From IMG/VR virus record IMGVR_UViG_3300027971_000028, positions 62,001 to 126,000 of that record: DNA of 64,000 bases. The stretch is one strand, 5' to 3'. Numbering within the stretch: position 1 is the stretch's first letter; each line of letters starts with the position of its first letter. The notes below the pieces were generated by a model, which saw nothing but the letters and a program-made list of their open reading frames with translations, searched no databases and was not told the DNA's origin. Both the position numbers and the translations under genes were made by a program. Positions 1-64,000 of the stretch are shown one piece after another. Origin of the DNA: a virus.

Positions 1-351
1 GAGGATGAACGTCAGAAGGCTATTGACGATTTTCAGTCTGGAGCAATAAAATGGATTCTGTTTACAGCCCAAGCGGGAGGAGTTGGAATCACACTAACCG
101 CTGCTCGTCGTCTGATAATGCTTCAAAGACCTTGGTCTTTAGTTGATTACAAGCAAGTATTAGATCGCGTACACAGAATCGGAAGCGAAATACATGACTC
201 TATAGTAATTACCGACTATGTTACGGAAGGAACTATAGAAGAGAGGGTTATCCAAGTTTTAGAAACTAAAGCCGATAACTTTGAACAAATTGTTAAAGAT
301 AAAGATCAACTTCTAAAACTACTACAAGATGATAAGACAGGAAACCTATGA
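1..351 (+). CDS. SNF2-family DEAD-like helicase, C-terminal part (5' cut)
   Basis: The frame is open from base 1, so the start lies outside the window; 116 codons are visible. They hold the C-terminal RecA-like lobe: motif V (QAGGVGITLTAA, about codons 27-38) and motif VI (DRVHRIG, about codons 55-61), both typical of SNF2 ATPases. The tail is charged and helical. In phages such enzymes translocate on or remodel DNA in replication or recombination. The stop overlaps the next start (ATGA), so it is translationally coupled to the nuclease gene. Exact role unknown; family call strong. Confidence 0.88.
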   Translation, partial: EDERQKAIDDFQSGAIKWILFTAQAGGVGITLTAARRLIMLQRPWSLVDYKQVLDRVHRIGSEIHDSIVITDYVTEGTIEERVIQVLETKADNFEQIVKDKDQLLKLLQDDKTGNL

Positions 352-1274
352 GTGGAGTCATAAGACTATCTAACTCGGAAATACAGACATTTAAAGATTG
401 TCGCCGTCGTTGGTGGCTAACTTACTATCGTGCATTAAAACCTAAGCATCAAGATATGACTGGTCCACTTGCTATGGGAAGCAGAATCCATGCCGCTCTA
501 GATGCTCACTACGCAAAAGGTGTTCCTTTGCTAACTGCGCACTCTGAATTAATTGAACAAGATAAACAACTTTTACTACAAGATTTTAGAGATGTATCTA
601 ACCTTGAAACAGAAGGTGAGTTAGGTCGCATCATGCTTGAAGGCTATGAGCAATGGGTAGAAGAAAATGGTATTGATGCAGAACTTGAGATGATTTCAAC
701 GGAGGAAACAATTATTGCTCCACTGTTTAATGGCGAAGTAGAACTTCAAGGAAAACTTGATATGCGTGTTCGTCGCAAAGCCGACGGCGTAAGAATGTTC
801 CGTGACTTTAAAACTGTAGGAGGCTCTTTATCTGAGTTTGCAAATATGGCTCATATGAATGAGCAGGTTATGACATATATGCTTTTAGAGTCTACTAAAA
901 CAGATGAGAAGGAAAGAAGTGAGGGTGGAATATTTACACTTCTTAAAAAAGTTCGTAGAACTGCGGCTGCTAAACCTCCGTTCTATGATCAAGTAGAAAT
1001 TCGCCATAACATATTTACTTTACGCTCTTTCTGGAATAGAATTCACGGAACGATTACAGATTTAATGAGAGTAAGACAGGCGTTAGATGCTGGTGAAAGC
1101 CATGCATTTAATGCTTATCCAAAACCAAGTCGTGACTGTAAATGGAAATGCCAATTTTTTGCTATCTGCCCAATGTTTGACGACGGAAGCGCCGCTGAAC
1201 AAGCACTTAGTGAAATGTATGAGGAGACTGATCCTTATGCATATTATGAAACAGAGAAAAAAGGAGGCGAGTGA
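348..1274 (+). CDS. PD-(D/E)XK nuclease, Cas4/RecB-like
   Basis: 308 aa. The N-terminus has a Cys and basic/aromatic cluster (FKDCRRRWW) followed by GSRIHAAL, the helical motif of the PD-(D/E)XK_1 superfamily. The catalytic core is visible as QGKLDMRV and FRDFKTVG (Asp and D-x-K type), about residues 140-160. A C-terminal Cys cluster (CKWKCQFFAIC), with the N-terminal Cys, suggests a Cas4/AddB-like iron-sulfur cluster. It lies between a SNF2 helicase and a Sak4-like ATPase, so a role in end processing during recombination or replication is likely. Start ATG overlaps the upstream stop by 4 bases. Confidence 0.85.
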   Translation: MSGVIRLSNSEIQTFKDCRRRWWLTYYRALKPKHQDMTGPLAMGSRIHAALDAHYAKGVPLLTAHSELIEQDKQLLLQDFRDVSNLETEGELGRIMLEGYEQWVEENGIDAELEMISTEETIIAPLFNGEVELQGKLDMRVRRKADGVRMFRDFKTVGGSLSEFANMAHMNEQVMTYMLLESTKTDEKERSEGGIFTLLKKVRRTAAAKPPFYDQVEIRHNIFTLRSFWNRIHGTITDLMRVRQALDAGESHAFNAYPKPSRDCKWKCQFFAICPMFDDGSAAEQALSEMYEETDPYAYYETEKKGGE

Positions 1275-1277
1275 CGT

Positions 1278-2057
1278 ATGAGTGAGATCCAACGCTCTCT
1301 TACGGTTATGGTGTACGGAGAAAGCAAGGTAGGTAAATCTACTTTTGCTGTAACTGCTCCATACCCACGACTCATGCTTGACGTCGAGGGTGGGCACCGA
1401 TTCCTACCTATCGTTGTTAAGTATTGGGATCCTCTTCGCGAGGAACCACCAATCGCTGATGGAACTTGGGACACTGTTGTAGTTACAGTTCGTGACTATG
1501 ACACTGTTATTAAGGTTTATCAGTGGTTACAACTTGGAAAGCATCACTTCAAGAGTTTGATTATTGATTCAATCTCTGAACTACAAGTTAAATGTATGGA
1601 CAGCATCGCAGGTACAGAACAAATGAAGATGCAACAGTGGGGCGAACTTCTTCGTCACATGGGTGGGCTTCTTCGTGATCTTCGCGATCTAACTATGCAT
1701 GCTACAAATCCTCTTGAAGCAGTTGTACTTACTGCTATGTCAAGAACAAGCCAGGATGGAAGACACCGTCCATATCTACAAGGTCAACTAGCAATTCAAG
1801 CACCATATTTTTACGACATTCTTGGTGCGTTGACAGTAGAGCAAATGGCAAATCCAGATCCACTACAACCTCCTTATAAAGTAAGGCGTATGTATGTGGA
1901 AAGAACAAACGATTATGAGGCTGGCGAGCGAGTACAAGGTCGTCTAGGTTCTATAGTCGAGCAAGACAAGTTATCAATTGAAGTAATGCTTAATACCATT
2001 TTTGGAACTAAGCAAAATACTCAAGATAAAACAACTAAAGAAAAGAAAGAGGTATAA
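1278..2057 (+). CDS. Sak4-like RecA-type ATPase (AAA_24)
   Basis: 259 aa. The Walker A motif is near the N-terminus (YGESKVGKST, about residues 12-21). A Walker-B-like hydrophobic stretch ending in Asp follows (SLIIDSI, about residues 93-99). This pattern and length fit phage nucleotide-binding proteins of the Sak4 type, RecA-core single-strand annealing/recombination ATPases that work with a single-strand binding protein. The next gene is a good candidate for that partner. A purine-rich RBS lies just before the ATG. Confidence 0.8.
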   Translation: MSEIQRSLTVMVYGESKVGKSTFAVTAPYPRLMLDVEGGHRFLPIVVKYWDPLREEPPIADGTWDTVVVTVRDYDTVIKVYQWLQLGKHHFKSLIIDSISELQVKCMDSIAGTEQMKMQQWGELLRHMGGLLRDLRDLTMHATNPLEAVVLTAMSRTSQDGRHRPYLQGQLAIQAPYFYDILGALTVEQMANPDPLQPPYKVRRMYVERTNDYEAGERVQGRLGSIVEQDKLSIEVMLNTIFGTKQNTQDKTTKEKKEV

Positions 2058-2060
2058 CAA

Positions 2061-2576
2061 ATGAGTACTCTAAATTGGGGTGACCTCATCAAAGAAGCAG
2101 GCGAATCAGGTAACTATGATCCGCTTCCAGATGGTGATTACGATGTTCTAGTCCTAGAGGCTACACATAAAATGACACAGAGTGGCAAAACAATGTTCTC
2201 TGTAAAAGCGCAGGTTGAAGGTGGCGCTCATAACAAGCGTCTAGTTTGGGATAACTTAGTTGTTTCTCCAGACAGTCCTGCCGCACTTGGTATCTTTTTC
2301 AAAAAGATGCATGCTCTTGGTGTTCCTCGTGATTACTTTTTACAGCAACCAGCGCCAACCAATGCTCAGATTGAGCAAATAATTACTGGTAAGCGTTTCC
2401 GTGCTCAAGTTGGAACACGTACTTGGAATGGTTCTAAGAAGAACGAAATCAAGAACTACTACCCAAACGCTGCGCAAACTTCTGCAGCATCTGCTCCAGT
2501 TGCCGCTGCTCCAGCGCCAGCACCTGCACCAGCTCCAGCGCCAGCACCTGCTGCTGCTCCTGCTGCTCCGTTCTAA
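2061..2576 (+). CDS. DUF669-like putative ssDNA-binding protein
   Basis: 171 aa. The N-terminal 130 residues look like a compact beta-rich domain (LPDGDYDVLVLEA; NKRLVWDNLVV), resembling phage DUF669/SSB-like proteins found beside Sak4-type ATPases. The C-terminus is an Ala-Pro repeat tail of about 35 residues ending in PF, reminiscent of SSB C-terminal tails that recruit partners, although the usual acidic tip is missing. It begins 3 bases after the ATPase. Single-strand binding is inferred from context, not shown by a decisive motif. Confidence 0.6.
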   Translation: MSTLNWGDLIKEAGESGNYDPLPDGDYDVLVLEATHKMTQSGKTMFSVKAQVEGGAHNKRLVWDNLVVSPDSPAALGIFFKKMHALGVPRDYFLQQPAPTNAQIEQIITGKRFRAQVGTRTWNGSKKNEIKNYYPNAAQTSAASAPVAAAPAPAPAPAPAPAPAAAPAAPF

Positions 2577-2590
2577 ATAAAAAATAGAGT

Positions 2591-2639
2591 TTACTAGATG
2601 TTGTTGTTGTTCAGGGGAATTACCAACAACATCTAGTAA
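2591..2639 (+). terminator. 16-bp perfect hairpin, terminator-like
   Basis: Perfect inverted repeat with arms at 2591-2606 and 2624-2639 and a 17-base loop. It lies after the recombination block and before the GT-B-like gene. There is no T-run on the 3' side, so it is not a classical intrinsic terminator. It may protect a 3' end or act as a processing or regulatory structure. Confidence 0.55.
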
Positions 2640-2663
2640 CCATCTTAGATATAAGAGGTTTAT

Positions 2664-3674
2664 ATGAAGGTATTAATTACAGGGTGCACAGCCTCTCACG
2701 CATCCAAAAATACAAACGAAAAAGTTCCTTCATTTGCTGGAAATATTAATAGTGCTTTAACTGAATTAGGTTTTGATGTTACTTGGGAAGATCCTTCAGT
2801 AACTATGACTAAAGATTATTTATCTCAATATGACGCCATTTTAGTGGGTATCGCTAAGCCAACAGGTATTGCATCCCACAGGGCATACGGTGCTCTATCC
2901 GTAATAAATCACGCTAGTGACCTAGGAACTCTTTCTCTTTTTATAGACACGATAGATCCTCACAAACTTTACTTCAGTCTGGGAGACATATATAGGAAGC
3001 CAGAGTCTTTCTTTGGCAGTTTCTACTCTAAAAAACGAGAGTACAAGTTAGCCTTAGAGCCTAAAAACTATGAAAACGTAATAGAGGGCGCTAGAAAACT
3101 TTATGGCGGTGCTTGGCCTAAAACAATTATTCCGTCTTACCCTTGGTCTACTGAAGAGGTAGTTACTAAATACATACCTAATATAAACAAAACAAAATTA
3201 TTCTTAGTTAACCCAGACTCCTACCTTTTAGAAATTAATAACCCGATACACAACTATGCTGATGGAAGTTATTGGTGCATAGATAATCCCAAGACGGATT
3301 GGTATCGTAAGGTATCTGTTTCTTTATCTAACCCGCAACTTAACTACAGAGCAACTAAGTGGGAAGGCAATAAAGACATATTGACTAGAATATCTAGTTC
3401 AATGGGAGTTTTAGTTTCAGTCTACAAATCTGGAAATCCTTGGTGGTTTCCAACTTTATCTCAAACGCTTTACATAGGAGTACCTGCAATTACTGATTGG
3501 AGGTTAACTACGTATATGGGTCCAGAATGGTCAATGCTTCCAAACGCTATAGAGGAGATGAGTCCTATTGAAAGAGTGGAAGTGTCTAAGAAACAGAAAG
3601 AGTCTTATATTCAAAATATACCCTCATGGGAGAGTGTAAAAGAAAATATAGGAAACATACTGCTACAAAAGTAA
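2664..3674 (+). CDS. Putative GT-B-fold glycosyltransferase-like protein
   Basis: 336 aa. The N-terminus looks Rossmann-like (MKVLITGCTASH, then alternating strands, with YDAILVGIA near residues 55-63). The C-terminal half has the GT-B pattern of a strand plus GxP loop (TLYIGVPAITDW, about residues 268-279), followed by a helical tail. No catalytic residues can be named and the donor is unknown. It could supply sugar for DNA or virion modification; four more sugar-enzyme genes lie at 7562-11139. It begins after the 2591-2639 hairpin and has an RBS (gaggt). Confidence 0.5.
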   Translation: MKVLITGCTASHASKNTNEKVPSFAGNINSALTELGFDVTWEDPSVTMTKDYLSQYDAILVGIAKPTGIASHRAYGALSVINHASDLGTLSLFIDTIDPHKLYFSLGDIYRKPESFFGSFYSKKREYKLALEPKNYENVIEGARKLYGGAWPKTIIPSYPWSTEEVVTKYIPNINKTKLFLVNPDSYLLEINNPIHNYADGSYWCIDNPKTDWYRKVSVSLSNPQLNYRATKWEGNKDILTRISSSMGVLVSVYKSGNPWWFPTLSQTLYIGVPAITDWRLTTYMGPEWSMLPNAIEEMSPIERVEVSKKQKESYIQNIPSWESVKENIGNILLQK

Positions 3675-3704
3675 TAAACAAACTAACTAGGAAAGGAACA
3701 AAAA

Positions 3705-4136
3705 ATGGCTGATGTAGATATCGCCTGGGTAAAAGAGCAACTGACAAAAAACAAGACCAGAAGAATTGTTGGTGACTCTGTTCTAACTCTTCTCAAGTCT
3801 TGGGAAGATGTAAAAGAAAAGAATAAAGAACAAAAAGTTGACTACTCTAAAGATATTATTGCTATCTTTGCTAAGTTGTCACTGGGTCACGCTCTTGTAA
3901 AAGAAGAAAAAGGCGAGACTTGGGTTCAGGTAACTCCTGGCTCAATTGTTTTGGCAGATTACGTGCGAATAAAGTCTGATGCTTTTGATAATAAGAGCGG
4001 TAAAGACTTTAATGGAAGGAGAGGTCGGGTTGTAGGAATTCGTTATGGAGATATTATTATTAAAAGTGATGATAATAAAGCTCCTCTTTTAGACGGAGTT
4101 CATTTAAGACCAGATCAATTAGAGAAACGCTTGTAA
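3705..4136 (+). CDS. Hypothetical protein with KOW/SH3-like C-terminal region
   Basis: 143 aa, not recognised. The N-terminal half is charged and helical (KEQLTKNKTRR). The C-terminal 60 residues contain FNGRRGRVVGIRYGDIIIK, a Gly-Arg-Val beta pattern seen in small SH3/KOW-like barrels. A clear RBS (aggaaagg) precedes the ATG. First of a run of small early-type genes with the two WhiB genes downstream. Confidence 0.7.
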   Translation: MADVDIAWVKEQLTKNKTRRIVGDSVLTLLKSWEDVKEKNKEQKVDYSKDIIAIFAKLSLGHALVKEEKGETWVQVTPGSIVLADYVRIKSDAFDNKSGKDFNGRRGRVVGIRYGDIIIKSDDNKAPLLDGVHLRPDQLEKRL

Positions 4137-4137
4137 C

Positions 4138-4356
4138 TTGAAAACAGTTACATATAAGTTCTCTGTAGTTGGGAATAATCATCAAGAGATTATTGACAAT
4201 ATCAAAGAAGAAATATCTTTGTACCTTGCCATAAACTCTGATGACCCACTAAAATATGTTAATTATGAGGTAACTATTGATGGCACCTCTGATAAAAATC
4301 TTCCCAAAAAATACAATGCTCAAGTGATAGCGAGGATAAAGGATGACATCAGGTAA
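4138..4356 (+). CDS. Small hypothetical protein (TTG start)
   Basis: 72 aa, not recognised. The only start that fits is TTG at 4138, one base after the upstream stop, so it is probably coupled. The pattern is beta-alpha-beta like (TVTYKFSVVG, EIIDNIKEEISLYL, YEVTIDG). Its end overlaps the DUF6378 gene by 14 bases. Confidence 0.6.
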   Translation: MKTVTYKFSVVGNNHQEIIDNIKEEISLYLAINSDDPLKYVNYEVTIDGTSDKNLPKKYNAQVIARIKDDIR

Positions 4357-4669
4357 CGAAGAAACACCAACAACTAATGAACCTACTACCTTACGGGTTG
4401 AAGCGCTACGGGAAGCCGCCAGAATTATTTCTGGGGAGCGCAACAAACAGTACGGTGGTCCTGAAGAAAACTTTGAAAGAATAGCAAAAATATGGGAGAT
4501 AATTTTTGGTATCCCTGTAAGTAATGAAGATGTAGCGATGGCAATGGTTGCTGTAAAAGTTGCTCGCTATGCTTCTAAATCTGGATACCAACCAGATACT
4601 TGGATTGATATTGCTGGTTACGCTGCATGCGGTTATGAGGTCGGGAACTTGGAGAATAAACAAAAATAA
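4343..4669 (+). CDS. DUF6378 family protein
   Basis: 108 aa. The core EAARIISGERNKQYG, then ENFERIAKIW, VAMAMVAVKVAR and DTWIDIAGYAACG, matches DUF6378 as I remember it, a small all-helical family common in phages. Function unknown; the alpha-helical, acidic pattern recalls MazG/dUTPase-like folds, but that link is inference. It overlaps the preceding gene by 14 bases and has its own RBS (gaggataaagg). Confidence 0.75.
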   Translation: MTSGNEETPTTNEPTTLRVEALREAARIISGERNKQYGGPEENFERIAKIWEIIFGIPVSNEDVAMAMVAVKVARYASKSGYQPDTWIDIAGYAACGYEVGNLENKQK

Positions 4670-4715
4670 TTTGTAAGTAAATAACCCGATAACCAAACTT
4701 TAAAAGGAGAGCCAA

Positions 4716-4994
4716 GTGTCTCGTGGACCATGGGAATTTGAAGAACCGTTATGCGCAGAAGTTGGTGTAGAAATATTTTACACTGATGATAAAGATGAAA
4801 AGAAAGTTGATTCGATGAGTACATATGCAATGGCAAATTCCATATGCAAACAGTGTCCTCACAAAGCCGAGTGTGCTGACTGGGCTATTAAAAATGAACT
4901 GTTTGGTTTTTGGGGAGGACTAAGTCCCAAGGATAGAACTAATATAAGAAAGCACAAAAGAATTCCTGTAAATATAGATTTAAAACAAATATAG
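4716..4994 (+). CDS. WhiB-family iron-sulfur transcription regulator
   Basis: 92 aa, GTG start after RBS aaaggaga. It has the four Wbl cysteines: one in EPLCAEV near residue 12, then ICKQCPHKAEC, which gives the C-x2-C-x5-C spacing. The FGFWGGL turn follows and the C-terminal tail is basic (RKHKR). WhiB proteins carry a 4Fe-4S cluster and bind region 4 of the main sigma factor in Actinobacteria, changing promoter choice. This is strong evidence for an actinobacterial host. Possible partner for the repeated promoter element found at the tail genes. Confidence 0.92.
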   Translation: MSRGPWEFEEPLCAEVGVEIFYTDDKDEKKVDSMSTYAMANSICKQCPHKAECADWAIKNELFGFWGGLSPKDRTNIRKHKRIPVNIDLKQI

Positions 4995-4995
4995 A

Positions 4996-5343
4996 ATGGA
5001 AAATACAACTAGAATTGTCCTACTAGATACGCCTAAAGAAAGGCTATGTATGGAAGACAGTTCAATAGTTAGCCCTATGGCTCTCTGCGAGTTGTGCTGG
5101 ATGGAAGAGCACTCCAAGTGGGAGCCTCAGAGTGTGAATGAAGATGGCAACATCCTTGTAAAACTTGTTGGTGTAGATATGCCAACAATAATAAACACTG
5201 GCTCTGTAGATGTCTGCTGTATGTGCGGATCAGTAACTATTGCTGGGATATATGAGTTAAAGAAGCAAGAAGAAATATACTTTACCAATGATGAGTTTTC
5301 AAAGGATTTTGAGTTTAATTTTTACTCTACAGAAGACGAATAG
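4996..5343 (+). CDS. Hypothetical Cys-rich protein, possible zinc site
   Basis: 115 aa, not recognised. Two Cys pairs, CELC near residue 31 and CCMCG near residue 75, could bind one zinc ion. The C-terminal half is acidic. The ATG follows the WhiB stop after one base, so it is coupled to it. Confidence 0.65.
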   Translation: MENTTRIVLLDTPKERLCMEDSSIVSPMALCELCWMEEHSKWEPQSVNEDGNILVKLVGVDMPTIINTGSVDVCCMCGSVTIAGIYELKKQEEIYFTNDEFSKDFEFNFYSTEDE

Positions 5344-5357
5344 CCTCTAAAAAACTA

Positions 5358-5696
5358 ATGAAAAAAGACACAAGACCTGGGGAAGAGCTTTGGTGTGAGT
5401 GGAGTGGATCTGGCTACAATAAAAATAACCCTGACTCAACCGTTTATTACACTTTAGATTATGTAGATATGGATAATGATCTTGTCTCTAGAGCACTAGC
5501 ATCTGCTATTCAAAGAGACGGGGTTGCCGATTCTTTAGGAGATAGTTTTAAATTAATTGAAAATTGTCAAATAACTAGGGGCTGGTGTGGCATTCTAGAG
5601 GAAGAGTTTGAGTACGTAGTGTGTGACGAAAATTCTGAAACCGAGTATGGTGATATAGTAGATAATATTGAATTAACTACTTGGATAGAAATATAG
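5358..5696 (+). CDS. Hypothetical acidic protein
   Basis: 112 aa, not recognised. Acidic, no membrane segment. A few Cys (ELWCEW, ITRGWCG, VVCDEN) are spread without a CxxC pair. It lies between the two WhiB genes in one transcription unit. Confidence 0.6.
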   Translation: MKKDTRPGEELWCEWSGSGYNKNNPDSTVYYTLDYVDMDNDLVSRALASAIQRDGVADSLGDSFKLIENCQITRGWCGILEEEFEYVVCDENSETEYGDIVDNIELTTWIEI

Positions 5697-5751
5697 TAAA
5701 TATAGTGTTTTAGTCAGTAGATTTATAGTGCTTTAGTTTAAAATAGAGCAT

Positions 5752-6276
5752 ATGTGGAAACCAGCAGAAAGCCTTAGATGGCAGAGTGAAGCCTTATGCG
5801 CTAAACCATCAAATAAAAAATATTTAGACTGGTTCTTTTCTAAAGATTTTTCTCAAAAATATGATGCTAAAAATTTATGTTTCTCCTGCCCTGTGAGAAA
5901 AGATTGTTTACAGTGGGCTTTAGAGCACAGACAAATTTGGGGAATATGGGGAGGCAAAGATGAAATTGAGATCCGCAGAACTCTTTCTGTTTCATATCTT
6001 GGAGAAGAGACTCGACGCCGTAGATACCCTAACTGTCCGTTCTGTACTGCTAGACCTGGCAAACTAGAAACATCTGTAGAAAAACTATCAACAACTGGAA
6101 GATGGACTACAGCAAAAATTGTTACCTGTACCGAGTGTGGCTTTGCTTGGAGAAGTAGAACTAGCGCCAATGCAGTAGAGGCGTATAAGGCTGAGAAAAT
6201 TGATAAAGCAGCCAAGTTAGAGAAGAAAAAAGAGAAATTAAGGAAGAAAAACAAGCGTAAAAAAGCAGTTTCATAG
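5752..6276 (+). CDS. WhiB domain fused to a C-terminal zinc ribbon
   Basis: 174 aa. Residues 1-75 form a WhiB domain: a first Cys in EALCAKP, then LCFSCPVRKDC and the IWGIWGGK turn. Residues about 92-135 add a zinc-ribbon-like unit, CPFC and, about 30 residues later, CTECGFAW. The tail (about 145-174) is very basic and helical and could bind nucleic acid. Usual WhiB proteins are about 80-130 aa, so the extension is notable. A promoter switch or sigma partner is likely; targets unknown. Confidence 0.88.
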   Translation: MWKPAESLRWQSEALCAKPSNKKYLDWFFSKDFSQKYDAKNLCFSCPVRKDCLQWALEHRQIWGIWGGKDEIEIRRTLSVSYLGEETRRRRYPNCPFCTARPGKLETSVEKLSTTGRWTTAKIVTCTECGFAWRSRTSANAVEAYKAEKIDKAAKLEKKKEKLRKKNKRKKAVS

Positions 6277-6281
6277 CCTAC

Positions 6282-6310
6282 TTGCTATTTTCTATCCTAC
6301 CTACTAGTAT
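6282..6310 (+). promoter_or_regulatory. Candidate sigma70-type promoter
   Basis: TTGCTA at 6282-6287, a 17-base spacer, then TAGTAT at 6305-6310, about 35 bases before the next ATG. RBS aggagc follows. It would drive the secreted-protein gene on its own. Confidence 0.5.
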
Positions 6311-6344
6311 TGCCTCTCAAGAGACAAAATGACTAGGAGCAAGA

Positions 6345-7487
6345 ATGTTAAAGAATAAAGTACGTATATTAGGTTTAGCCACTGCGCTAACACTTATTGC
6401 CAGCCCAGCCTTTGCTGGATGGGCAGCAGATACAGATGCACAAAGCACAGTATCTCGAATGAAGTCTGAAGATTTGCTTCAAACAAGAGCCGATGGCTAC
6501 TTTGCAATCACTTTAGATGAAATCACATCTACACCACAGACATCTGGTCTTACCAATGCCCCGTCTGCTAAAGCAAAATACGCAGTTATTATTGATGGTG
6601 TTGTTGATCGGATAGTTACTTGGGATGGTTATTCACCAAACCGTGTAATTGATTCATATGGAATTATTGTAAAGCTTCCTGCTAATGCTGGAGTTAAGTA
6701 TGTTGATTCAAGGGGTATAACTCGCCTTAAGCCAATTACTCAAGGCTCAATTGTTTCTGTATATGTAGCACCTGATGTAAAGGTAACTCCTACATATGAG
6801 ATCACTCAATTGTCTCCAGTAACACTCCCAACTGAGCCAACTGGTTCTGCTGTCTCAGAGGCAAACTCTTCAGTAGTTACCTCTCAAACACTTAATTCTA
6901 ACAACTCAGTCTCAATGACTGTTGAGGTTGCTGGCGTTCAGGATCTGCCGTCTACATCAGTTGTTTCTGTATACACAGTTACAGATGGTCGCTCAACTAC
7001 CTCAGTAGGTCTTGCGCAGGGGCAAAGCACGGTAACCATAAATGATCTACCTCAGGATCAAAACGTCACAGTTAAAACAGTAATTTGTGATACTTTGACA
7101 AATACTGAGACTGTAATATCAAACCCTATAGTTGCAACTGTTGCCTCAACTGCGCCAGCGCCAACTCCAGCTAGAAGTGCCGCAACAGATCGAGCAACAA
7201 TTACTGCTCCATCTATCTCTTCTCGAGTTGTAGATGCCTCTGGAGCCTTATCTGTGGCTATTGCAATGCCAGCAGTTCCAAACTTTGACTCAAGTAAATC
7301 TTGGGCAACTCTTATTGTCCGTGATAATAAATCTGGCTCAACTACAGCAATTGGAACAGATGGAACAGCCCAGACTCTAAATGTTGGATCCCTTGGATCA
7401 GGTCGTGATTACACCGTTTCGGTTGTAGTTCGTGATCTTGCTACAGGACAAGAGACTGTGATTAGTGGTGAAGGCATATCTAAGTAA
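6345..7487 (+). CDS. Secreted protein with signal peptide and Ig/Fn3-like repeats
   Basis: 380 aa. A classic Sec signal peptide (basic MLKNKVR, hydrophobic ATALTLIA, cut after PAFA near residue 24). The mature part is Thr/Ser/Val rich. After about residue 180 it has two repeated beta units with similar phrases (SVYTVTDG and TLIVRDNKSG; VTVKTVICD and YTVSVVVRD). No enzyme motif. Own promoter and strong terminator make it a single-gene unit. Phage-encoded secreted proteins are unusual; it could act at the host surface, for example in exclusion or adhesion. Function unknown. Confidence 0.7.
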   Translation: MLKNKVRILGLATALTLIASPAFAGWAADTDAQSTVSRMKSEDLLQTRADGYFAITLDEITSTPQTSGLTNAPSAKAKYAVIIDGVVDRIVTWDGYSPNRVIDSYGIIVKLPANAGVKYVDSRGITRLKPITQGSIVSVYVAPDVKVTPTYEITQLSPVTLPTEPTGSAVSEANSSVVTSQTLNSNNSVSMTVEVAGVQDLPSTSVVSVYTVTDGRSTTSVGLAQGQSTVTINDLPQDQNVTVKTVICDTLTNTETVISNPIVATVASTAPAPTPARSAATDRATITAPSISSRVVDASGALSVAIAMPAVPNFDSSKSWATLIVRDNKSGSTTAIGTDGTAQTLNVGSLGSGRDYTVSVVVRDLATGQETVISGEGISK

Positions 7488-7497
7488 TACAACATAT

Positions 7498-7536
7498 AAA
7501 ATAGGGATCACTTATAGAGAGTGATCCCTATTTTTT
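7498..7536 (+). terminator. Rho-independent terminator
   Basis: 15-bp perfect stem (7498-7512 with 7520-7534), 7-base loop, GC-rich middle and a run of T at the 3' side. Ends transcription of the secreted-protein gene. Confidence 0.9.
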
Positions 7537-7561
7537 ATATATTCCATGTTAAAATTAAGTT

Positions 7562-8242
7562 ATGACTCGCTCAATTATCTTAGTTCCATCTAGAACTAGA
7601 CCTAAAAGATTTGTTAAAGCAGTGGACTCTCTAAGATATCACTCAACTGTTTCGGACATAGTTGCTTGCTTAGATGAGGATGATCACGCTTTATATCCAA
7701 GGATGCAGGGTATTAAGTATGAGATAGGACCTAAACCAGAGCAGTTAGGTGTAAATGAAAAACTAAATCGCATGGCAAATAAGTATATGGACGAGTATGA
7801 CTACATTCTTTGGGCAGCGGATGACACGACTGTTATGACACCTAAGTGGGATGAAAACCTTATTAATGCAATAAAAGATGTGCCTATGGGCATCTCATAC
7901 CCAGATGATTTGGCTCAAAGGGCTCTTTTACCTAGCAACGGAACTTGTTTTGATTCAAATATTGTAAAAACACTTGGATACCTAGCCCCTCCTGAGTTAT
8001 TACATTTATATATAGATAATTTTTGGAAACTACTAGGAGATGCTATGCAGACTCTTAGATACTGCCCTGAAGTTATCTTAGAACATCACCACTACGCAGT
8101 TCGCAAGGCACCTTCTGATGATTTATATGCTGCGATAAACTCTCCTTGGATGTATGAGCGAGATAGGAATGCTTTGGCTAAATATAAGATGACAAATTTT
8201 CAGAGTGATATTACAAAACTAAAAGAGGCAATTAACAAATGA
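7562..8242 (+). CDS. GT-A-type glycosyltransferase-like protein
   Basis: 226 aa. GT-A nucleotide-sugar features: IILVPSRTRPKRF at the N-terminus, a strand ending in the acidic motif YILWAADDT (about residues 76-84, DxD-like) and a later HHH cluster (LEHHHYAVRK). It probably moves a sugar from a nucleotide donor to an unknown acceptor. The ATG is 6 bases after a TAAAAT box, so the message may be leaderless. It overlaps the epimerase start by 4 bases (ATGA), which supports one pathway. Confidence 0.65.
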   Translation: MTRSIILVPSRTRPKRFVKAVDSLRYHSTVSDIVACLDEDDHALYPRMQGIKYEIGPKPEQLGVNEKLNRMANKYMDEYDYILWAADDTTVMTPKWDENLINAIKDVPMGISYPDDLAQRALLPSNGTCFDSNIVKTLGYLAPPELLHLYIDNFWKLLGDAMQTLRYCPEVILEHHHYAVRKAPSDDLYAAINSPWMYERDRNALAKYKMTNFQSDITKLKEAINK

Positions 8243-9243
8243 AAGTATTAGTAACTGGTGTAGCAGGGTTTATGGGCAGTCATTTAGCAGATGCTTTTCT
8301 TGCTAAAGGCTACGATGTTGTGGGAATAGATAATTTACTAGGTGGATATGAAGAAAATGTACCTTCAGGTGTTGATTTTCATAATATAGATTTAGATAAT
8401 TTAGAACTAATCCAACCTCTTTTCAAAGATGTAGATTTAGTAGTTCATACTGCTTGTACTGCCTATGAAGGGCTATCCGTATTCTCTCCGTCTCTAGTTG
8501 TTAGAAATACCATGCAAATAACAACAAACATAATGAGTGCTTGCGTAAAGGCTAATGTTAAAAAAATTGTTCATCTATCTTCTATGGCAAGGTATGGCAC
8601 TCAGGATGTAGTTCCCTTTGTTGAGTCAATGACCCCTAAGCCTCAGGATCCGTATGGAATTGCAAAGTATGGGGCTGAACTTATGATTAAAAATATTGCA
8701 GACACTCACGGACTTAATTATGTAATACTTGTTCCACACAACATTATTGGCCCTAGACAAAAATTTGATGACCCTTATAGAAACGTAGCCTCTATTATGA
8801 TAAATAGAATGCTTCAAGGTAAGCAACCTATTATCTATGGAAATGGCGAGCAAAAAAGATGTTTCTCATTTATGCAAGATGTCACTGATCCACTTATGAT
8901 TGCATGTGAGACTGATGTTGCTGATGGTCGAATTGTTAATATTGGTCCAGATGAAGAGTTTGTTACCATAAATGAACTAGCTCAGAAACTATCAATAATT
9001 CTTGATTTTAAGTTAGATCCAATTTATATGCCAGGAAGACCTCAAGAAGTATTTCACGCTAACTGCTCAGCCAATCTAGCAAGAGAACTTTTAAACTACA
9101 AAACCACTACCTCATTAGAGTCTGGATTAGTAGAACTAGTAAACTGGATTAAATCTAAGGGCGCTAGGCAGTTTAATTACCACCTGCCTCTAGAGTTTGT
9201 TACTGATAAAACTCCAAAAACTTGGACAGACAGGCTTATGTAA
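8239..9243 (+). CDS. NAD-dependent sugar epimerase/dehydratase (SDR)
   Basis: 334 aa, extended SDR. Rossmann glycine motif VTGVAGFMGSH (about residues 5-15), NAD-side Asp (VVGIDN), catalytic YGIAK pair (YxxxK, about residues 138-142) and the VNIGPDEE substrate region. Close in layout to UDP-glucose 4-epimerase and related UDP/dTDP-sugar enzymes. It would make the sugar nucleotide, perhaps UDP-galactose, used by neighbouring transferases. Its 3' end overlaps the convergent transferase by 8 bases. Confidence 0.85.
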   Translation: MKVLVTGVAGFMGSHLADAFLAKGYDVVGIDNLLGGYEENVPSGVDFHNIDLDNLELIQPLFKDVDLVVHTACTAYEGLSVFSPSLVVRNTMQITTNIMSACVKANVKKIVHLSSMARYGTQDVVPFVESMTPKPQDPYGIAKYGAELMIKNIADTHGLNYVILVPHNIIGPRQKFDDPYRNVASIMINRMLQGKQPIIYGNGEQKRCFSFMQDVTDPLMIACETDVADGRIVNIGPDEEFVTINELAQKLSIILDFKLDPIYMPGRPQEVFHANCSANLARELLNYKTTTSLESGLVELVNWIKSKGARQFNYHLPLEFVTDKTPKTWTDRLM

Positions 9244-10102
9244 AACTAGTAATAGATTTATATTTTTCTGTTCTATTTTCTTTATTTTTTAAGTAATTAA
9301 ACCACCACCTAGAGGCCCCAAGATTCTCACTCAAGGTAAGGACTCCATATATAGTTCTGTTGTCTATGTATTGAGTAATCCCTTTATCTCTAGCCGAGTT
9401 AGAAAAAACCATATACTCCCAGCGGTCTGACTGCTCTAGATAATTAAGTTCAGATAGGTACTCTCTTTTAATCAGATAAGTGCAGTGAACACACATGCAT
9501 TCAATTAACCCTCTTACCTCTTGATTTAAAATTTTGTAGTAAATATCTTCTGCAATAATTGACCCAAAGTCATCTACTTTGTCGTGGTAGTTTGAGTAGT
9601 ACCTGCTCATATGACCTTCTCGCTTAGCAGCCTCTATAGGAGTATCAGCGTTTTCTCCAAGCGCAACCGCATACCTTAAGAAGGGAGCAACTATAGGTAA
9701 GTCTAGTTTTACTAACTCTTTAAGAGTTTCTGGGAACAAGAAGTTGTCGGTATCTACTACAAAATAATACTCGCAATCTGTGAGTAAGGCTTGATTCATA
9801 CTTTCTTGACGAATTTTTCCTAGAACCCTAAATCTTTCCCCATTCCAGAAATGAACATCATACTGCTCTACCTTCTCTGGAACATCTTCGCTGTTATAGA
9901 TTAATCCTTTATATTTATCACCGTACTCTTCTACCCACTCTTCTAAAAGTTGTTTTGTGTTATCTGTGTTGTTATTAGTTCTTATGTAGATAAATATGTT
10001 TTCTTTAGGATAGTCCCAATCATTTAAACTTTCTAAAAAAAGTGGAAGAACTGCTTCTTTTTGTTTTACAAGAAGGGCTAAGAATACGTTTGGCTGTGTC
10101 AT
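9236..10102 (-). CDS. Collagen-galactosyltransferase-like (GT25/PLOD-type) glycosyltransferase
   Basis: 288 aa. The N-terminal 200 residues closely follow the first GT domain of eukaryotic COLGALT/PLOD enzymes as I remember it: FLALLVKQKEAVLPLF, WDYPKENI, NNNTDNTKQLLEEW, then GKIRQESMNQAL and the metal motif VVDTDNF (DTD about residues 117-119), followed by LPIVAPFLRY. Family members transfer galactose to hydroxylysine of collagen. Here the obvious acceptors are the phage's own Gly-X-Thr fibres. ATG at 10102 is favoured (TGATG with the upstream stop) over TTG at 10105. Confidence 0.75.
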   Translation of the reverse strand: MTQPNVFLALLVKQKEAVLPLFLESLNDWDYPKENIFIYIRTNNNTDNTKQLLEEWVEEYGDKYKGLIYNSEDVPEKVEQYDVHFWNGERFRVLGKIRQESMNQALLTDCEYYFVVDTDNFLFPETLKELVKLDLPIVAPFLRYAVALGENADTPIEAAKREGHMSRYYSNYHDKVDDFGSIIAEDIYYKILNQEVRGLIECMCVHCTYLIKREYLSELNYLEQSDRWEYMVFSNSARDKGITQYIDNRTIYGVLTLSENLGASRWWFNYLKNKENRTEKYKSITSFT

Positions 10103-11139
10103 CAAATGCCTTGACGGTAGAAAACTAGGTTGTTTTTTAATCTAGTCTCACTTGGATTTCCCTTAAGGGCGCTTTCTCCATACTCTACTGCTTTTTCTTT
10201 ATCTCCTAAATTATGAGCAGATAAGGCTCTCATATCATCTAGCATCCAGTTCCATAGCGCTTCAGATGATAAATAATGTTTAGTTGGTTCACACTTAGCA
10301 ACTAACTTACAGGTCTCCCAGACGCCACCCCAGTCGGATTGTTCATAGTAACAACGTACTTTTTCATAATAAGCCTCACCGCATGGGTCAATTGATATTG
10401 CTTTATCTGCCCAAGTATGTGCCTCTTCAAGTCTTCCTAAATTTCTACATGCTTCAGATGCAAATCTGCAAACTGCTGCACGCTCTATGTACCAGTCTTT
10501 ACTAAATTCAGTAACCTTTTCAGCACTACTTATTACTAACTCCCACATTCTGTAGTAGTAATACTCACGGCAAAGGTAGACCCAGATTCTGTGATCTTCT
10601 CCAAACTCTTTACTTGCTGCCACAAGCATTGTCATATATTGACCACGAGACTTTGTATTATCTGGCTTGTGATACATCTTGGTAGGAATAGTGCAACTCA
10701 TTAGAGGTGTATCAAGGGATGGAACAAATACTTCATGAATAGGGTACTTCCAATAAATACCGTCTCTAGCGTGCAAACGAGCACCGAGCCAAGTGTGACC
10801 AGTATCAAAATCACACCAGCCTTTGTTAGCACCAGGTGCCCAATGTTCTTTTACTTTTTTAAAAAAATCTTCATCTACTGTCTCATCTAAATCTAAACTT
10901 AAACAGACATCTATATCGGTTGGTAATAGGCTTTGAGCAGTATTTCTTGCAACATCAAATCTCCAAGGTTTTACACTTATTTCATAGACAATAATGCCAT
11001 TACTTCTTAGTATCTCTACCGTTTTATCTGTAGATCCTGTGTCACAAACCAATCTAAAATCTGCATTTTTAGTAGTATCTGCCCACCGCTGGGCGTGCTT
11101 CTCTTCATTTAAGGCAATAGCGTAGGCAGCAACTTTCAT
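10102..11139 (-). CDS. GT2 glycosyltransferase with TPR-like C-terminus
   Basis: 345 aa. GT2 core: AYAIALNEEKHAQRW, CDTGSTDKTVEIL, and the DxD motif SLDLDET (about residues 81-87). The C-terminal half (about 190-340) is made of helical pairs with TPR spacing (EEAHTWADKAISIDPCGEAY; SLGDKEKAVEYGES type), as in other TPR-GT2 enzymes, possibly for acceptor binding. Co-transcribed with the collagen-GT-like gene. The start is only 6 bases after a TATAGT box, so the message may be leaderless. Confidence 0.8.
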   Translation of the reverse strand: MKVAAYAIALNEEKHAQRWADTTKNADFRLVCDTGSTDKTVEILRSNGIIVYEISVKPWRFDVARNTAQSLLPTDIDVCLSLDLDETVDEDFFKKVKEHWAPGANKGWCDFDTGHTWLGARLHARDGIYWKYPIHEVFVPSLDTPLMSCTIPTKMYHKPDNTKSRGQYMTMLVAASKEFGEDHRIWVYLCREYYYYRMWELVISSAEKVTEFSKDWYIERAAVCRFASEACRNLGRLEEAHTWADKAISIDPCGEAYYEKVRCYYEQSDWGGVWETCKLVAKCEPTKHYLSSEALWNWMLDDMRALSAHNLGDKEKAVEYGESALKGNPSETRLKNNLVFYRQGI

Positions 11140-11173
11140 AATCCAACTATACCATTTCTGGCATATCTATCCT

Positions 11174-11347
11174 TTAATGGTAAAAGTGTGTCTTATTCTT
11201 ATTAAATCTTTGATCTGACCAGTAAAAGTATGGTCTAACTTTATGTTTATACACAGGTTTTCTTGACTTTAAATGCCGTAAAACACGAGGTAGTATTTTT
11301 CTGCCTACTCTCTTATATGAAGAGCAGGAAGATTTAGTCTGACGCAC
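11174..11347 (-). CDS. Small very basic hypothetical protein
   Basis: 57 codons, GTG start at 11347. Arg/Lys-rich with aromatic residues near the end (RPYFYWSDQRFNKNK). The start sits just after the 11356-11396 terminator on this strand and no promoter or RBS is clear, so a shorter form from the internal GTG is possible. It would end 35 bases before the GT2 gene. It fills what would otherwise be an empty 270-base gap. Confidence 0.4.
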   Translation of the reverse strand: MRQTKSSCSSYKRVGRKILPRVLRHLKSRKPVYKHKVRPYFYWSDQRFNKNKTHFYH

Positions 11348-11355
11348 TCAAAACA

Positions 11356-11396
11356 AAGGAGGCTGCAGTTACCAGTATTGGCACTACAACCTCCTT
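11356..11396 (-). terminator. Terminator hairpin at the end of the tail operon
   Basis: Arms 11356-11362 and 11390-11396 pair perfectly and are extended by further pairs with two mismatches. On the minus strand a T-rich run (tttgtttt) follows. It ends the long minus-strand tail-fibre operon. Confidence 0.7.
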
Positions 11397-11407
11397 ATAA
11401 TTTTTAA

Positions 11408-11644
11408 TTAAATTACTAGTACAGCCGCTTCTTCTTCAGTAAGGGGAGTTCCAGCAATTAACTTTGCTCTTGCAGAAGCCTTAAGTGCTGCTGTTGCAGC
11501 CGCAGCTTCTTCGCGCTCAGCCTGTGCTGTTGCAAATGCTGCAGCGTCTTGATCACGTTGTGCAATCTCTTGTGCTGTTAACGGAATAGTTTGTGCTATT
11601 CCAGTTGAGCAATCTACTACTATTTTTGTAGGTGTCTCGGCCAT
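11408..11644 (-). CDS. Small Ala-rich tail-fibre-associated protein
   Basis: 78 aa. A short beta N-terminus (PTKIVVDCSTG) is followed by a long Ala/Glu helix (about residues 25-65) and ends in LTEEEAAVLV. Similar small proteins lie at the end of phage tail-fibre operons and may act as assembly factors. Last gene of the operon, 2 bases after the gene before it. Confidence 0.6.
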   Translation of the reverse strand: MAETPTKIVVDCSTGIAQTIPLTAQEIAQRDQDAAAFATAQAEREEAAAATAALKASARAKLIAGTPLTEEEAAVLVI

Positions 11645-11646
11645 GT

Positions 11647-12015
11647 TTATGCTACCTCTATCCAGCTAGTTGTTTCTTCATCCCAACGATACATTTTCTC
11701 ATCTGTTGGCATTGGAGTTGGGGCTTGCCAATTACATGTTGCCTCATCTAATACCCATGAAGCGTAAGGTTTTGGCGCAATAAACGCGTCTTTTACGGCG
11801 TCAAATGTGTAGCCAACTCCTGCATAATTCTTGCGATATGGTGTTCCGCCGTTAGCGTGAACTCCACCTTGTGTGTTGTAGGAAGTCTTCTTCCAAGTTC
11901 CACCTAGACCTAGGTCATCGGCTAAATACTCTTGACCCCGATTTTCTTGAGCATCTGGAACAACAAGTACACGTACTACTGTATTGCTCTCATCTATCTC
12001 GGCAAAATGTGCCAT
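11647..12015 (-). CDS. MAxxAEID-type tail-associated protein, copy 1
   Basis: 122 aa. Begins MAHFAEIDESN and carries GGTWKKTSYN, KNYAGVGYTFD, DAFIAPKPYASW, LDEATCNWQAPTPMP and a C-terminal W-rich WDEETTSW. This pattern is common beside tail-fibre genes of T4-like cyanophages. Four copies are in this window (also 16023, 18274, 36965). Role unknown; perhaps a fibre cap or chaperone. An extended -10 promoter (TGATATAAT) lies just upstream. Confidence 0.75.
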   Translation of the reverse strand: MAHFAEIDESNTVVRVLVVPDAQENRGQEYLADDLGLGGTWKKTSYNTQGGVHANGGTPYRKNYAGVGYTFDAVKDAFIAPKPYASWVLDEATCNWQAPTPMPTDEKMYRWDEETTSWIEVA

Positions 12016-12052
12016 ATATTTTTCTCCTTATTCCTTGTAGTTATTATATCAC

Positions 12053-12061
12053 GATTTTTAG
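12053..12061 (-). promoter_or_regulatory. Extended -10 promoter
   Basis: TGATATAAT on the minus strand (TGn plus perfect -10) about 40 bases before the 12015 start, with an RBS (aaggag) between. It would give the last two operon genes extra expression. Confidence 0.5.
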
Positions 12062-12068
12062 GTTAAAT

Positions 12069-13412
12069 TTATTTTGCGTATCTTATAATTACTAAACCGC
12101 TACCGCCAGCACCTGATGCATAAATACTTTGATTCGCACCACCACCGCCACCGCCAGTATTAGCAATACCAGCAGTACCTAATGTTGTTGTTGCATATAA
12201 TGCTCCTCTACCACCACCGCCTAAACCGCCGAGTGCAAATGAACCACCTTCAACCGCTCCGCCTCCGCCTCCTGCATAATATCCAGAATCTCCTGTACTA
12301 GTTGCAGATGCCCAAGTTGAGTATGATGCTCCAATTCCACCTGTTCCAACAGTTGATGGGCCTGCGCTTGTTCCAGCAGCACCTTTACCACCACCTCCAC
12401 CACCAACAAAGAAACCACTTCCACGATAACCGCCGCCGCCTGCATTACCTTGACCGCCTGCAAGTGCGGCTCCGCCAGATGTGTAATCTCCGTTATTGGT
12501 TCCCATTGAACCACCACCGCCACCAGATTGACCATTACTGCCAGTGCTATTCCACCAACTACCACCACCACCACCAAGAATTGTGTTTCCATTGAATGTT
12601 GTGTTACTTCCTGTTGCCCCATTACCACCAGTAGTTGCAGCGCCACCAGCACCAATTACAACAGGGTATCCAGTTGCGGTTAAAGATTGAGATGTATATT
12701 CAACTAAACCACCCGCTCCACCACCACCTGCATATTGGCTTCCACCTGAACCTCCACCTGCAATAGCAAGTACATCAGCAGTTATTGATTGCGTAGGAGT
12801 AAATGTGCCTGAGAATGGAAACGTATGATACCAGTAGGTACCGTCAGAGGATACGATTCCGCCAGTTGCTTTACTACCGCTAGTCACATTTGAGATGCCG
12901 TATAGGTAGAAGGTAGAGCCTGATACAAAGTTACCTGAGCCATATACAGCGCTTATTTTTATATCTGTAATTGGGTTAGAAGTACTTATTAAGCCAGCAT
13001 TTAATACAGCATAAGCAGTTGAGGCATTGTTTTCAGATACGCCATCAGTACTTACAGATTTGCTATTAGCAGAAGTATAATTAGGAATATAAATCTCAGT
13101 ATTACCAAATGTACTTGCAGTAGAGGTAGGACCATTAGACATACCTAAGTACAAATAAGTAGTAGCACTTGATTGACTTCCAGTAGTAGATCCACTTCCA
13201 TAAAGTTGTTTAGCAGAATAAATTGAACCAGTATTTATTGTTTCATTGTAGCCAACCTGTAGAGATAGATCAGTATTAGGTTGTCCATCTCTATCATCTC
13301 TAGCAGACACTAATATTTTTAAGTCAGTATAAGTTTGTGGAATAGCACTAAAGGTAATGCTTGCTGCTGTAGAAGACAAAGTCTTGACATCAATTAATTC
13401 CATATTTGCCAT
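12069..13412 (-). CDS. Beta-sandwich plus polyglycine tail adhesin
   Basis: 447 aa. Residues 1-170 form a beta-sandwich module (TFSAIPQTYTDLKIL... FYLYGI) shared with the small proteins at 55139 and 57276. Residues 200-447 are a glycine-rich domain with clustered GGGG runs and the typical end GGSGLVIIRY, like the polyglycine-II domain of phage S16 gp38 adhesins that bind receptors. Co-translated in a cassette with 13429 and 14733. Probable receptor-binding protein. Confidence 0.8.
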   Translation of the reverse strand: MANMELIDVKTLSSTAASITFSAIPQTYTDLKILVSARDDRDGQPNTDLSLQVGYNETINTGSIYSAKQLYGSGSTTGSQSSATTYLYLGMSNGPTSTASTFGNTEIYIPNYTSANSKSVSTDGVSENNASTAYAVLNAGLISTSNPITDIKISAVYGSGNFVSGSTFYLYGISNVTSGSKATGGIVSSDGTYWYHTFPFSGTFTPTQSITADVLAIAGGGSGGSQYAGGGGAGGLVEYTSQSLTATGYPVVIGAGGAATTGGNGATGSNTTFNGNTILGGGGGSWWNSTGSNGQSGGGGGSMGTNNGDYTSGGAALAGGQGNAGGGGYRGSGFFVGGGGGGKGAAGTSAGPSTVGTGGIGASYSTWASATSTGDSGYYAGGGGGAVEGGSFALGGLGGGGRGALYATTTLGTAGIANTGGGGGGANQSIYASGAGGSGLVIIRYAK

Positions 13413-13428
13413 TATCTATTCTCCTTTA

Positions 13429-14733
13429 TCACAATGCGTAACGAATAATTACGATGCCACTACCACCAGTAGCACCGCCATTTCTAGCGCTACCACCTCC
13501 ACCGCCAGTATTTGCAGTTCCAGCAGTTCCAGTAGTACCAATTACACCATCATTCAACCCACCTGCACCGCCACCACCTAAACCACCTGCACCAGCAGAA
13601 ATTCCACTATTAACGCCAGCGTGACCACCACCACCACCTGCAAAATAATAATTTCCACCTGATAATTGACCAGCACCAGTTGTTGCTCCACCAGAAATTG
13701 CTGTAGTAGAACCTATACCACCATTACCACCAATATTAGATGATGCGTTACTGCCAACAGCGCCTTTACCACCACCACCACCACCTGCACCTTGTGATGA
13801 AGTTCCATCACCAGTACCACCATTATTTCCTTGTCCTGATGTTCCTAACCCAACACTACCGAAAGAACCTCCTTGACCGCCACCTGAACCAAAAGTTCCA
13901 GTTGCCGCAGCAGTATTGTAAGTACCTCCGCCTCCACCACCTTTTACTAATGTTAATGAACCAAATTTAGAGTCACCACCAGTAGCACCAATAGGTGAAC
14001 CAGCAGCACCACCACCACCAACTGTTACTGTGTAGTTAGTTGCAGTAAGTGATTGTCCAGTAAATGTAAGTAAACCACCTGCACCTCCGCCACCTGCATA
14101 ATAATCTGAACTACCACCAGCACCACCAGCAACAACAAGTACATCTGCTGTTATTGCTTCGTTAGGGATAAAAGCACCTGATGAAGTAAAAGCGTGATAC
14201 ATATAAGTACCATCACTTACAACAATATTTCCGCCTTGTGCTTTCTGAGCCTTATCTCCTACTTGGATTCCGTAGATTGAGAAGGTTGAGCCTGAAGCAA
14301 AGTTACCACTTAAAGGAAATAAAGTTAGTGAAGTTATTGCTGAGGTATTACGCCAAAGATTAACCCAAGCACCTGTTCTATTATTTGCATTATTTCCACG
14401 AACTATTGCAGTTTTGTAAGTTGTTGAATTAGAATAATTATTTATTTGATGAATATTGGTATTCAAAGATGCATAAGCCTCTCCACCAACCGCATAATTT
14501 TCATTGATATTACGGCCACTAAATGCACTACTACCGTTACCTAATAAATAAGTTTTTGAATAATTTGTACCAGTATCACCATTATATTGACAACAAATTA
14601 CTTGAGTATCTATTGTACAAGTTACATTATTAACAATAACTAAATCGGTATAGCCTTGTGGAATACTGGAGAAGGTAACTGATGCTGCTGCGCTACCTAG
14701 TGTCTGAGTTGCGATGGGTGTATAGGTACTCAT
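13429..14733 (-). CDS. Beta-sandwich plus polyglycine tail adhesin
   Basis: 434 aa. N-terminal module 1-170 (TPIATQTLGSAAASVTF... FSIYGIQ) is shared with the small proteins at 55636 and 57803. Residues 200-434 are glycine-rich with GGGGGG clusters and end GGSGIVIIRY. TAATG coupling with 14733. Second member of a three-gene cassette whose two simpler copies lie at 55139-56741 and 57276-58872. Confidence 0.8.
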   Translation of the reverse strand: MSTYTPIATQTLGSAAASVTFSSIPQGYTDLVIVNNVTCTIDTQVICCQYNGDTGTNYSKTYLLGNGSSAFSGRNINENYAVGGEAYASLNTNIHQINNYSNSTTYKTAIVRGNNANNRTGAWVNLWRNTSAITSLTLFPLSGNFASGSTFSIYGIQVGDKAQKAQGGNIVVSDGTYMYHAFTSSGAFIPNEAITADVLVVAGGAGGSSDYYAGGGGAGGLLTFTGQSLTATNYTVTVGGGGAAGSPIGATGGDSKFGSLTLVKGGGGGGTYNTAAATGTFGSGGGQGGSFGSVGLGTSGQGNNGGTGDGTSSQGAGGGGGGKGAVGSNASSNIGGNGGIGSTTAISGGATTGAGQLSGGNYYFAGGGGGHAGVNSGISAGAGGLGGGGAGGLNDGVIGTTGTAGTANTGGGGGSARNGGATGGSGIVIIRYAL

Positions 14734-15323
14734 TAGGCTCCCTTAATTCCGTATAGGGCAATTGAAGTATATTGTGCAAAATTGTAATTATCTGGATAAA
14801 ATCTTATAGATGTAATTGCTGCTGTGTTTTGCCAAAGAGATGAATATAATGCAACTTGGCCGCCACCATTTCTATCTTCACCAAATAATGTTCTAACAGT
14901 TTTATATTTATTAGTATTTTTGTAATCAAGAATATCCATAATATTAACAGATACTACATTTGTGGCAGTTGTTCCCATAGCATTACCAGCATAAGCACCA
15001 TATCCAACATTTGTATTTGTATACGCTGCTGATGTAGCACTAGCGCCATCACCTGAAAGAAAATGAAAATTATAATTTGTAGGACTTGATGGAGCATAGT
15101 CTCCGTTAAAATAAGCCCAAACCGTACTGCCATAACTATTAACTCTTTGAGATTTAGCAATCATGCGAACTTGTAAATGAGTATAAGTTGAAGGGATAGA
15201 AGTAAAATCAACATATGCCTGACCAGCAGAACCTACCTGCACCATACCAAGTGGGAACATAACTCCAGTATCAGCTCGCGCCTGCTGGTTGGATGAGGCA
15301 ATAGTGCCAAATAAAATTGGCAT
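14733..15323 (-). CDS. Small beta-sandwich tail protein (ILGT-type)
   Basis: 196 aa. Begins MPILFGTIASS, the anchor-like peptide shared by many tail genes here, then one beta-sandwich domain (FTSIPSTYTHLQVRMI ... SIALYGIKG). Related to 56139 and 58309. First gene of the cassette. No glycine-rich part. Confidence 0.75.
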   Translation of the reverse strand: MPILFGTIASSNQQARADTGVMFPLGMVQVGSAGQAYVDFTSIPSTYTHLQVRMIAKSQRVNSYGSTVWAYFNGDYAPSSPTNYNFHFLSGDGASATSAAYTNTNVGYGAYAGNAMGTTATNVVSVNIMDILDYKNTNKYKTVRTLFGEDRNGGGQVALYSSLWQNTAAITSIRFYPDNYNFAQYTSIALYGIKGA

Positions 15324-15327
15324 TAGC

Positions 15328-15861
15328 TTAGGAAATGTCGCCTACTACTAAAAACGTATTACTTGCTGTGCAGATTACTGCGGCTGAAGAGTATTGAACT
15401 CTTAACTTAGGCGCAGTTGCTGTAGCACCAGATGAGTTAATAGTTACTCCAGCCCCTTGAGCAAAACTAACCTGACCTGCTCCAGTTTGAGAAACGTTAA
15501 CAACATCATTAGCACTAAATACTGATGGAGGAATTGTAAGAGTAATTGCCGCAGCATTACTTAAAGTCACAAGATCATTAAGATCTCCTGCTTGTAAGGT
15601 ATAGGTTGTTCCAGTTACGTTATTAATAGCCAAAATAGCGCTAGCAGCACCTGTTGGTCCAGTTACTGTTGAGCCTGTAGTACCCGTAGCCCCTGTTGAG
15701 CCCGTAGGACCTGTTGGCCCTGTAGAACCAGTTGCCCCAGTAGAGTAAGGAACAGTCGAACGAACGACCTCCCAAACGGTACCGTTCCACTTCCAAACAC
15801 GGTTGCCAACGGTATGGGTATCGTTGACGGACGGGGAGTTTGGAAAATCTATTGCTGGCAT
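15328..15861 (-). CDS. Short collagen-like tail protein
   Basis: 177 aa. N-terminal fibre-attachment motif [14 protein letters not shown] ... WKWNGTVWEVV (about 5-34), a short Gly-X-Thr collagen-like run (about 42-72), then a beta domain ending LRVQYSSAAVICTASN, shared with the C-ends of 21292 and 24453. Looks like a minimal version of the longer fibres. Good RBS (aggagg). Confidence 0.8.
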   Translation of the reverse strand: MPAIDFPNSPSVNDTHTVGNRVWKWNGTVWEVVRSTVPYSTGATGSTGPTGPTGSTGATGTTGSTVTGPTGAASAILAINNVTGTTYTLQAGDLNDLVTLSNAAAITLTIPPSVFSANDVVNVSQTGAGQVSFAQGAGVTINSSGATATAPKLRVQYSSAAVICTASNTFLVVGDIS

Positions 15862-15884
15862 TTTTTCCTCCTGGTTACCTAGGT

Positions 15885-15938
15885 ATTATAGCAGGTGCTT
15901 ATCTGCGTTGATAGTTTAAAAACGGTTTTTTAAGGCGC
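15885..15938 (-). promoter_or_regulatory. Diverged copy of the repeated tail promoter
   Basis: On the minus strand a GCGCC box, an A-run, CCGTTTTTAAAC and then TATAAT (15885-15890). The first part resembles the GAGCGCG element seen at other tail cassettes, but the distance to TATAAT is about 18 bases longer. Confidence 0.4.
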
Positions 15939-15981
15939 AATTTTAAAGGATTTATAGCCCTAGAAGGGGGTCTATCCATTA

Positions 15982-16023
15982 TTACCACGGTGCTGCACTC
16001 GCTAGGTCTCTTGCTTTAGTCAT
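15982..16023 (-). CDS. Micro-ORF of 13 codons, MTKARDLA type
   Basis: Starts MTKARDLASAAPW and overlaps the stop of the 16023 gene (TAATG). The same start, MTKARDLAN, is found in the 18183 ORF after a paralogous gene, so the context is repeated. The MTKARDLAN phrase is known to me from tail-fibre proteins of cyanophages; this may be a remnant or a real peptide. Confidence 0.45.
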   Translation of the reverse strand: MTKARDLASAAPW

Positions 16024-16379
16024 TAGATTGCCACCTTAATCCATTCTTTGTTTATTTCAGACCAAGTCCATCTAAAACCTTCAACATCTGCTGGTCTAGC
16101 AACTGGTGCTTCCCAATCAAAAGTTGTATAATTTAATTTCCAAGATGCATATGGTTGAGGTGTAATAAATACATCAAAGGTACCATCGTATGTATAATCA
16201 ACTCCAGCCATACGTTTTCTTATATTACCATTGTAAGATGTTCTTCTAACCATATGTGGAGTTCCTTGTTCATAATATGCTTCAGGAGTTAAACCATCAA
16301 TTAGTTCAGTTTCATCTTTACCAACTATAACCATTTCTACTTTATTATTTTCTCTATTTATATATGCGTAATGTGCCAT
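16023..16379 (-). CDS. MAxxAEID-type tail-associated protein, copy 2
   Basis: 118 aa from ATG 16379 (TAATG with the upstream stop; an upstream ATG at 16388 is less likely). Has HYAYINRENN, RRTSYNGNIRK, GVDYTYDG, FITPQPYASW and a W-rich end, as in copies 11647, 18274 and 36965. The pair 'Fn3-polyglycine gene then this gene' recurs at 35979-37297 on the other strand. Confidence 0.75.
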   Translation of the reverse strand: MAHYAYINRENNKVEMVIVGKDETELIDGLTPEAYYEQGTPHMVRRTSYNGNIRKRMAGVDYTYDGTFDVFITPQPYASWKLNYTTFDWEAPVARPADVEGFRWTWSEINKEWIKVAI

Positions 16380-17854
16380 TATGCCCAACTTACTGTGTCT
16401 GAGACACCTGCTGCTGTAACTGTTGATATTTTATAACCACCACTTGTGGCAGTTGTTTGTGTAACTCCACCGCTAAAAGTTGCGGTAAGAGATGATATGT
16501 ATTTTAAAATAACCACACCAGAACCACCTGTACCAAAAAGAGTAGAACTTGTAGTTCCAGCACCATTTCCAGTATTTGCTGCGCCATTACCATAAGTTGG
16601 TGCTGCTCCTGCTGCATATGTTACTGAAGAGCCAGTAATAGAATTAGCAGTTCCAGGTCCTGGAATACATTCATTAGCACCAGCCAGTGAAGCTGCACCA
16701 CCAGAACCTCCGCCTGCTCCACCATCATATGCGCCATTACCACCAGTTGGGGTTTGAATTGAAGATGACCCAGCGTAACCTTCTACTGGTGAATAACCTC
16801 CAGCATTTCCTGAACCAGCGCCACCACCATAAGAATAATCACCAGCACCACCACCAGAGCCACCTGATGCACCAGCAGCGCCTCTAGTATTACCGCCTCG
16901 TCCACCACCAGATGAAGAAGTAGTATTAAAAGTAGAGTTACCACCATTAGAACCAGGAGCACCACCTGCTCCAACTGTAACCGTGTAATTTGTTGAAGAA
17001 GAAACACTCTGACTAGTAAAGTATCTATAACCACCTGCGCCACCTGCGCCAATAAATTCTTTACCACCGCCTTCGGCATTGTACCCGCTACCACCACCAC
17101 CAGCAACAATTAAATAATCAATTGAAATTGGTATTGTTACCGAACTAGTGGCAGAACTTTCAGGAGAATCTCCATTAGCGTTTGTTGTTTTTACTTTAAA
17201 AGTATAAGAAGAATTTTGTGAAAGTCCAGTAACTGTATGACTTGTTGAACCTATTGTTGCTGCGTTTACTGGTGTTTGAGCAGTCGCACCAATATATGGG
17301 GTAATAGTAATAGCAGTAAGAGCACTACCACCATTTGAATTAAGTGTCCAAGTTACTACAACATCTGTACCTGATAAAGTAGCAGTACCAATAGTTGGAG
17401 CCTGTGGTCTAGTTGATGGAGTAACAGGACTAGCATTGCCAGTATTTGTTGTTGTACCAAAATTGTTTTGTGCATTACCATATACAGTATAAGCAGTTCC
17501 TGGAGTTAATCCAGTTAAAGTAACTGTTGTGCTAGAACTTGAAGCACTAAATCCACCAGCAGTTGTATAAGCATTATATTGAGTAGCCGTACTGCCACCA
17601 GTGCCAGGAGTAAATACAACCGATAGTTTACCAGCAGTAGATGTATAAGCATCACCAGAAGAAGTATCGGTTGGAGTTGCAATAGTTGGAACTGATGGAG
17701 GGGCAGAAGATGCTACCCAAGTAGTGCCATTATAAATTTCAAGAAGTTCTAATGTACCATTGTAATAGGTATCACCAATTACAGGGCTACCAGGGCGGGC
17801 AGCGGTGTTACCAGAAGGTATGCCACCTTTAGAAGGAAATACTGCTGATGCCAT
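16379..17854 (-). CDS. Fn3 plus polyglycine tail adhesin
   Basis: 491 aa. N-terminal fibre motif (GDTYYNGTLELLEIYNGTTW, about 27-46), two fibronectin-III-like domains (about 52-150 and 150-245; TVTLTGLTPGTAYTVYG and HTVTGLSQNSSYTFKV), then a glycine-rich domain (about 250-455, GGSGVVILKY) and a short C-terminal cap ending VSWA. Architecture parallels 35979. Likely receptor-binding protein. TAATG coupling on both sides. Confidence 0.8.
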   Translation of the reverse strand: MASAVFPSKGGIPSGNTAARPGSPVIGDTYYNGTLELLEIYNGTTWVASSAPPSVPTIATPTDTSSGDAYTSTAGKLSVVFTPGTGGSTATQYNAYTTAGGFSASSSSTTVTLTGLTPGTAYTVYGNAQNNFGTTTNTGNASPVTPSTRPQAPTIGTATLSGTDVVVTWTLNSNGGSALTAITITPYIGATAQTPVNAATIGSTSHTVTGLSQNSSYTFKVKTTNANGDSPESSATSSVTIPISIDYLIVAGGGGSGYNAEGGGKEFIGAGGAGGYRYFTSQSVSSSTNYTVTVGAGGAPGSNGGNSTFNTTSSSGGGRGGNTRGAAGASGGSGGGAGDYSYGGGAGSGNAGGYSPVEGYAGSSSIQTPTGGNGAYDGGAGGGSGGAASLAGANECIPGPGTANSITGSSVTYAAGAAPTYGNGAANTGNGAGTTSSTLFGTGGSGVVILKYISSLTATFSGGVTQTTATSGGYKISTVTAAGVSDTVSWA

Positions 17855-18156
17855 TAGGAAATCTCCACTCCGCTAATTTGGAACTTAACTGTAACTGCTG
17901 ATGCAAGACCGGCAATAATTTTAGTTGTAGCAAGGACCTGCTTAAGGTCAAACAATGCTGTTGTGTTAGCAGCAATGGCTGCATCTTTAAATAGGTCAAC
18001 ACCATCTAGTGTGATGGTGAATGTAGCAGAAGTTGCTGCCGAGTTAGTTACTGCTATATTTGTAACTACCGTAGTTGTGCTTGCTGGAACTGTGTATAGG
18101 GTCGTGCTTGATGTTGCTGCTGCTCCTCGGAACAGAGCCTTTGATACTGTAGCCAT
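17854..18156 (-). CDS. Small beta-rich virion accessory protein
   Basis: 100 aa. Beta-sandwich pattern with alternating Thr/Val (TLYTVPASTTTVVTNIAV; FTITLDGVDLF). Distantly similar in layout to the 19454 product. Such small proteins are common in tail-fibre clusters of aquatic phages, perhaps as decoration or connector. Start ATG with RBS-like purines. Confidence 0.65.
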   Translation of the reverse strand: MATVSKALFRGAAATSSTTLYTVPASTTTVVTNIAVTNSAATSATFTITLDGVDLFKDAAIAANTTALFDLKQVLATTKIIAGLASAVTVKFQISGVEIS

Positions 18157-18182
18157 TAGTTACTACTTTCTCTTAGTTGTTG

Positions 18183-18281
18183 TTATTTAGAATCCATGAT
18201 GTCTTCAACCTGAAGGTTGTCAACATCTGTTGTTGTTGCGGCTGTACTAGCCAAGTTTGCTAGGTCTCTTGCTTTAGTCAT
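18183..18281 (-). CDS. Small ORF of 32 codons, MTKARDLAN type
   Basis: Starts MTKARDLANLAS and ends in an acidic stretch (NLQVEDIMDSK). Overlaps the end of the 18274 gene by 8 bases, so it is coupled. Too short for usual gene finders, but the start is repeated at 15982. Function unknown. Confidence 0.5.
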   Translation of the reverse strand: MTKARDLANLASTAATTTDVDNLQVEDIMDSK

Positions 18282-18621
18282 TTGTTATCTCCTTCCAAGA
18301 TAGGTCATCTTCTGACCAGTAATATTCTTTATCCTCTACTGTAGGCATAGGAGTAGGTGCTTGCCATTGGCAAGTAGCCTCATCTAATGTCCAAGAGTTA
18401 AAAGGTTTAGGTGCTATAAAAGCATCTCGTGTAGCATCATAGGTATAACCTTTATTTGCATAATTTTTTTTAATTGAACCATCTTGACTTGTTTCAATCC
18501 AAGTGCCACCAAGATTATTTAATAACCATTGATAACCTTTATCACCGTTGGCATCATTATCATCTCCAACTAATACTCTTAAAACTTTATTGTTTTTATC
18601 AATTTCTGCCCAATAACTCAT
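18274..18621 (-). CDS. MAxxAEID-type tail-associated protein, copy 3
   Basis: 115 aa. SYWAEIDKNNKVLRVLVG, GGTWIETSQ, KNYANKGYTYD, DAFIAPKPFNSW, DEATCQWQAPTPMP and a Trp near the C-end. Same family as 11647, 16023 and 36965. Followed by an MTKARDLAN micro-ORF, like copy 2. Overlaps the stop of 18618 by 4 bases. Confidence 0.75.
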   Translation of the reverse strand: MSYWAEIDKNNKVLRVLVGDDNDANGDKGYQWLLNNLGGTWIETSQDGSIKKNYANKGYTYDATRDAFIAPKPFNSWTLDEATCQWQAPTPMPTVEDKEYYWSEDDLSWKEITND

Positions 18622-19454
18622 ACTATGTACCTCACAATTACAATTCCACTTCCGCCATTACCTGCGCCATCATTTCCACCCGCACCGCCACCGCCAGTAT
18701 TAACTAAAGCGTTTTTATTAGATGGACGGTAACCACCGCCACCTGCGACTTTTGTATTAGTCAGAGTGCCACCTTGACCAGTTCCACCTGAAGCATAATA
18801 AACAGTTCCAGAAACATTATCACCAGTTGTTGTTGCCAAACCCCAAGCAGAATAAGCAGAAGTACCCGCACCTGCCGCGCTGGTTTGCCAATTCCCACCT
18901 GCACCTGTGGCTCCCCCGCCACCTCCGCCTTCTGAACCTCCACCAACTCCTGTTCCGCCAGCAAATCCATTTCCTGATTGACCACCACTACCAGTATTAA
19001 ATTGACCGCCTTGTCCACCAGTTGTTGTTATTGTTGTAAATCCACTACCAGTCATACTTGATGAAGAACCATCTCCACCATTTCCATCTAATGAGCCGCC
19101 GCCGCCGTTTGCGCCAACTGTTATTGTGTATGTAACGGCTGTAATTGTTCTTGAATCGGTAAGTTTAACTTCACCTGCGCCACCACCCGCACCTGCATAT
19201 GTAGCAGTTTTTCCATACATACCGCCACCGCCACCAGCAATAGTTAAGATTTCACAAACGCCACCAGTTGTAACTACTAAACTGCCATTACTAGTAAAGG
19301 TGTGATATTTATATCCACCACTTGTAACTTCAGCGCCACCACTTGCAACAATTCCACTAGGAATATTACCGCCAAATCCTCCACCAAACCAATAGTTAAT
19401 AGTGTTGGCTCCAACACCCCCAGTTAATCTACTTCTTTGTCCGTATCTTGACAT
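18618..19454 (-). CDS. Polyglycine tail adhesin
   Basis: 278 aa. Short N-terminus, a beta hairpin module (GGYKYHTFTSNGSLVVT, about 47-63), then a glycine-rich domain (about 70-278) with GGGGG clusters and the end GGSGIVIVRY. Single-domain version of the S16 gp38-like adhesin type. TAATG coupling with 19454. Confidence 0.75.
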   Translation of the reverse strand: MSRYGQRSRLTGGVGANTINYWFGGGFGGNIPSGIVASGGAEVTSGGYKYHTFTSNGSLVVTTGGVCEILTIAGGGGGMYGKTATYAGAGGGAGEVKLTDSRTITAVTYTITVGANGGGGSLDGNGGDGSSSSMTGSGFTTITTTGGQGGQFNTGSGGQSGNGFAGGTGVGGGSEGGGGGGATGAGGNWQTSAAGAGTSAYSAWGLATTTGDNVSGTVYYASGGTGQGGTLTNTKVAGGGGYRPSNKNALVNTGGGGAGGNDGAGNGGSGIVIVRYIV

Positions 19455-19801
19455 TAAGCAATCCTGTTCACATAACCTGTAAGAGTAACTACGTTAGCAG
19501 TTCCAGCAAATGCTTTAACTACTAGTGAGTTTGTTAGTAAGAGTCCAGGAGATACAAGAACTAATCCTGTACCTTCGGCACCAATATTAATTTCAATGTT
19601 GCCATCTGGAGCAGTAGCCTCTCCCCATTCAAGGGTAAGTTTTACCGTGGCTGCTGATGAGTTATGTGCATATAGCCAAATCTCATCAAGGGCTGTTGCG
19701 TGTGCTGTATGAATAGTTGTTCCTGCTGTAGCAGTTTGAACAACCTTGATGGCTTTACCATCTGTAGAACCACTAAGTTTTACTTTTGAAAAAGTTGCCA
19801 T
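19454..19801 (-). CDS. Small beta-rich virion accessory protein
   Basis: 115 aa. All-beta pattern (SKVKLSGSTDGKAIKVV; IWLYAHNSSAATVKLTLEWG). Found as single copies beside fibre genes in aquatic phages; may decorate the virion or link fibres. No enzyme motif. Confidence 0.65.
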   Translation of the reverse strand: MATFSKVKLSGSTDGKAIKVVQTATAGTTIHTAHATALDEIWLYAHNSSAATVKLTLEWGEATAPDGNIEINIGAEGTGLVLVSPGLLLTNSLVVKAFAGTANVVTLTGYVNRIA

Positions 19802-19811
19802 TTTGTTTTCC

Positions 19812-21173
19812 TTATCCGAATATTTGTGCGGCTAGTATTGGTTGGTCATTGTCTGCTGATGGTACTGTCACTGCTGCCCACTCAAGGCCACCTGTGGCCG
19901 CTGAGTTAGCTTTTAGATAGTAATCATTAGTTCCTACTGCAAGTCTACCAATTGTGTCAGCGGCAGTACCTACAAGTAAGTCACCTTTTGCATCAATTGT
20001 AGTTGAAAGAACTGCGTTTGCTACGTTATAGGCACCAATTGCAAGTATCTCAACAATGTCATTAACAGCAAGAGCGGAAAGGCTAGCAATTGAGGTGCCA
20101 TTACTTGCGGTGTAATCTGTTCCTCTTACAAGTAAAACACCGTTAAGAAATACTTGCTCATAGCCTGCCGTGTATGCAAGTGTTACTGAGTTTGCATCTG
20201 CTCCAGAAACTCCAGTTTCACCACCTGCGGCTACAAAACGATATCTAGTTAAAGTTGCAGTACCAGTAGGTCCTGTAGGTCCAGTACCTCCAGTGCTTCC
20301 TGTAACACCAGTTGGCCCTGTAGGACCTGTATTTCCAGTAGGTCCATCATTAGCACTCGCTGCCTCTACCCAATAACCATCATAATAAATATAAACATTT
20401 CCTGAAGATGCGTCATACCATGCGTCCCCCGCCTCAGGTGCGGCAGGTGGAGTTGTTGCAACTGTTGAGAATTGACCATCATCTCCAGTTATACCTGTTG
20501 CACCCGTATTTCCAGTTGCACCAGTTAAACCAGTTGCTCCCGTTAATCCTGTTGCACCAGTATTACCTTGCGCTCCTGTATTACCAGTTACACCAGTATT
20601 TCCAACTGCTCCAGTTGCACCCGTATTACCAGTCGGACCATCATTTGCTGAGGCTGCCTCTACCCAATAGCCATCATAATAAACATATAAATTTCCACTT
20701 GCAGAGTCATACCATGCATCCCCAACTTCGGGGGATGCTGGTGGAGTTGTTGCGGCTACGCTAAATTGACCGTCATCTCCAGTTACACCAGTCTGTCCAG
20801 TTACACCTGTTGGACCTGTAGGTCCTGTACTACCTTTACCTGAAAGTAAATCCCACCTTGCAGAGGAACCAGGAATGTGTGAAGCAATATCACCACTTGC
20901 AATAAATGTGTTACAAAAATATGTACTGCCGTTGTATTGAACTACATCACGGACATTATATTCAACAAAATCAAAGGCTGCTCGCCAATTTATACCTGTT
21001 ATACCAGTAGGCCCAGTACTTCCAGTTACACCCGTAGGTCCAGTCTGACCAGTAGCACCCGTTGGGGCTAAATCACGGACTACTTTCCATGCGGTACCGT
21101 TCCAACGCCAAGTAGTATTACCAGAGGTAAATGTACTATTTACGCTAGGACTATTAGGAAAATCTATAGGCAT
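19812..21173 (-). CDS. Collagen-like tail fibre with duplicated inserts
   Basis: 453 aa. N-terminal attachment motif ([30 protein letters not shown]), Gly-X-Thr segments at about 35-60, 117-130, 180-230 and 280-303, and two near-identical inserts ([19 protein letters not shown] and [19 protein letters not shown]). C-terminal beta domain (about 305-453). Y positions of the collagen triplets are almost all Thr. The TTG/ATG-proximal region has an RBS. Acceptor candidate for the GT25-like enzyme. Confidence 0.85.
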
Positions 21174-21243
21174 ATGACTCTCTTACTTCAGCAAAAGGAT
21201 AGGACTACTATACTATAAATTTGAACTTTCTATATAAAAGAAA

Positions 21244-21271
21244 CTGCCCACCTTTTATAAAAAGATGGGCA
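21244..21271 (-). terminator. Terminator hairpin between fibre genes
   Basis: Imperfect stem (TGCCCA and TGGGCA arms with an AT-rich inner stem), followed on the minus strand by a T-rich run. Lies between 21292 and 19812 and may set relative expression of the two fibres. Confidence 0.6.
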
Positions 21272-21291
21272 ATTTCTACCTAATATTTAGG

Positions 21292-23439
<2,148 letters not shown>

Positions 23440-23525
23440 TCATTTCACTCGAGTGGGATGATTCCCAAGACCAATTTTACCCTAGATAAAAAAAGGTGAT
23501 TAAAATATTTTTTTAAAAATTATTC

Positions 23526-24452
23526 TCATACTGCAGACTTTAGATATCTAACTACAACTATCCCCGAGCCACCATTTCCACCTGTTGAGTCATAACTTTG
23601 ACCATCAGAACTACGAACACCGCCTCCTCCTCCGCCACCACCTGAACCTGTATTTGTAGTTGCACTACATTGATAAAAATTTAACGCATCTCCAGCAGAT
23701 GTAAAATAGTTTCCGTTTCCTCCTCCTCCTGAACCTCTTGATGCAGAGTTTGAGCTATTTACGCTTCCTCCTCCTCCGCCACCAGCAATATATCCAGAAG
23801 ATGTTGCTTGTTGCCAAGTTAAATTAAAAAATCCTCCTATTCCACTCATTACCGAACTAATAGCAGATAACCATGTTGAATATGCAGAAGTTCCACTTCC
23901 ACCTGCGCCACCATTATTGCCACTTGCTGCACTACCAACTGCACCTGCTCCGCCGCCGCCACCATTACCCTGTGATGCGTAAGCTCCACCTGCATAACCT
24001 TCTACTGGAGAGTATGAACCAGAGTTACCAGAACCTGCTGCTTGGTTTGCTCCATACCAACCTCTACCACCACCACCAGAGCCACCGTTACCACCAGCGC
24101 TAGCATACTCTGCGCCACGGCCGCCACCTGATGTATTTAAAGAATTAAATGAAGATGGGCTTCCAGAACTGTAGCCACCTCCTGCGCCAATAGTTGCATT
24201 ATATGATCCTGCTGAAAGAGTTGCAGTACTAGAACGAACTCCACCAGCACCGCCGCCGCCACCACCACTTCCACCACCTCCGCCGCCAGCAATAACTAAA
24301 TATTCAACAGATATACTTGATCCAGTTATTGTTAAATCACTTGTACTAGTAAATACTCGGTAATAATAAGTCGAATCAGATGAAAGTGTCCCCCCACTTA
24401 CAAATGTTCTTTTTGATATTTCAGAGGAAAATACTCCTACAAGATGACGCAA
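23526..24452 (-). CDS. Polyglycine tail adhesin (TTG start)
   Basis: 308 aa. The only fitting start is TTG at 24452, which directly abuts the stop of 24453 (TGATTG), so reinitiation is likely. Beta module (TYYYRVFTSTSDLTI) then a glycine-rich domain (about 50-305) with end GGSGIVVVRY. A PVEGYAG phrase in the middle also occurs in 16379 and 45445, suggesting shared descent. Confidence 0.75.
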   Translation of the reverse strand: MRHLVGVFSSEISKRTFVSGGTLSSDSTYYYRVFTSTSDLTITGSSISVEYLVIAGGGGGGSGGGGGGAGGVRSSTATLSAGSYNATIGAGGGYSSGSPSSFNSLNTSGGGRGAEYASAGGNGGSGGGGRGWYGANQAAGSGNSGSYSPVEGYAGGAYASQGNGGGGGAGAVGSAASGNNGGAGGSGTSAYSTWLSAISSVMSGIGGFFNLTWQQATSSGYIAGGGGGGSVNSSNSASRGSGGGGNGNYFTSAGDALNFYQCSATTNTGSGGGGGGGGVRSSDGQSYDSTGGNGGSGIVVVRYLKSAV

Positions 24453-27917
<3,465 letters not shown>

Positions 27918-27928
27918 TTAGCCCCTCC

Positions 27929-30193
<2,265 letters not shown>

Positions 30194-30325
30194 CTATCAC
30201 TCGAACACGTCTGAACGAGGTAGAACTAGATAGGTCTTTCTATATTCTACAAGATTTTTAACACTCTTACTTTTTTATTTTATTAAAAAGTGCTTATAAA
30301 GTTGTCTTTATTATAGAGCATTTTT

Positions 30326-31528
30326 CTACCTGCTAGCTGGGATAATGCTTATATCTCTACGAGGGTCATAGCCTTCTCCAATTACCATTGTTAAAACTCC
30401 AGCAGGAGACTCAAGCCCTGTTCTATCTCTAAACCAGGCAGAGCCAGGATCTAGAGTCGGACATTGCGCCCAAAATCTAGGACCTATATCCATGCTTTTA
30501 AAATGGTGATAATGACCAGATAACCAAACATCGCAATTTCCAAGAGCGGTCTGTCCTGCTGCTTGACCTGAAAGATATTTAATTGGATCTCTAGATTGAT
30601 GACCATGAAATAAACCAAGCATAGTTCCATTTATATTTATTGCTAAAGTTTGATGATCACTTTCTGGATATCTAAACTCAACGTGGGCTAAGTTTTCATT
30701 CTCTGCGCAAGCGTCCTGCACAGCGCTAGCAATCTCGGTGTTCCAACCATCTGCTGGATTAGCAACTACTTGCCTAGTTACCTCATCATGGTTTCCATTA
30801 ACTACTGGCACAACTACTCGATCTGATATCTCAGCAAATGCTTTTATTTGAGACATTAATAGTCTACGAGCAACTCTTGTCTGCTCCGTTAGTCCTAGAT
30901 CTGAAGCAGCCTGACTTTGTAATTTTCCGTGCTGGGAAACATTTCCCTCTACATGATCTCCTAACAATGCAATAACTGTTGTTCCTAGGCTTCTACCTAT
31001 CTTACGCAACTCTTTTAATCTATGAATCCCGCCCTCGGTGGTTTGATGAATTCTTGCTACAGACTCTAAAGTCCCGCCGCCACTACCTTTTTTACCAATT
31101 TGTTGATCACTGGGAGCAAATACAAAAGCAAACTCTCCTGTTGCTTTTATTTCTCTAGCAGCAGGTCTCCATTTTTTTATGTCTTCTATAAGTTTTTCTA
31201 AATCTAAATCATTTTCTTTTCTTATCATCTCTGCTGCAACTACATTTATTCTTGCCGACTCTAACCACTCGCCATCGTATCTTTGCCATCTAGATCTACG
31301 AACTGATCTAACAATCCAGTCTTTGGGATCTAAATTAAACTCTTTTAAAATCTCTATCGCATCTGGCAGGTTTCCTTCTGATCTAGGGATAGAAACTAAG
31401 TACCCGCCAGCCTCATCTATCTCCATGCGAGGGCGCCATGCTTCTGGCGTGTTATTTTTTCTTATATCCGAGCCTGATTCTCCAGGGGATATAAGTGCGG
31501 CTAGCTTTTCAGCTATCGACTCACTCAT
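30326..31528 (-). CDS. Calcineurin-like metallophosphoesterase
   Basis: 400 aa. The C-terminal 260 residues hold the binuclear-metal motifs in order: APSDQQIG, LLGDHVEG, VNGNHDEV, LFHGHQ and LSGHYHHF. The N-terminal 130 residues are a separate domain with basic W-R-rich parts (RSVRRSRWQRYDGEW). Could act on nucleic acid ends, cyclic nucleotides or phosphoproteins; the fibre-gene context gives no clear answer. Overlaps 31521 by 8 bases. Confidence 0.88.
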   Translation of the reverse strand: MSESIAEKLAALISPGESGSDIRKNNTPEAWRPRMEIDEAGGYLVSIPRSEGNLPDAIEILKEFNLDPKDWIVRSVRRSRWQRYDGEWLESARINVVAAEMIRKENDLDLEKLIEDIKKWRPAAREIKATGEFAFVFAPSDQQIGKKGSGGGTLESVARIHQTTEGGIHRLKELRKIGRSLGTTVIALLGDHVEGNVSQHGKLQSQAASDLGLTEQTRVARRLLMSQIKAFAEISDRVVVPVVNGNHDEVTRQVVANPADGWNTEIASAVQDACAENENLAHVEFRYPESDHQTLAININGTMLGLFHGHQSRDPIKYLSGQAAGQTALGNCDVWLSGHYHHFKSMDIGPRFWAQCPTLDPGSAWFRDRTGLESPAGVLTMVIGEGYDPRRDISIIPASR

Positions 31529-31826
31529 TAATTTTTTCTAACTTACTGTTTAAATGTTTTTTTAATTGATTAGTCTTTCCTATATAGCATCTACAGGCTC
31601 TTGCTCTGTGAAGTCTTACTGAAGCAAATGCAATATTATGACCTTCACTAGATATAATTTCATGAATCTTTAGATTAGATACAGATCCGTTGCCAGCTTT
31701 AGTAGAAAAAATTATTTCTAAAGCCTCTCGATCTTCATCACTTACCGTGGCTAGTAATCTAGAGACTCCGCAAGGAAGACCTGTTTCGGATTTAGTTGCT
31801 GTTTTTAACTTCTCAGATAGGCTCAC
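31521..31826 (-). CDS. Putative small DNA-binding protein
   Basis: 101 aa, GTG start. Helical. Features CGVSRLLATVSDEDREALE and a possible HTH region (VSNLKIHEIISSEGHNI), then a Cys/Arg-rich helix (RLHRARACRCYIG). Similar small proteins lie near terminase or regulatory genes in actinophages, but I cannot name the family firmly. Its start is only 4 bases from a nested inverted repeat that could control it. Confidence 0.6.
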   Translation of the reverse strand: MSLSEKLKTATKSETGLPCGVSRLLATVSDEDREALEIIFSTKAGNGSVSNLKIHEIISSEGHNIAFASVRLHRARACRCYIGKTNQLKKHLNSKLEKINE

Positions 31827-31829
31827 TAT

Positions 31830-31895
31830 AAAGTACCCTTCTCATTCGTATGTAAGTGTTTAGATAACTAAACACTGCTTTCATACGGGTACTTT
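31830..31895. repeat. Three-tier nested inverted repeat
   Basis: Outer arms AAAGTACCC (31830-31838) and GGGTACTTT (31887-31895), middle arms CGTATG (31847-31852) and CATACG (31882-31887), inner arms AGTGTTTAG (31855-31863) and CTAAACACT (31868-31876) around a 4-base loop. All three tiers nest on one axis. Directly upstream of the GTG start at 31826. May be a protein-binding site, a cruciform or a 5' leader structure that covers the RBS. Confidence 0.8.
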
Positions 31896-31987
31896 AACGG
31901 TAAATATTACTTTTTAGTAGCACCTAAGCAAACTTTTTTCCAGCGTGTCCTTTTAGACTTTTTTTACCTTTTTGTCTAATTTTGCCT

Positions 31988-32326
31988 TTAGGCTAGGTTG
32001 TTCTTTTTTGCCTCTACAGATGCTTGCTGAGTTGTATCTATCATTCCAAGAACAAGTTCTTTAATAATTTGAACCTCTGTCATCATTTGATTATTAGTTT
32101 TATCTATCGAGTTAACTCTGTCAGCCATAGACTGACCCCCGTTTGGCCAAAGTTGATACTCGACCTTATCCATTCTATCTGATAGAGTTCTACCTTCCCC
32201 ATCTACCCCAATTGCTGCGTCTATCCTTTTTGCTATTTTATAAACTGAATATAGAAAAATACAAAGCGCTGAGATTGCTCCTGTTATACCTACTATTTCA
32301 TACCAAACTTGAGTACCGTTGAACAT
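31988..32326 (-). CDS. Small membrane protein with coiled coil (DUF2746-like)
   Basis: 112 aa. One N-terminal membrane segment (about 10-30, GITGAISALCIFLYSVYKIA), then a hydrophilic, probably coiled-coil region (about 45-105). This layout recalls DUF2746-type actinophage membrane proteins, some near lysis genes; a holin-like or superinfection role is possible but unproven. Between it and 31521 lies a T-rich, gene-free 160 bases that include the nested repeat. Confidence 0.6.
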   Translation of the reverse strand: MFNGTQVWYEIVGITGAISALCIFLYSVYKIAKRIDAAIGVDGEGRTLSDRMDKVEYQLWPNGGQSMADRVNSIDKTNNQMMTEVQIIKELVLGMIDTTQQASVEAKKNNLA

Positions 32327-32533
32327 ATGAAGGGAGCACCTATCTGACTAATGTCATAGTGACTTTTGACTAATGGTCTAATTTTGACATATATTTAAAG
32401 ATCTTATTTTTTATATTGGCGAGTCTCTTCCCTTTTCGCCACAAAAACTCTATAGTTTCAATATTGCGTAAATGGTTCATATTTATCAAAACTTGCTCTA
32501 TAGTTCGTCAACGATTTACATAAAGAAGGAGCG
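32327..32533. promoter_or_regulatory. Divergent control region with direct repeats
   Basis: AT-rich gap between divergent genes. Direct repeats TGACTAATG at 32345-32353 and 32367-32375, and CTCTATAGTT twice about 45 bases apart further right. A TTGACA lies at 32384-32389 but no well-spaced -10 box is seen. Candidate operator for the excisionase-like gene that follows. Confidence 0.4.
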
Positions 32534-32764
32534 GTGGCTTTGATACAAGGACAAAAAAGACTAAGCATAAGAGCCGTTGCCCTGCGATACGGAATACCCT
32601 CTAGAGTTGTTGCCAGAGCTGTATGGCTTGGTGAATTAAATGCAATTAAAACAACTACTGAAACTGGTAGAGAAAGAGTTTATATTCTTATTGAAGATGC
32701 GGATAAGTGGTTTTCTTTATTACCAGTTGTTTTAGAAACTGCTTATGTAAGTAGGTCAAAATGA
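32534..32764 (+). CDS. Small HTH (excisionase-like) DNA-binding protein
   Basis: 76 aa, GTG start with RBS aagaagga. A MerR/excisionase-style HTH is visible (LSIRAVALRYGIPSRVVARAV, with ELNAIKTT wing and EDADKWF). Could be a regulator or loader for the primase-helicase gene, which it overlaps by 4 bases (ATGA). The repeats upstream may be its own operator. Confidence 0.7.
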   Translation: MALIQGQKRLSIRAVALRYGIPSRVVARAVWLGELNAIKTTTETGRERVYILIEDADKWFSLLPVVLETAYVSRSK

Positions 32765-35403
32765 GTACATGGGAGTACGCAAACGGCAGACTTGCACCAG
32801 GTGCAAAATGGTATGCAGAACAAGGTTGGAAAATTCTTCCATGTTATGGAATAGCCAATGGAAGATGTAGTTGTAACTCTTCACACGCAGAGCCAAAAGA
32901 CACTGGTAAACACCCAGCAATAGCCCAGTGGAACGCATCTGCTACATCTGATGTAGATAAAATTTCTGAGTGGTGGTCTTCTGAACCTGATTACAACATT
33001 GGAGTCTTCTGCCGTCCTAGTGGATTTTTAGTAATTGATATTGATCCTCGCTCTGGTGGCCCAGAATCATTTGAAAAATTTGAAGCCTTACTTGAAGGCG
33101 CACTTCCATCAACTGTTGAAGCAATAACTGGTGAGTACACAATCGGTAATGGAAAAGCCATGCGTGGTCGTCACTTATTTTATAAGTGCAGTGAGTCAGA
33201 AGAGTTAGTTGGAAATCTAAATAAACAAGGCTTAAAAGGCGTGGATATCAAACATAATGGTTATGTTCTTATTGCACCTTCTAGACACTTCTCAGGTCAC
33301 TGCTATGAATGGGTAAAAGGTAAAGGTCCTCATGAAATGGAGATGGCTGAGGCTCCAGAAGAGTTACTTAATGTTTTAAGAAAAAGATCAAGGAAATCTA
33401 GTGGAACCAGTGTTGGTCTTGGAGACTGGTCTGCAATGGTTGGAGATATAGGAAACTATGATCCAACAATTGATGTTAATAAAATTCTTAAAGAAGGTAT
33501 TGATGAAGGTAGTCGTGCTATTGATCTTTATGCACTTGCTTGCTCTCTTGCAAATAAATTTCCAGTAGATACTGAAGCAGGTCGTCTTGCTGTTGAATCT
33601 TTAATGATTCGTTTTAATGCCGAACAAGTTAGACCCCCTCTACCACTTGAAGGAACTAATAGCGTAATGATGCACACTAGACGTGCAATTGATTTTGTTT
33701 TAAAAAATCCTAAACTAGATAGGCTTTTACCTCCTGGTCACAAAGAATGGGCAGAAGGTTCTCAAAAAGAAACTAGAGCATCTTTAGGAGGAACTTCTTT
33801 AGAAAAAATAAAACCAATTTTAGGAGTTGTTCATCCGCCTGCTAATAGTGATAGAAATAATGCAATAATTTCTTCTATTGAAGATGGTTATGGAAATGAT
33901 CAAGTTTTATCTGCTAAAAATTTAGATATACCTCTTGATGTAGATGCTATTTCTATTGAAGATGGTGGGCAAGAAGATAAGCGAAGTTTTACAGATATTG
34001 GAAACGGTCGTAGATTAATAGATACTTTTAAAGATGTAATTAGGTATACACCTGGCTTAGGTTGGTTTCATTGGAATAACGGGTACTGGAAGCCAGATGC
34101 TGAAGGTTTAGAAGTAAAAGAGTTATCTAAAATGCTTCCCACTCTTATTATGAGTGAAACTCCTAAAAAACATCCTAGTAAATTTACAGAAGAAGAGGCT
34201 TCTCGACAAGTAGAACTTCAAAAGTGGTCTACACAGAGTAGATCGATTAGTCGTCTGCGTTCTGCAATTGAAGCAGGTAACTCTGATCCTAGAATTAATA
34301 GACATGTAGAGGAGTGGGATAAGGATGAAAACCTACTAGGTGTAATGAATGGTGTTGTTGATCTTAAAACAGGAGAGTTGTTAAAGAATCGTCCTGACCT
34401 ATTTATAACTAGAAGAGCGCCAGTTGGATATATTGTTGGTCAAAGAAATGTTCGTTGGGAACAATTCTTAGACTTTGCTACTGGTGGAGATAAAGAGTTT
34501 CAAGAGTGGCTACAACGTGCGGCTGGATACTCTTTGACTGGTTCTAGAAAATATGATGTTATGTTTTTAGTTTATGGTCCTGCTGGCTCTGGTAAAAATA
34601 CATTTGTTGAAGCATTAGTTAAATGTTTAGGTACTCAACAATATGCTTGGCCTTTAGACTCAAGTATTCTTGCACAAAATGATGGCAGAGCAAATAGCCA
34701 AGATCTCTACCACTGGGCTGAGTTGCGTGGACGTCGAATGGTTTGGGTAGATGAATTACCTGAGTCTGAAAGATTAAAAGAAAACTCAGTTAAGAAGTTA
34801 ACTGGTTCTTCTGAAATCTCTGCTCGCTCTCCTGGTGAGAAACCTTTTACTTTTAGCTCTCGTGCAAAACTTTGGGTAAGTACTAACCACAGACCAGTAA
34901 TTAGTGATGATGCTATGTGGAGACGTATTAGACCAGTACCGTTTTTACATGTTCCAGAAAGTCCAGATCCAGAGTTAAAAGAGTACATATTTGATCCAGA
35001 CGGTGCACTAAGTGCTGTTCTTGCATGGGCAGTAGAAGGAGCAATTAAAATTTTAGGCTCTGGATCTAAAGATGGTCTTGGTTGGTGTCGGGTTGTTAGC
35101 GATGCGGCTGAGATCTATAGAAAAAATGAAGACAGAATTGGTTTGTTCTTAAACGAAGAAACTAATGAAAATGCAGGATCTACTTTATCTGTTAAAACAC
35201 TTTACACTGTTTACAGAGCATGGAGTGAAGATCGTGGAGAGAGACCTCTTACTCAGATTGCATTCCATAGAAAACTTATGGATAGAAACCTAAGCATCGT
35301 AGGCTCGGGTTCCCAGGCTACAGTTGGCGGACGTTCTTTAATTCCTAGAGCCGTTCCTTCTGGAGAAGTAGATTGGTCTGTTGCCGCTAGATTTTCTAGG
35401 TAA
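32761..35403 (+). CDS. Prim-Pol primase / SF3 helicase fusion
   Basis: 880 aa. N-terminal bifunctional primase-polymerase domain (about 15-205): Cys/His cluster, active-site FLVIDIDPR (about 88-96), GRHLFYK and SRHFSG. The middle is a D5-type region. The C-terminal SF3 helicase has Walker A GPAGSGKNT (about 606-614), Walker B MVWVDELPE (about 659-667) and motif C (KLWVSTNHRP). It primes and unwinds DNA at the phage replication origin. Coupled to the HTH gene. Confidence 0.9.
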   Translation: MSTWEYANGRLAPGAKWYAEQGWKILPCYGIANGRCSCNSSHAEPKDTGKHPAIAQWNASATSDVDKISEWWSSEPDYNIGVFCRPSGFLVIDIDPRSGGPESFEKFEALLEGALPSTVEAITGEYTIGNGKAMRGRHLFYKCSESEELVGNLNKQGLKGVDIKHNGYVLIAPSRHFSGHCYEWVKGKGPHEMEMAEAPEELLNVLRKRSRKSSGTSVGLGDWSAMVGDIGNYDPTIDVNKILKEGIDEGSRAIDLYALACSLANKFPVDTEAGRLAVESLMIRFNAEQVRPPLPLEGTNSVMMHTRRAIDFVLKNPKLDRLLPPGHKEWAEGSQKETRASLGGTSLEKIKPILGVVHPPANSDRNNAIISSIEDGYGNDQVLSAKNLDIPLDVDAISIEDGGQEDKRSFTDIGNGRRLIDTFKDVIRYTPGLGWFHWNNGYWKPDAEGLEVKELSKMLPTLIMSETPKKHPSKFTEEEASRQVELQKWSTQSRSISRLRSAIEAGNSDPRINRHVEEWDKDENLLGVMNGVVDLKTGELLKNRPDLFITRRAPVGYIVGQRNVRWEQFLDFATGGDKEFQEWLQRAAGYSLTGSRKYDVMFLVYGPAGSGKNTFVEALVKCLGTQQYAWPLDSSILAQNDGRANSQDLYHWAELRGRRMVWVDELPESERLKENSVKKLTGSSEISARSPGEKPFTFSSRAKLWVSTNHRPVISDDAMWRRIRPVPFLHVPESPDPELKEYIFDPDGALSAVLAWAVEGAIKILGSGSKDGLGWCRVVSDAAEIYRKNEDRIGLFLNEETNENAGSTLSVKTLYTVYRAWSEDRGERPLTQIAFHRKLMDRNLSIVGSGSQATVGGRSLIPRAVPSGEVDWSVAARFSR

Positions 35404-35405
35404 AT

Positions 35406-35885
35406 ATGAAACTTAAATGGACTAAAGAAAAAGATGCTCGCTTCTGGGATAAAGTCTATGTCGATGAAGATGAAGATTGCTGGCTTTGGTTTGCTGCTAT
35501 AACTAGCAGTGGGTACGGGGCTTTTTCATATAGCAAAGGTAAATTAATAAGTGCTCATAAAATATCTTGGGCTATACATAAAAATAATGACACTCTATCC
35601 CCACGTAATCTACAAATTATGCATCTCTGTGACAATAAAGTTTGCGTTAATCCTCATCATTTAGCCATGGGAACTGCTAGACAAAACAATCTAGATGCCT
35701 TTAAAAGAGGTCTAAATACCCCTATAAATAAGATAGTTGGTAGACCTAGTCAAAATCCTTACTGTAAACACGGACATGAACGTAGTAAAGAAAACACTAT
35801 TATTAAAGATGGCTACAAACTTTGCAAACTTTGTAGACAAGAAACCTACCGTAAATCCAAACTCAAAAAACACCCCTCCCCCTAA
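35406..35885 (+). CDS. HNH endonuclease with zinc-finger-like C-terminus
   Basis: 159 aa. HNH_3-type core: CWLWFAAITSSGYG, AHKISWAIH, IMHLCDNKVCVNPHHL. The C-terminus adds CKHGHE ... CKLC, a possible zinc site seen in free-standing homing endonucleases. The last codons lie in the C/T-rich tract that precedes the tail promoter. Starts 2 bases after the helicase; may be mobile. Confidence 0.85.
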   Translation: MKLKWTKEKDARFWDKVYVDEDEDCWLWFAAITSSGYGAFSYSKGKLISAHKISWAIHKNNDTLSPRNLQIMHLCDNKVCVNPHHLAMGTARQNNLDAFKRGLNTPINKIVGRPSQNPYCKHGHERSKENTIIKDGYKLCKLCRQETYRKSKLKKHPSP

Positions 35886-35909
35886 TCTCATCCTCCTCCT
35901 CTGCCTCTT

Positions 35910-35957
35910 ACGGAATGAGAGCGCGAAGAAACGTATTTTCAAAGCAAGGTATAATTA
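35910..35957 (+). promoter_or_regulatory. Repeated tail promoter element, copy 1
   Basis: ACGGAATGAGAGCGCG, then AAGAAAC, an AT stretch and TATAAT at 35950-35955. The first base of TATAAT is 24 bases after GCGCG. A C/T-rich tract (about 35872-35909) lies just upstream. Would drive 35979-37297. Confidence 0.75.
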
Positions 35958-35978
35958 AGCATCTAACAAAGGATTCCC

Positions 35979-36965
35979 GTGCCAATTCTTGGTTCTCAAT
36001 CTTCAGGTGCAAAAGCAGCCCCAGCCACTCCAACTATAGGAACACCAACTTTAACCAACTCAACAACAGTTTCAATTCCTTTCACCGCTCCTGATAGCAA
36101 ACTTCCAATTACCTCTTACACAACTACCTCCTCTCCTTCTATTGCCTTAACTACGTCAGGTACTTCTACTCCACTAACTGTTACTGGTTCATTTGTTGCA
36201 GGAACTACTTATACATTTACAATTACTGCAACAAACGCAAATGGAACTTCGTCTTCTTCAAGTACGTCTACTTCAGTTACTCCAGAAAAACCAGCGCCTA
36301 GTACAGTTTCAACAATGGGAGTAGGCGGTGGCGGTTGTGGTCAGTATACAAGTGCAGGCGGAGGCGGCGGAGGTGGTGGTGAAGTTTTAGTTAATAATAG
36401 TTTCTCTATAACTACAAATACTAACTATTCAATTAGTATTGGTGCAGGTGGAACAAATGCTCCAGTTGGTAATGGTCCACCTTTTGCATATAGCGGCGGC
36501 GCTAGTACAAGACTTGGTAGCAATGCCCGCGGCGGTATTTATGCAACTTGGGCGTATCCAAATTATGGTCAAGGTGGAGCATCTGGTAATGGTAATGACG
36601 GCAATGGCGGTGGTGGTGGCGGTGCTGGTGCTGCTTCAACTAGTGCAACAGGTGGTGCAGGAATTACTTATAACTCGGTAGAATATGGCAAGGGCGGTAG
36701 TACTGGCGGTGGTTCAGGTGCTGGTGCAAGGACTGGAGTTAACACTGGTGGTGGTGGTGGCGGAAGACAAGGTAACGACCAATTTGGAATTCCTTCACCA
36801 TATACCCCATGTTGGGGAAGAGATGGAGTGGTTATTGTGAGATATAGTGACACTTATAAGGATCCAACAATTGGTGGCGGACTAGTTTATACAAAAACTA
36901 CTGATGGTTCTACTTTAGTTTTTACATTTACAGCTGGCTCCGATAATATAAGTTGGGCAGCATAA
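35979..36965 (+). CDS. Fn3 plus polyglycine tail adhesin
   Basis: 328 aa, GTG start with RBS aaagga. Begins MPILGSQSSG, then an Fn3-like domain (about 15-110; TYTFTITATNANG), a glycine-rich domain (about 112-290) with end DGVVIVRY, and a C-terminal cap ending ISWAA, like 16379. It is on the opposite strand to most tail genes. TAATG coupling with 36965. Confidence 0.8.
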   Translation: MPILGSQSSGAKAAPATPTIGTPTLTNSTTVSIPFTAPDSKLPITSYTTTSSPSIALTTSGTSTPLTVTGSFVAGTTYTFTITATNANGTSSSSSTSTSVTPEKPAPSTVSTMGVGGGGCGQYTSAGGGGGGGGEVLVNNSFSITTNTNYSISIGAGGTNAPVGNGPPFAYSGGASTRLGSNARGGIYATWAYPNYGQGGASGNGNDGNGGGGGGAGAASTSATGGAGITYNSVEYGKGGSTGGGSGAGARTGVNTGGGGGGRQGNDQFGIPSPYTPCWGRDGVVIVRYSDTYKDPTIGGGLVYTKTTDGSTLVFTFTAGSDNISWAA

Positions 36966-37297
36966 TGGCACGCTACGCTATCCTAGATGAAAACAATTTT
37001 GTTATAAATATAATTGTAGGACGAGAGCCAGGAGAGTTGGTAAACGGAGTTTCAGACTGGGAAACTTATTACGGTGTTCATTTAAATAAAATGTGTAAAG
37101 TAACTTCTTACCCCAACTGGGCAGTTATTGGTGGGATATACGATACAGTGAACAATGTTTTTATCTCTCCACAACCTTTTCCTTCTTGGATCCGATCAGG
37201 TTCTTTCTGGGAAGCTCCAACTCCAAGACCAGAAGATGACAAATTTTACACTTGGGATGAAGACTCCCTTAGTTGGATAGAGCAAACTCAACCTTAA
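36965..37297 (+). CDS. MAxxAEID-type tail-associated protein, copy 4
   Basis: 110 aa from ATG 36965 (TAATG with the upstream stop; ORF extends back to 36953). ARYAILDENNFVIN, NKMCKVTSYPNW, ISPQPFPSW, AP-TPRPEDD and a Trp-rich end. Same family as 11647, 16023 and 18274, and again directly after an Fn3-polyglycine gene. Confidence 0.75.
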   Translation: MARYAILDENNFVINIIVGREPGELVNGVSDWETYYGVHLNKMCKVTSYPNWAVIGGIYDTVNNVFISPQPFPSWIRSGSFWEAPTPRPEDDKFYTWDEDSLSWIEQTQP

Positions 37298-37336
37298 CCA
37301 GTTTTAAATTTACTACCTATATCTCCGATTCCTTTT

Positions 37337-37384
37337 AGGGAACGAGAGCGCGAAAAAACAGATTTCAAATTCACGATATAATTA
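37337..37384 (+). promoter_or_regulatory. Repeated tail promoter element, copy 2
   Basis: AGGGAACGAGAGCGCG, AAAAAAC, AT stretch, TATAAT at 37377-37382, same 24-base spacing. RBS aggagc and ATG follow about 20 bases later. Confidence 0.8.
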
Positions 37385-37405
37385 GTAAATACTTTTAGGA
37401 GCCTC

Positions 37406-39109
37406 ATGCCCATTCTAGGAACGCAAGCCTCACAAAACACTAAATCATTCTTAGGTCTTGCTGTTGATTATTTAGTTGTTGCTGGTGGTGGTAGCGGAGG
37501 CTATTCTGGTGGCAATCCAAATGGTGGCGGTGGTGGTGGAGCAGGTGGTATGCGCTCTACAGTTACTGCTACTGGCGGTAGTGGTTCTTTAGAATCTGCT
37601 TTAACTTTATCTTTGAATACTAATCACACAGTTACGGTTGGTGCAGGTGGTGCTGGTGGTGTTGTTGTTGCCAATGGTAATAATTCAGTTTTTGCAACAA
37701 TTACTTCAACTGGCGGTGGTAGCGGTGCAGATTGGATTGCCCCAAACATAACACAAAATGGCAATGCTGGCGGTTCAGGTGGTGGCGGTACAGGCGGTTC
37801 AGGCTATACACCTCACGGCACAGGCGGTGCTGCTTCTCCTGCTGGTCAAGGTTTTGCAGGTGGTAATGCTTCAGGTACAGGTGGAAGTACAGCATCTGGC
37901 GGTGGTGGCGGTGGCGCTAGCGCAGTTGGAACTAATGGCGCAAGTGGCGCAGGTGGTTCAGGTGGTGATGGTAGAGCAACATCAATAAGTGGTTCATCAG
38001 TTACTTACGCTGGCGGTGGTGCATCTACTGGAACAAGTAGTGGTGGTACTGCAGGAACAGGTGGCGGCGGAACTGTAGGAAGTGCTGGAACCGCTAATAC
38101 AGGTGGCGGTGGAGGCGGTAGTTCTACAGGTAATAGTGGCAACGGCGGCTCAGGAGTTGTAATTGCACGCTACGCGGGAACTGAGCAAAAAGCATATGGC
38201 GGAACTGTAACAACATCTGGTGGAAATACAATTCACACATTTAATTCATCAAGTTCTTTTTATACAGGTTCTCCTAAAGCAAGTGGTGGAACAATTAGTT
38301 TTGCTAGTGGATATTTTTATCACGCATTTACATCGACTGGATCCTTTACTCTTACTCCGTCCGAGGCTTTAACTGTTGATGTTTTGGTAATCGCAGGTGG
38401 TGGTGGTGCTGCTGGTTATATATCCTCAGGATACGCAGGGTCATCAGGTGGTGGCGCTGGAGGTTTATTAAATTTTGCATCTGAAAGTCTTACAGCAAAT
38501 GCAGGATATACCGTAACTGTTGGCGCTGGTGGCGCTGGCGGAACAGCCAATACAAATAATGGTACTTCGGGTACTAATTCTCGATTTGGTAGTTTAACTA
38601 CAGTAGTCGGTGGTGGTTACGGCGTAAATAGATATGTAGCAGGTGGTGCACTTGCTGGTGGTAACGGTGGTTCAGGCGGAGGAGGTGCTGGAACTGCTGG
38701 TGGTTCTCCAACATCAGGGCAAGGAAATAGCGGTGGAAGTGCGATAGCAGTCAATGGTACTGGTGGAGGCGGAGGTGCTGGCGCCGCTGGTGGAAACTCA
38801 ACAACCGATAATGGTGGTAACGGTGGTGCTGGCATAAATACATATTCAACTTACGCAAGTGCAACCTCTACTGGAGTAAGTGGTTATTACGCAGGTGGCG
38901 GAGGCGGAGGAGTATACGCAAACGGAACTCCAGGTACAGGCGGCTCAGGTGGCGGTGGCAGTGCTGGCAGTAACTCTGCTGGTGTATCAGGAACCGCGAA
39001 CACAGGCGGTGGTGGTGGTGCGGCTAGTTATGCAAGCGGTATGGGAACTGTAAATGCAACAGGAGGCGCTGGTGGTAGCGGTTTAGTTATTGTTAGGTAC
39101 GCAGTCTAA
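37406..39109 (+). CDS. Double polyglycine tail adhesin
   Basis: 567 aa. Begins MPILGTQASQNTKSFL, the shared anchor peptide, then a first glycine-rich domain (about 20-255, end GSGVVIARY) and, after a beta hairpin (GGTISFASGYFYHAFTSTGSF), a second one (about 310-567, end GGSGLVIVRY). Same architecture as 45445 and 47654 on the other strand. Likely receptor-binding protein. Confidence 0.8.
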   Translation: MPILGTQASQNTKSFLGLAVDYLVVAGGGSGGYSGGNPNGGGGGGAGGMRSTVTATGGSGSLESALTLSLNTNHTVTVGAGGAGGVVVANGNNSVFATITSTGGGSGADWIAPNITQNGNAGGSGGGGTGGSGYTPHGTGGAASPAGQGFAGGNASGTGGSTASGGGGGGASAVGTNGASGAGGSGGDGRATSISGSSVTYAGGGASTGTSSGGTAGTGGGGTVGSAGTANTGGGGGGSSTGNSGNGGSGVVIARYAGTEQKAYGGTVTTSGGNTIHTFNSSSSFYTGSPKASGGTISFASGYFYHAFTSTGSFTLTPSEALTVDVLVIAGGGGAAGYISSGYAGSSGGGAGGLLNFASESLTANAGYTVTVGAGGAGGTANTNNGTSGTNSRFGSLTTVVGGGYGVNRYVAGGALAGGNGGSGGGGAGTAGGSPTSGQGNSGGSAIAVNGTGGGGGAGAAGGNSTTDNGGNGGAGINTYSTYASATSTGVSGYYAGGGGGGVYANGTPGTGGSGGGGSAGSNSAGVSGTANTGGGGGAASYASGMGTVNATGGAGGSGLVIVRYAV

Positions 39110-39118
39110 TTTTAAAAA

Positions 39119-39295
39119 ATGAAATATATAACTAAAAAATTAAATATAGACACCTTTTTATCTATACTTATAGCATCCTTATTTCTTATTCTTTTTTCAA
39201 ACCAATCTATGCGTCAAATACAGGTTGATTTTTGGGTAAATAATCCAAATCTAAATCCAGCAAATGGTCACATTAATACAACTAGTTTTAGATAG
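39119..39295 (+). CDS. Small membrane protein after adhesin
   Basis: 58 aa. Basic start (KYITKKLN), one membrane segment (about 12-28, FLSILIASLFLILFS) and a polar tail. Like 47295, it follows a double-polyglycine adhesin and has the same TM-then-polar layout. No clear RBS. Converges on the terminase gene after 5 bases. Confidence 0.55.
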   Translation: MKYITKKLNIDTFLSILIASLFLILFSNQSMRQIQVDFWVNNPNLNPANGHINTTSFR

Positions 39296-39300
39296 ATTTA

Positions 39301-40719
39301 TTAGTTAGCCTTAAAAACCCTAGATCCACCACCTCTACCACCCATACCTCCTCTAAAACTTGGAAGTCTTCTGGCGGCGGGAGATTTTGCGGTTAATTTT
39401 CCACCAATAAATCCTTTAGGTGGTTTAATAAGTAGAGCCGTTAAAGCATGAACTAGAGCATCTACTCTATCTGGAGATTTTCCTTCACCAGGAATCCATG
39501 CAGTCATTTGATCTTCTAACTCTGCAATGTATCCAATATGGTGAACTCTTTCTTGTTCATATGCAAGAACTACTGGCTCTGCTCTAAGTTGTTTTCCATG
39601 TTTAGAGTGAACTTCAAATACTTTTACATTTGGGTCAATAGCATTAATAGCATTAGTAACTAAGGCTCCACCCTGATTTACCTCTGCTACAACTGGTGCT
39701 CCCCAACGCCTAGCCATCTCTACAACTTTATTTGCCCAAACTTCAGGAGAACCATGAATAGTTGCATCCTCTAAAACCCAAGCGTGACGTTTATATAAAT
39801 CTCTATCTGCAGTTGATGCAACTACAACAATTCCACAAGCATCTCGTGGGTTCTCCGCTACGGATGGGTCAACTCCAATAACTCTTAAAGGAGTGTGTGG
39901 TGGTAAAACATTTTGTCTAGCCTTACTTATCATCTCTATTGTCCATAGTGCACCTTCAATAGAATCAAGCATCTCTCCATAAAGTTCCTGCTTTGCTAAT
40001 CTTGTTCCTTCATACACTCCCAAAATTGTGTCTAAATATGCAGAGCTTAAGTTTCCAGAGTTGTCCATAGTAGATCCTCTAGTAACAACAACTTTACTAC
40101 CTTTCTTTTCTTCTTCTAATAAAGAATAAAGAAGTGATACACGCTTTGGAGTTGTTGTAATCATAATTTGTGGATTAGCACCTAAACGAGTTCCAACACG
40201 TAAGTTATCAAAAGCAGTCATACCAGCAGCATCTGGAGTCTGGCGCCATGCAGCTACTTCATCCCCCCAAGCGTGGGTGAATTGCGGACCACGAAGTGAG
40301 TCTGGCTCATCTGCTGTAAAACAGGTAGCCGTATTTCCATTAGGCCAAGTTAAACGACGTTTAGATGGTTCATATAATGGACGCTCACTTGGTGGAGTCA
40401 CATTCATAATTCCTGATTCACCTTCAACAAGAACGTCACGTACATCTGCTGCAGTACGAGCAACAAGTGCAAAACGTCTTTGACCAGTGTTTGTATACTT
40501 TGCTGTTTCTCTTACCCACTCAGCCGCTGCTCTTGTTTTTCCAGCACCGCGACCAGCAAGATAAATCCAAATATTCCAATCACCCTCTGGTGCTTGTTGT
40601 TCTGGACGTGCCCATGAATGCCAATCCCAGAGAAGCATCTCTGGATCTAAGTCCGCCAATACTGCAGCTTTTTCTTCTGGAGATAAAAGAGATATCTTCT
40701 CCATAAAACTTTGTCCCAT
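39301..40719 (-). CDS. terL: Terminase large subunit
   Basis: 472 aa. Walker A AGRGAGKT (about 54-61), Walker B-like HAWGDEVAAW, and an RNase-H-fold nuclease start VIGVDPSVAENPRDACG (about 282-298) and DRVDALVHALT near the end. ATP-driven packaging motor with headful or cos nuclease. C-terminal tail is Gly/Arg rich. Starts 2 bases after 40722. Confidence 0.93.
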   Translation of the reverse strand: MGQSFMEKISLLSPEEKAAVLADLDPEMLLWDWHSWARPEQQAPEGDWNIWIYLAGRGAGKTRAAAEWVRETAKYTNTGQRRFALVARTAADVRDVLVEGESGIMNVTPPSERPLYEPSKRRLTWPNGNTATCFTADEPDSLRGPQFTHAWGDEVAAWRQTPDAAGMTAFDNLRVGTRLGANPQIMITTTPKRVSLLYSLLEEEKKGSKVVVTRGSTMDNSGNLSSAYLDTILGVYEGTRLAKQELYGEMLDSIEGALWTIEMISKARQNVLPPHTPLRVIGVDPSVAENPRDACGIVVVASTADRDLYKRHAWVLEDATIHGSPEVWANKVVEMARRWGAPVVAEVNQGGALVTNAINAIDPNVKVFEVHSKHGKQLRAEPVVLAYEQERVHHIGYIAELEDQMTAWIPGEGKSPDRVDALVHALTALLIKPPKGFIGGKLTAKSPAARRLPSFRGGMGGRGGGSRVFKAN

Positions 40720-40721
40720 AC

Positions 40722-41189
40722 TTAAACTTTACTCGCTCTATTAAGACTTCTTTGTACTCCATAATATAAAGGAGCAGCCGAATTTAGTCCCAATCCTTTT
40801 GCTAAATCTTGTAATGAGAATCCATTTATATACTCTTTTGTAAGTTGATTGTGGTAGAAAACAGATCCACCATTTTCTTTTGCTGTTTTTATTCTTTCTA
40901 TTGCATTAGGTAGCTCTGATTTATCTGCTGTTCTTTCTTGCACAATATCTGATATAAATACTTTTTCCATAATAATTCTACGTCTAACTCCTGGGTACGC
41001 AACTTTAAGTACTCTTGCTAATTCTGGAACATTTCCGCCTAAAGAAGAGAATTCAACTAAAAGTCTTGTGTACTCTCTACTTGCTCTATGAGCAGGAGTG
41101 TCTTGTTTTCTTGAGCCGTAAGCCTTTTTTGCCAGTGGAAAAAGTGCTTCAATTTTAACTTTATATTGGGCTACTAACTCTGAATTCAT
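40722..41189 (-). CDS. Putative small terminase-like DNA-binding protein
   Basis: 155 aa. All-helical with two HTH-like parts (GGNVPELARVLKVAYPGVRRR and GFSLQDLAKGLGLN). Directly upstream of terL and of typical small-terminase length, so it probably recognises the packaging site; no decisive family motif was seen. Confidence 0.6.
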   Translation of the reverse strand: MNSELVAQYKVKIEALFPLAKKAYGSRKQDTPAHRASREYTRLLVEFSSLGGNVPELARVLKVAYPGVRRRIIMEKVFISDIVQERTADKSELPNAIERIKTAKENGGSVFYHNQLTKEYINGFSLQDLAKGLGLNSAAPLYYGVQRSLNRASKV

Positions 41190-41252
41190 TGATCTCCATT
41201 ATGCTTGTACTTATTGTATCTATAGCATACTAGAGTTTTTATACTGTGGGTT

Positions 41253-41429
41253 TTACGACTCGTCTTCTCTATGTCGAATAGGATAAGTTACTGCCCAAGC
41301 AACAAGAGTTCCAATAATGCTCCAGCCAACAATTGTTTTTGCTGAACCATCTAGCACTACCCAAGCAATGAACATACCTAGTAAGGTCCAAAGCTGATCT
41401 ATCATGTCAGTAATTACTCTTCTTATCAT
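41253..41429 (-). CDS. Small two-segment membrane protein, holin-like
   Basis: 58 aa. ATG overlaps the stop of 41426 (ATGA). Two likely membrane segments: LWTLLGMFIAWVVL (about 14-27) and TIVGWSIIGTLVAWAV (about 33-48), with a short charged C-end (RHREDES). Size and topology fit a class II holin, but a second holin candidate lies at 61608. Easily missed by gene finders. Confidence 0.6.
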   Translation of the reverse strand: MIRRVITDMIDQLWTLLGMFIAWVVLDGSAKTIVGWSIIGTLVAWAVTYPIRHREDES

Positions 41430-44104
41430 GGCTTTCTTCTCCGTATTCTTGGGTCTCCCATTGCTCCACCAGCAGACCCACCACCACTTGGGGTGCTAGG
41501 TGCACTTCTAGTACTGCTTACTGCGTTGGCTGCGACTCCTACTGCATTGATAGCAGCGTTACTAGCAATAATTGCTGATACAACCATTTTCTCTGACTCT
41601 TCTCTTTCTTCCTCGCTCATATCTGCTCCAATATTTAATACGGCCATAACTGCTTGACCTGGGTCATTAAATATTGCGCCAACAAATTCAGAAGGAGACT
41701 CCAACACCTGTAGCGCTGCAGCAACCTCTGCGATAATTATAACATCGTTACCATTTTCATCTTTTCTAACTTCTACAGGGGTAGTTGCTGGAAGATCCTC
41801 GTATGTTAATCCAGCATCTTGTATGTTTTCTTTAGTAACTGCTTCTCCCTCTGCTGCTGTAATTAATGCTTCTGCCACTAAATCTCTCTCTGCTTCTGTA
41901 AATGTCCCATCTTCAGTCAATGCTTCTGATAAGTTATTTACTTCAGAGTTTGTAATATCACCATCTGACATTAATGCATCTATGATCAACTCGGACTCGG
42001 CTGAAGATAGACCATTTTCAGATATAAGGCTATCTACTAGTGCAGTCATTTCTTGATTAGTAACTACTCCATCTGAGGTAAGTGCATCTATAACCAGTGC
42101 TGCCTCTATTGCAGTTATCCCGCCATCTGTTAAATTAGAAGCCAAGTCAGATATTTCACTCACTGAAATGACCCCGTCGGATATCAATGCTTCTAATACT
42201 GCTTCAGCATCTGATGCACTAACTGTTCCGCTATTAATCAAATCTTCAACAACATTTTGAACCTCTTCAGCAGTCATATCTGCTAGATCTGTAGGTACCT
42301 CATCTACTGGAATCTCTGTAGGAATCTCTGTAGGAATCTCTGTAGGAATCTCTGTAGGAATCTCTGTAGGAATCTCTGTAGGAATCTCTGTAGGAATCTC
42401 TGTAGGAATCTCTGTAGGAATCTCTGTAAACGGATTGTAGACTGGCTCATAGGTTGATCCACCAATATTTAAACTTGCACTAGAAAAAGGTATTGAAACT
42501 ATGATTTCTGAGTACTCACTTAATGGACCAGACCAGTTAGCAACTCTAACTGTGTAGGTAACACCTGGTGTTAAACCACTTAACTCGATGGATGCTGGAG
42601 CACCATCTGTATTTAATGTTTGACCAGCATATGGGTTTGCAGCGGTTAGATCTTGAGTAACAACTTGATAAAACCAAGTATTTGCCTCAAAACCAGTTGG
42701 CATTTCTGCCTCTATATACATAAATGTTCCAACTGCAGGTGCTGAAATTATTGGTGCTGGTGTAGGAATGTTGTTATTAATAGCAGATATTAGTTGACCT
42801 GATTTAGTGTTTAATGATGATTGAAGAGATGTTTTTGTTGACACCGCTGAATTCACGGTGTTAGTTAAAGATGTTGTATTGATTGCATTTATATTAGAAG
42901 TATTTGTAGTGTTTTGAGCAACTACTGGTGTAAGACTTTGATTTAGTTGAGCAATTGTTGCGTTTGCTGCGTCTACTGCTGCTTGAACTGTTTCTGTATT
43001 TGGATCTACATAAGGTGTAAAGGCAGGACCTTGGCTTATTTGTCCAGCAAACCCAGTGCCAACATTGGTGTCTGTAATGCTATTAATAGTTCCATTTGTA
43101 GTTTCTCTATAATTAAATCTTGCTTGATTGGGTATTGGTCCAATAGCAGTAACATTTGCTTGCCAAGCGCCGTTGACTGGATTTACATCAGCATTAAATC
43201 TTACTTGAGCCATTTGCGTAGAGGCATCTTGTTGCGGAAATGGACGAAGATCCCAAGCAATATCTAAACTTGTTCCAGTAGTTGCATAAGTAATTCCTGT
43301 TCCTGTACTCCAGGTTGTCCAGTCCCATCCTGCTATAGAGATAGAGGGTGCAGTGGGTGTGCTCCAGTAGTTGCTACCTTCATTTACTCCAAAGGTAATA
43401 GTTGCATTACTTCCAACATACACATTGTGGTAAAGCGTTCCGCCCATTAATAAATCAAATGGTAGGTTCATAATAACACCCACATCATCTACGTTAGATA
43501 AAACATTTGTACTCGTCCCAATAGTGGCTTGCAAACTATTAACTGCTGTTTGAGCATTATCAATTGCAATATTGGCTTGAGTTAACTCAGTTTGGGCAGT
43601 TGCTTGTGCTGTAGATGCTGCTGTTTTTGCTGTAGTAACTTGAGATATTTCAGTTTGTGCTGTGGTAACAGTAACACTGTCTATTGCTGTTTGAGCAGTT
43701 GTAACAGTTGCCTTAGCATCTTGAACTATTTGTGAACTTTGATCTATAGGAGTAGCAGTTAAATTTACAGCGTTTATTGTTGCTATTGCTGTATCTACCA
43801 AGGCTACACTTGTTTGCGCACTAGTTACTGATTGAGTAACTGTAGAAACTGCAGCCTGAGCCTGACTTAACTCAGTTTGGACATTTGTTACTACTGCTGT
43901 GGCTGTGTCTGTGGCTGCAACTGCTTGTTGAACTTCTGTAGTAGCAGTTGCAAGAGCCGTATTAACTGCCTGTTGAGCAGGGCTAACAACAACTTGTTCT
44001 TGGTTATCGGAAGCCTTGGCATGGTTTGGTGACATTATTGAAAAAACTGTAATGCATAGGCTTATCCCAAGAAACAATAAAAATCTGCGTTTAAAATTAA
44101 TCAA
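41426..44104 (-). CDS. Large secreted repeat protein
   Basis: 892 aa, TTG start at 44104 behind a GGGGGA RBS. Sec signal peptide (about 1-31). Ala/Thr/Val-rich coiled coil (about 35-200, 375-450), a beta domain (about 205-360; NVYVGSNATITFG) and an Fn3-like domain (about 455-550). Ten TEIP repeats (about 560-600) lead to about seven 18-20 residue repeats (SDGVITNQEM type) with EF-hand/dockerin-like Asp-Gly-Ile/Val. Tail is Gly/Pro/Arg. Could be a virion-surface or host-surface protein. Confidence 0.7.
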   Translation of the reverse strand: MINFKRRFLLFLGISLCITVFSIMSPNHAKASDNQEQVVVSPAQQAVNTALATATTEVQQAVAATDTATAVVTNVQTELSQAQAAVSTVTQSVTSAQTSVALVDTAIATINAVNLTATPIDQSSQIVQDAKATVTTAQTAIDSVTVTTAQTEISQVTTAKTAASTAQATAQTELTQANIAIDNAQTAVNSLQATIGTSTNVLSNVDDVGVIMNLPFDLLMGGTLYHNVYVGSNATITFGVNEGSNYWSTPTAPSISIAGWDWTTWSTGTGITYATTGTSLDIAWDLRPFPQQDASTQMAQVRFNADVNPVNGAWQANVTAIGPIPNQARFNYRETTNGTINSITDTNVGTGFAGQISQGPAFTPYVDPNTETVQAAVDAANATIAQLNQSLTPVVAQNTTNTSNINAINTTSLTNTVNSAVSTKTSLQSSLNTKSGQLISAINNNIPTPAPIISAPAVGTFMYIEAEMPTGFEANTWFYQVVTQDLTAANPYAGQTLNTDGAPASIELSGLTPGVTYTVRVANWSGPLSEYSEIIVSIPFSSASLNIGGSTYEPVYNPFTEIPTEIPTEIPTEIPTEIPTEIPTEIPTEIPTEIPTEIPVDEVPTDLADMTAEEVQNVVEDLINSGTVSASDAEAVLEALISDGVISVSEISDLASNLTDGGITAIEAALVIDALTSDGVVTNQEMTALVDSLISENGLSSAESELIIDALMSDGDITNSEVNNLSEALTEDGTFTEAERDLVAEALITAAEGEAVTKENIQDAGLTYEDLPATTPVEVRKDENGNDVIIIAEVAAALQVLESPSEFVGAIFNDPGQAVMAVLNIGADMSEEEREESEKMVVSAIIASNAAINAVGVAANAVSSTRSAPSTPSGGGSAGGAMGDPRIRRRKP
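42309..42428. repeat. Ten 12-bp tandem repeats
   Basis: Ten almost perfect copies of a 12-bp unit (aatctctgtagg on the plus strand), coding TEIP on the minus strand. The copies are nearly identical, which suggests recent slippage; copy number may vary. Confidence 0.9.
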
Positions 44105-44139
44105 TCAGCGTCCCCCAGGGGTAGGGTTTTATATCTTAT

Positions 44140-44175
44140 TAATTTAGTTTTTTACTAAATTATCCCTTAATTATA
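44140..44175 (-). promoter_or_regulatory. -10 box and leader hairpin for the secreted protein
   Basis: TATAAT on the minus strand at 44170-44175, followed by a perfect 9-bp hairpin (44140-44148 with 44154-44162). A CCCCAGGGG palindrome nearer the start could pair with the RBS. No -35 is clear. Confidence 0.5.
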
Positions 44176-44186
44176 CTTTATTTTGT

Positions 44187-44837
44187 TTATTTCCTTAAAT
44201 AAATATGTCGTACAGTTGATGGATACCACTTAACTCCGCCTAAAACTGTATTTATTCCTTCGCTGTTAAGTTTTTCTGCTATTGCTTTATAAGAAAGACC
44301 TAAAGTTCTCTCAGATAATATTCTCTCTGATATTGATTTTTCAACTAAAGGCAGTGGTCCTAAGTCAACTCCCCATACTTTTTTATTATCACGTCTATCT
44401 TGATGAACATCTTTTTGGCGAAGTGAAATCATTCCTCTTTCCATCTCTGCCATGGCACTCATTATGGTTACTACAAACCGTCCCTGGTAGGTAGCAGTAT
44501 CTAAACCAAGATCAAGAAGTGCTAGACGCCATCCGTATTTATGTGAACGATCAACAATGCTAAGAAAGTCTCTAGTAGAACGAGCAAGTCTGTCAAGACG
44601 TGTGACGAACAAAGCCTCTGCTTCACCTTTATCAAGACTCTCTAATGCAGCAGTTAATACAGGTCGCCCAGTTATGTTCTTACCTGAACGACCCTCTTCA
44701 CGAAGCATTTCTACTTCATACCCCTGAGACTCCGCTGCATACTTAAGTTGCTTTTCTTGGGCATCTAGACTCACCCCATCGTCAACCTGCATCTGAGTAG
44801 ATACTCTTGCATAGCAATAGGCTATTTTTTTATCCAC
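44187..44837 (-). CDS. Serine recombinase (resolvase/invertase type)
   Basis: 216 aa. Catalytic domain with the nucleophile in ARVSTQ (Ser about residue 13), REEGRSGK, RLDRLARS (about 79-86) and helix E region (AMAEMERGMISLRQ). C-terminal HTH (YKAIAEKLNSEGI). Close in size to Tn3 resolvases and Gin/Hin invertases, far smaller than large phage integrases. Inverted tail-gene copies flank it on both sides. Could flip or resolve cassettes. Confidence 0.88.
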   Translation of the reverse strand: MDKKIAYCYARVSTQMQVDDGVSLDAQEKQLKYAAESQGYEVEMLREEGRSGKNITGRPVLTAALESLDKGEAEALFVTRLDRLARSTRDFLSIVDRSHKYGWRLALLDLGLDTATYQGRFVVTIMSAMAEMERGMISLRQKDVHQDRRDNKKVWGVDLGPLPLVEKSISERILSERTLGLSYKAIAEKLNSEGINTVLGGVKWYPSTVRHIYLRK

Positions 44838-45070
44838 TAGGAGATTTCCTGATATCTATATATTTGTTTAAATAACAGCCCAACTGCTAACAGATCATCT
44901 AATTGACCTATAACTGGAATAAAATCTGGTATTAGATCAATTGGAGACACTATATACAAAAGTAAAACTATTATGGATAGTTTTCCTTTTAGTGGAGTTT
45001 TTGAGGATTTAACCACTTTTATAATATCTTTAATATTTAAAGGTAGTTTTTTAAACAAACTATTCTTCAT
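44837..45070 (-). CDS. DUF1232 (YkvA-like) membrane protein
   Basis: 77 aa. YIVSPIDLIPDFIPV (about 38-52), the DUF1232 core, flanked by hydrophobic stretches; N-terminal part basic. Function unknown in any host. Overlaps 44837 start and 45060 by few bases. Confidence 0.75.
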   Translation of the reverse strand: MKNSLFKKLPLNIKDIIKVVKSSKTPLKGKLSIIVLLLYIVSPIDLIPDFIPVIGQLDDLLAVGLLFKQIYRYQEIS

Positions 45071-45302
45071 CCTTTACTACTCTAAGATTCTTAGTTTTAT
45101 TAAGATCTTTCATTAGTTTTTGATAAGTATCATCAAGTTTGCCTTTTTTAGGTTTTTTAATAAAAAAGCCAAGAAATGCTTTAATTAGAGAATATACAAT
45201 TGCTAAGCCAAAAAGTACTACTAAAACAACTAACCCCCAGCCAACAATTGCTACCAGCATTTGAAATGCTATTTCGAAGGGTTGTTTCCAGTCTACGCTC
45301 AT
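45060..45302 (-). CDS. Small membrane protein
   Basis: 80 aa from ATG 45302 (RBS gaggcag; the longer ORF to 45332 is less likely). One long hydrophobic segment (about 15-50) and a basic C-end. Overlaps the DUF1232 gene by 11 bases, so they are one unit. Confidence 0.6.
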   Translation of the reverse strand: MSVDWKQPFEIAFQMLVAIVGWGLVVLVVLFGLAIVYSLIKAFLGFFIKKPKKGKLDDTYQKLMKDLNKTKNLRVVKDEE

Positions 45303-45444
45303 TACTGCCTCTTTTCTGGGGATTTTCCCCACAAAAAGACTATATCACATACAGACTTAGACTTAAAACTGTACGTCTTATGCCTTCCCTTAGAGGGATT
45401 TCATAAGTGTCACATTGGACGATTTTGAAGCGTTTTACGCTTGT

Positions 45445-47199
45445 TTAGACTGCGTACCTTATTATAACGATACCTGAACCGCCTGCTGCACCTGCACAGC
45501 CATTACCTGAGCCAGCACCACCGCCACCACCAGTATTTGGTAATCCTGGCTCCGCATAACTTTCAGCATTAGCATTAAATACAGCATCACCACCGCCGCC
45601 ATTACCACCAGCACCTTGATTAGTTTTGTTTGGACCTCCAGTAGATGTTCCTGAGGCTCCACCGCCACCACCAGCGTACCAATAGGTTCCACTTACATTT
45701 TCGCCAGTTCCAGTCGCAACGCCCCAACTTGAGTATGCAGATGAACCAGCACCGCCATTACCACCTGCAGTACCTGTTGAAGCTTGTCCAACTCCTCCAG
45801 CTCCACCGCCGCCACCTGCTCTATCTACTTGATTACCACCAGCGCCACCAGCATAACCTTCTACCGGTGAATAACCGCCCGCGTTGCCACTTCCTCCAGT
45901 TCCAGAAATTCCATTTGCTCCACCACCTGAGCCACCTGAGCGACCTGAACCAGCACCATAAGAAGCAGCACCACCTCCACCAGTTGTACTTATTGTAGAA
46001 AATCCTGAGCCAGCAATAGAAGATGTAGTACCATCTCCTGCTTGTTGTCCATCAGTGTTGTTTCCAGCACCACCAGCGCCAACAGTAATTGTATAAGCAG
46101 TAGCGTTGTTGAATGACTGAGAAGTTAGTCCTCTAAGACCACCTGCTCCACCTCCACCACCAGTTCTTCCACCACCTCCGCCTCCTGCAATTACAAGAAC
46201 TTCTGCTCCTGTTATGTTTTGACTTGGAGTAAATGTTTCTGACTTAGAAAAATAATGATACCAATAAGTACCATCTACACTAATTGAGCCACCCGTGGCT
46301 TTTGGAGAATTAGTTGCTGAAGCTGCAGACAAAATTCCTGTCGATGTGAATGTGTGAATTGTCTTGCCGTCTTGTGAAGTTACAGTTCCACCAGTTCTTA
46401 CTTGTGGGCCTGCATAACTAATAATTACTAAACCTGAGCCACCACTTCCTCCGGTATAACTAGCACCATACTCACCGCCACCTCCGCCTCCACCGCGATT
46501 TTCAGTGCCTGATGTAGGAACATTACCAGTACTACCACCACTTCCACCGCCACCAGTACCACCAGCACCTCCACTTTGTCCATTGCTACTTCCACCACCT
46601 CCGCCACCTGCGTAGGTAATTGATGAACCACTAATTGAAACTGCTACACCTGCGCCACCAGGAGCGCCTGCACCACTAATTTGTGTGCCAGCTGCCCCTG
46701 CTCCTCCGCCAGAGCCGCCGCCGTAAGCAATATTGTAACTTCCTGCGTAAGAGCTACCTCCGTTATATCCTTGATTAGCTACTCCAAAACCATACCTGCC
46801 ATAACGAGCATGAGTAGCACCACCACCACTACCTCCGTGCATTGTGCCATTAACATCTACATCATTACCAACAGCGCCACCGCCGCCGCCACCGCCATAA
46901 GCAACAATGTTAGCGAATGATGAGTTTTCCCCTACAAAACCATTTCTGCTACCAGTACTAGCACCGGCGCCACCTGCACCTACTACTACAAGATAATTAA
47001 CATTGTTCAAAATATCTATTTTTGACTCTAAAGAACCGCCACCACCGCTTGCAGTTACAGTTGAACGTAAACCACCAGCACCTCCGCCACCTGCGGCGTT
47101 ATGCCCACCGCCACCTCCGCCTGCAACAACAAGGTAGTCAACAGAGACAGATAAAAATGATTTAGTATTTTGAGATGCTGCTGTTCCTAGAATTGGCAT
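45445..47199 (-). CDS. Double polyglycine tail adhesin
   Basis: 584 aa. MPILGTAASQNTKSFL start, glycine-rich domains about 20-265 (end GSGLVIISY) and 320-584 (end GGSGIVIIRY), separated by a beta hairpin (GTYWYHYFSKSETF). Same build as 37406 and 47654. Under promoter copy 3. Confidence 0.8.
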   Translation of the reverse strand: MPILGTAASQNTKSFLSVSVDYLVVAGGGGGGHNAAGGGGAGGLRSTVTASGGGGSLESKIDILNNVNYLVVVGAGGAGASTGSRNGFVGENSSFANIVAYGGGGGGGAVGNDVDVNGTMHGGSGGGATHARYGRYGFGVANQGYNGGSSYAGSYNIAYGGGSGGGAGAAGTQISGAGAPGGAGVAVSISGSSITYAGGGGGGSSNGQSGGAGGTGGGGSGGSTGNVPTSGTENRGGGGGGGEYGASYTGGSGGSGLVIISYAGPQVRTGGTVTSQDGKTIHTFTSTGILSAASATNSPKATGGSISVDGTYWYHYFSKSETFTPSQNITGAEVLVIAGGGGGGRTGGGGGAGGLRGLTSQSFNNATAYTITVGAGGAGNNTDGQQAGDGTTSSIAGSGFSTISTTGGGGAASYGAGSGRSGGSGGGANGISGTGGSGNAGGYSPVEGYAGGAGGNQVDRAGGGGGAGGVGQASTGTAGGNGGAGSSAYSSWGVATGTGENVSGTYWYAGGGGGASGTSTGGPNKTNQGAGGNGGGGDAVFNANAESYAEPGLPNTGGGGGAGSGNGCAGAAGGSGIVIIRYAV

Positions 47200-47218
47200 A
47201 TTACTCCTTAAAGATAGT

Positions 47219-47267
47219 TAATTATACCTTGATTTTAAAAACTCGTTTTTTCGCGCTCTCGTTCCGT
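47219..47267 (-). promoter_or_regulatory. Repeated tail promoter element, copy 3
   Basis: Minus strand: ACGGAACGAGAGCGCG, AAAAAAC, AT stretch, TATAAT at 47221-47226; spacer 25 bases, one more than most copies. Drives 45445. Confidence 0.8.
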
Positions 47268-47345
47268 TAAAAGAAAAAGAGGAGGCAGCAGGGTTTAGGA
47301 GGGAAGGATTAGGAAGGAGTAGGGATTGAGGGGGGAGGTTTTTTG
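47268..47345 (-). promoter_or_regulatory. C/T-rich, G-poor tract upstream of promoter copy 3
   Basis: On the transcribed (minus) sense this is an almost pure pyrimidine, C-rich stretch that also codes the last residues of 47295. Similar tracts sit before the other copies: about 35872-35909, 49354-49389, 50345-50420, 54060-54110, 55114-55138, 56814-56855 and 57230-57275. Possible Rho-loading site. Confidence 0.4.
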
Positions 47346-47654
47346 TTTGGTTTTTTTAAGGAGTGTGTTGTAGTAATCAACCAGCGTTGTGATTTTCTCA
47401 TTTGCTCTATCTACATCTCGCTTGTGAGCATCTTGCTCACGGATTAGTTGAAGAGAGTTACTAGCAATAATATCGCTGGTGTATTTAATGCAGTAGTTAG
47501 ATTGACCGATGGTCATCTTTCTTTGGTCAGCAAGATTTGAAGATTGAACTAGCAAGGCTGTTATTAGAAGAACTATAAATATAGATAAAGCCTGAATTGT
47601 TATTTTTGGGTTTATACTAATTCTTTTAGACTTTTGTTTATCTACTGATGGCAT
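47295..47654 (-). CDS. Small membrane protein after adhesin
   Basis: 119 aa. Basic start, one membrane segment (about 22-40, ALSIFIVLLITALLV) and a coiled-coil region (about 65-110). TAATG coupling with the adhesin 47654. Counterpart of 39119. Its last residues are coded in the C/T-rich tract. Confidence 0.6.
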   Translation of the reverse strand: MPSVDKQKSKRISINPKITIQALSIFIVLLITALLVQSSNLADQRKMTIGQSNYCIKYTSDIIASNSLQLIREQDAHKRDVDRANEKITTLVDYYNTLLKKTKQKTSPLNPYSFLILPS

Positions 47655-49285
47655 TAGACTGCGTACCTTACGATCACGATTCCTGAGCCACCAGCACCAC
47701 CTGCACCGCCGTCGCCACCACCTCCACCACCGCCACCGCCACGATTTGCTGTGCCGTTGCTTCCAGTTTGTCCACCGTTGCCGCTATTACCACTGCCAGC
47801 GCTACCTGGCGTTACGCCGTAACTACCACCACCTCCGCCGCCGCCTCCAGCATATGTAATTGACGAACCACTAATGCTATTTGATAAACCATTACCACCA
47901 TTGCCTGAATAGGAACCAGAACCTCCACCACCTGCTGCACCTGCACCACCACCACCGCCAGCAGATGTACCAATACCTTGACCACCATTATTTCCTTGAC
48001 CACTTGGCGAGGCTAAACCTAAATTAGAATTGCCACCACCCCAGCCTCCTCCACCACCAGAGCCACCGTTATTTGCACCGCCGCCAGGTCCAGACCCACC
48101 ACCACCACCTGTAGATGTAACTGTTGAAAATATAGAATTACTGCCACTTGATCCATTACCATAACTACCGACGCCGCCACCCGATCCACCAGCACCAACT
48201 GTTACTGTGTAGGCCTGTGCAGTTAAAGATAATTGAGAACCACCAATAGAAGTTCTATATCCACCTGCTCCTCCTCCGCCACCATTACTTCCACCTCCTC
48301 CACCTCCAGCAACTACTAAGTAGTCAGCATATAATGCTTCAGTTGGGGTAAATGAGAATGTTCCTGTTGATAAAAATGTATGAACAAAATAATTAGTTCC
48401 ACCAGATGAGTAAAAACTAATATCTCCACCTGTTGCTTTAGCAAGAGCAGTAATAAAATTACCTGAGGATGTAAATGTATGAATTGTATTTCCACCAGAT
48501 GTTGTGACTGTTCCGCCAGTTGCTTTTTGCTCAGTGCCTGCGTAGCGAGCAATTACAATTCCTGAGCCGCCTGCGCCCCCGGCGGGAGAACCACTTTGTG
48601 AACTATTACCACCGCCACCTCCGCCAGTATTTGCAGTTCCAGAACTACTTGGAGCATTGCCACCTCCACCTAAGCCACCAACTCCGTTAAGTCCATTTTG
48701 TCCTCCACCGCCACCACCCGCGTAGTAAGAAGATGAACCTGTTATTGAGTTTGCTTTACCAATTCCTCCGTTAGGTGCATTACTTCCAGTAGAAGTTACT
48801 CCTGCAGCACCTGCTCCGCCGCCGCCACCACCTGCACCACCACCAGTTCTACCATTACCACCTACATTACCAAAACCTAAACCTGAATATGTATTTTGAG
48901 TTGTTGCACCGCCGCCGCCAACACCACCATACTCACCGCCGCCTCCGCCTGAACCACCAGAAATACCGTTTACTCCACCGCCACTCCAAGTACCTCCACC
49001 GCCACCACCAGTTGCAGTATAAATTGAACCAAATGTTGAATCAATTCCACTATTCCCCCTATCTCCATTACCTACACCACCAGCGCCACCAGCGCCTACG
49101 CTTATTGAATAACTTGTTAAGAAATCTAATCCATATTCAGTAGAGTAAACATATCCACCTGCTCCTCCTCCGCCGCCGTTATACCATGCACCTCCACCGC
49201 CACCACCTGCAACTACAAGTAAATCAACTTTTAGATTAAGAAAAGATTTACTGTTTTGTGAGGCTTGCGTTCCTAGAATTGGCAT
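47654..49285 (-). CDS. Double polyglycine tail adhesin
   Basis: 543 aa. MPILGTQASQNSKSFL start. Two glycine-rich domains (about 20-250, end GSGIVIARY; 310-543, end GGSGIVIVRY). The first 30 bases of the gene are almost identical to those of 37406 on the other strand. Under promoter copy 4. Confidence 0.8.
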   Translation of the reverse strand: MPILGTQASQNSKSFLNLKVDLLVVAGGGGGGAWYNGGGGGAGGYVYSTEYGLDFLTSYSISVGAGGAGGVGNGDRGNSGIDSTFGSIYTATGGGGGGTWSGGGVNGISGGSGGGGGEYGGVGGGGATTQNTYSGLGFGNVGGNGRTGGGAGGGGGGAGAAGVTSTGSNAPNGGIGKANSITGSSSYYAGGGGGGQNGLNGVGGLGGGGNAPSSSGTANTGGGGGGNSSQSGSPAGGAGGSGIVIARYAGTEQKATGGTVTTSGGNTIHTFTSSGNFITALAKATGGDISFYSSGGTNYFVHTFLSTGTFSFTPTEALYADYLVVAGGGGGGSNGGGGGAGGYRTSIGGSQLSLTAQAYTVTVGAGGSGGGVGSYGNGSSGSNSIFSTVTSTGGGGGSGPGGGANNGGSGGGGGWGGGNSNLGLASPSGQGNNGGQGIGTSAGGGGGAGAAGGGGSGSYSGNGGNGLSNSISGSSITYAGGGGGGGGSYGVTPGSAGSGNSGNGGQTGSNGTANRGGGGGGGGGDGGAGGAGGSGIVIVRYAV

Positions 49286-49305
49286 GAAACTCCTTTAATT
49301 ATGCT

Positions 49306-49353
49306 TAATTATATCGCAGTTTGAAAACTCGTTTTTTCGCGCTCTCGTTCCGT
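49306..49353 (-). promoter_or_regulatory. Repeated tail promoter element, copy 4
   Basis: Minus strand: ACGGAACGAGAGCGCG, AAAAAAC, AT stretch, TATAAT at 49308-49313; 24-base spacing. Drives 47654 and 47295. Confidence 0.8.
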
Positions 49354-49389
49354 TATAGGAGGAAGAGGCAAAGATAAAAAGGGGGAGGG

Positions 49390-50274
49390 TTAAAAGGTTA
49401 TGGTTCCTGTAGCGTTAAATTGGTAGTAAACATAATTACCATAACTACCAGATACTGGATCACCAGATGTAGACACTGCTGCTCTTGAAGTACGAATAAT
49501 TACTACACCACTACCTCCGCCACCACTTGCTGGACCGCAGTAATGCAAACCATTTCCACCGCCGCCAGTATTCGCTGTGCCACCGCCGCCATCATAAGTA
49601 TCACCAGTAGGAGAGTTTTGAGCGCTTCCTCCGCCGCCGCCTGCTCTACCAACAGATGTTCCAGTTATAGATGATGAAACACCTACTCCACCATCGCCAC
49701 CTTTATTGGTTCCAGAACTACCTCCAGTAGCGTTACCTCCCACTCCACCTGCTCCACCTCCGCCACCTTGATTATAATTACCAAAAGGATTGACTGGGTT
49801 TCCACCATTTGTATTTGTACCACCACCATAACCTTGTCCTGAAGTACCAGCGCCACCTGAATAAGTTCCAGATGTACCACCTGCGGCACCGCTACCTGAA
49901 CCACCAGTAAAACCAGCACCAACAGCAACTGAACTACTTCTACCTCTAGCGCCACCAAGTGATGTTATGGTTGTTATACCAGAGCCAGAAAAAGATGAAT
50001 TATTACCTTGAGTACCATTACTAGTCATTGTGCTAGTCCCACCAGCGCCAACTGTTGCTGTATAAGTAACTCCTGCAATTAAAGTTATCATTGATTCAGC
50101 ACCTGCGCCACCACCACTTGATTCACCAACTACTGAAGATCTATAGCCACCTGCTCCAGCGCCAGCGCCACCGCAAAAACCACCGCCTCCTCCGCCTGCA
50201 ATAACAATGTATTCAACTTGGACATCTAGAAATGATTTGCTGTTTTGTGAAGCGGAAGTTCCAAGAAGAGGCAT
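49390..50274 (-). CDS. Polyglycine tail adhesin
   Basis: 294 aa. MPLLGTSASQNSKSFL start, one glycine-rich domain (about 20-268, end SGVVIIRT) and a short beta C-end (GNYVYYQFNATGTI). Single-domain relative of 47654. Under promoter copy 5. Confidence 0.8.
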   Translation of the reverse strand: MPLLGTSASQNSKSFLDVQVEYIVIAGGGGGGFCGGAGAGAGGYRSSVVGESSGGGAGAESMITLIAGVTYTATVGAGGTSTMTSNGTQGNNSSFSGSGITTITSLGGARGRSSSVAVGAGFTGGSGSGAAGGTSGTYSGGAGTSGQGYGGGTNTNGGNPVNPFGNYNQGGGGGAGGVGGNATGGSSGTNKGGDGGVGVSSSITGTSVGRAGGGGGSAQNSPTGDTYDGGGGTANTGGGGNGLHYCGPASGGGGSGVVIIRTSRAAVSTSGDPVSGSYGNYVYYQFNATGTITF

Positions 50275-50296
50275 TTAAATCCTTTGTTTAGATAGT

Positions 50297-50344
50297 TAAT
50301 TATACCTTGCTTTAAAAACGTGTTTCTTCGCGCTCTCATTCCGT
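50297..50344 (-). promoter_or_regulatory. Repeated tail promoter element, copy 5
   Basis: Minus strand: ACGGAATGAGAGCGCG, AAGAAAC, AT stretch, TATAAT at 50299-50304; 24-base spacing. Very close to copy 1. Confidence 0.8.
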
Positions 50345-50345
50345 A

Positions 50346-50585
50346 CTAAGAAAGAGAATCGGGATAATTTTCAGGGTTATCGATAATTAAAAGGTTAGGA
50401 AGGTTGGGAGGGATGGAGTGTCCAATTTTTTTGTGGGCGCTAAGGTGGTCAATCATTTCTTGCGTTGACTCTGCACAGAAGGAAGCCTCTAACTCGTCAC
50501 CAAAATAACACATTGCGCACACTACGCCGCGACCAGGAATTGAATACACGTAAACATCCGACTCGCTGAACTTAGAATAAATCAT
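50346..50585 (-). CDS. Hypothetical protein with possible zinc site
   Basis: 79 aa. CAMCYF near residue 23 and HLSAHKKIGH near residue 47 could form a C2H2-like zinc site. Ends in the C/T-rich tract. The ATG is 7 bases after an extended -10 box, so the message is probably leaderless. Confidence 0.6.
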   Translation of the reverse strand: MIYSKFSESDVYVYSIPGRGVVCAMCYFGDELEASFCAESTQEMIDHLSAHKKIGHSIPPNLPNLLIIDNPENYPDSLS

Positions 50586-50591
50586 ATGCTT

Positions 50592-50608
50592 ATTATATCA
50601 GTTAAGAT
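50592..50608. promoter_or_regulatory. Overlapping divergent -10 boxes
   Basis: TGATATAAT on the minus strand (TATAAT at 50592-50597) and TAAGAT on the plus strand (50603-50608). Each lies 7-8 bases before a start codon (50585 minus, 50616 plus), as for leaderless messages. Confidence 0.45.
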
Positions 50609-50615
50609 TTCTAGC

Positions 50616-50927
50616 ATGGATGAGATGGAAGACTTTGAGTATTGGTCGGATGATGAAAACGATGCATTTATAGAGCACTTGATTGAGGCTGGGGTTTTGA
50701 TAGAAGATGGATTTGATGAAGATGGGGAAGTAACTTACACATATAACTTCGAATTAATGAAAGTTTTAATGCCAGCTATGTATGATGAAATTATGATTGG
50801 TTTAAATGATAATTTAGTTGCGCTATATGAAATGGGTTTTATAAAGATTGAATACAACGAAGATCTTAAAGCAGTCTTCTCTGCTACTGAAAAGGGAATG
50901 ATGTACTTTAAAAGTGAAGGTTATTAA
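50616..50927 (+). CDS. Small acidic hypothetical protein
   Basis: 103 aa from ATG 50616; the longer ORF from 50586 would run into the divergent promoter. Acidic (DFEYWSDDEND), wHTH-like order (NLVALYEMGFIKIEYNED) at the C-end, but no firm family. Followed at once by the 50928 gene. Confidence 0.55.
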   Translation: MDEMEDFEYWSDDENDAFIEHLIEAGVLIEDGFDEDGEVTYTYNFELMKVLMPAMYDEIMIGLNDNLVALYEMGFIKIEYNEDLKAVFSATEKGMMYFKSEGY

Positions 50928-51092
50928 ATGAAAGAACTCGGTTACAAAGAAATTAAACCTAAATGTAATATTATTCTTAGGCTTTATGGAAAAGTATTAA
51001 TGGAAATAGGCTCTTGGTGTATTGAAAAGGGAATTAAATACGCAACTGTGTGGGAAAAAATCCCTGAAAAAAAGAAAAAAACAAAAAAGTAG
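50928..51092 (+). CDS. Small basic hypothetical protein
   Basis: 54 aa, starts directly after the upstream stop (TAAATG). Mixed helical protein with a Lys-rich end (PEKKKKTKK). Not recognised. Confidence 0.5.
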   Translation: MKELGYKEIKPKCNIILRLYGKVLMEIGSWCIEKGIKYATVWEKIPEKKKKTKK

Positions 51093-51095
51093 TTC

Positions 51096-51255
51096 GGATA
51101 TACGTAGGTAGGTTTCTTGTAGCGTAGGTTTTAATTACGCGACCAGCTTGTCCAATCATGGGCTATAACTCGCATCCCACGTATATCCTTGCCCATTGTT
51201 ATAGGTTTCCAACGTCTTCAGTCTTTTGCTGAAGTACGGGGCTCATCGCAACCCC
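51096..51255. ncRNA. Candidate structured RNA
   Basis: No convincing ORF from 51093 to 51271. Perfect 10-bp closing stem GGATATACGT (51096-51105) with ACGTATATCC (51179-51188) encloses small hairpins (GCGTA at 51122 with TACGC at 51136; TGGG at 51159 with CCCA at 51176). Two more hairpins follow (CTTCAG/CTGAAG 51216-51234; GGGG/CCCC 51238-51255). It is not a tRNA: no T-loop. Strand and function unknown. Confidence 0.45.
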
Positions 51256-51271
51256 TATCGGTAAAAGAATA

Positions 51272-51427
51272 CTACAGTTCTTTTACAAGTTTGGCAATAT
51301 ATGCAATAACCTCGGAAGGACGCCAAGAACTATCAACTTCAAGTTCTGCTATTTGAACAGCCAGTGCTTTCTTATCTACATGATTATCAAAACAGCCCCA
51401 GCCGTATTTAGGCTCTAATTCATTCAT
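51272..51427 (-). CDS. Small hypothetical protein
   Basis: 51 aa. ATG overlaps the stop of 51424 (ATGA). Trp-rich start (EPKYGWGCFDNH) and amphipathic helix. Its stop codon lies in the loop of a perfect 9-bp hairpin (51261-51269 with 51278-51286), which may end the transcript. Confidence 0.5.
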   Translation of the reverse strand: MNELEPKYGWGCFDNHVDKKALAVQIAELEVDSSWRPSEVIAYIAKLVKEL

Positions 51428-51972
51428 AATCTTTTTCCTATCCACTCAACTACATTTGCTGTAACCGCGTTTCCCATTTGTTTATACCTAGCCGAATCTG
51501 ATTGATCCCCAGTCCAATCATCTGGAAATCCTTGTAATCTCTCGCACTCCTTAGGAGTAAGTCTTCTGACTGTTGTTGAGAAACTAACTGCTTGATGTGA
51601 AATTGTGTCAACGGTATATGCAGGAGCACCAGCCTGTGCTACTCCTAGCCCGTTTTGTTTTTTATCAAGTTCTCTAGCATCTTGAATTGGTGTAACTGAT
51701 ACAGCGTGAGCAGAGGATGTGTCTACAGTAAACATTGGATCTTCCACTTCACCATATCCTTTCCCTTGAGGACCAGCAGTATCTGCTCTACCAATTACAG
51801 TGTTTTGAATAGAGTGAACAATTGTTACTACTGCTCTAGAGTCTCCGCTGTTATCAAAAGCATTCAAGGTAGGACAAATAACTTTCTCACGCCAAACTTC
51901 TGGTGGCAATGTTCCATCTTCATACCTTGCACCACTTCTAATTACTTTGACGAACCACGATGTCTGTAACAT
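51424..51972 (-). CDS. Cytosine-C5 methyltransferase, C-terminal part (split gene)
   Basis: 182 aa. Linker text typical of these enzymes (CPTLNAFDNSGDSRAVV), then motif IX (RRLTPKECERLQGFP) and motif X (RYKQMGNAVTANV). It lacks the catalytic half, which is in 51938. The two overlap by 35 bases in different frames; a +1 shift there would make one protein. Either a split enzyme, a programmed shift or a broken gene. Confidence 0.8.
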   Translation of the reverse strand: MLQTSWFVKVIRSGARYEDGTLPPEVWREKVICPTLNAFDNSGDSRAVVTIVHSIQNTVIGRADTAGPQGKGYGEVEDPMFTVDTSSAHAVSVTPIQDARELDKKQNGLGVAQAGAPAYTVDTISHQAVSFSTTVRRLTPKECERLQGFPDDWTGDQSDSARYKQMGNAVTANVVEWIGKRL

Positions 51973-52666
51973 CTTTATAGTCCCTCGCTTTCAAAGTAGA
52001 TGAAACAGTATCTACTTCGTAATCTCCGAAGCCTCGCATCCTTGCAACAGTGCTTTTTCCAGCGCTGGTGGAAGAGTTTTTCCGCGACGAGTTGCTCGAC
52101 GCATTATTCCTTCGCATGCTTTCGGACTCAATAAGTATCGGGGACTTACTTCTGTCTCTAGTACTTCCAACAATGAAGACTCGACGGCGTCGTTGGGGGA
52201 CTCCGAAGAATTGCGAATCCAAAACTCGCCATTCGATGTGGCTATACCCTGAGTTGGCCATTTCAGAGATGACGACTCCAAAATCGCGTCCTTCGTTGCT
52301 TGATAAAAGTCCTGGCACATTTTCCAAGACGATAGTGTGTGCTTTGACTTCTTGCGCAAATCGTATTGCGTCCCAGAAGAGTCCACTTCTTGCCCCAGCG
52401 ATACCAGCACGCTTTCCAGCGACGCTAACATCTTGGCACGGGAATCCTCCGCAGACAATGTCAACTTTTCCAATTAAGTTAATCTCCTTTGCCCACTCGA
52501 TGGCGGTCTTAACATCATCATGTAATGGGATGTCAGGCCAATGTTTTTTTAATATCTTCTGAGCATTCTTATCTATTTCTACTTGACCAACGCATGTATG
52601 TCCTGCTTTTTCAAAGCCAAGATCAAAACCACCAACGCCAGCAAATAAAGAAACAAATGTGCTCAC
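51938..52666 (-). CDS. Cytosine-C5 methyltransferase, catalytic N-terminal part
   Basis: 242 aa, GTG start (GTGA overlap). Motif I FVSLFAGVGGFDLG, motif IV catalytic GGFPCQDVSVAGKR (Cys about residue 77), motif VI VLENVPGL and motif VIII QRRRRVFIVG. Motifs IX and X are missing here and come from 51424 or 52663. The region after motif VIII is odd, Ser/Arg/Asn-rich, and overlaps another ORF. Likely methylates DNA to avoid restriction. Confidence 0.88.
   Translation of the reverse strand: MSTFVSLFAGVGGFDLGFEKAGHTCVGQVEIDKNAQKILKKHWPDIPLHDDVKTAIEWAKEINLIGKVDIVCGGFPCQDVSVAGKRAGIAGARSGLFWDAIRFAQEVKAHTIVLENVPGLLSSNEGRDFGVVISEMANSGYSHIEWRVLDSQFFGVPQRRRRVFIVGSTRDRSKSPILIESESMRRNNASSNSSRKNSSTSAGKSTVARMRGFGDYEVDTVSSTLKARDYKDVTDIVVRQSN
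52012..52473 (-). CDS. Alternate-frame ORF inside the methyltransferase
   Basis: 153 codons on the same strand as the methyltransferase, in another frame. Contains LKWPTQGIATSNGEFW and PRYLLSPKACEGIMRRATRR, which recall phage/prophage proteins (YYLSxxACxGILRRA) seen with Dcm genes. If real, both frames are under selection; it may also be a by-product of conserved Dcm codons. Confidence 0.35.
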   Translation of the reverse strand: MEKLTLSAEDSRAKMLASLESVLVSLGQEVDSSGTQYDLRKKSKHTLSSWKMCQDFYQATKDAILESSSLKWPTQGIATSNGEFWIRNSSESPNDAVESSLLEVLETEVSPRYLLSPKACEGIMRRATRRGKTLPPALEKALLQGCEASEITK

Positions 52667-52944
52667 AAGCGACTACCTAACCATGTTGCAACATTTACAG
52701 TTACAGCATTACCTAGTTGTTTATACCTATGCGTATCCGCTTCGGTACTAGTCCATCCTAAAGGAAACCCCTGCAGAGTCTCGCACTCTTCAGGGGTGAT
52801 TCTTCTAATATTTTCTCTAGCAACCATGGACATATTTAACCCACCAGTTCCCATAAAACTGGTGAGCGTATTTATCGTATCTCCTTGAATCCTAAAGCCA
52901 TCTGACCTGTGAGGATGAAAAACAATTACCTCTTCTTGGCTCAA
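52663..52944 (-). CDS. Orphan C-terminal methyltransferase fragment
   Basis: 93 aa, TTG start. Target-region linker (DTINTLTSFMGTGG) plus motif IX (RRITPEECETLQGFP) and motif X (RYKQLGNAVTVNV), without a catalytic half. It lies before the N-terminal half, so the order is C-N-C. Could be a second, alternative C-terminal part or the remnant of a neighbouring enzyme. Overlaps the genes on both sides by 4 bases. Confidence 0.7.
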   Translation of the reverse strand: MSQEEVIVFHPHRSDGFRIQGDTINTLTSFMGTGGLNMSMVARENIRRITPEECETLQGFPLGWTSTEADTHRYKQLGNAVTVNVATWLGSRL

Positions 52945-53555
52945 GACTGCAAGACGTATCTGTTTTTATCTAAGATTGGTTGGTAGCAAACGCTCTTTCC
53001 ATCATGATTAGTTATGTAGCCATATCTAGCCATACGAAAACGTAGAGCACTTGGAGAGACACCTAAGCGCTTACCTAAGTGACGAACACTTACACCTTCA
53101 ACGGTAATAGCATGGTTAATCAACTTAGTGTATTGCTCTGCCTCTTTACGGAAATTAGGAGAGTGTGAGCGTACCTTTTGAGCAATAGGCTTAAGTTCTA
53201 ACAACTTAGATAGAGTTTTTTCTGAAGGCTCGGTTAGAACTTTAGGTTGCTTAACCGCTTTCATAGGAAGTTCTGGAACATAGAAGTCAACAGAGATCTT
53301 AGAAGAACTTAAATGTTTGTAATGTCCTTCAACAATTTGTCGAACTCTTTCTCTAGTAGTGATGCCTGATGCGTCCGCAATACTTTGAAGACTCCAGAAG
53401 GCTGATCTTAACTTTTTAATATAGGCGTTGCGAAGTTCTAAGTCATCACCTATCTTTTTAAAATTCTTATATACCTCTTGTGGCAATTTTGCATTGGTCT
53501 TTGTATATCCTTTAGGGGTCTTCATCTTTACTACCTTTTCTCTCTCGTTTGTCAT
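52941..53555 (-). CDS. Double HTH protein with sigma region-4-like motif
   Basis: 204 aa from ATG 53555, about 3 bases from a predicted transcription start (ORF extends to 53564; ATG 53525 with an RBS is an alternative). First HTH SLQSIADASGITTRERVRQIV resembles sigma-70 region 4.2. Second HTH SVRHLGKRLGVSPSALRFR is at the C-end. Could be a regulator of phage promoters. First gene of the methyltransferase unit. Confidence 0.65.
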   Translation of the reverse strand: MTNEREKVVKMKTPKGYTKTNAKLPQEVYKNFKKIGDDLELRNAYIKKLRSAFWSLQSIADASGITTRERVRQIVEGHYKHLSSSKISVDFYVPELPMKAVKQPKVLTEPSEKTLSKLLELKPIAQKVRSHSPNFRKEAEQYTKLINHAITVEGVSVRHLGKRLGVSPSALRFRMARYGYITNHDGKSVCYQPILDKNRYVLQS

Positions 53556-53564
53556 TAGATGCAA

Positions 53565-53652
53565 ATAGTATCAGGGCCTTTACAAAAAGTGCAAACTGGG
53601 TATCTTCCTGACTTTTTAAGCGTTTGACAAAGGGTATCTAGGCTTATACCCT
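53565..53652. promoter_or_regulatory. Two divergent sigma70-type promoters
   Basis: Minus: TTGCAC (53589-53594), 18-base spacer, TACTAT (53565-53570). Plus: TTGACA (53624-53629), 17 bases, TACCCT (53647-53652), within an inverted repeat GGGTAT / ATACCC. Both lie a few bases from the start codons, so both messages may be leaderless. Confidence 0.6.
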
Positions 53653-53658
53653 ATCTAC

Positions 53659-53778
53659 ATGGCTAAAAAAGATAAGTTTTATGACGAGGCAGCAGGTCCT
53701 ACCTTATTTAGAATCTTTTTAAGAGCCTTGGTAATTGCAGTAATTATGTGGTTAATTCAAAGAATTGGTAACTCTTAA
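53659..53778 (+). CDS. Small membrane protein
   Basis: 39 aa. Polar start (AKKDKFYDEAAG), one membrane segment (about 18-35, IFLRALVIAVIMWLI). ATG is 7 bases after the -10 box. Too short for standard gene calls, but has its own good -35. Confidence 0.5.
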   Translation: MAKKDKFYDEAAGPTLFRIFLRALVIAVIMWLIQRIGNS

Positions 53779-53783
53779 GAGTA

Positions 53784-53984
53784 TTACTCTTTAGATTCTC
53801 CGTTATATAAAGAAACAGCATCAACAAGATTAGTAACTCTACTTGTTACGTATCCGCCTTCTTTATCTAACTTATCTTTAGCAGCCTGCTCATTCTCTGC
53901 AAGAACTTGAACAACCATAGTTACTGCATAGGTATAGCACTTAGTTGAATCTTTTTCCTTTGTCTTTGTATCTTGCTTTGCCAT
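53784..53984 (-). CDS. Small hypothetical protein
   Basis: 66 aa. TYAVTMVVQVLAENEQAAKDKL and GGYVTSRVTNLVDAVSLY. The pattern looks familiar from actinophages, but I know no function. RBS agaggg; a degenerate copy of the tail promoter lies upstream. Confidence 0.6.
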   Translation of the reverse strand: MAKQDTKTKEKDSTKCYTYAVTMVVQVLAENEQAAKDKLDKEGGYVTSRVTNLVDAVSLYNGESKE

Positions 53985-54017
53985 TTGAGTCCCTCTTTCA
54001 TAGGAGTTATTACTTGA

Positions 54018-54059
54018 AGGATAGCAGATAAAGTGCGATTTTTCAGGCGCCCTGTCCGT
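54018..54059 (-). promoter_or_regulatory. Degenerate copy of the repeated tail promoter
   Basis: Minus strand: ACGGACAGGGCGCC, GAAAAATCG and TATCCT at 54018-54023; about 6 bases shorter than the others. A C/T-rich tract lies upstream. Confidence 0.4.
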
Positions 54060-54142
54060 GATAGGAGGCAGAGGAAGAGATTAGGAGGGGGAGGGGTGCA
54101 TGCTTTTTGAGGCGTCTTTACGAGACATAAAAACGTTGGTTA

Positions 54143-55045
54143 TTAAATAGTAGTATATCCGTAATAAATGATCTGCGATGCGCCACTGGTATTAGCAATT
54201 GTAAAGTCAAACCTATTACTACTTGTACCCGAGTATGTAGCGTCTGTGCTAATAGTACCTGCTACTCCTCTAATCTGATTAGGTATGGCAGTTAATGAAA
54301 TAGGACTTCCGCCGCCAGTGTAGTTCCAAGCATATTGATATCCTATTGCTGCTACATTAGCATTTGACACACTGGCTGTAGCGTTCCAAACTATAATACC
54401 GTTAGGTATATTTCCCTTGACCCACATGGTGTATGTGCCACCACTTGGAACTTCAAAATTGTAGGTGTTAGTGCCTGTGGCAATAGTCCATGAGCCTGTA
54501 GTAGCAGCTGAACCTGTAGCACCAGTAGGTCCAGTATTTCCAGTAACACTTGCACCTGTTACACCTGTATTACCAGTTGCTCCCGTTGCACCAGTCTGAC
54601 CAGTTGCACCAGTGTTACCAGTGCCAGTTGGACCAGTTGCACCTGTACTTCCTATATTACCAGTTGCTCCTGTTGCACCTGTCTGCCCTGTTTCACCTAA
54701 CGCACTGCTCGACGACTCCAGCCAAAATCCGTCGTAGTACACAAACATAGTTGCAGAGTTAGGATCAAACCAAACGTCACCTGTTTCAGCACCTGTTGGA
54801 GCTGTAGTTTCAGCGGTAGAGAATACTCCGTTGTCTCCTGTTGTGCCCGTTGCTCCTGTGTTGCCAGTTGGACCGTTTGTTCCAGTTACGCCTGTTGCAC
54901 CGTTTGTTCCAGTTGCACCAGTTGCGCCTGTGCTACCGACCGCACCTGTTGGTCCAAGCCATACCGTGCCATTCCAACGCCAAGTAATTGATCCGGATGA
55001 GAACGTTTGATTTAACGATGGGGAATCCGGGAAGTTAATTGGCAT
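54143..55045 (-). CDS. Collagen-like tail fibre
   Basis: 300 aa. [16 protein letters not shown] start as in 21292, Gly-X-Thr runs (about 32-72 and 125-178) around the insert [18 protein letters not shown], and a C-terminal beta domain (about 180-300). Y positions nearly all Thr. Under promoter copy 6. Confidence 0.82.
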
Positions 55046-55065
55046 AAGGCTCCTTAAAAGATAGT

Positions 55066-55113
55066 CAATTATATCTTGAATTTAAAATGCGTTTTTTCGC
55101 GCTCTCTTTCCGT
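55066..55113 (-). promoter_or_regulatory. Repeated tail promoter element, copy 6
   Basis: Minus strand: ACGGAAAGAGAGCGCG, AAAAAAC, AT stretch, TATAAT at 55068-55073; 24-base spacing. Confidence 0.8.
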
Positions 55114-55138
55114 AAGAGGAAGCGGAAGAGAGGGGGGG

Positions 55139-55636
55139 TTAGGAGTTTTTGATTCCGTATAGGTGAAAGGTTGAACTGGTTTCAAAATTTCCACTAAGTT
55201 TTACAGAAGTTATTGCTGAAGTATTAGACCATAAACCAGCGGCTAACATAGTATACGCTTCATTATTTGCGTTATTTTCTGAAACAGAATCAATTGAAAT
55301 TGATTTATGTTGTGAACCAGTATAGTTTGTAATATAAATTTGAACATTTCCAAATGTGTTTGCAGTAGCAGATGATTTTGGCAAACCTACTAAAACTACA
55401 TTGCCACTGTAAGACCCATTAGTTACTGAACCATTTTCTCCCCAAACCCATCTGCCCTGTAAATTAGCGCTGCTTCCATTTATTTCTGAAATTTCTGAGT
55501 CAGGTGAACCAGTTGTGCTACGGGCAGACATTAAAATACATAAATGAGTATAGGTTGCAGGTATTGAAGTAAATGTAACACTCGCGGCTGAACTACCTAA
55601 AGTATTAGCCTGTATCAAAGTAAATGTATTTGCCAT
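55139..55636 (-). CDS. Beta-sandwich tail protein, cassette gene 3
   Basis: 165 aa. FTLIQANTLGSSAASVTF, FTSIPATYTHLCIL, FHLYGIKNS end. Same family as 57276 and the N-terminal half of 12069. TAATG coupling with 55636. No glycine-rich part. Confidence 0.72.
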   Translation of the reverse strand: MANTFTLIQANTLGSSAASVTFTSIPATYTHLCILMSARSTTGSPDSEISEINGSSANLQGRWVWGENGSVTNGSYSGNVVLVGLPKSSATANTFGNVQIYITNYTGSQHKSISIDSVSENNANNEAYTMLAAGLWSNTSAITSVKLSGNFETSSTFHLYGIKNS

Positions 55637-56136
55637 TATGCAGTCAAAATTCCGTAGAGTGAAAAGGTTGAGCCTGAATCAAAATTTGAAGCACTTGTAG
55701 GAGTTAATACTATAGAAGTAATTGCCGCTGTATTTCTCCAAACACCTGCATAAGCAATTGTTATTGTTGAGGCAGCACTACCTCTTGATAAAACATTTTT
55801 GTAAGTTGTAGTGTTTGAATAATTTTGAAAGTGAGTTATGCCAGCAGCATACTCTGTTGCGTGATGTCGTGCAATAAGAACTCCACTTGAATTATTGGTA
55901 CTACCTGAAGACGCACTTGACCCAGTGCCATAAACATATACTGTTGAATAATTACTACCTGTGTCAGAATTAAATTGACACGTTATATCATTGGTGTCTG
56001 CAGAGATATCACTTGATGCTGATGTTATTAAAATTAAATCAGTATAACTTCCGCTAATACTAGAGAAGGTAATGCTTGAGGCAGGACTACTCAAAGTATT
56101 TGTCGCTATTGGTTCGTATGTTCCGCCTGCAGCCAT
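55636..56136 (-). CDS. Beta-sandwich tail protein, cassette gene 2
   Basis: 166 aa. YEPIATNTLSSPASSITFSS, SYTDLILITSA, FSLYGILTA end. Same family as 57803 and the first half of 13429. Follows 56139 after 2 bases. Confidence 0.72.
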   Translation of the reverse strand: MAAGGTYEPIATNTLSSPASSITFSSISGSYTDLILITSASSDISADTNDITCQFNSDTGSNYSTVYVYGTGSSASSGSTNNSSGVLIARHHATEYAAGITHFQNYSNTTTYKNVLSRGSAASTITIAYAGVWRNTAAITSIVLTPTSASNFDSGSTFSLYGILTA

Positions 56137-56138
56137 TG

Positions 56139-56741
56139 TTATACCCCCTTAATTCCGTAGAGAGCAAGTTGTGAGTACTGTTTGAAAGGTGATGAAGTAC
56201 CAAGTGCTTCTATAGTTATAGAGGTTATAGCACTGGTGCTTGTCCATAGGCCAGACTTAAATGACACGCTTGAAGCGTTGTAACCATTAATTGTATTTGC
56301 ATTTGTACTTATTCCTTCTATAGTTCTAAGAACTTTATTTTTATTTGTAGAGCTATAATTCAAAATTTCTGTAATGAATGTACCAAAAAATGGTGCAGCA
56401 GCAACGCCTGGTATGGCGCTTAAATAAAGGAAATCTCCTAACCCCTCTGTAGCAGCATATGCACGAGGGGGAGAATCGTTAATACTGGATCCTAAAATAT
56501 GGTCTCTATAGTTTGAGCCTGTATCACTGTTAAATCTAAGAGTTCCATATCCACTTGGTTGTGGACCTGGTCTACTACCTTGCAATATCCCTCTTATCTG
56601 CAGATGCATAAAAGTTTGTGGTATTGAACTAAAGGTAATAGTTGATTGACCACCCGCGCCTACTGTTGTTGTTGCAATAGACTCGAAGGAGCCAAAGGAT
56701 TTGCCTGAAAACTGCGAAGCAATCGTACCTAGAATATTCAC
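56139..56741 (-). CDS. Beta-sandwich tail protein, cassette gene 1
   Basis: 200 aa, GTG start. NILGTIASQFSGKSFGSFES, then FSSIPQTFMHLQIRG and the end LALYGIKG. Related to 58309 and 14733. The anchor-like start recalls the MPILGTxASQ peptide of adhesins. Under promoter copy 7. Confidence 0.72.
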   Translation of the reverse strand: MNILGTIASQFSGKSFGSFESIATTTVGAGGQSTITFSSIPQTFMHLQIRGILQGSRPGPQPSGYGTLRFNSDTGSNYRDHILGSSINDSPPRAYAATEGLGDFLYLSAIPGVAAAPFFGTFITEILNYSSTNKNKVLRTIEGISTNANTINGYNASSVSFKSGLWTSTSAITSITIEALGTSSPFKQYSQLALYGIKGV

Positions 56742-56765
56742 GCGGCTCCTAATGAAAGATAGTTA

Positions 56766-56813
56766 ATTGTATCGCAGAAAGTAAAAGTTTATTTTTTCGC
56801 GCTCCCGTTCCGT
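56766..56813 (-). promoter_or_regulatory. Repeated tail promoter element, copy 7
   Basis: Minus strand: ACGGAACGGGAGCGCG, AAAAAAT, AT stretch, TACAAT at 56766-56771; spacing 26 bases. Drives the 56741-55139 cassette. Confidence 0.7.
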
Positions 56814-56855
56814 AAGAGGAAGAAGAGACGGAAAAAAGGGGAGGGAGGGGGGGGA

Positions 56856-57173
56856 TTAAGGTCCGAATGTCCAAGCGTTAACTGACCCTTTTTTTGCTTT
56901 TGCATAAAGAAAATCTTTTTCTGCTTGTATGCCTACAATTCTAAATGTCATTTGATTTATGTTTGAAAGATTAATAATTCCTTTACCGTTGCGAACTAAA
57001 GAAAATTTAATGTTTTCATATGCATTATCTTCTGATGTAGCAAATGTTCCAAACGTTATGTCTCCTGGAGCAAGTGGGTGAGACCCTAACATTAAGTATT
57101 GTCTTAATTCTTTTTCATCTTCTTTTTTCATCTCTAAACCCCTATCACTTCCTACGCTAATCATTTCGGTCAT
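56856..57173 (-). CDS. Hypothetical protein under tail promoter
   Basis: 105 aa from ATG 57173; the longer ORF would begin inside the promoter. This start is 8 bases after TATACT, so it may be leaderless. Mixed fold (DITFGTFATSEDN, MTFRIVGIQAEKDF). No family seen. Confidence 0.55.
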   Translation of the reverse strand: MTEMISVGSDRGLEMKKEDEKELRQYLMLGSHPLAPGDITFGTFATSEDNAYENIKFSLVRNGKGIINLSNINQMTFRIVGIQAEKDFLYAKAKKGSVNAWTFGP

Positions 57174-57180
57174 GGGCAGA

Positions 57181-57229
57181 AGTATACACATATCTTGTAA
57201 AAATGCGTTTTTTCGCGCTCTGTGTCCGT
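57181..57229 (-). promoter_or_regulatory. Repeated tail promoter element, copy 8
   Basis: Minus strand: ACGGACACAGAGCGCG, AAAAAAC, AT stretch, TATACT at 57181-57186; spacer 27 bases. The -10 is weaker than in other copies. Confidence 0.65.
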
Positions 57230-57275
57230 GATAAGAATCGGCGGAAAGGATTAGAGGGGGGAGGTAGGGATAAGG

Positions 57276-57803
57276 TTAGGAGTTTTTAATTCCGTAAAGT
57301 TCAAAGGTTGAATTTGCTACAAAATTGGTAGCTCCTGATGAAGCACAAAAAATGCTAACTGAAGTGATTGCTTCACTTCCACCATTAAATAAAACTCCAC
57401 TCCAACTTAGAAAAGCATCAAATCCATTATTTTCTACTACTGATTCCCCAAGAAAAGTGTGTGGTGTAGCGCTAGTATAAGATGGAATATAAATTTCGGA
57501 ATTGCTAAAAGTGTTTGAAGTTGCAGGGTTTGAAGGTAGATCTCCAATAATTCTATAAGCAGCAGGGTTTTTGTTTGAGCCTGTGCCTGTAAGATAAGAG
57601 TACATACCTATCCAAGAATAACCAGTATTACTTACTTGTGAATTAAAACCAATAATAAGATTTTCTCTAAAAGCATCCACAGAACTACTTCTAGCACTTA
57701 TCAAGATTTTCAGGTCAGTATAGGTTTGTGGAATGCTTGAAAAAGTAACAACATTTGCTGGGGTCGATATTGTCTGAGAGGCTATTTTAGTAAATGTTGC
57801 CAT
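57276..57803 (-). CDS. Beta-sandwich tail protein, cassette gene 3
   Basis: 175 aa. FTKIASQTISTPANVVTFSS, QTYTDLKILISARSS, FELYGIKNS end. Paralogue of 55139 and the first half of 12069. TAATG coupling with 57803. Confidence 0.72.
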   Translation of the reverse strand: MATFTKIASQTISTPANVVTFSSIPQTYTDLKILISARSSSVDAFRENLIIGFNSQVSNTGYSWIGMYSYLTGTGSNKNPAAYRIIGDLPSNPATSNTFSNSEIYIPSYTSATPHTFLGESVVENNGFDAFLSWSGVLFNGGSEAITSVSIFCASSGATNFVANSTFELYGIKNS

Positions 57804-58303
57804 TATGCCGCCTTAATTCCGTATAGTGTAAAACTTGAACCAGCCAAATAACTAGATGAATATGAAAAAAGTTCAATAGAGTTTATGACAGCCGTACTTC
57901 TCCAAGTGCTACAAAAACTAGTTATCTCTGCTAATCCTGTATTTGCGTATTTTGATAGAGATGTTTTCTTTGCTACTGTACTTGAGTAACTAAATATTTG
58001 AATTATGCCTGATGCAGTAATAGTATTTGGTAATTGTCCCGCTGCGTTTAATCCATAACCATGAGTCATATTAGTGTAGTTTCCACTAGCAGGAGCAGCA
58101 GTTCCTACTGCGTAAAAAACTGTTGAACTATAGTTTGATTCGCTATCGCCGTTATATCTTAAACCAACATTTGCTGGCCCTGTTTGACCAAGATTACAAA
58201 CAATTACTAGATCAGTGTAAGTAGATGGGATAGAAGAAAAAGTAAGAGTTGTTGCTGGACTTGCCAAAGTATTAGTTGCTATTGGATCATATGTTACTGC
58301 CAT
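57803..58303 (-). CDS. Beta-sandwich tail protein, cassette gene 2
   Basis: 166 aa. TYDPIATNTLASPATTLTFSS, STYTDLVIVCN, FTLYGIKAA end. Paralogue of 55636 and the first half of 13429. Confidence 0.72.
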   Translation of the reverse strand: MAVTYDPIATNTLASPATTLTFSSIPSTYTDLVIVCNLGQTGPANVGLRYNGDSESNYSSTVFYAVGTAAPASGNYTNMTHGYGLNAAGQLPNTITASGIIQIFSYSSTVAKKTSLSKYANTGLAEITSFCSTWRSTAVINSIELFSYSSSYLAGSSFTLYGIKAA

Positions 58304-58308
58304 TTTAT

Positions 58309-58872
58309 TTACCCCTTAATTCCATAGAGAGCTACAGTTGTTCCAGCATCCCATTGGGCTGCCCCACCGAATTTTATGTTTAATGATGAAATTGCAGATT
58401 GATCTACCCATAAGCCTGACGTAAGCAAGATAGCAGAGTCGTTACTATTTCCATCTTTTCCTGAATAATTTCTAATTACTTTATTTTTAGTTGTACTTGT
58501 ATAGTCTAAAATATCGCATACTTGAACTCCAAAAAGATTTGCTGCTGATAGTGCAGCGGTGTCTGCTCCCCAATACATACCAAAAGATAGAGCACCAGAA
58601 TCATAAGTTCCAATAGTAGTTGCGTTTCCATAAATAACATGGGCTCTATAAGTACTTGATGATTGACCATTGAAATCTATATAACCACCAGCGCCAGTTG
58701 CAGAGTAAGTACTTCTGAACAAACCTCTTAATTGTAAATGCTTATATGTTTGTGGAATACTAGAAAACGATAGTATTGATTGTGAAGAAGTGAGAGTAAT
58801 TGTGGCAATAGATTCGAAGGAGCCAAAAGGCTTACTCGAGAATTGCGAAGCAATCGTACCTAGAATATTCAC
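58309..58872 (-). CDS. Beta-sandwich tail protein, cassette gene 1
   Basis: 187 aa, GTG start. NILGTIASQFSSKPFGSFES, PQTYKHLQLRGLF, VALYGIKG end. Paralogue of 56139 and 14733. A TATAAT lies 24 bases upstream, but without the GAGCGCG box. Confidence 0.72.
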   Translation of the reverse strand: MNILGTIASQFSSKPFGSFESIATITLTSSQSILSFSSIPQTYKHLQLRGLFRSTYSATGAGGYIDFNGQSSSTYRAHVIYGNATTIGTYDSGALSFGMYWGADTAALSAANLFGVQVCDILDYTSTTKNKVIRNYSGKDGNSNDSAILLTSGLWVDQSAISSLNIKFGGAAQWDAGTTVALYGIKG

Positions 58873-58895
58873 GGGGCTCCTAAAAGTATCTGCTA

Positions 58896-58901
58896 ATTAT
58901 A
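58896..58901 (-). promoter_or_regulatory. -10 box TATAAT without the GCGCG element
   Basis: TATAAT on the minus strand, about 24 bases before the GTG of 58309 with an RBS (aggag). The upstream part does not match the repeated tail element. Confidence 0.5.
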
Positions 58902-58948
58902 GCGTGTATTTTAAGTAGGGTAGATACATCTCCGGTACTCTTTTGTGT

Positions 58949-59575
58949 ATGGGGCTGAGGGAAAGTTATGAAGTAAAATCAATTACATATCAGCAGGCAA
59001 TGGCTGTTGTAGTAGAGAAACATTACTTACATCGCAAGTGTCCTGTGAGCCATGCCTTTGGTTTATTTGAAAGGGCAGGGGATGAATTAGTTGGAGTTGT
59101 TACATATGGTGTTAGTCCATCATCTACTTTACTAAAAGGGATCTGTGGTCCTGAAGAGGCTAAGAATGTGTATGAGTTAAATAGGTTGTGGGTTGATGAC
59201 AAAGTGCCTAAGAATGGGGAGAGTTTTTTGGTAGCCAATACCATGTGCTTATTAGATAGGGAAATAGTTGTCTCCTTTGCTGATACATCCCAAGGGCACG
59301 TAGGTGTGATTTATCAGGCCGCAAACTTTATTTATACGGGGCTTTCGGCAAAATTTAAGGATCCTAAAGTTGTGGGCAAAGAGAATATGCACCACGCTAC
59401 ATATGCCAACGGATTAACTAACGCTCAAGTTATTGAGAAGTTTGGCGCTGAGAACGTTACTTTTGTAGATAGACCACGTAAACATAGATACATATACTTT
59501 AATTGTGATAAAAGACGTAAGAAGGAATTAGTTAAAAAGTTAAGATATAAAACTATTCCTTACCCGAAGAGGTAA
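58949..59575 (+). CDS. Mom-like GNAT-fold protein
   Basis: 208 aa from ATG 58949 (a TTG 6 bases upstream is possible). EKHYLHRKCPVSHAFGL, VVTYGVSP, YELNRLWVDD and SFADTSQGHVGVIYQAANF are typical of the phage Mom-like/GNAT family, which in phage Mu makes a modified adenine that blocks restriction. Ends RPRKHRYIYF and a Lys-rich tail. Role here is inferred. Converges with 59553 (23-base overlap). Confidence 0.72.
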   Translation: MGLRESYEVKSITYQQAMAVVVEKHYLHRKCPVSHAFGLFERAGDELVGVVTYGVSPSSTLLKGICGPEEAKNVYELNRLWVDDKVPKNGESFLVANTMCLLDREIVVSFADTSQGHVGVIYQAANFIYTGLSAKFKDPKVVGKENMHHATYANGLTNAQVIEKFGAENVTFVDRPRKHRYIYFNCDKRRKKELVKKLRYKTIPYPKR

Positions 59576-59777
59576 GATTTTTAGACGCTGTATCTGAGTG
59601 AGCATAGATGTTTGATGCTAAGCCAACTAATGTGTTTTCATATTTAGAAAAGTGATGTCCGCAGAAATATAAATCTCCAGTGGTTAGTGAAACTAAAAAA
59701 TAAGCTTTAGCAACACAACGGTCGCAATAATCTTGAGGTGTTATTACCTTTTGGACAACGCCAGTTTCTGTAATCAT
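59553..59777 (-). CDS. DUF7455-like zinc protein
   Basis: 74 aa. CDRCVAKAYF and FCGHHF give a possible C2-CH zinc site, with the KYENTL helix after it. Small proteins like this (DUF7455) are typical of Actinobacteria. TAATG coupling with 59777. Confidence 0.75.
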   Translation of the reverse strand: MITETGVVQKVITPQDYCDRCVAKAYFLVSLTTGDLYFCGHHFSKYENTLVGLASNIYAHSDTASKNLTSSGKE

Positions 59778-60004
59778 TAACTACCCATCTGCTCAAATAT
59801 ATCTTTACATTCTGGACAAACGGGGTATTTGTCTGGATCTCTGGAAGGAATCCAAACCTTACCACAAAGAGCAATACAAGGCCACCCGTTAACTAAAGCT
59901 TCGGTAATACTTTCTTTATCAACATAGTGAGCGAAACGATCATGATCACCGTTCCTAGTATACGTTTTAGAATCTGTGGACGTATCAACTATCGAGTCGC
60001 TCAT
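59777..60004 (-). CDS. DUF3039-like zinc protein
   Basis: 75 aa. DHDRFAHYV, ALCGKVWIPSRDPDKYPVCPECK with a CxxC zinc half-site. DUF3039 is an actinobacterial family of unknown function, sometimes carried by actinophages. Sits between DUF7455 and the tRNA. Confidence 0.82.
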   Translation of the reverse strand: MSDSIVDTSTDSKTYTRNGDHDRFAHYVDKESITEALVNGWPCIALCGKVWIPSRDPDKYPVCPECKDIFEQMGS

Positions 60005-60028
60005 ATGTAAAGTTTATCTCTTATTTAA

Positions 60029-60102
60029 TGGAGCGAATGGAGAGAATCGAACTCTCACTATCTGCTTGGAAGGCAGAAGTTCTACCATTGAACTACATTC
60101 GC
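60029..60102 (-). tRNA. tRNA-Gly (anticodon UCC), CCA encoded
   Basis: Full cloverleaf: acceptor GCGAATG/CATTCGC, D-stem GTTC/GAAC, anticodon stem TCTGC/GCAGA with loop CTTCCAA (UCC), T-stem GAGAG/CTCTC with TTCGATT loop, then U and an encoded CCA. Reads GGA (and possibly GGG). The only tRNA found here, in a genome with exceptional glycine demand. Confidence 0.93.
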
Positions 60103-60114
60103 AAGGACAGTATT

Positions 60115-60297
60115 CTAGCGTCCGCCAGTAGAGTAAAAGCCACTTCCTTTAAATAAAACTCCTGGTGTTGAATAAACTCTTTTTAACTGCTCTTGACATT
60201 CAGGAGCAGAGCATAAAAAATCTGTTTGCTCTTCATTCATAGATCTTTCTTGAATAACTCTATGTCCCATGTCGCAGACGTATTCGTATGTAGCCAT
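60115..60297 (-). CDS. FmdB-like zinc ribbon protein
   Basis: 60 aa. TYEYVCDMGH, CSAPEC and the end LFKGSGFYSTG fit the FmdB/Zn_ribbon_8 family (regulatory-type zinc ribbon). Twelve bases beyond the tRNA. Function in phages unknown. Confidence 0.8.
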   Translation of the reverse strand: MATYEYVCDMGHRVIQERSMNEEQTDFLCSAPECQEQLKRVYSTPGVLFKGSGFYSTGGR

Positions 60298-60319
60298 ATT
60301 ATTAAATCTTTAGTACTTG

Positions 60320-60460
60320 TTATTGTGCTACTTTTTTAGTTTTTGGAGTGTATGGCTCTAGTCTTGTCTTAATACTTCCATCTTTTCGCATGGTAACAAT
60401 CCAGCCATCTTTAATTTGTGTTTTATTAAATCCAAAAGAACGAAAGTATTTAGCGCTCAT
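60320..60460 (-). CDS. Small basic hypothetical protein
   Basis: 46 aa. SAKYFRSFGFNKTQIKDGW and a Lys-rich end. Overlaps 60450 by 11 bases. Not recognised. Confidence 0.5.
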   Translation of the reverse strand: MSAKYFRSFGFNKTQIKDGWIVTMRKDGSIKTRLEPYTPKTKKVAQ

Positions 60461-60554
60461 TTGGGTTTCCGTACTTCATCCATATATACATAAGCGTCAT
60501 TCCAACAATTAAACCTGAACTACTTAATAACATTGCTGAAGCAACATTGTTCAT
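60450..60554 (-). CDS. Small membrane peptide
   Basis: 34 aa. One hydrophobic stretch (SAMLLSSSGLIVGMTLMYIW, about 6-25). TAATG with the nuclease stop, so co-translated. Confidence 0.5.
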   Translation of the reverse strand: MNNVASAMLLSSSGLIVGMTLMYIWMKYGNPNER

Positions 60555-60961
60555 TATTTACCTGACTGCTTACGCTTGGCTTCTAGTAATGCAAAGTCTT
60601 TGATCTTAGTTTCTCCCATATAACCCCAAGCATAACCGTCAGCAATTAGTGCTTCATTGATAGATTTTTCTGCGCCATCAATAAATATCCAACCTAAGAT
60701 GCGACCATATTTTTCAGTTGAGTCTGGTTTTTCGGTTCTGATAACAACACTAGATGATTTAGAGAGAATGTCTTTCAGACGTTGCTTAACCTCAAGTCCT
60801 AGAGCCTTTTCCTTCTTATCAGTAGTTCTAGACTCTGGAGTATCAATACCTGCAAGGCGGACTCTTTGCGTGAAAGAGATATCAAAACCTAGATCAATAT
60901 CAACATCAATAGTATCGCCATCAACTATTTTTAAAACTTGCTTCACTCTGTATTCGTACAT
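60554..60961 (-). CDS. Staphylococcal-nuclease-like endonuclease
   Basis: 135 aa from ATG 60961, chosen because of TAATG with 60961-61062; the ORF extends to 60976. Core SNase motifs: VDGDTIDVDID, RVRLAGIDTPESR (first catalytic Arg and Glu) and EKYGRILGWIF (second Arg). Ca-dependent DNA/RNA cutting is expected. May degrade host nucleic acid. Confidence 0.85.
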   Translation of the reverse strand: MYEYRVKQVLKIVDGDTIDVDIDLGFDISFTQRVRLAGIDTPESRTTDKKEKALGLEVKQRLKDILSKSSSVVIRTEKPDSTEKYGRILGWIFIDGAEKSINEALIADGYAWGYMGETKIKDFALLEAKRKQSGK

Positions 60962-61062
60962 TAGATTGACACCCATCCTTGATACTCAGCGTTTGGATTA
61001 TTGGCTAACCATTCCTCGCGCAACTTGTTTTGCAAAGCCCAATCAACATTATTATCAGACAT
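60961..61062 (-). CDS. Small hypothetical protein
   Basis: 33 aa. SDNNVDWALQNKLREEW and NAEYQGWVSI. Coupled to the nuclease (TAATG). Not recognised. Confidence 0.5.
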   Translation of the reverse strand: MSDNNVDWALQNKLREEWLANNPNAEYQGWVSI

Positions 61063-61074
61063 TATCTATACCTA

Positions 61075-61608
61075 TTATTTTCTTTTTGTTGTTGATGCTT
61101 TGCTTTGGCTACCAAACTTTGGTCTACCAAATCCAACAATAGTTACCATAACGTTCTTTTTGTTTTTCTTAAAAGCACGAAGTTTTTTACAAACTTCTCC
61201 ACCATTTCTTTGACTACCTTTAGAATTATTAGAAGTATTTCCTTCTACACACCAAACGGTTCCATCTCCATTATCTTGAACAACAATACCTACATGAGAG
61301 ATTCGATCTACTCCATCAGATGGGAAATCAAAATATGCAATGTCACCTGGATCTGGATCTGATAAATCTCCATCAATCCATGAACCAGCCTTTTTAAATG
61401 CTTGTGCTCCAGCAGGTGTGTACACAGTGTTTGGAACTTTTACTCCTGCTTCATTAGCGCACCACATAACAAATGAACCGCACCATGGTTGGAAATTAGA
61501 TTTAGTATATGCACCATAGATAGTTTCATTATCTTTAGGGCCTTCTATAGTTCCTACTTCTGCTGTAGCAACTTCAACTAATTTTTCTGCTGTACCTAAC
61601 TCTGCCAT
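61075..61608 (-). CDS. CHAP-domain endolysin
   Basis: 177 aa from ATG 61608 (TAATG with the holin-like stop; ORF extends to 61623). CHAP core: PWCGSFVMWC (catalytic Cys near residue 43), PGDIAYFDFP, ISHVGIV (catalytic His) and CVEGNTS. Basic C-end (KASTTKRK). Amidase/endopeptidase that cuts cell-wall peptidoglycan at lysis. Directly follows the holin candidate. Confidence 0.85.
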   Translation of the reverse strand: MAELGTAEKLVEVATAEVGTIEGPKDNETIYGAYTKSNFQPWCGSFVMWCANEAGVKVPNTVYTPAGAQAFKKAGSWIDGDLSDPDPGDIAYFDFPSDGVDRISHVGIVVQDNGDGTVWCVEGNTSNNSKGSQRNGGEVCKKLRAFKKNKKNVMVTIVGFGRPKFGSQSKASTTKRK

Positions 61609-62018
61609 TATTTTTTGTTCCAACTCTCATCGATTGCATGTTCTGCTGGCATTTCTCCAGTTGGTTTTGCCAATCTTCGTGCTTCAGCCTCATCAATTTC
61701 TGCCTCAAGTTTCTTATCTGCCTGAGTATTTTTAGCATCCATCTCTTTGTTTGCAAGTTGCGCTGACATAACATCTTTAGCACCGCTTTGACCAATTAGA
61801 AGACCTGCAAGTGTTCCAGTAATAAAAGTAGCAACGCTACCTAAAACGTTGAAAAACATCTTGTCATTCTCGGATTGACCTGTGATTGGTTGCGTAACAA
61901 AAATTAGAGCGTACAAAATTCCTAATGTTGTACATAGCAAAATTGTTCCAAGAATTAGACCTAAGATAAACTTTAATCTTGCATCTAAATCTTGTGGAGT
62001 TAGTTTTGCTCTAGCCAT
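61608..62018 (-). CDS. Two-segment membrane protein, probable holin
   Basis: 136 aa from ATG 62018 with RBS gaaggga (ORF extends to 62048). Two membrane segments: LKFILGLILGTILLCTTLGIL (about 17-37) and MFFNVLGSVATFITGTLAGLL (about 54-75), split by a short polar loop. C-end is acidic/helical. Position next to the endolysin supports a holin role. Confidence 0.72.
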   Translation of the reverse strand: MARAKLTPQDLDARLKFILGLILGTILLCTTLGILYALIFVTQPITGQSENDKMFFNVLGSVATFITGTLAGLLIGQSGAKDVMSAQLANKEMDAKNTQADKKLEAEIDEAEARRLAKPTGEMPAEHAIDESWNKK

Positions 62019-62214
62019 TTGTCGTCCCTTCAAAAGTGTCTTTACCAACCAAGTCTATCGGACATGCGCCAGCAGCAGTGCAGACAGGCGGTTTACATTC
62101 TGCTTTTTCCCAATTGGCAGGATCTTGACATGGGTAGCGGTAATGTCCATCACCACATGCTGAAAGAAGTAGGGTCATTAAAGCAGCCCCTACTAGAAAT
62201 TTAATCTTGGACAT
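62011..62214 (-). CDS. Small lipoprotein of the lysis cassette
   Basis: 67 aa from ATG 62214 (8-base spacing to GGAAGG; ATG 62220 is too close). Lipoprotein signal peptide with lipobox LLSAC (Cys about residue 20). Mature part HYRYPCQDPANWEKAEC with two Cys pairs recalls small lipoproteins of T7-like cyanophages. Perhaps a spanin-like or exclusion protein. Confidence 0.7.
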   Translation of the reverse strand: MSKIKFLVGAALMTLLLSACGDGHYRYPCQDPANWEKAECKPPVCTAAGACPIDLVGKDTFEGTTNG

Positions 62215-62223
62215 CAACATTAC

Positions 62224-62256
62224 CTTCCGCTTAAAAGTCTATTGTACAAGCGGAAG
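62224..62256 (-). promoter_or_regulatory. RBS-sequestering hairpin with a -10 box in its loop
   Basis: Arms CTTCCGCTT (62224-62232) and AAGCGGAAG (62248-62256) pair over 9 bp. On the minus strand the 3' arm contains the GGAAGG RBS of the lipoprotein. The loop holds TACAAT. A transcript starting there lacks the 5' arm, so its RBS is free; read-through transcripts have it covered. Confidence 0.6.
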
Positions 62257-62277
62257 ATAATTATGATTTTATGAAGT

Positions 62278-62661
62278 TTAGAGAGTTCCCTCTTCTAAAA
62301 GGACGAAGCCGTGCTCTCTGTCGTATATTCTGTAGTCAGCACTAACTACCTCAAAACGCTCTTTAACTGCCTCTATTACAACCTCTTTGTCCAGAGAACC
62401 GCATGTGTAGAGATCAAACTGGAGCCTTGCTGGAGCAACCTCATCCCAAACATGGAAAGCAATGTGGCTAGTTTCTATGCCAACAATTGCTGTAACTCCT
62501 CTGTTACCAGGTGCATCTACGTAAGTTGCATGTGGTCCCATAAGAATTTTCATTCCTACTCTTTCAACTAAATCTTTAAGAAAAGATACCGCGTCCTCTG
62601 TACTCTCTAAAGAATTATTTACTCGAGCATTTATGAGTATGTGTTTGTGTTCTAAAGACAT
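62278..62661 (-). CDS. SpeD (AdoMet decarboxylase)-like protein
   Basis: 127 aa. Ends the family core GIETSHIAFHVWDE and LYTCGSLD. The Ser65-His66 pair, His70 and Cys87 match the pyruvoyl-enzyme positions, but the residue before Ser is Thr64 instead of Glu, the normal self-cleavage partner. Some phage homologues are known to act as arginine/ornithine decarboxylases. Substrate uncertain. Confidence 0.8.
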   Translation of the reverse strand: MSLEHKHILINARVNNSLESTEDAVSFLKDLVERVGMKILMGPHATYVDAPGNRGVTAIVGIETSHIAFHVWDEVAPARLQFDLYTCGSLDKEVVIEAVKERFEVVSADYRIYDREHGFVLLEEGTL

Positions 62662-62771
62662 TACTTAGTCTTAGTACTTTTCTTCTTTATTTTTACTGCA
62701 CGCTTCTCTTTAAGAGTTGATTTTGCTGGTTTTTTCTTATTAGTAGTTCCCTTTTGTTCTTTGTTAGCCAT
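62661..62771 (-). CDS. Small Lys-rich hypothetical protein
   Basis: 36 aa, Lys/Thr-rich (KEKRAVKIKKKSTKTK). TAATG coupling with the SpeD gene and 8-base overlap with the reductase end. May bind nucleic acid. Confidence 0.5.
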   Translation of the reverse strand: MANKEQKGTTNKKKPAKSTLKEKRAVKIKKKSTKTK

Positions 62772-64000
62772 TTGCATTCTCCTTAATTAGTCGTACTTCA
62801 CATGCGTCTGTTGTGCAATAGGCTTCTCCAATTGCGTCCGCAGCCAGACCAGCATACACCCCTGAGAAATCAATAGGGAAGAGACGCAGCGTTCCTTCAT
62901 CCTCATATTCTTGCTCGGTGATTTGTGTGTAAGGCATCTGTGGATATGTAAAATTACCTGAAGGTAGAAATGAAACTGTCTTTAGTTGACCATCATAAAG
63001 ATGCAAAACTGTCCCTACTGCTTCGGACTCTGTTTCAGGATTAAAAGAGATAGTTACAGAGACAGAGTTGTCAGACCAGTAACGTTGAGCATAGGCTGCT
63101 AACGCCATCTTTTCGTAGATTGAGACGTCTTTCTCAGCCCGCTTTGATTCAGACTTGATAGGAAAATAAACAACGGAGGTTGTTTCTGGATTCTCCGACG
63201 CCGGTTCAACTTTATAATTCGCCATCTTAAATAGAGGCAACATAGGATCAGAATTACCGAAACGGATAGTACGCATAAAATACTTACCGCCAGGAGTCCA
63301 ATGAACACCAGGTGATTCACCTGCGAGTATAGAAACTGTTCCAGATGGTTTAACAGTAGTTGTCTTGATTGACTCGCGGATACCAAGCCATTCGGAGTAG
63401 TTTGTGTCATAGTACTTAATTGTCTTATACCCCTCGTCCATCCATTCTTTTAATGTTGGAAGACCTCGGTTATCTGCGAAGTTAGCGACACCAGACATTG
63501 AGGTTCCTATGCGTCTATTTCTCTGCATAATGCCATTTGTCTCTGACCAGTGAGTTGGTAGAAGTGTTACTGTTTTTGCATATAGATAGGCAAACTTAAG
63601 TGTTCTCTTATAGTCATCTAAATTATCATGACGGTTTAGGTAGGTCTCAACAAGTGTACACATTTCATAAGACTCTAGTGATTGTTCGGCGCAAGGGTTA
63701 TAACCTTCAACGCGATAATCTTTATTATTAGGTGGATCAATCAGACGTCCATATTGTCTAGAAACATCTAACCAAACAACTCCTGGCTCTCCGTTACGAG
63801 CAATACCTTCAACAATAGGATCTAGATCAGCCCCAACGTATGCCTCAACTGAGTTGTTAGACATCCATGCCCAACCAGGGGAAGCAGGGTCATATGAGTT
63901 TCTCTCTGGATAAATCTCTGCATTCTTTAGGTTTAAGAAGTCTTTATCGTCAATGCGACCAATTAAAAGTTCAGCAGAACGTCTAACGTTTCCGCTAACA
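62764..64000 (-). CDS. nrdJ: Class II (AdoCbl-dependent) ribonucleotide reductase, 5' cut
   Basis: 412 codons to the window edge; the start is beyond 64000. SGNVRRSAELLIG near the edge, active-site NPCAEQSLESYEMCTLVE (Cys and Glu of the radical site) and TTTVKPSGTVSILAG. It ends CTTDACEVRLI. This text fits the monomeric RTPR-type class II enzyme. Makes dNTPs for phage DNA; needs host cobalamin. Confidence 0.9.
   Translation of the reverse strand, partial: VSGNVRRSAELLIGRIDDKDFLNLKNAEIYPERNSYDPASPGWAWMSNNSVEAYVGADLDPIVEGIARNGEPGVVWLDVSRQYGRLIDPPNNKDYRVEGYNPCAEQSLESYEMCTLVETYLNRHDNLDDYKRTLKFAYLYAKTVTLLPTHWSETNGIMQRNRRIGTSMSGVANFADNRGLPTLKEWMDEGYKTIKYYDTNYSEWLGIRESIKTTTVKPSGTVSILAGESPGVHWTPGGKYFMRTIRFGNSDPMLPLFKMANYKVEPASENPETTSVVYFPIKSESKRAEKDVSIYEKMALAAYAQRYWSDNSVSVTISFNPETESEAVGTVLHLYDGQLKTVSFLPSGNFTYPQMPYTQITEQEYEDEGTLRLFPIDFSGVYAGLAADAIGEAYCTTDACEVRLIKENANG

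What the first reader, a model, noticed from the sequence alone, without database searches (positions are those of the whole stretch)
9236..10102. Phage enzyme resembling collagen galactosyltransferase next to collagen-like fibres
The first 200 residues follow the eukaryotic COLGALT/PLOD GT domain in order (FLALLVKQKEAVLPLF, WDYPKENI, NNTDNT, IRQESMNQAL, VVDTDNF, IVAPF). The same window codes six Gly-X-Y fibres with Thr at almost every Y position, plus an epimerase that could make the donor. In known biology, Y-position Thr in collagen-like proteins can be O-glycosylated (for example BclA of Bacillus, Riftia cuticle collagen) and this can stabilise the triple helix. A phage system that glycosylates its own collagen fibres would be new as far as I know.
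Basis: partly seen in the sequence, partly recalled or inferred. Interest (0 to 1): 0.85.

Follow-up and report, generated by a model that had tools for sequence, protein, structure and literature searches.

The report
Phage collagen-fibre glycosylation gene pair
A freshwater actinophage carries two linked sugar-transferase genes, one related to a domain of the enzymes that glycosylate human collagen, and comparative genomics indicates they add sugars to the threonines of the phage's own collagen-like fibres, as related enzymes appear to do for bacterial collagens.

Summary
Observation confirmed. The ORF at 9236-10102(-) is 288 aa, and its nearest solved relatives by sequence and fold are COLGALT1, PLOD3/LH3 and mimivirus R699 (profile E=3e-42, 3e-21, 2e-9; Foldseek 4e-23). 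Correction: the match is to the domain reported non-catalytic in the animal enzymes (COLGALT1 GalT-N, LH3 AC). The catalytic GT25 domain is absent. The phage/bacterial family has 35 invariant positions, of which COLGALT1 keeps 22 and LH3 15 of 32.

The gene overlaps (TGATG) a GT2-TPR gene with the architecture of C. difficile SgtA, which glycosylates Thr in BclA3 collagen. The pair is adjacent in every phage locus except very distant ones and truncated contigs. In Mesorhizobium both families sit beside Gly-X-Thr collagen genes (44 of 45 genomes with either, versus 9 of 102 without; p=3e-27). In one form GT2-TPR, GalT-N-like and GT25 domains are fused in one protein, collinear with COLGALT1.

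Fibre sequence follows the glycosyltransferase type. Phages with the pair have 2-15% Pro at X, relatives without it 24-71%. The pair occurs in two separate clades.

Best reading: a phage system that O-glycosylates Thr in its own collagen-like fibres. Activity, sugar and linkage are untested. The epimerase is not part of the conserved module.

The parts
9236..10102 (-). COLGALT1 GalT-N / PLOD AC-like glycosyltransferase, 288 aa, GT-A fold with DTDN (D118, D120, N121) and HCTY (H207) motifs invariant at these key positions in the family
10102..11139 (-). GT2-TPR glycosyltransferase, 345 aa, GT2 at the N-terminus and TPR repeats at the C-terminus; SgtA-like architecture; stop overlaps the start of the next gene (TGATG)
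15328..15861 (-). short Gly-X-Thr protein (8 triplets, all Thr at Y)
   Evidence: no Pfam hit
19812..21173 (-). collagen-like fibre, 41 triplets, 34 Thr at Y; presumed substrate
21292..23430 (-). collagen-like fibre, 97 triplets, 64 Thr at Y; presumed substrate
24453..27914 (-). collagen-like fibre, 100 triplets, 84 Thr at Y; presumed substrate
27929..30178 (-). collagen-like fibre, 70 triplets, 54 Thr at Y; presumed substrate
54143..55045 (-). collagen-like protein outside the main fibre cluster, 31 triplets, 24 Thr at Y
8239..9243 (+). NAD-dependent sugar epimerase/dehydratase; convergent; found only in the window's closest relatives, not part of the conserved module
7562..8242 (+). phage glycosyltransferase (phrog_14945); found only in the window's closest relatives, not part of the conserved module
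5752..6276 (+). WhiB-like gene that marks the syntenic glycosyltransferase site in this phage lineage
1278..2057 (+). RecA-like/AAA_24 gene used as a marker for the phage tree

Best explanation
ORFs 10102-11139 (GT2-TPR) and 9236-10102 (GalT-N-like) form a translationally coupled two-gene module at the 3' end of the minus-strand fibre gene cluster that O-glycosylates threonines at the Y position of the phage's Gly-X-Thr collagen-like fibres in the host cytoplasm. Most likely the GT2-TPR enzyme, built like SgtA, puts the first sugar on Thr, and the GalT-N-like enzyme, with its GT-A donor site intact, adds a second sugar or acts as a collagen-binding partner. The glycans probably stabilise the triple helix in place of proline and may also shield or tune the fibres. 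Shown here: homology, fold, conservation of motifs, inseparability of the pair, linkage of both families to Gly-X-Thr collagens in bacteria, and co-variation of fibre sequence with glycosyltransferase type. Inferred: catalysis, order of action, sugar identity, and effect on the helix.
For: (1) Both families sit at Gly-X-Thr collagen loci in bacteria. Within the genus of G003 (Mesorhizobium) the GalT-N-like gene is in 15 of 147 genomes and all 15 have (GXT)x10 runs (Fisher 5e-8). In 14 of 15 loci a divergent Gly-X-Thr gene lies 1.2-2.3 kb away. The phage-type GT2-TPR is in 30 others, 29 with GXT, and lies 5.0-6.6 kb from a Gly-X-Thr gene in 22 of 22 loci examined. Either family: 44 of 45 versus 9 of 102, p=2.8e-27. 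Random Alphaproteobacteria: (GXT)x6 in 15 of 288, GalT-N-like in 0 of 288. (2) In bacteria the two phage modules are fused in one protein: GT2-TPR then GalT-N-like, in Mesorhizobium also GT25. This protein aligns collinearly with COLGALT1 (404-803 to 11-427, E=1e-42) and its N-terminus with the solved GmaR chain (2e-8). The phage GT2-TPR profile aligns to the bacterial fused N-domain over 323 columns, E=4e-10. (3) The pair is adjacent in all phage loci where both sites are present, except the four most distant, even where gene orientation changes, while flanking sugar genes vary. (4) At the same syntenic site, relatives carry a divergent GT2-TPR (30-38% identical) without the partner. Their fibres have Pro at X in 24-55% (10 records) or 43-71%, against 2-15% in pair-bearing phages (U=0, p=6e-5). 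(5) The pair occurs in two separate clades of the marker tree (AU p=0.008). (6) SgtA, a GT plus four TPRs, glycosylates Thr of BclA3 collagen peptides in vitro (PMC7157674).
Against: No enzyme activity or glycan has been measured. The animal domains homologous to the target gene are reported non-catalytic (PMC6082870, PMC13382579), so the phage protein could be a non-catalytic partner. 16 of 22 same-terminase relatives without the pair also have Gly-X-Thr fibres, so the pair is not needed for such fibres. The Pro-at-X contrast rests on two independent lineages, and the fibres may simply have been exchanged together with the glycosyltransferase genes. Some bacterial homologues have no Gly-X-Y gene within 6 kb (e.g. 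L077, L088, L090, L093, L094).
Confidence: 0.8

Rival explanations
1. The two glycosyltransferases modify the host cell surface or phage DNA, for superinfection exclusion or nuclease protection, and their place beside fibre genes is incidental.
For: These are the roles suggested for glycosyltransferases of related freshwater actinophages E7 and F5 (PMC10202952). Both proteins belong to broad GT-A classes.
Against: It does not explain the strict linkage of both families to Gly-X-Thr genes in Mesorhizobium or the tracking of fibre Pro content with glycosyltransferase type.
Confidence: 0.1
2. Only the GT2-TPR enzyme is catalytic. The GalT-N-like protein is a non-catalytic collagen-recognition or dimerisation partner, as proposed for LH3 AC and COLGALT1 GalT-N. 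(This is a variant of the best explanation, not exclusive of it.)
For: The homologous animal domains are reported inactive. It always accompanies another glycosyltransferase in the phages. Relatives manage with GT2-TPR alone.
Against: The phage/bacterial family keeps DxDN, HxT and other polar positions invariant or nearly so across 40 sequences down to about 38% identity, whereas LH3 AC has lost N121, H207, T209 and D248 and COLGALT1 lost R42, N44, N45 and D248.
Confidence: 0.3
3. Ordinary exchange of a whole fibre-and-glycosyltransferase cassette: the linkage is cassette inheritance with no functional link between enzyme and fibre.
For: Fibre regions of these phages are hypervariable islands (PMC10202952). 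The pair maps to the edge of the fibre cluster.
Against: The same linkage of homologous enzymes to collagen genes recurs in Mesorhizobium, Methylobacterium, Acidisoma, Rhodoblastus and Methylobacter, where no phage cassette is evident.
Confidence: 0.08

Closest known systems
Human COLGALT1/GLT25D1, GalT-N domain
   Same: Closest solved relative by sequence (2.7e-42) and fold (TM 0.77). COLGALT1 has the same domain order as the bacterial fused protein, GalT-N then GT25.
   Different: The phage protein lacks the catalytic GT25 domain, its presumed acceptor is Thr rather than hydroxylysine, and it keeps polar motif residues that COLGALT1 has lost.
Human PLOD3/LH3 accessory (AC) domain and mimivirus R699 accessory domain
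   Same: Homologous domain (LH3 2.5e-21, R699 2.2e-9), again paired with another glycosyltransferase domain that acts on collagen.
   Different: Reported non-catalytic and motif-degenerate in LH3. No lysyl hydroxylase domain in the phage protein.
Clostridioides difficile SgtA-BclA3 system
   Same: GT plus C-terminal TPR enzyme (358 aa) next to a Gly-X-Thr collagen gene, O-glycosylating Thr (PMC7157674). The phage neighbour gene has the same layout, 345 aa.
   Different: SgtA acts without a GalT-N-like partner as far as reported; spore protein, not a virus. No direct sequence comparison was made here.
Mycobacteriophage virion glycosylation (Che8, Rita)
   Same: Phage-encoded glycosyltransferases implicated in virion protein glycans (cited in PMC11256854).
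   Different: Target is the major capsid protein there; here collagen-like fibres are proposed. The enzyme families were not compared here.

Membership tests
Collagen galactosyltransferase (COLGALT/GLT25D) | GalT-N domain | tested here: met
Collagen galactosyltransferase (COLGALT/GLT25D) | Catalytic GT25 (GalT-C) domain | tested here: not met
   Protein ends after GalT-N; no PF01755 in the 133 kb record or five relatives, with a positive control in G003
Collagen galactosyltransferase (COLGALT/GLT25D) | Hydroxylysine acceptor at Y | tested here: not met
   Window fibres have Thr at 77% of Y and Lys is not among the Y residues counted
PLOD/LH lysyl hydroxylase-glycosyltransferase | N-terminal GT domain and C-terminal LH domain around the AC domain | tested here: not met
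   Only LH3 residues 272-495 (AC) match
SgtA-type Thr O-glycosyltransferase of bacterial collagens (neighbour gene 10102-11139) | GT-A domain followed by TPR repeats in about 350 aa | tested here: met
   GT2 and TPR matches, 345 aa; SgtA layout in PMC7157674
SgtA-type Thr O-glycosyltransferase of bacterial collagens (neighbour gene 10102-11139) | Gene linked to a Gly-X-Thr collagen gene | tested here: met
   Phage: same strand as the fibre cluster, nearest Gly-X-Thr ORF 4.2 kb away; bacterial relatives 22 of 22
SgtA-type Thr O-glycosyltransferase of bacterial collagens (neighbour gene 10102-11139) | Transfers GlcNAc to Thr, metal dependent | not testable with these tools
   Needs an enzyme assay
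GT-A fold glycosyltransferase (9236-10102) | GT-A fold with DxD motif | tested here: met
   Model pLDDT 93.9, GT-A neighbours, invariant D118-x-D120-N121
GT-A fold glycosyltransferase (9236-10102) | Sugar-transfer activity | not testable with these tools
   Homologous animal domains are reported inactive, so activity is an open question

The most novel reading that the evidence does not exclude
The phage/bacterial family is the catalytically active form of the accessory domain that the animal and mimivirus collagen glycosyltransferases carry in inactive form. The COLGALT1 architecture (GalT-N plus GT25) would then have arisen in bacteria as a machine for glycosylating Gly-X-Thr collagens and been inherited by eukaryotes, where GalT-N decayed and GT25 took over.
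Probability: 0.35. Interest if true: 0.9.

Novelty: new variant of a known kind. Interest (0 to 1): 0.77.

Why it matters
If true, phages post-translationally glycosylate collagen-like adhesion fibres, which would matter for how these abundant freshwater phages build stable fibres without hydroxyproline and for host range. It also links bacterial collagen glycosylation to the animal collagen enzymes: a bacterial protein next to a Gly-X-Thr collagen gene is collinear with COLGALT1, which makes the unsolved role of the animal accessory domain directly testable with bacterial and phage proteins.

Tried and rejected
PHROGs has no family for the target protein, and no deposited phage genome in the collection encodes it (tblastn). 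A first genome-contig scan with the single sequence found nothing; the alignment query did. Epimerase as donor maker: rejected as part of the module, because it is found only in the window's closest relatives. Presence or absence of Gly-X-Thr runs alone does not separate pair-bearing from other phages (15/16 versus 16/22, Fisher p=0.2); run density does (p=7e-6). The two COLGALT1 structure papers were not held in the library, so the inactivity of GalT-N is cited from a 2026 review (PMC13382579). The GT2-TPR model was too weak to search (pLDDT 69). A phage tree on terminase was not used because most pair-bearing contigs end before that gene; the RecA-like marker was used instead. Literature searches found no report of phage collagen-fibre glycosylation, but the library is limited to open licences.

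Full report
What is there. The finding is a complete reading frame of 288 codons on the minus strand, with its likely start at ATG 10102, sharing TGATG with the stop of the upstream gene 10102-11139. Both lie on the same strand as, and downstream of, the fibre gene cluster (about 12-30 kb); the epimerase and the glycosyltransferase at 7562-9243 are convergent. The window is part of a 133 kb virus record with a WhiB-like gene, as in freshwater actinophages (PMC10202952). The deposited relative DSL-LC01 (Actinomycetia phage, lake water) shares the gene order on the WhiB/RecA-like side.

What it is. Against all PDB sequences the protein finds only COLGALT1 and LH3 with significance. A 40-member profile extends this over the whole domain and adds mimivirus R699. 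The AlphaFold model (pLDDT 93.9) gives the same ranking by fold. [quoted passage not shown] Published work describes these as catalytically inactive companions of the active domains (PMC6082870, PMC13382579). Of 35 positions invariant in the phage/bacterial family, COLGALT1 keeps 22 and LH3 15 of 32 aligned; LH3 has lost N121, H207, T209 and D248. The phage protein thus looks like an intact version of a domain that decayed in animals. That it is active is an inference.

Its partner. The upstream gene encodes a GT2 domain plus TPR repeats, the layout of C. difficile SgtA, which adds GlcNAc to Thr of BclA3 collagen peptides (PMC7157674). In every phage locus where both sites are present, apart from the four most distant (L067-L070), the two genes are neighbours, even where one has flipped orientation. 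The epimerase and the 7562 glycosyltransferase are kept only in the window's closest relatives.

Bacterial relatives. Homologues of the target at 40-50% identity occur in Mesorhizobium, Methylobacter, Methylobacterium, Rhodoblastus, Acidisoma, Paenibacillus and others. Many are the second domain of a protein that begins with a GT2-TPR domain, and in Mesorhizobium a GT25 domain follows. One such protein aligns collinearly with COLGALT1 across GalT-N and GalT-C, E=1e-42, and its first domain matches the solved GmaR chain. Many lie beside genes whose Y position is 95-100% Thr.

Association test. In 147 genomes of the genus of G003 (Mesorhizobium), 15 have the GalT-N-like domain and 30 others have the phage-type GT2-TPR, with no overlap. 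44 of these 45 carry (Gly-X-Thr)x10, against 9 of 102 genomes with neither (p=2.8e-27). Gene distances are 1.2-2.3 kb (14 loci; the 15th ends at a contig edge) and 5.0-6.6 kb (22 loci) in a conserved divergent layout. These genomes are related, so the p-value overstates independence. The recurrence in other genera and the low background in random Alphaproteobacteria (15 of 288; GalT-N-like 0 of 288) argue against chance.

Fibre co-variation. Phages of this lineage nearly always have a GT2-TPR gene at the same site beside WhiB: of 44 loci with more than 5 kb of sequence on that side, 9 have the pair, 34 a divergent GT2-TPR alone (30-38% identical) and one, cut short, none. Pair-bearing phages have Pro at X in 2-15% of triplets and Thr at Y in 77%. 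Relatives without the pair have 24-55% Pro at X and 64% Thr at Y, with no overlap between 11 and 10 records (p=6e-5); loci of the lone type with fibres nearby give 43-71%. On a RecA-like marker tree the pair falls in two separate clades (AU p=0.008), one nested among lone-type phages, and both have Pro-poor fibres. A simple reading is that glycosylated Thr replaces Pro in stabilising the helix, or that the enzyme prefers non-Pro X. Exchange of fibres and enzymes as one cassette would also give this pattern and still ties the two together.

Judgement. I put 0.8 on glycosylation of the fibres by the pair and about 0.7 on the target protein itself being catalytic. It is not a member of the COLGALT family by domain content, but it shares that family's GalT-N domain. 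Nothing here shows activity, sugar or linkage.

Noticed in passing
51424-51972 and 51938-52666 (-): A DNA cytosine methyltransferase appears split into two overlapping reading frames, possibly a frameshift or a broken gene.
   Followed up: no
58943-59575 (+): Protein resembling, from memory, Mom-like DNA-modification proteins of phages; not tested.
   Followed up: no
41426-44104 (-): 892 aa protein with a signal-like N-terminus and a long PTEI tandem repeat beside a resolvase-like gene (44187-44837).
   Followed up: no
37406-50274: Four large glycine-rich genes matching phrog_2295 (37406, 45445, 47654, 49390), on both strands and flanking the terminase; repeated family with related N-termini.
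   Followed up: partly
L230 10433-12004 (phage DSL-LC01): A tryptophan halogenase gene sits directly before the GT2-TPR gene and after collagen genes in this actinophage.
   Followed up: no
L247 3227-8811 and similar Mesorhizobium loci: Gly-X-Thr giant genes lie beside genes that look like an ABC transporter and adaptor of a type I secretion system (by inspection only), with a 1260 aa GT2-TPR protein between them and the phage-type GT2-TPR.
   Followed up: partly
genus of G003: The GalT-N-like gene and the phage-type GT2-TPR gene never occur in the same Mesorhizobium genome (15 and 30 of 147), as if they were alternative collagen glycosylation cassettes.
   Followed up: partly

Follow-up and report, generated by a model that had tools for sequence, protein, structure and literature searches.

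A block of approximately 21 kb within the window, the 64,000-base stretch analyzed here (G000:C1:62001-126000 of a 133,336-base virus record), carries nine copies of a repeated element, referred to below as the box, and all nine sit between genes of the same reading direction. A search with ACGGAACGAGAGCGCG allowing up to three mismatches returns eight matches where 0.03 are expected by chance, and the eight copies on both strands described in an earlier, sequence-only reading were all found in place. The check proposed with that reading, a scoring matrix run over the full genome, was carried out with a matrix from which the window copies had been left out. It recovers all eight and adds a ninth, degenerate copy (TCACGGACAGGGCGCCTGAAAAATCGCACTTTA; 54061-54029, −) that scores 23 bits versus a maximum of 13 in Markov-shuffled genomes, indicating that the original count was incomplete. 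No further copies were found elsewhere in the full 133,336-base record.

On the plus strand, the boxes at 35908-35940 (TTACGGAATGAGAGCGCGAAGAAACGTATTTTC) and 37335-37367 precede the tail genes 35979-36965 and 37406-39109, respectively. On the minus strand, the boxes at 47237-47269, 49323-49355, 50314-50346, 55083-55115, and 56783-56815 precede the tail genes 45445-47199, 47654-49285, 49390-50274, 54143-55045, and 56139-56741, while the box at 57199-57231 precedes a hypothetical ORF (56856-57191) and the degenerate copy at 54029-54061 precedes a 66-aa non-tail ORF (53784-53984). The box at 50314-50346 directly follows the stop codon of a zinc-finger-like ORF. Seven of the nine copies are upstream of tail genes, and the original observation that all but the copy at 57181 precede such genes holds for the eight copies it covered (7/8 ahead of tail-type genes). 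The window also contains two overlapping minus-strand ORFs (51424-51972 and 51938-52666) whose products correspond to the C-terminal and the N-terminal part, respectively, of a single C-5 cytosine DNA methylase; these represent a split gene, a frameshifted gene, or an assembly error.

Eight of the window boxes are accompanied by a second, shorter element. For the first six tail genes in the order given above, this is a TATAAT hexamer (35950-35955 and 37377-37382, +; 47221-47226, 49308-49313, 50299-50304, and 55068-55073, −) that lies 24 bp after GCGCG in five copies, including the first, and 25 bp after it in one (47267, −). The copy at 56813 (−) is followed by TACAAT 26 bp after GCGCG (56766-56771), and that at 57229 (−) by TATACT 27 bp after GCGCG (57181-57186), 7 nt before the ATG of the hypothetical ORF, where a promoter of the leaderless type is predicted. 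The initial description of TATAAT as usually 24 bases after GCGCG is thus accurate, with five copies at 24 and the rest at 25-27. The tail genes start approximately 50-56 nt downstream of the box and have their own Shine-Dalgarno (SD) sequence. The tail gene 58309-58872 (−) has TATAATTA, including TATAAT at 58896-58901 (−), an SD, and first codons as in its paralogue 56139-56741 (−), without a box. Both of these paralogues begin MNILGTIASQF, and the box is found only at the 56139-56741 locus. The box and TATAAT are separable modules; consequently, the 48-bp promoter initially described as a single element merges two.

The repeat itself is real, but its conserved unit extends further upstream than was first described and includes a C/T-rich, G-poor tract that was missed. 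Across relatives, this unit consists of the tract followed by TAACGGAANGRGAGCGCGAAAAAACGNNTTTT. The tract ends at the box in most window copies, and composition scans place it at 35869-35913 (+) and, on the minus strand, at 47266-47340, 49350-49403, 54056-54103, 56807-56870, and 57230-57283. At the strict setting, with both strands counted, six of the eight such tracts in the record adjoin boxes and the remaining two are located elsewhere. An upstream tract is common among the sites collected from relatives (see below), where C recurs at every third base (-26, -23, -20, -17, and -14). The composition of the tract (C-rich and G-poor) agrees with that of a Rho utilization site, and the tract possibly loads Rho and serves as the terminator of the preceding gene. 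An RNA hairpin formed by tract and box was considered and rejected, as matched and swapped arms fold alike (-10.06 vs -10.12 kcal/mol). No structured RNA family from Rfam was found in 35000-60500 except one tRNA.

The terminase relatives of this virus include Actinomycetia phage DSL-LC01 (76%, Dishui Lake) and Microbacterium phages, and WhiB genes are present in 16 of the 17 records tested; therefore, the host is likely an actinobacterium. Because DSL-LC01 comes from Dishui Lake, the habitat of this host is most likely fresh water, and the family would comprise large phages that most likely infect freshwater actinobacteria. The same 40 bases occur near both ends of the record (G000:C1:33-72 and 132611-132650), and this match, from a comparison that covers these 40 bases, suggests a direct terminal repeat of approximately 750 bases and a complete genome.

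Scans of IMG/VR for the box returned many additional sites, and 77 non-redundant ones that share its core were retained, of which 10 are tail sites, 16 have a start codon next to the box (a class set by a loose rule, some members of which also carry a -10), and 51 are others. Two placements are seen in relatives: the box lies 18-29 bp before a TANNNT -10, often with a leaderless start, or it lies against a start codon (stop-box-ATG). Among the 51 other sites, 17 contain TANNNT-N5-7-ATG/GTG with an open frame versus 0.5 in shuffles, a comparison to which no strict probability attaches because the sites are mutually related. These results bear out the proposal of an oriented, repeated cis-signal at gene starts with a -10-like hexamer. 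Within most records the box is spelled almost uniformly, whereas its spelling varies from lineage to lineage (GAGCGCG in G000, G005, and G007; GAGCCCGG in G022, G023, and G034; GCGCCCGG-type in G017-G019; GAAGGCGCG in G025), with G003, in which spellings are mixed, as the exception. BLAST of the box consensus against annotated phages gave matches at chance level only, and in a loose-pattern scan of bacterial genomes the best-scoring among the matches listed had no C/T tract.

The -10-like hexamers that follow the box at many sites, the 17 non-tail sites resembling leaderless promoters, and the location of most window copies ahead of tail genes could reflect a phage-specific promoter class, with the box as a site for an activator or an alternative sigma factor beside TATAAT and with late tail genes as its targets. 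This explanation is unlikely. The -10 is 24-26 bp after GCGCG in tail copies versus 18-20 or 27-29 bp (once 24) at non-tail sites with a TANNNT start, a variable spacing that speaks against a rigid -35-like role. In some other relatives the box abuts ATG, and no promoter lies between the two. Furthermore, the box in relatives precedes many non-tail genes (the gene downstream in L018 is, as read from its translation by eye, an apparent GIY-YIG-type endonuclease) and the tail paralogue described above has TATAAT without a box, such that the idea of a late regulon of tail genes is not sustained.

The search for a sigma factor points in the same direction. No sigma70 region-2 gene was found in 17 records, and the region-4 search returned one match over the cut-off, in the box-negative record G020, together with a weak match inside a 2103-aa frame of G000. 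Due to the variable spacing and the lack of a region-2 gene, a rigid -35/sigma site is disfavored. A trans-acting factor is plausible, as the activator or alternative-sigma proposal supposed, but its sigma half agrees poorly with these searches and with a spacing of 18-29 bp. A search with PF00940 (T7-type RNA polymerase) gave no match, although the controls gave none either. WhiB was rejected as a specific reader of the box, as two to three WhiB genes are found in records with and without boxes. A small serine recombinase (44187-44837, −) is also encoded in the window and is a conceivable user of the box; this protein is conserved in box-positive and box-negative relatives and is consequently not specific to the box.

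The second placement raises the question of whether the box acts in mRNA, as has been proposed for the start-associated sequence (SAS) of Cluster K phages. The SAS is a 13-bp GGGATAGGAGCCC-like motif located within approximately 3-8 bp of the start codon (PMC3203893). In G005, G022, G023, and G034, the box separates the stop codon of a gene from the start of the gene that follows. This start is conserved between L458 and G005, and the sites of this stop-box-ATG/TTG class have a GGAG-like core at SD distance. The GGGAATGGGAGCCC variant of G022 and G023 also resembles the published SAS core GGGATAGGAGCCC (PMC3203893), a sequence likeness that does not imply homology. Most sites are not start-adjacent, however, and leaderless transcripts would exclude the box altogether. 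In the window, the real start is found approximately 50-56 nt downstream of the box and is served by an SD of its own; under a translational reading, those copies that show ACG where the start codon would be expected would have to be relics or act through short upstream reading frames. Translation is thus an improbable explanation of the element as a whole, somewhat more so than the promoter class. For the cassette reading preferred below, it is a difficulty that a single DNA-level mechanism is hard to fit, as the same element is an upstream promoter part at some sites and abuts the start codon at others.

Several repeated elements of other phages offer points of comparison. Stoperators of Cluster A (L5) phages are repressor-bound 13-bp sites, asymmetric repeats in short intergenic regions that are oriented with transcription. 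The window box is likewise asymmetric, intergenic, and oriented with transcription, but it is longer and is tied to gene starts. Early-promoter/stem-loop cassettes of the T4 type are regulatory units that likewise recur at junctions between genes, in places where modules are exchanged; they differ from the present element in host and sequence, and the tract-box stem had no support in the folding test. Stoperators are also named in the work describing the Cluster K motifs (PMC3203893), which are closer. The SAS, with its extension (ESAS), is an asymmetric motif found 11-19 times per genome at the starts of non-structural genes, where it follows the direction of transcription (PMC3203893, PMC11373665). 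The ESAS adds a 17-bp imperfect inverted repeat ahead of the SAS; this extension contains a putative SigA-type promoter, with -35 and -10 sequences, and differs between subclusters (PMC3203893, PMC11373665). The window element is found at places comparable to the SAS, but because of its distance from the start codon (start-adjacent placement is found only in some relatives) it is not filed as one. With regard to the ESAS, the -10 here follows the box without the constant spacing of a -35, and on inspection of the box alignments by eye no conserved inverted repeat was noticed, a C/T-rich tract being present instead. The linked C2H2-type gene described below is a further difference from Cluster K.

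Microbacterium phages, which are also among the terminase relatives, contain repeats of 18 bp (Cluster EC) and 30 bp (Cluster EI) of unknown function in small intergenic regions, and Cluster EF has an SAS (GGGAAAGGACCCC) (PMC7302621). The EC copies are asymmetric, share one orientation, and are located 21-30 bp upstream of start codons, and phages of both clusters encode a sigma factor (PMC7302621). The window box is similarly intergenic. Its sequence differs from those of the EC and EI repeats, no sigma factor gene was found here, and a C2H2 partner is not reported for EC/EI (PMC7302621). The nearest known kinds are the SAS/ESAS of Cluster K, the SAS of Cluster EF, and the intergenic repeats of Clusters EC and EI, and the box cassette appears similar in kind to SAS/ESAS and the Cluster EC motifs.

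A candidate reader of the box is encoded within the box block itself (50346-50585, −). Comparison of ORFs in 13 records identified one family present in all nine box-positive records and in none of the four box-negative ones, a 79-aa C2H2-type protein. All 11 sequences of this protein that were compared share C23, C26, H47, and H51, and an AlphaFold2 model (pLDDT 85.9) places both His residues in a helix comprising residues 41-53, suggesting a zinc-finger-like protein of C2H2 type with predicted zinc binding. Searches of Pfam, PHROG, PDB, and viral folds gave no convincing match and no known DNA-binding family. The box directly follows the gene for this protein in G000, G005, and L148 and lies ahead of it in G017, G019, and L016. 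All 30 loci fetched by the protein alone contain boxes, including 12 outside the matrix set, while 4 Mb of shuffled sequence contains no box matches. Among 38 records, 11 have the protein together with boxes and none has the protein without boxes; in one fragment, G027, two boxes are present at the end but the protein is not, and a few other records have a single box-pattern match, at least some of which are chance-like.

Variants of the protein sort roughly with the spelling of the box, a sorting that is confounded by ancestry. On the terminase tree, the paired trait (box and protein) needs only two changes; common descent is therefore a sufficient explanation for the pairing and may be all that lies behind it. 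Alternatively, the protein may belong to the regulon without being its reader. Even so, the pattern of occurrence suggests that the 79-aa protein is the leading candidate, and it is a better-supported box factor than a sigma factor.

Homology to close relatives raises a further alternative, in which the repeats are kept by homologous recombination that shuffles accessory and tail genes at a boundary or mobile cassette, with any regulation secondary. Homology between close relatives spans the box, the promoter, and the first codons and then stops, and long homology blocks with G006 and G007 end at boxes (35987, 50290, and 54080). These are three of approximately 12 long-block ends, the only ones within 80 nt of a box, and the lineage-specific spelling of the box together with its partner gene suggests recognition. 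In the corresponding block of box-negative relatives, different promoter/RBS units recur, which counts in favor of this alternative. As a primary explanation, recombination is about as improbable as translation.

The units of the box-negative relatives are distinct in sequence. DSL-LC01 has no box and contains another unit, CTAAAGATGTTATAAT, in 27-31 copies depending on the pattern, upstream of the terminase, with ACGACGAAAGGACAA before ATG/start codons in the same block. Many of the CTAAAGATGTTATAAT copies (L324/L325, OQ999401.1, approximately 18-44 kb) are flanked by GATT...GAATC, and in the annotation of OQ999401.1 the CTAAAGATGTTATAAT and ACGACGAAAGGACAA repeats are absent from the listed features. 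Upstream of the terminase in the box-negative relatives L066 and L072, -10/RBS-like units are found (AAATACCTGTTATAAT approximately 15 times in G021; TGATATAATAGTACTA approximately 10 times in L072).

The best reading of the element is that the box belongs to a lineage-specific control cassette and not to a tail-gene promoter. We give about an even chance to the proposal that the junctions within an accessory-gene block carry this repeat as a control cassette, with a phage factor as its probable reader. On the transcribed strand, the stop codon of the preceding gene would be followed by the C/T-rich tract, the asymmetric box of approximately 33 bp, and the start signal of the next gene, which would be a -10 with a leaderless start, the TATAAT and SD of a tail gene, or a start codon directly. 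The tract would possibly terminate the preceding transcript by loading Rho, while the box would regulate expression, most likely by binding a phage-encoded factor that would have shifted in specificity along with the phage lineage. The 79-aa C2H2-type protein, whose gene lies among the boxes, is the leading candidate for this factor and hence for the protein that would bind the box. The sequence shared by all cassettes would, in addition, make them recombination boundaries where the bodies of downstream genes exchange.

Knowledge of repeated start-associated motifs in actinophages goes back to 2011, and we know of no established function or reader for them. Here, the spelling of the box is specific to lineages and a single small protein closely co-occurs with it, which makes the question of the reader directly testable by binding. 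The block that contains the boxes also holds tail-appendage genes, which likely differ between close relatives. It is possible, though we regard it as tentative, that a tiny C2H2 protein is dedicated to reading an asymmetric box that co-evolves with it at the junctions of an accessory regulon. If true, this would represent self-contained phage regulation unlike the repressor, sigma, or WhiB systems of actinophages.
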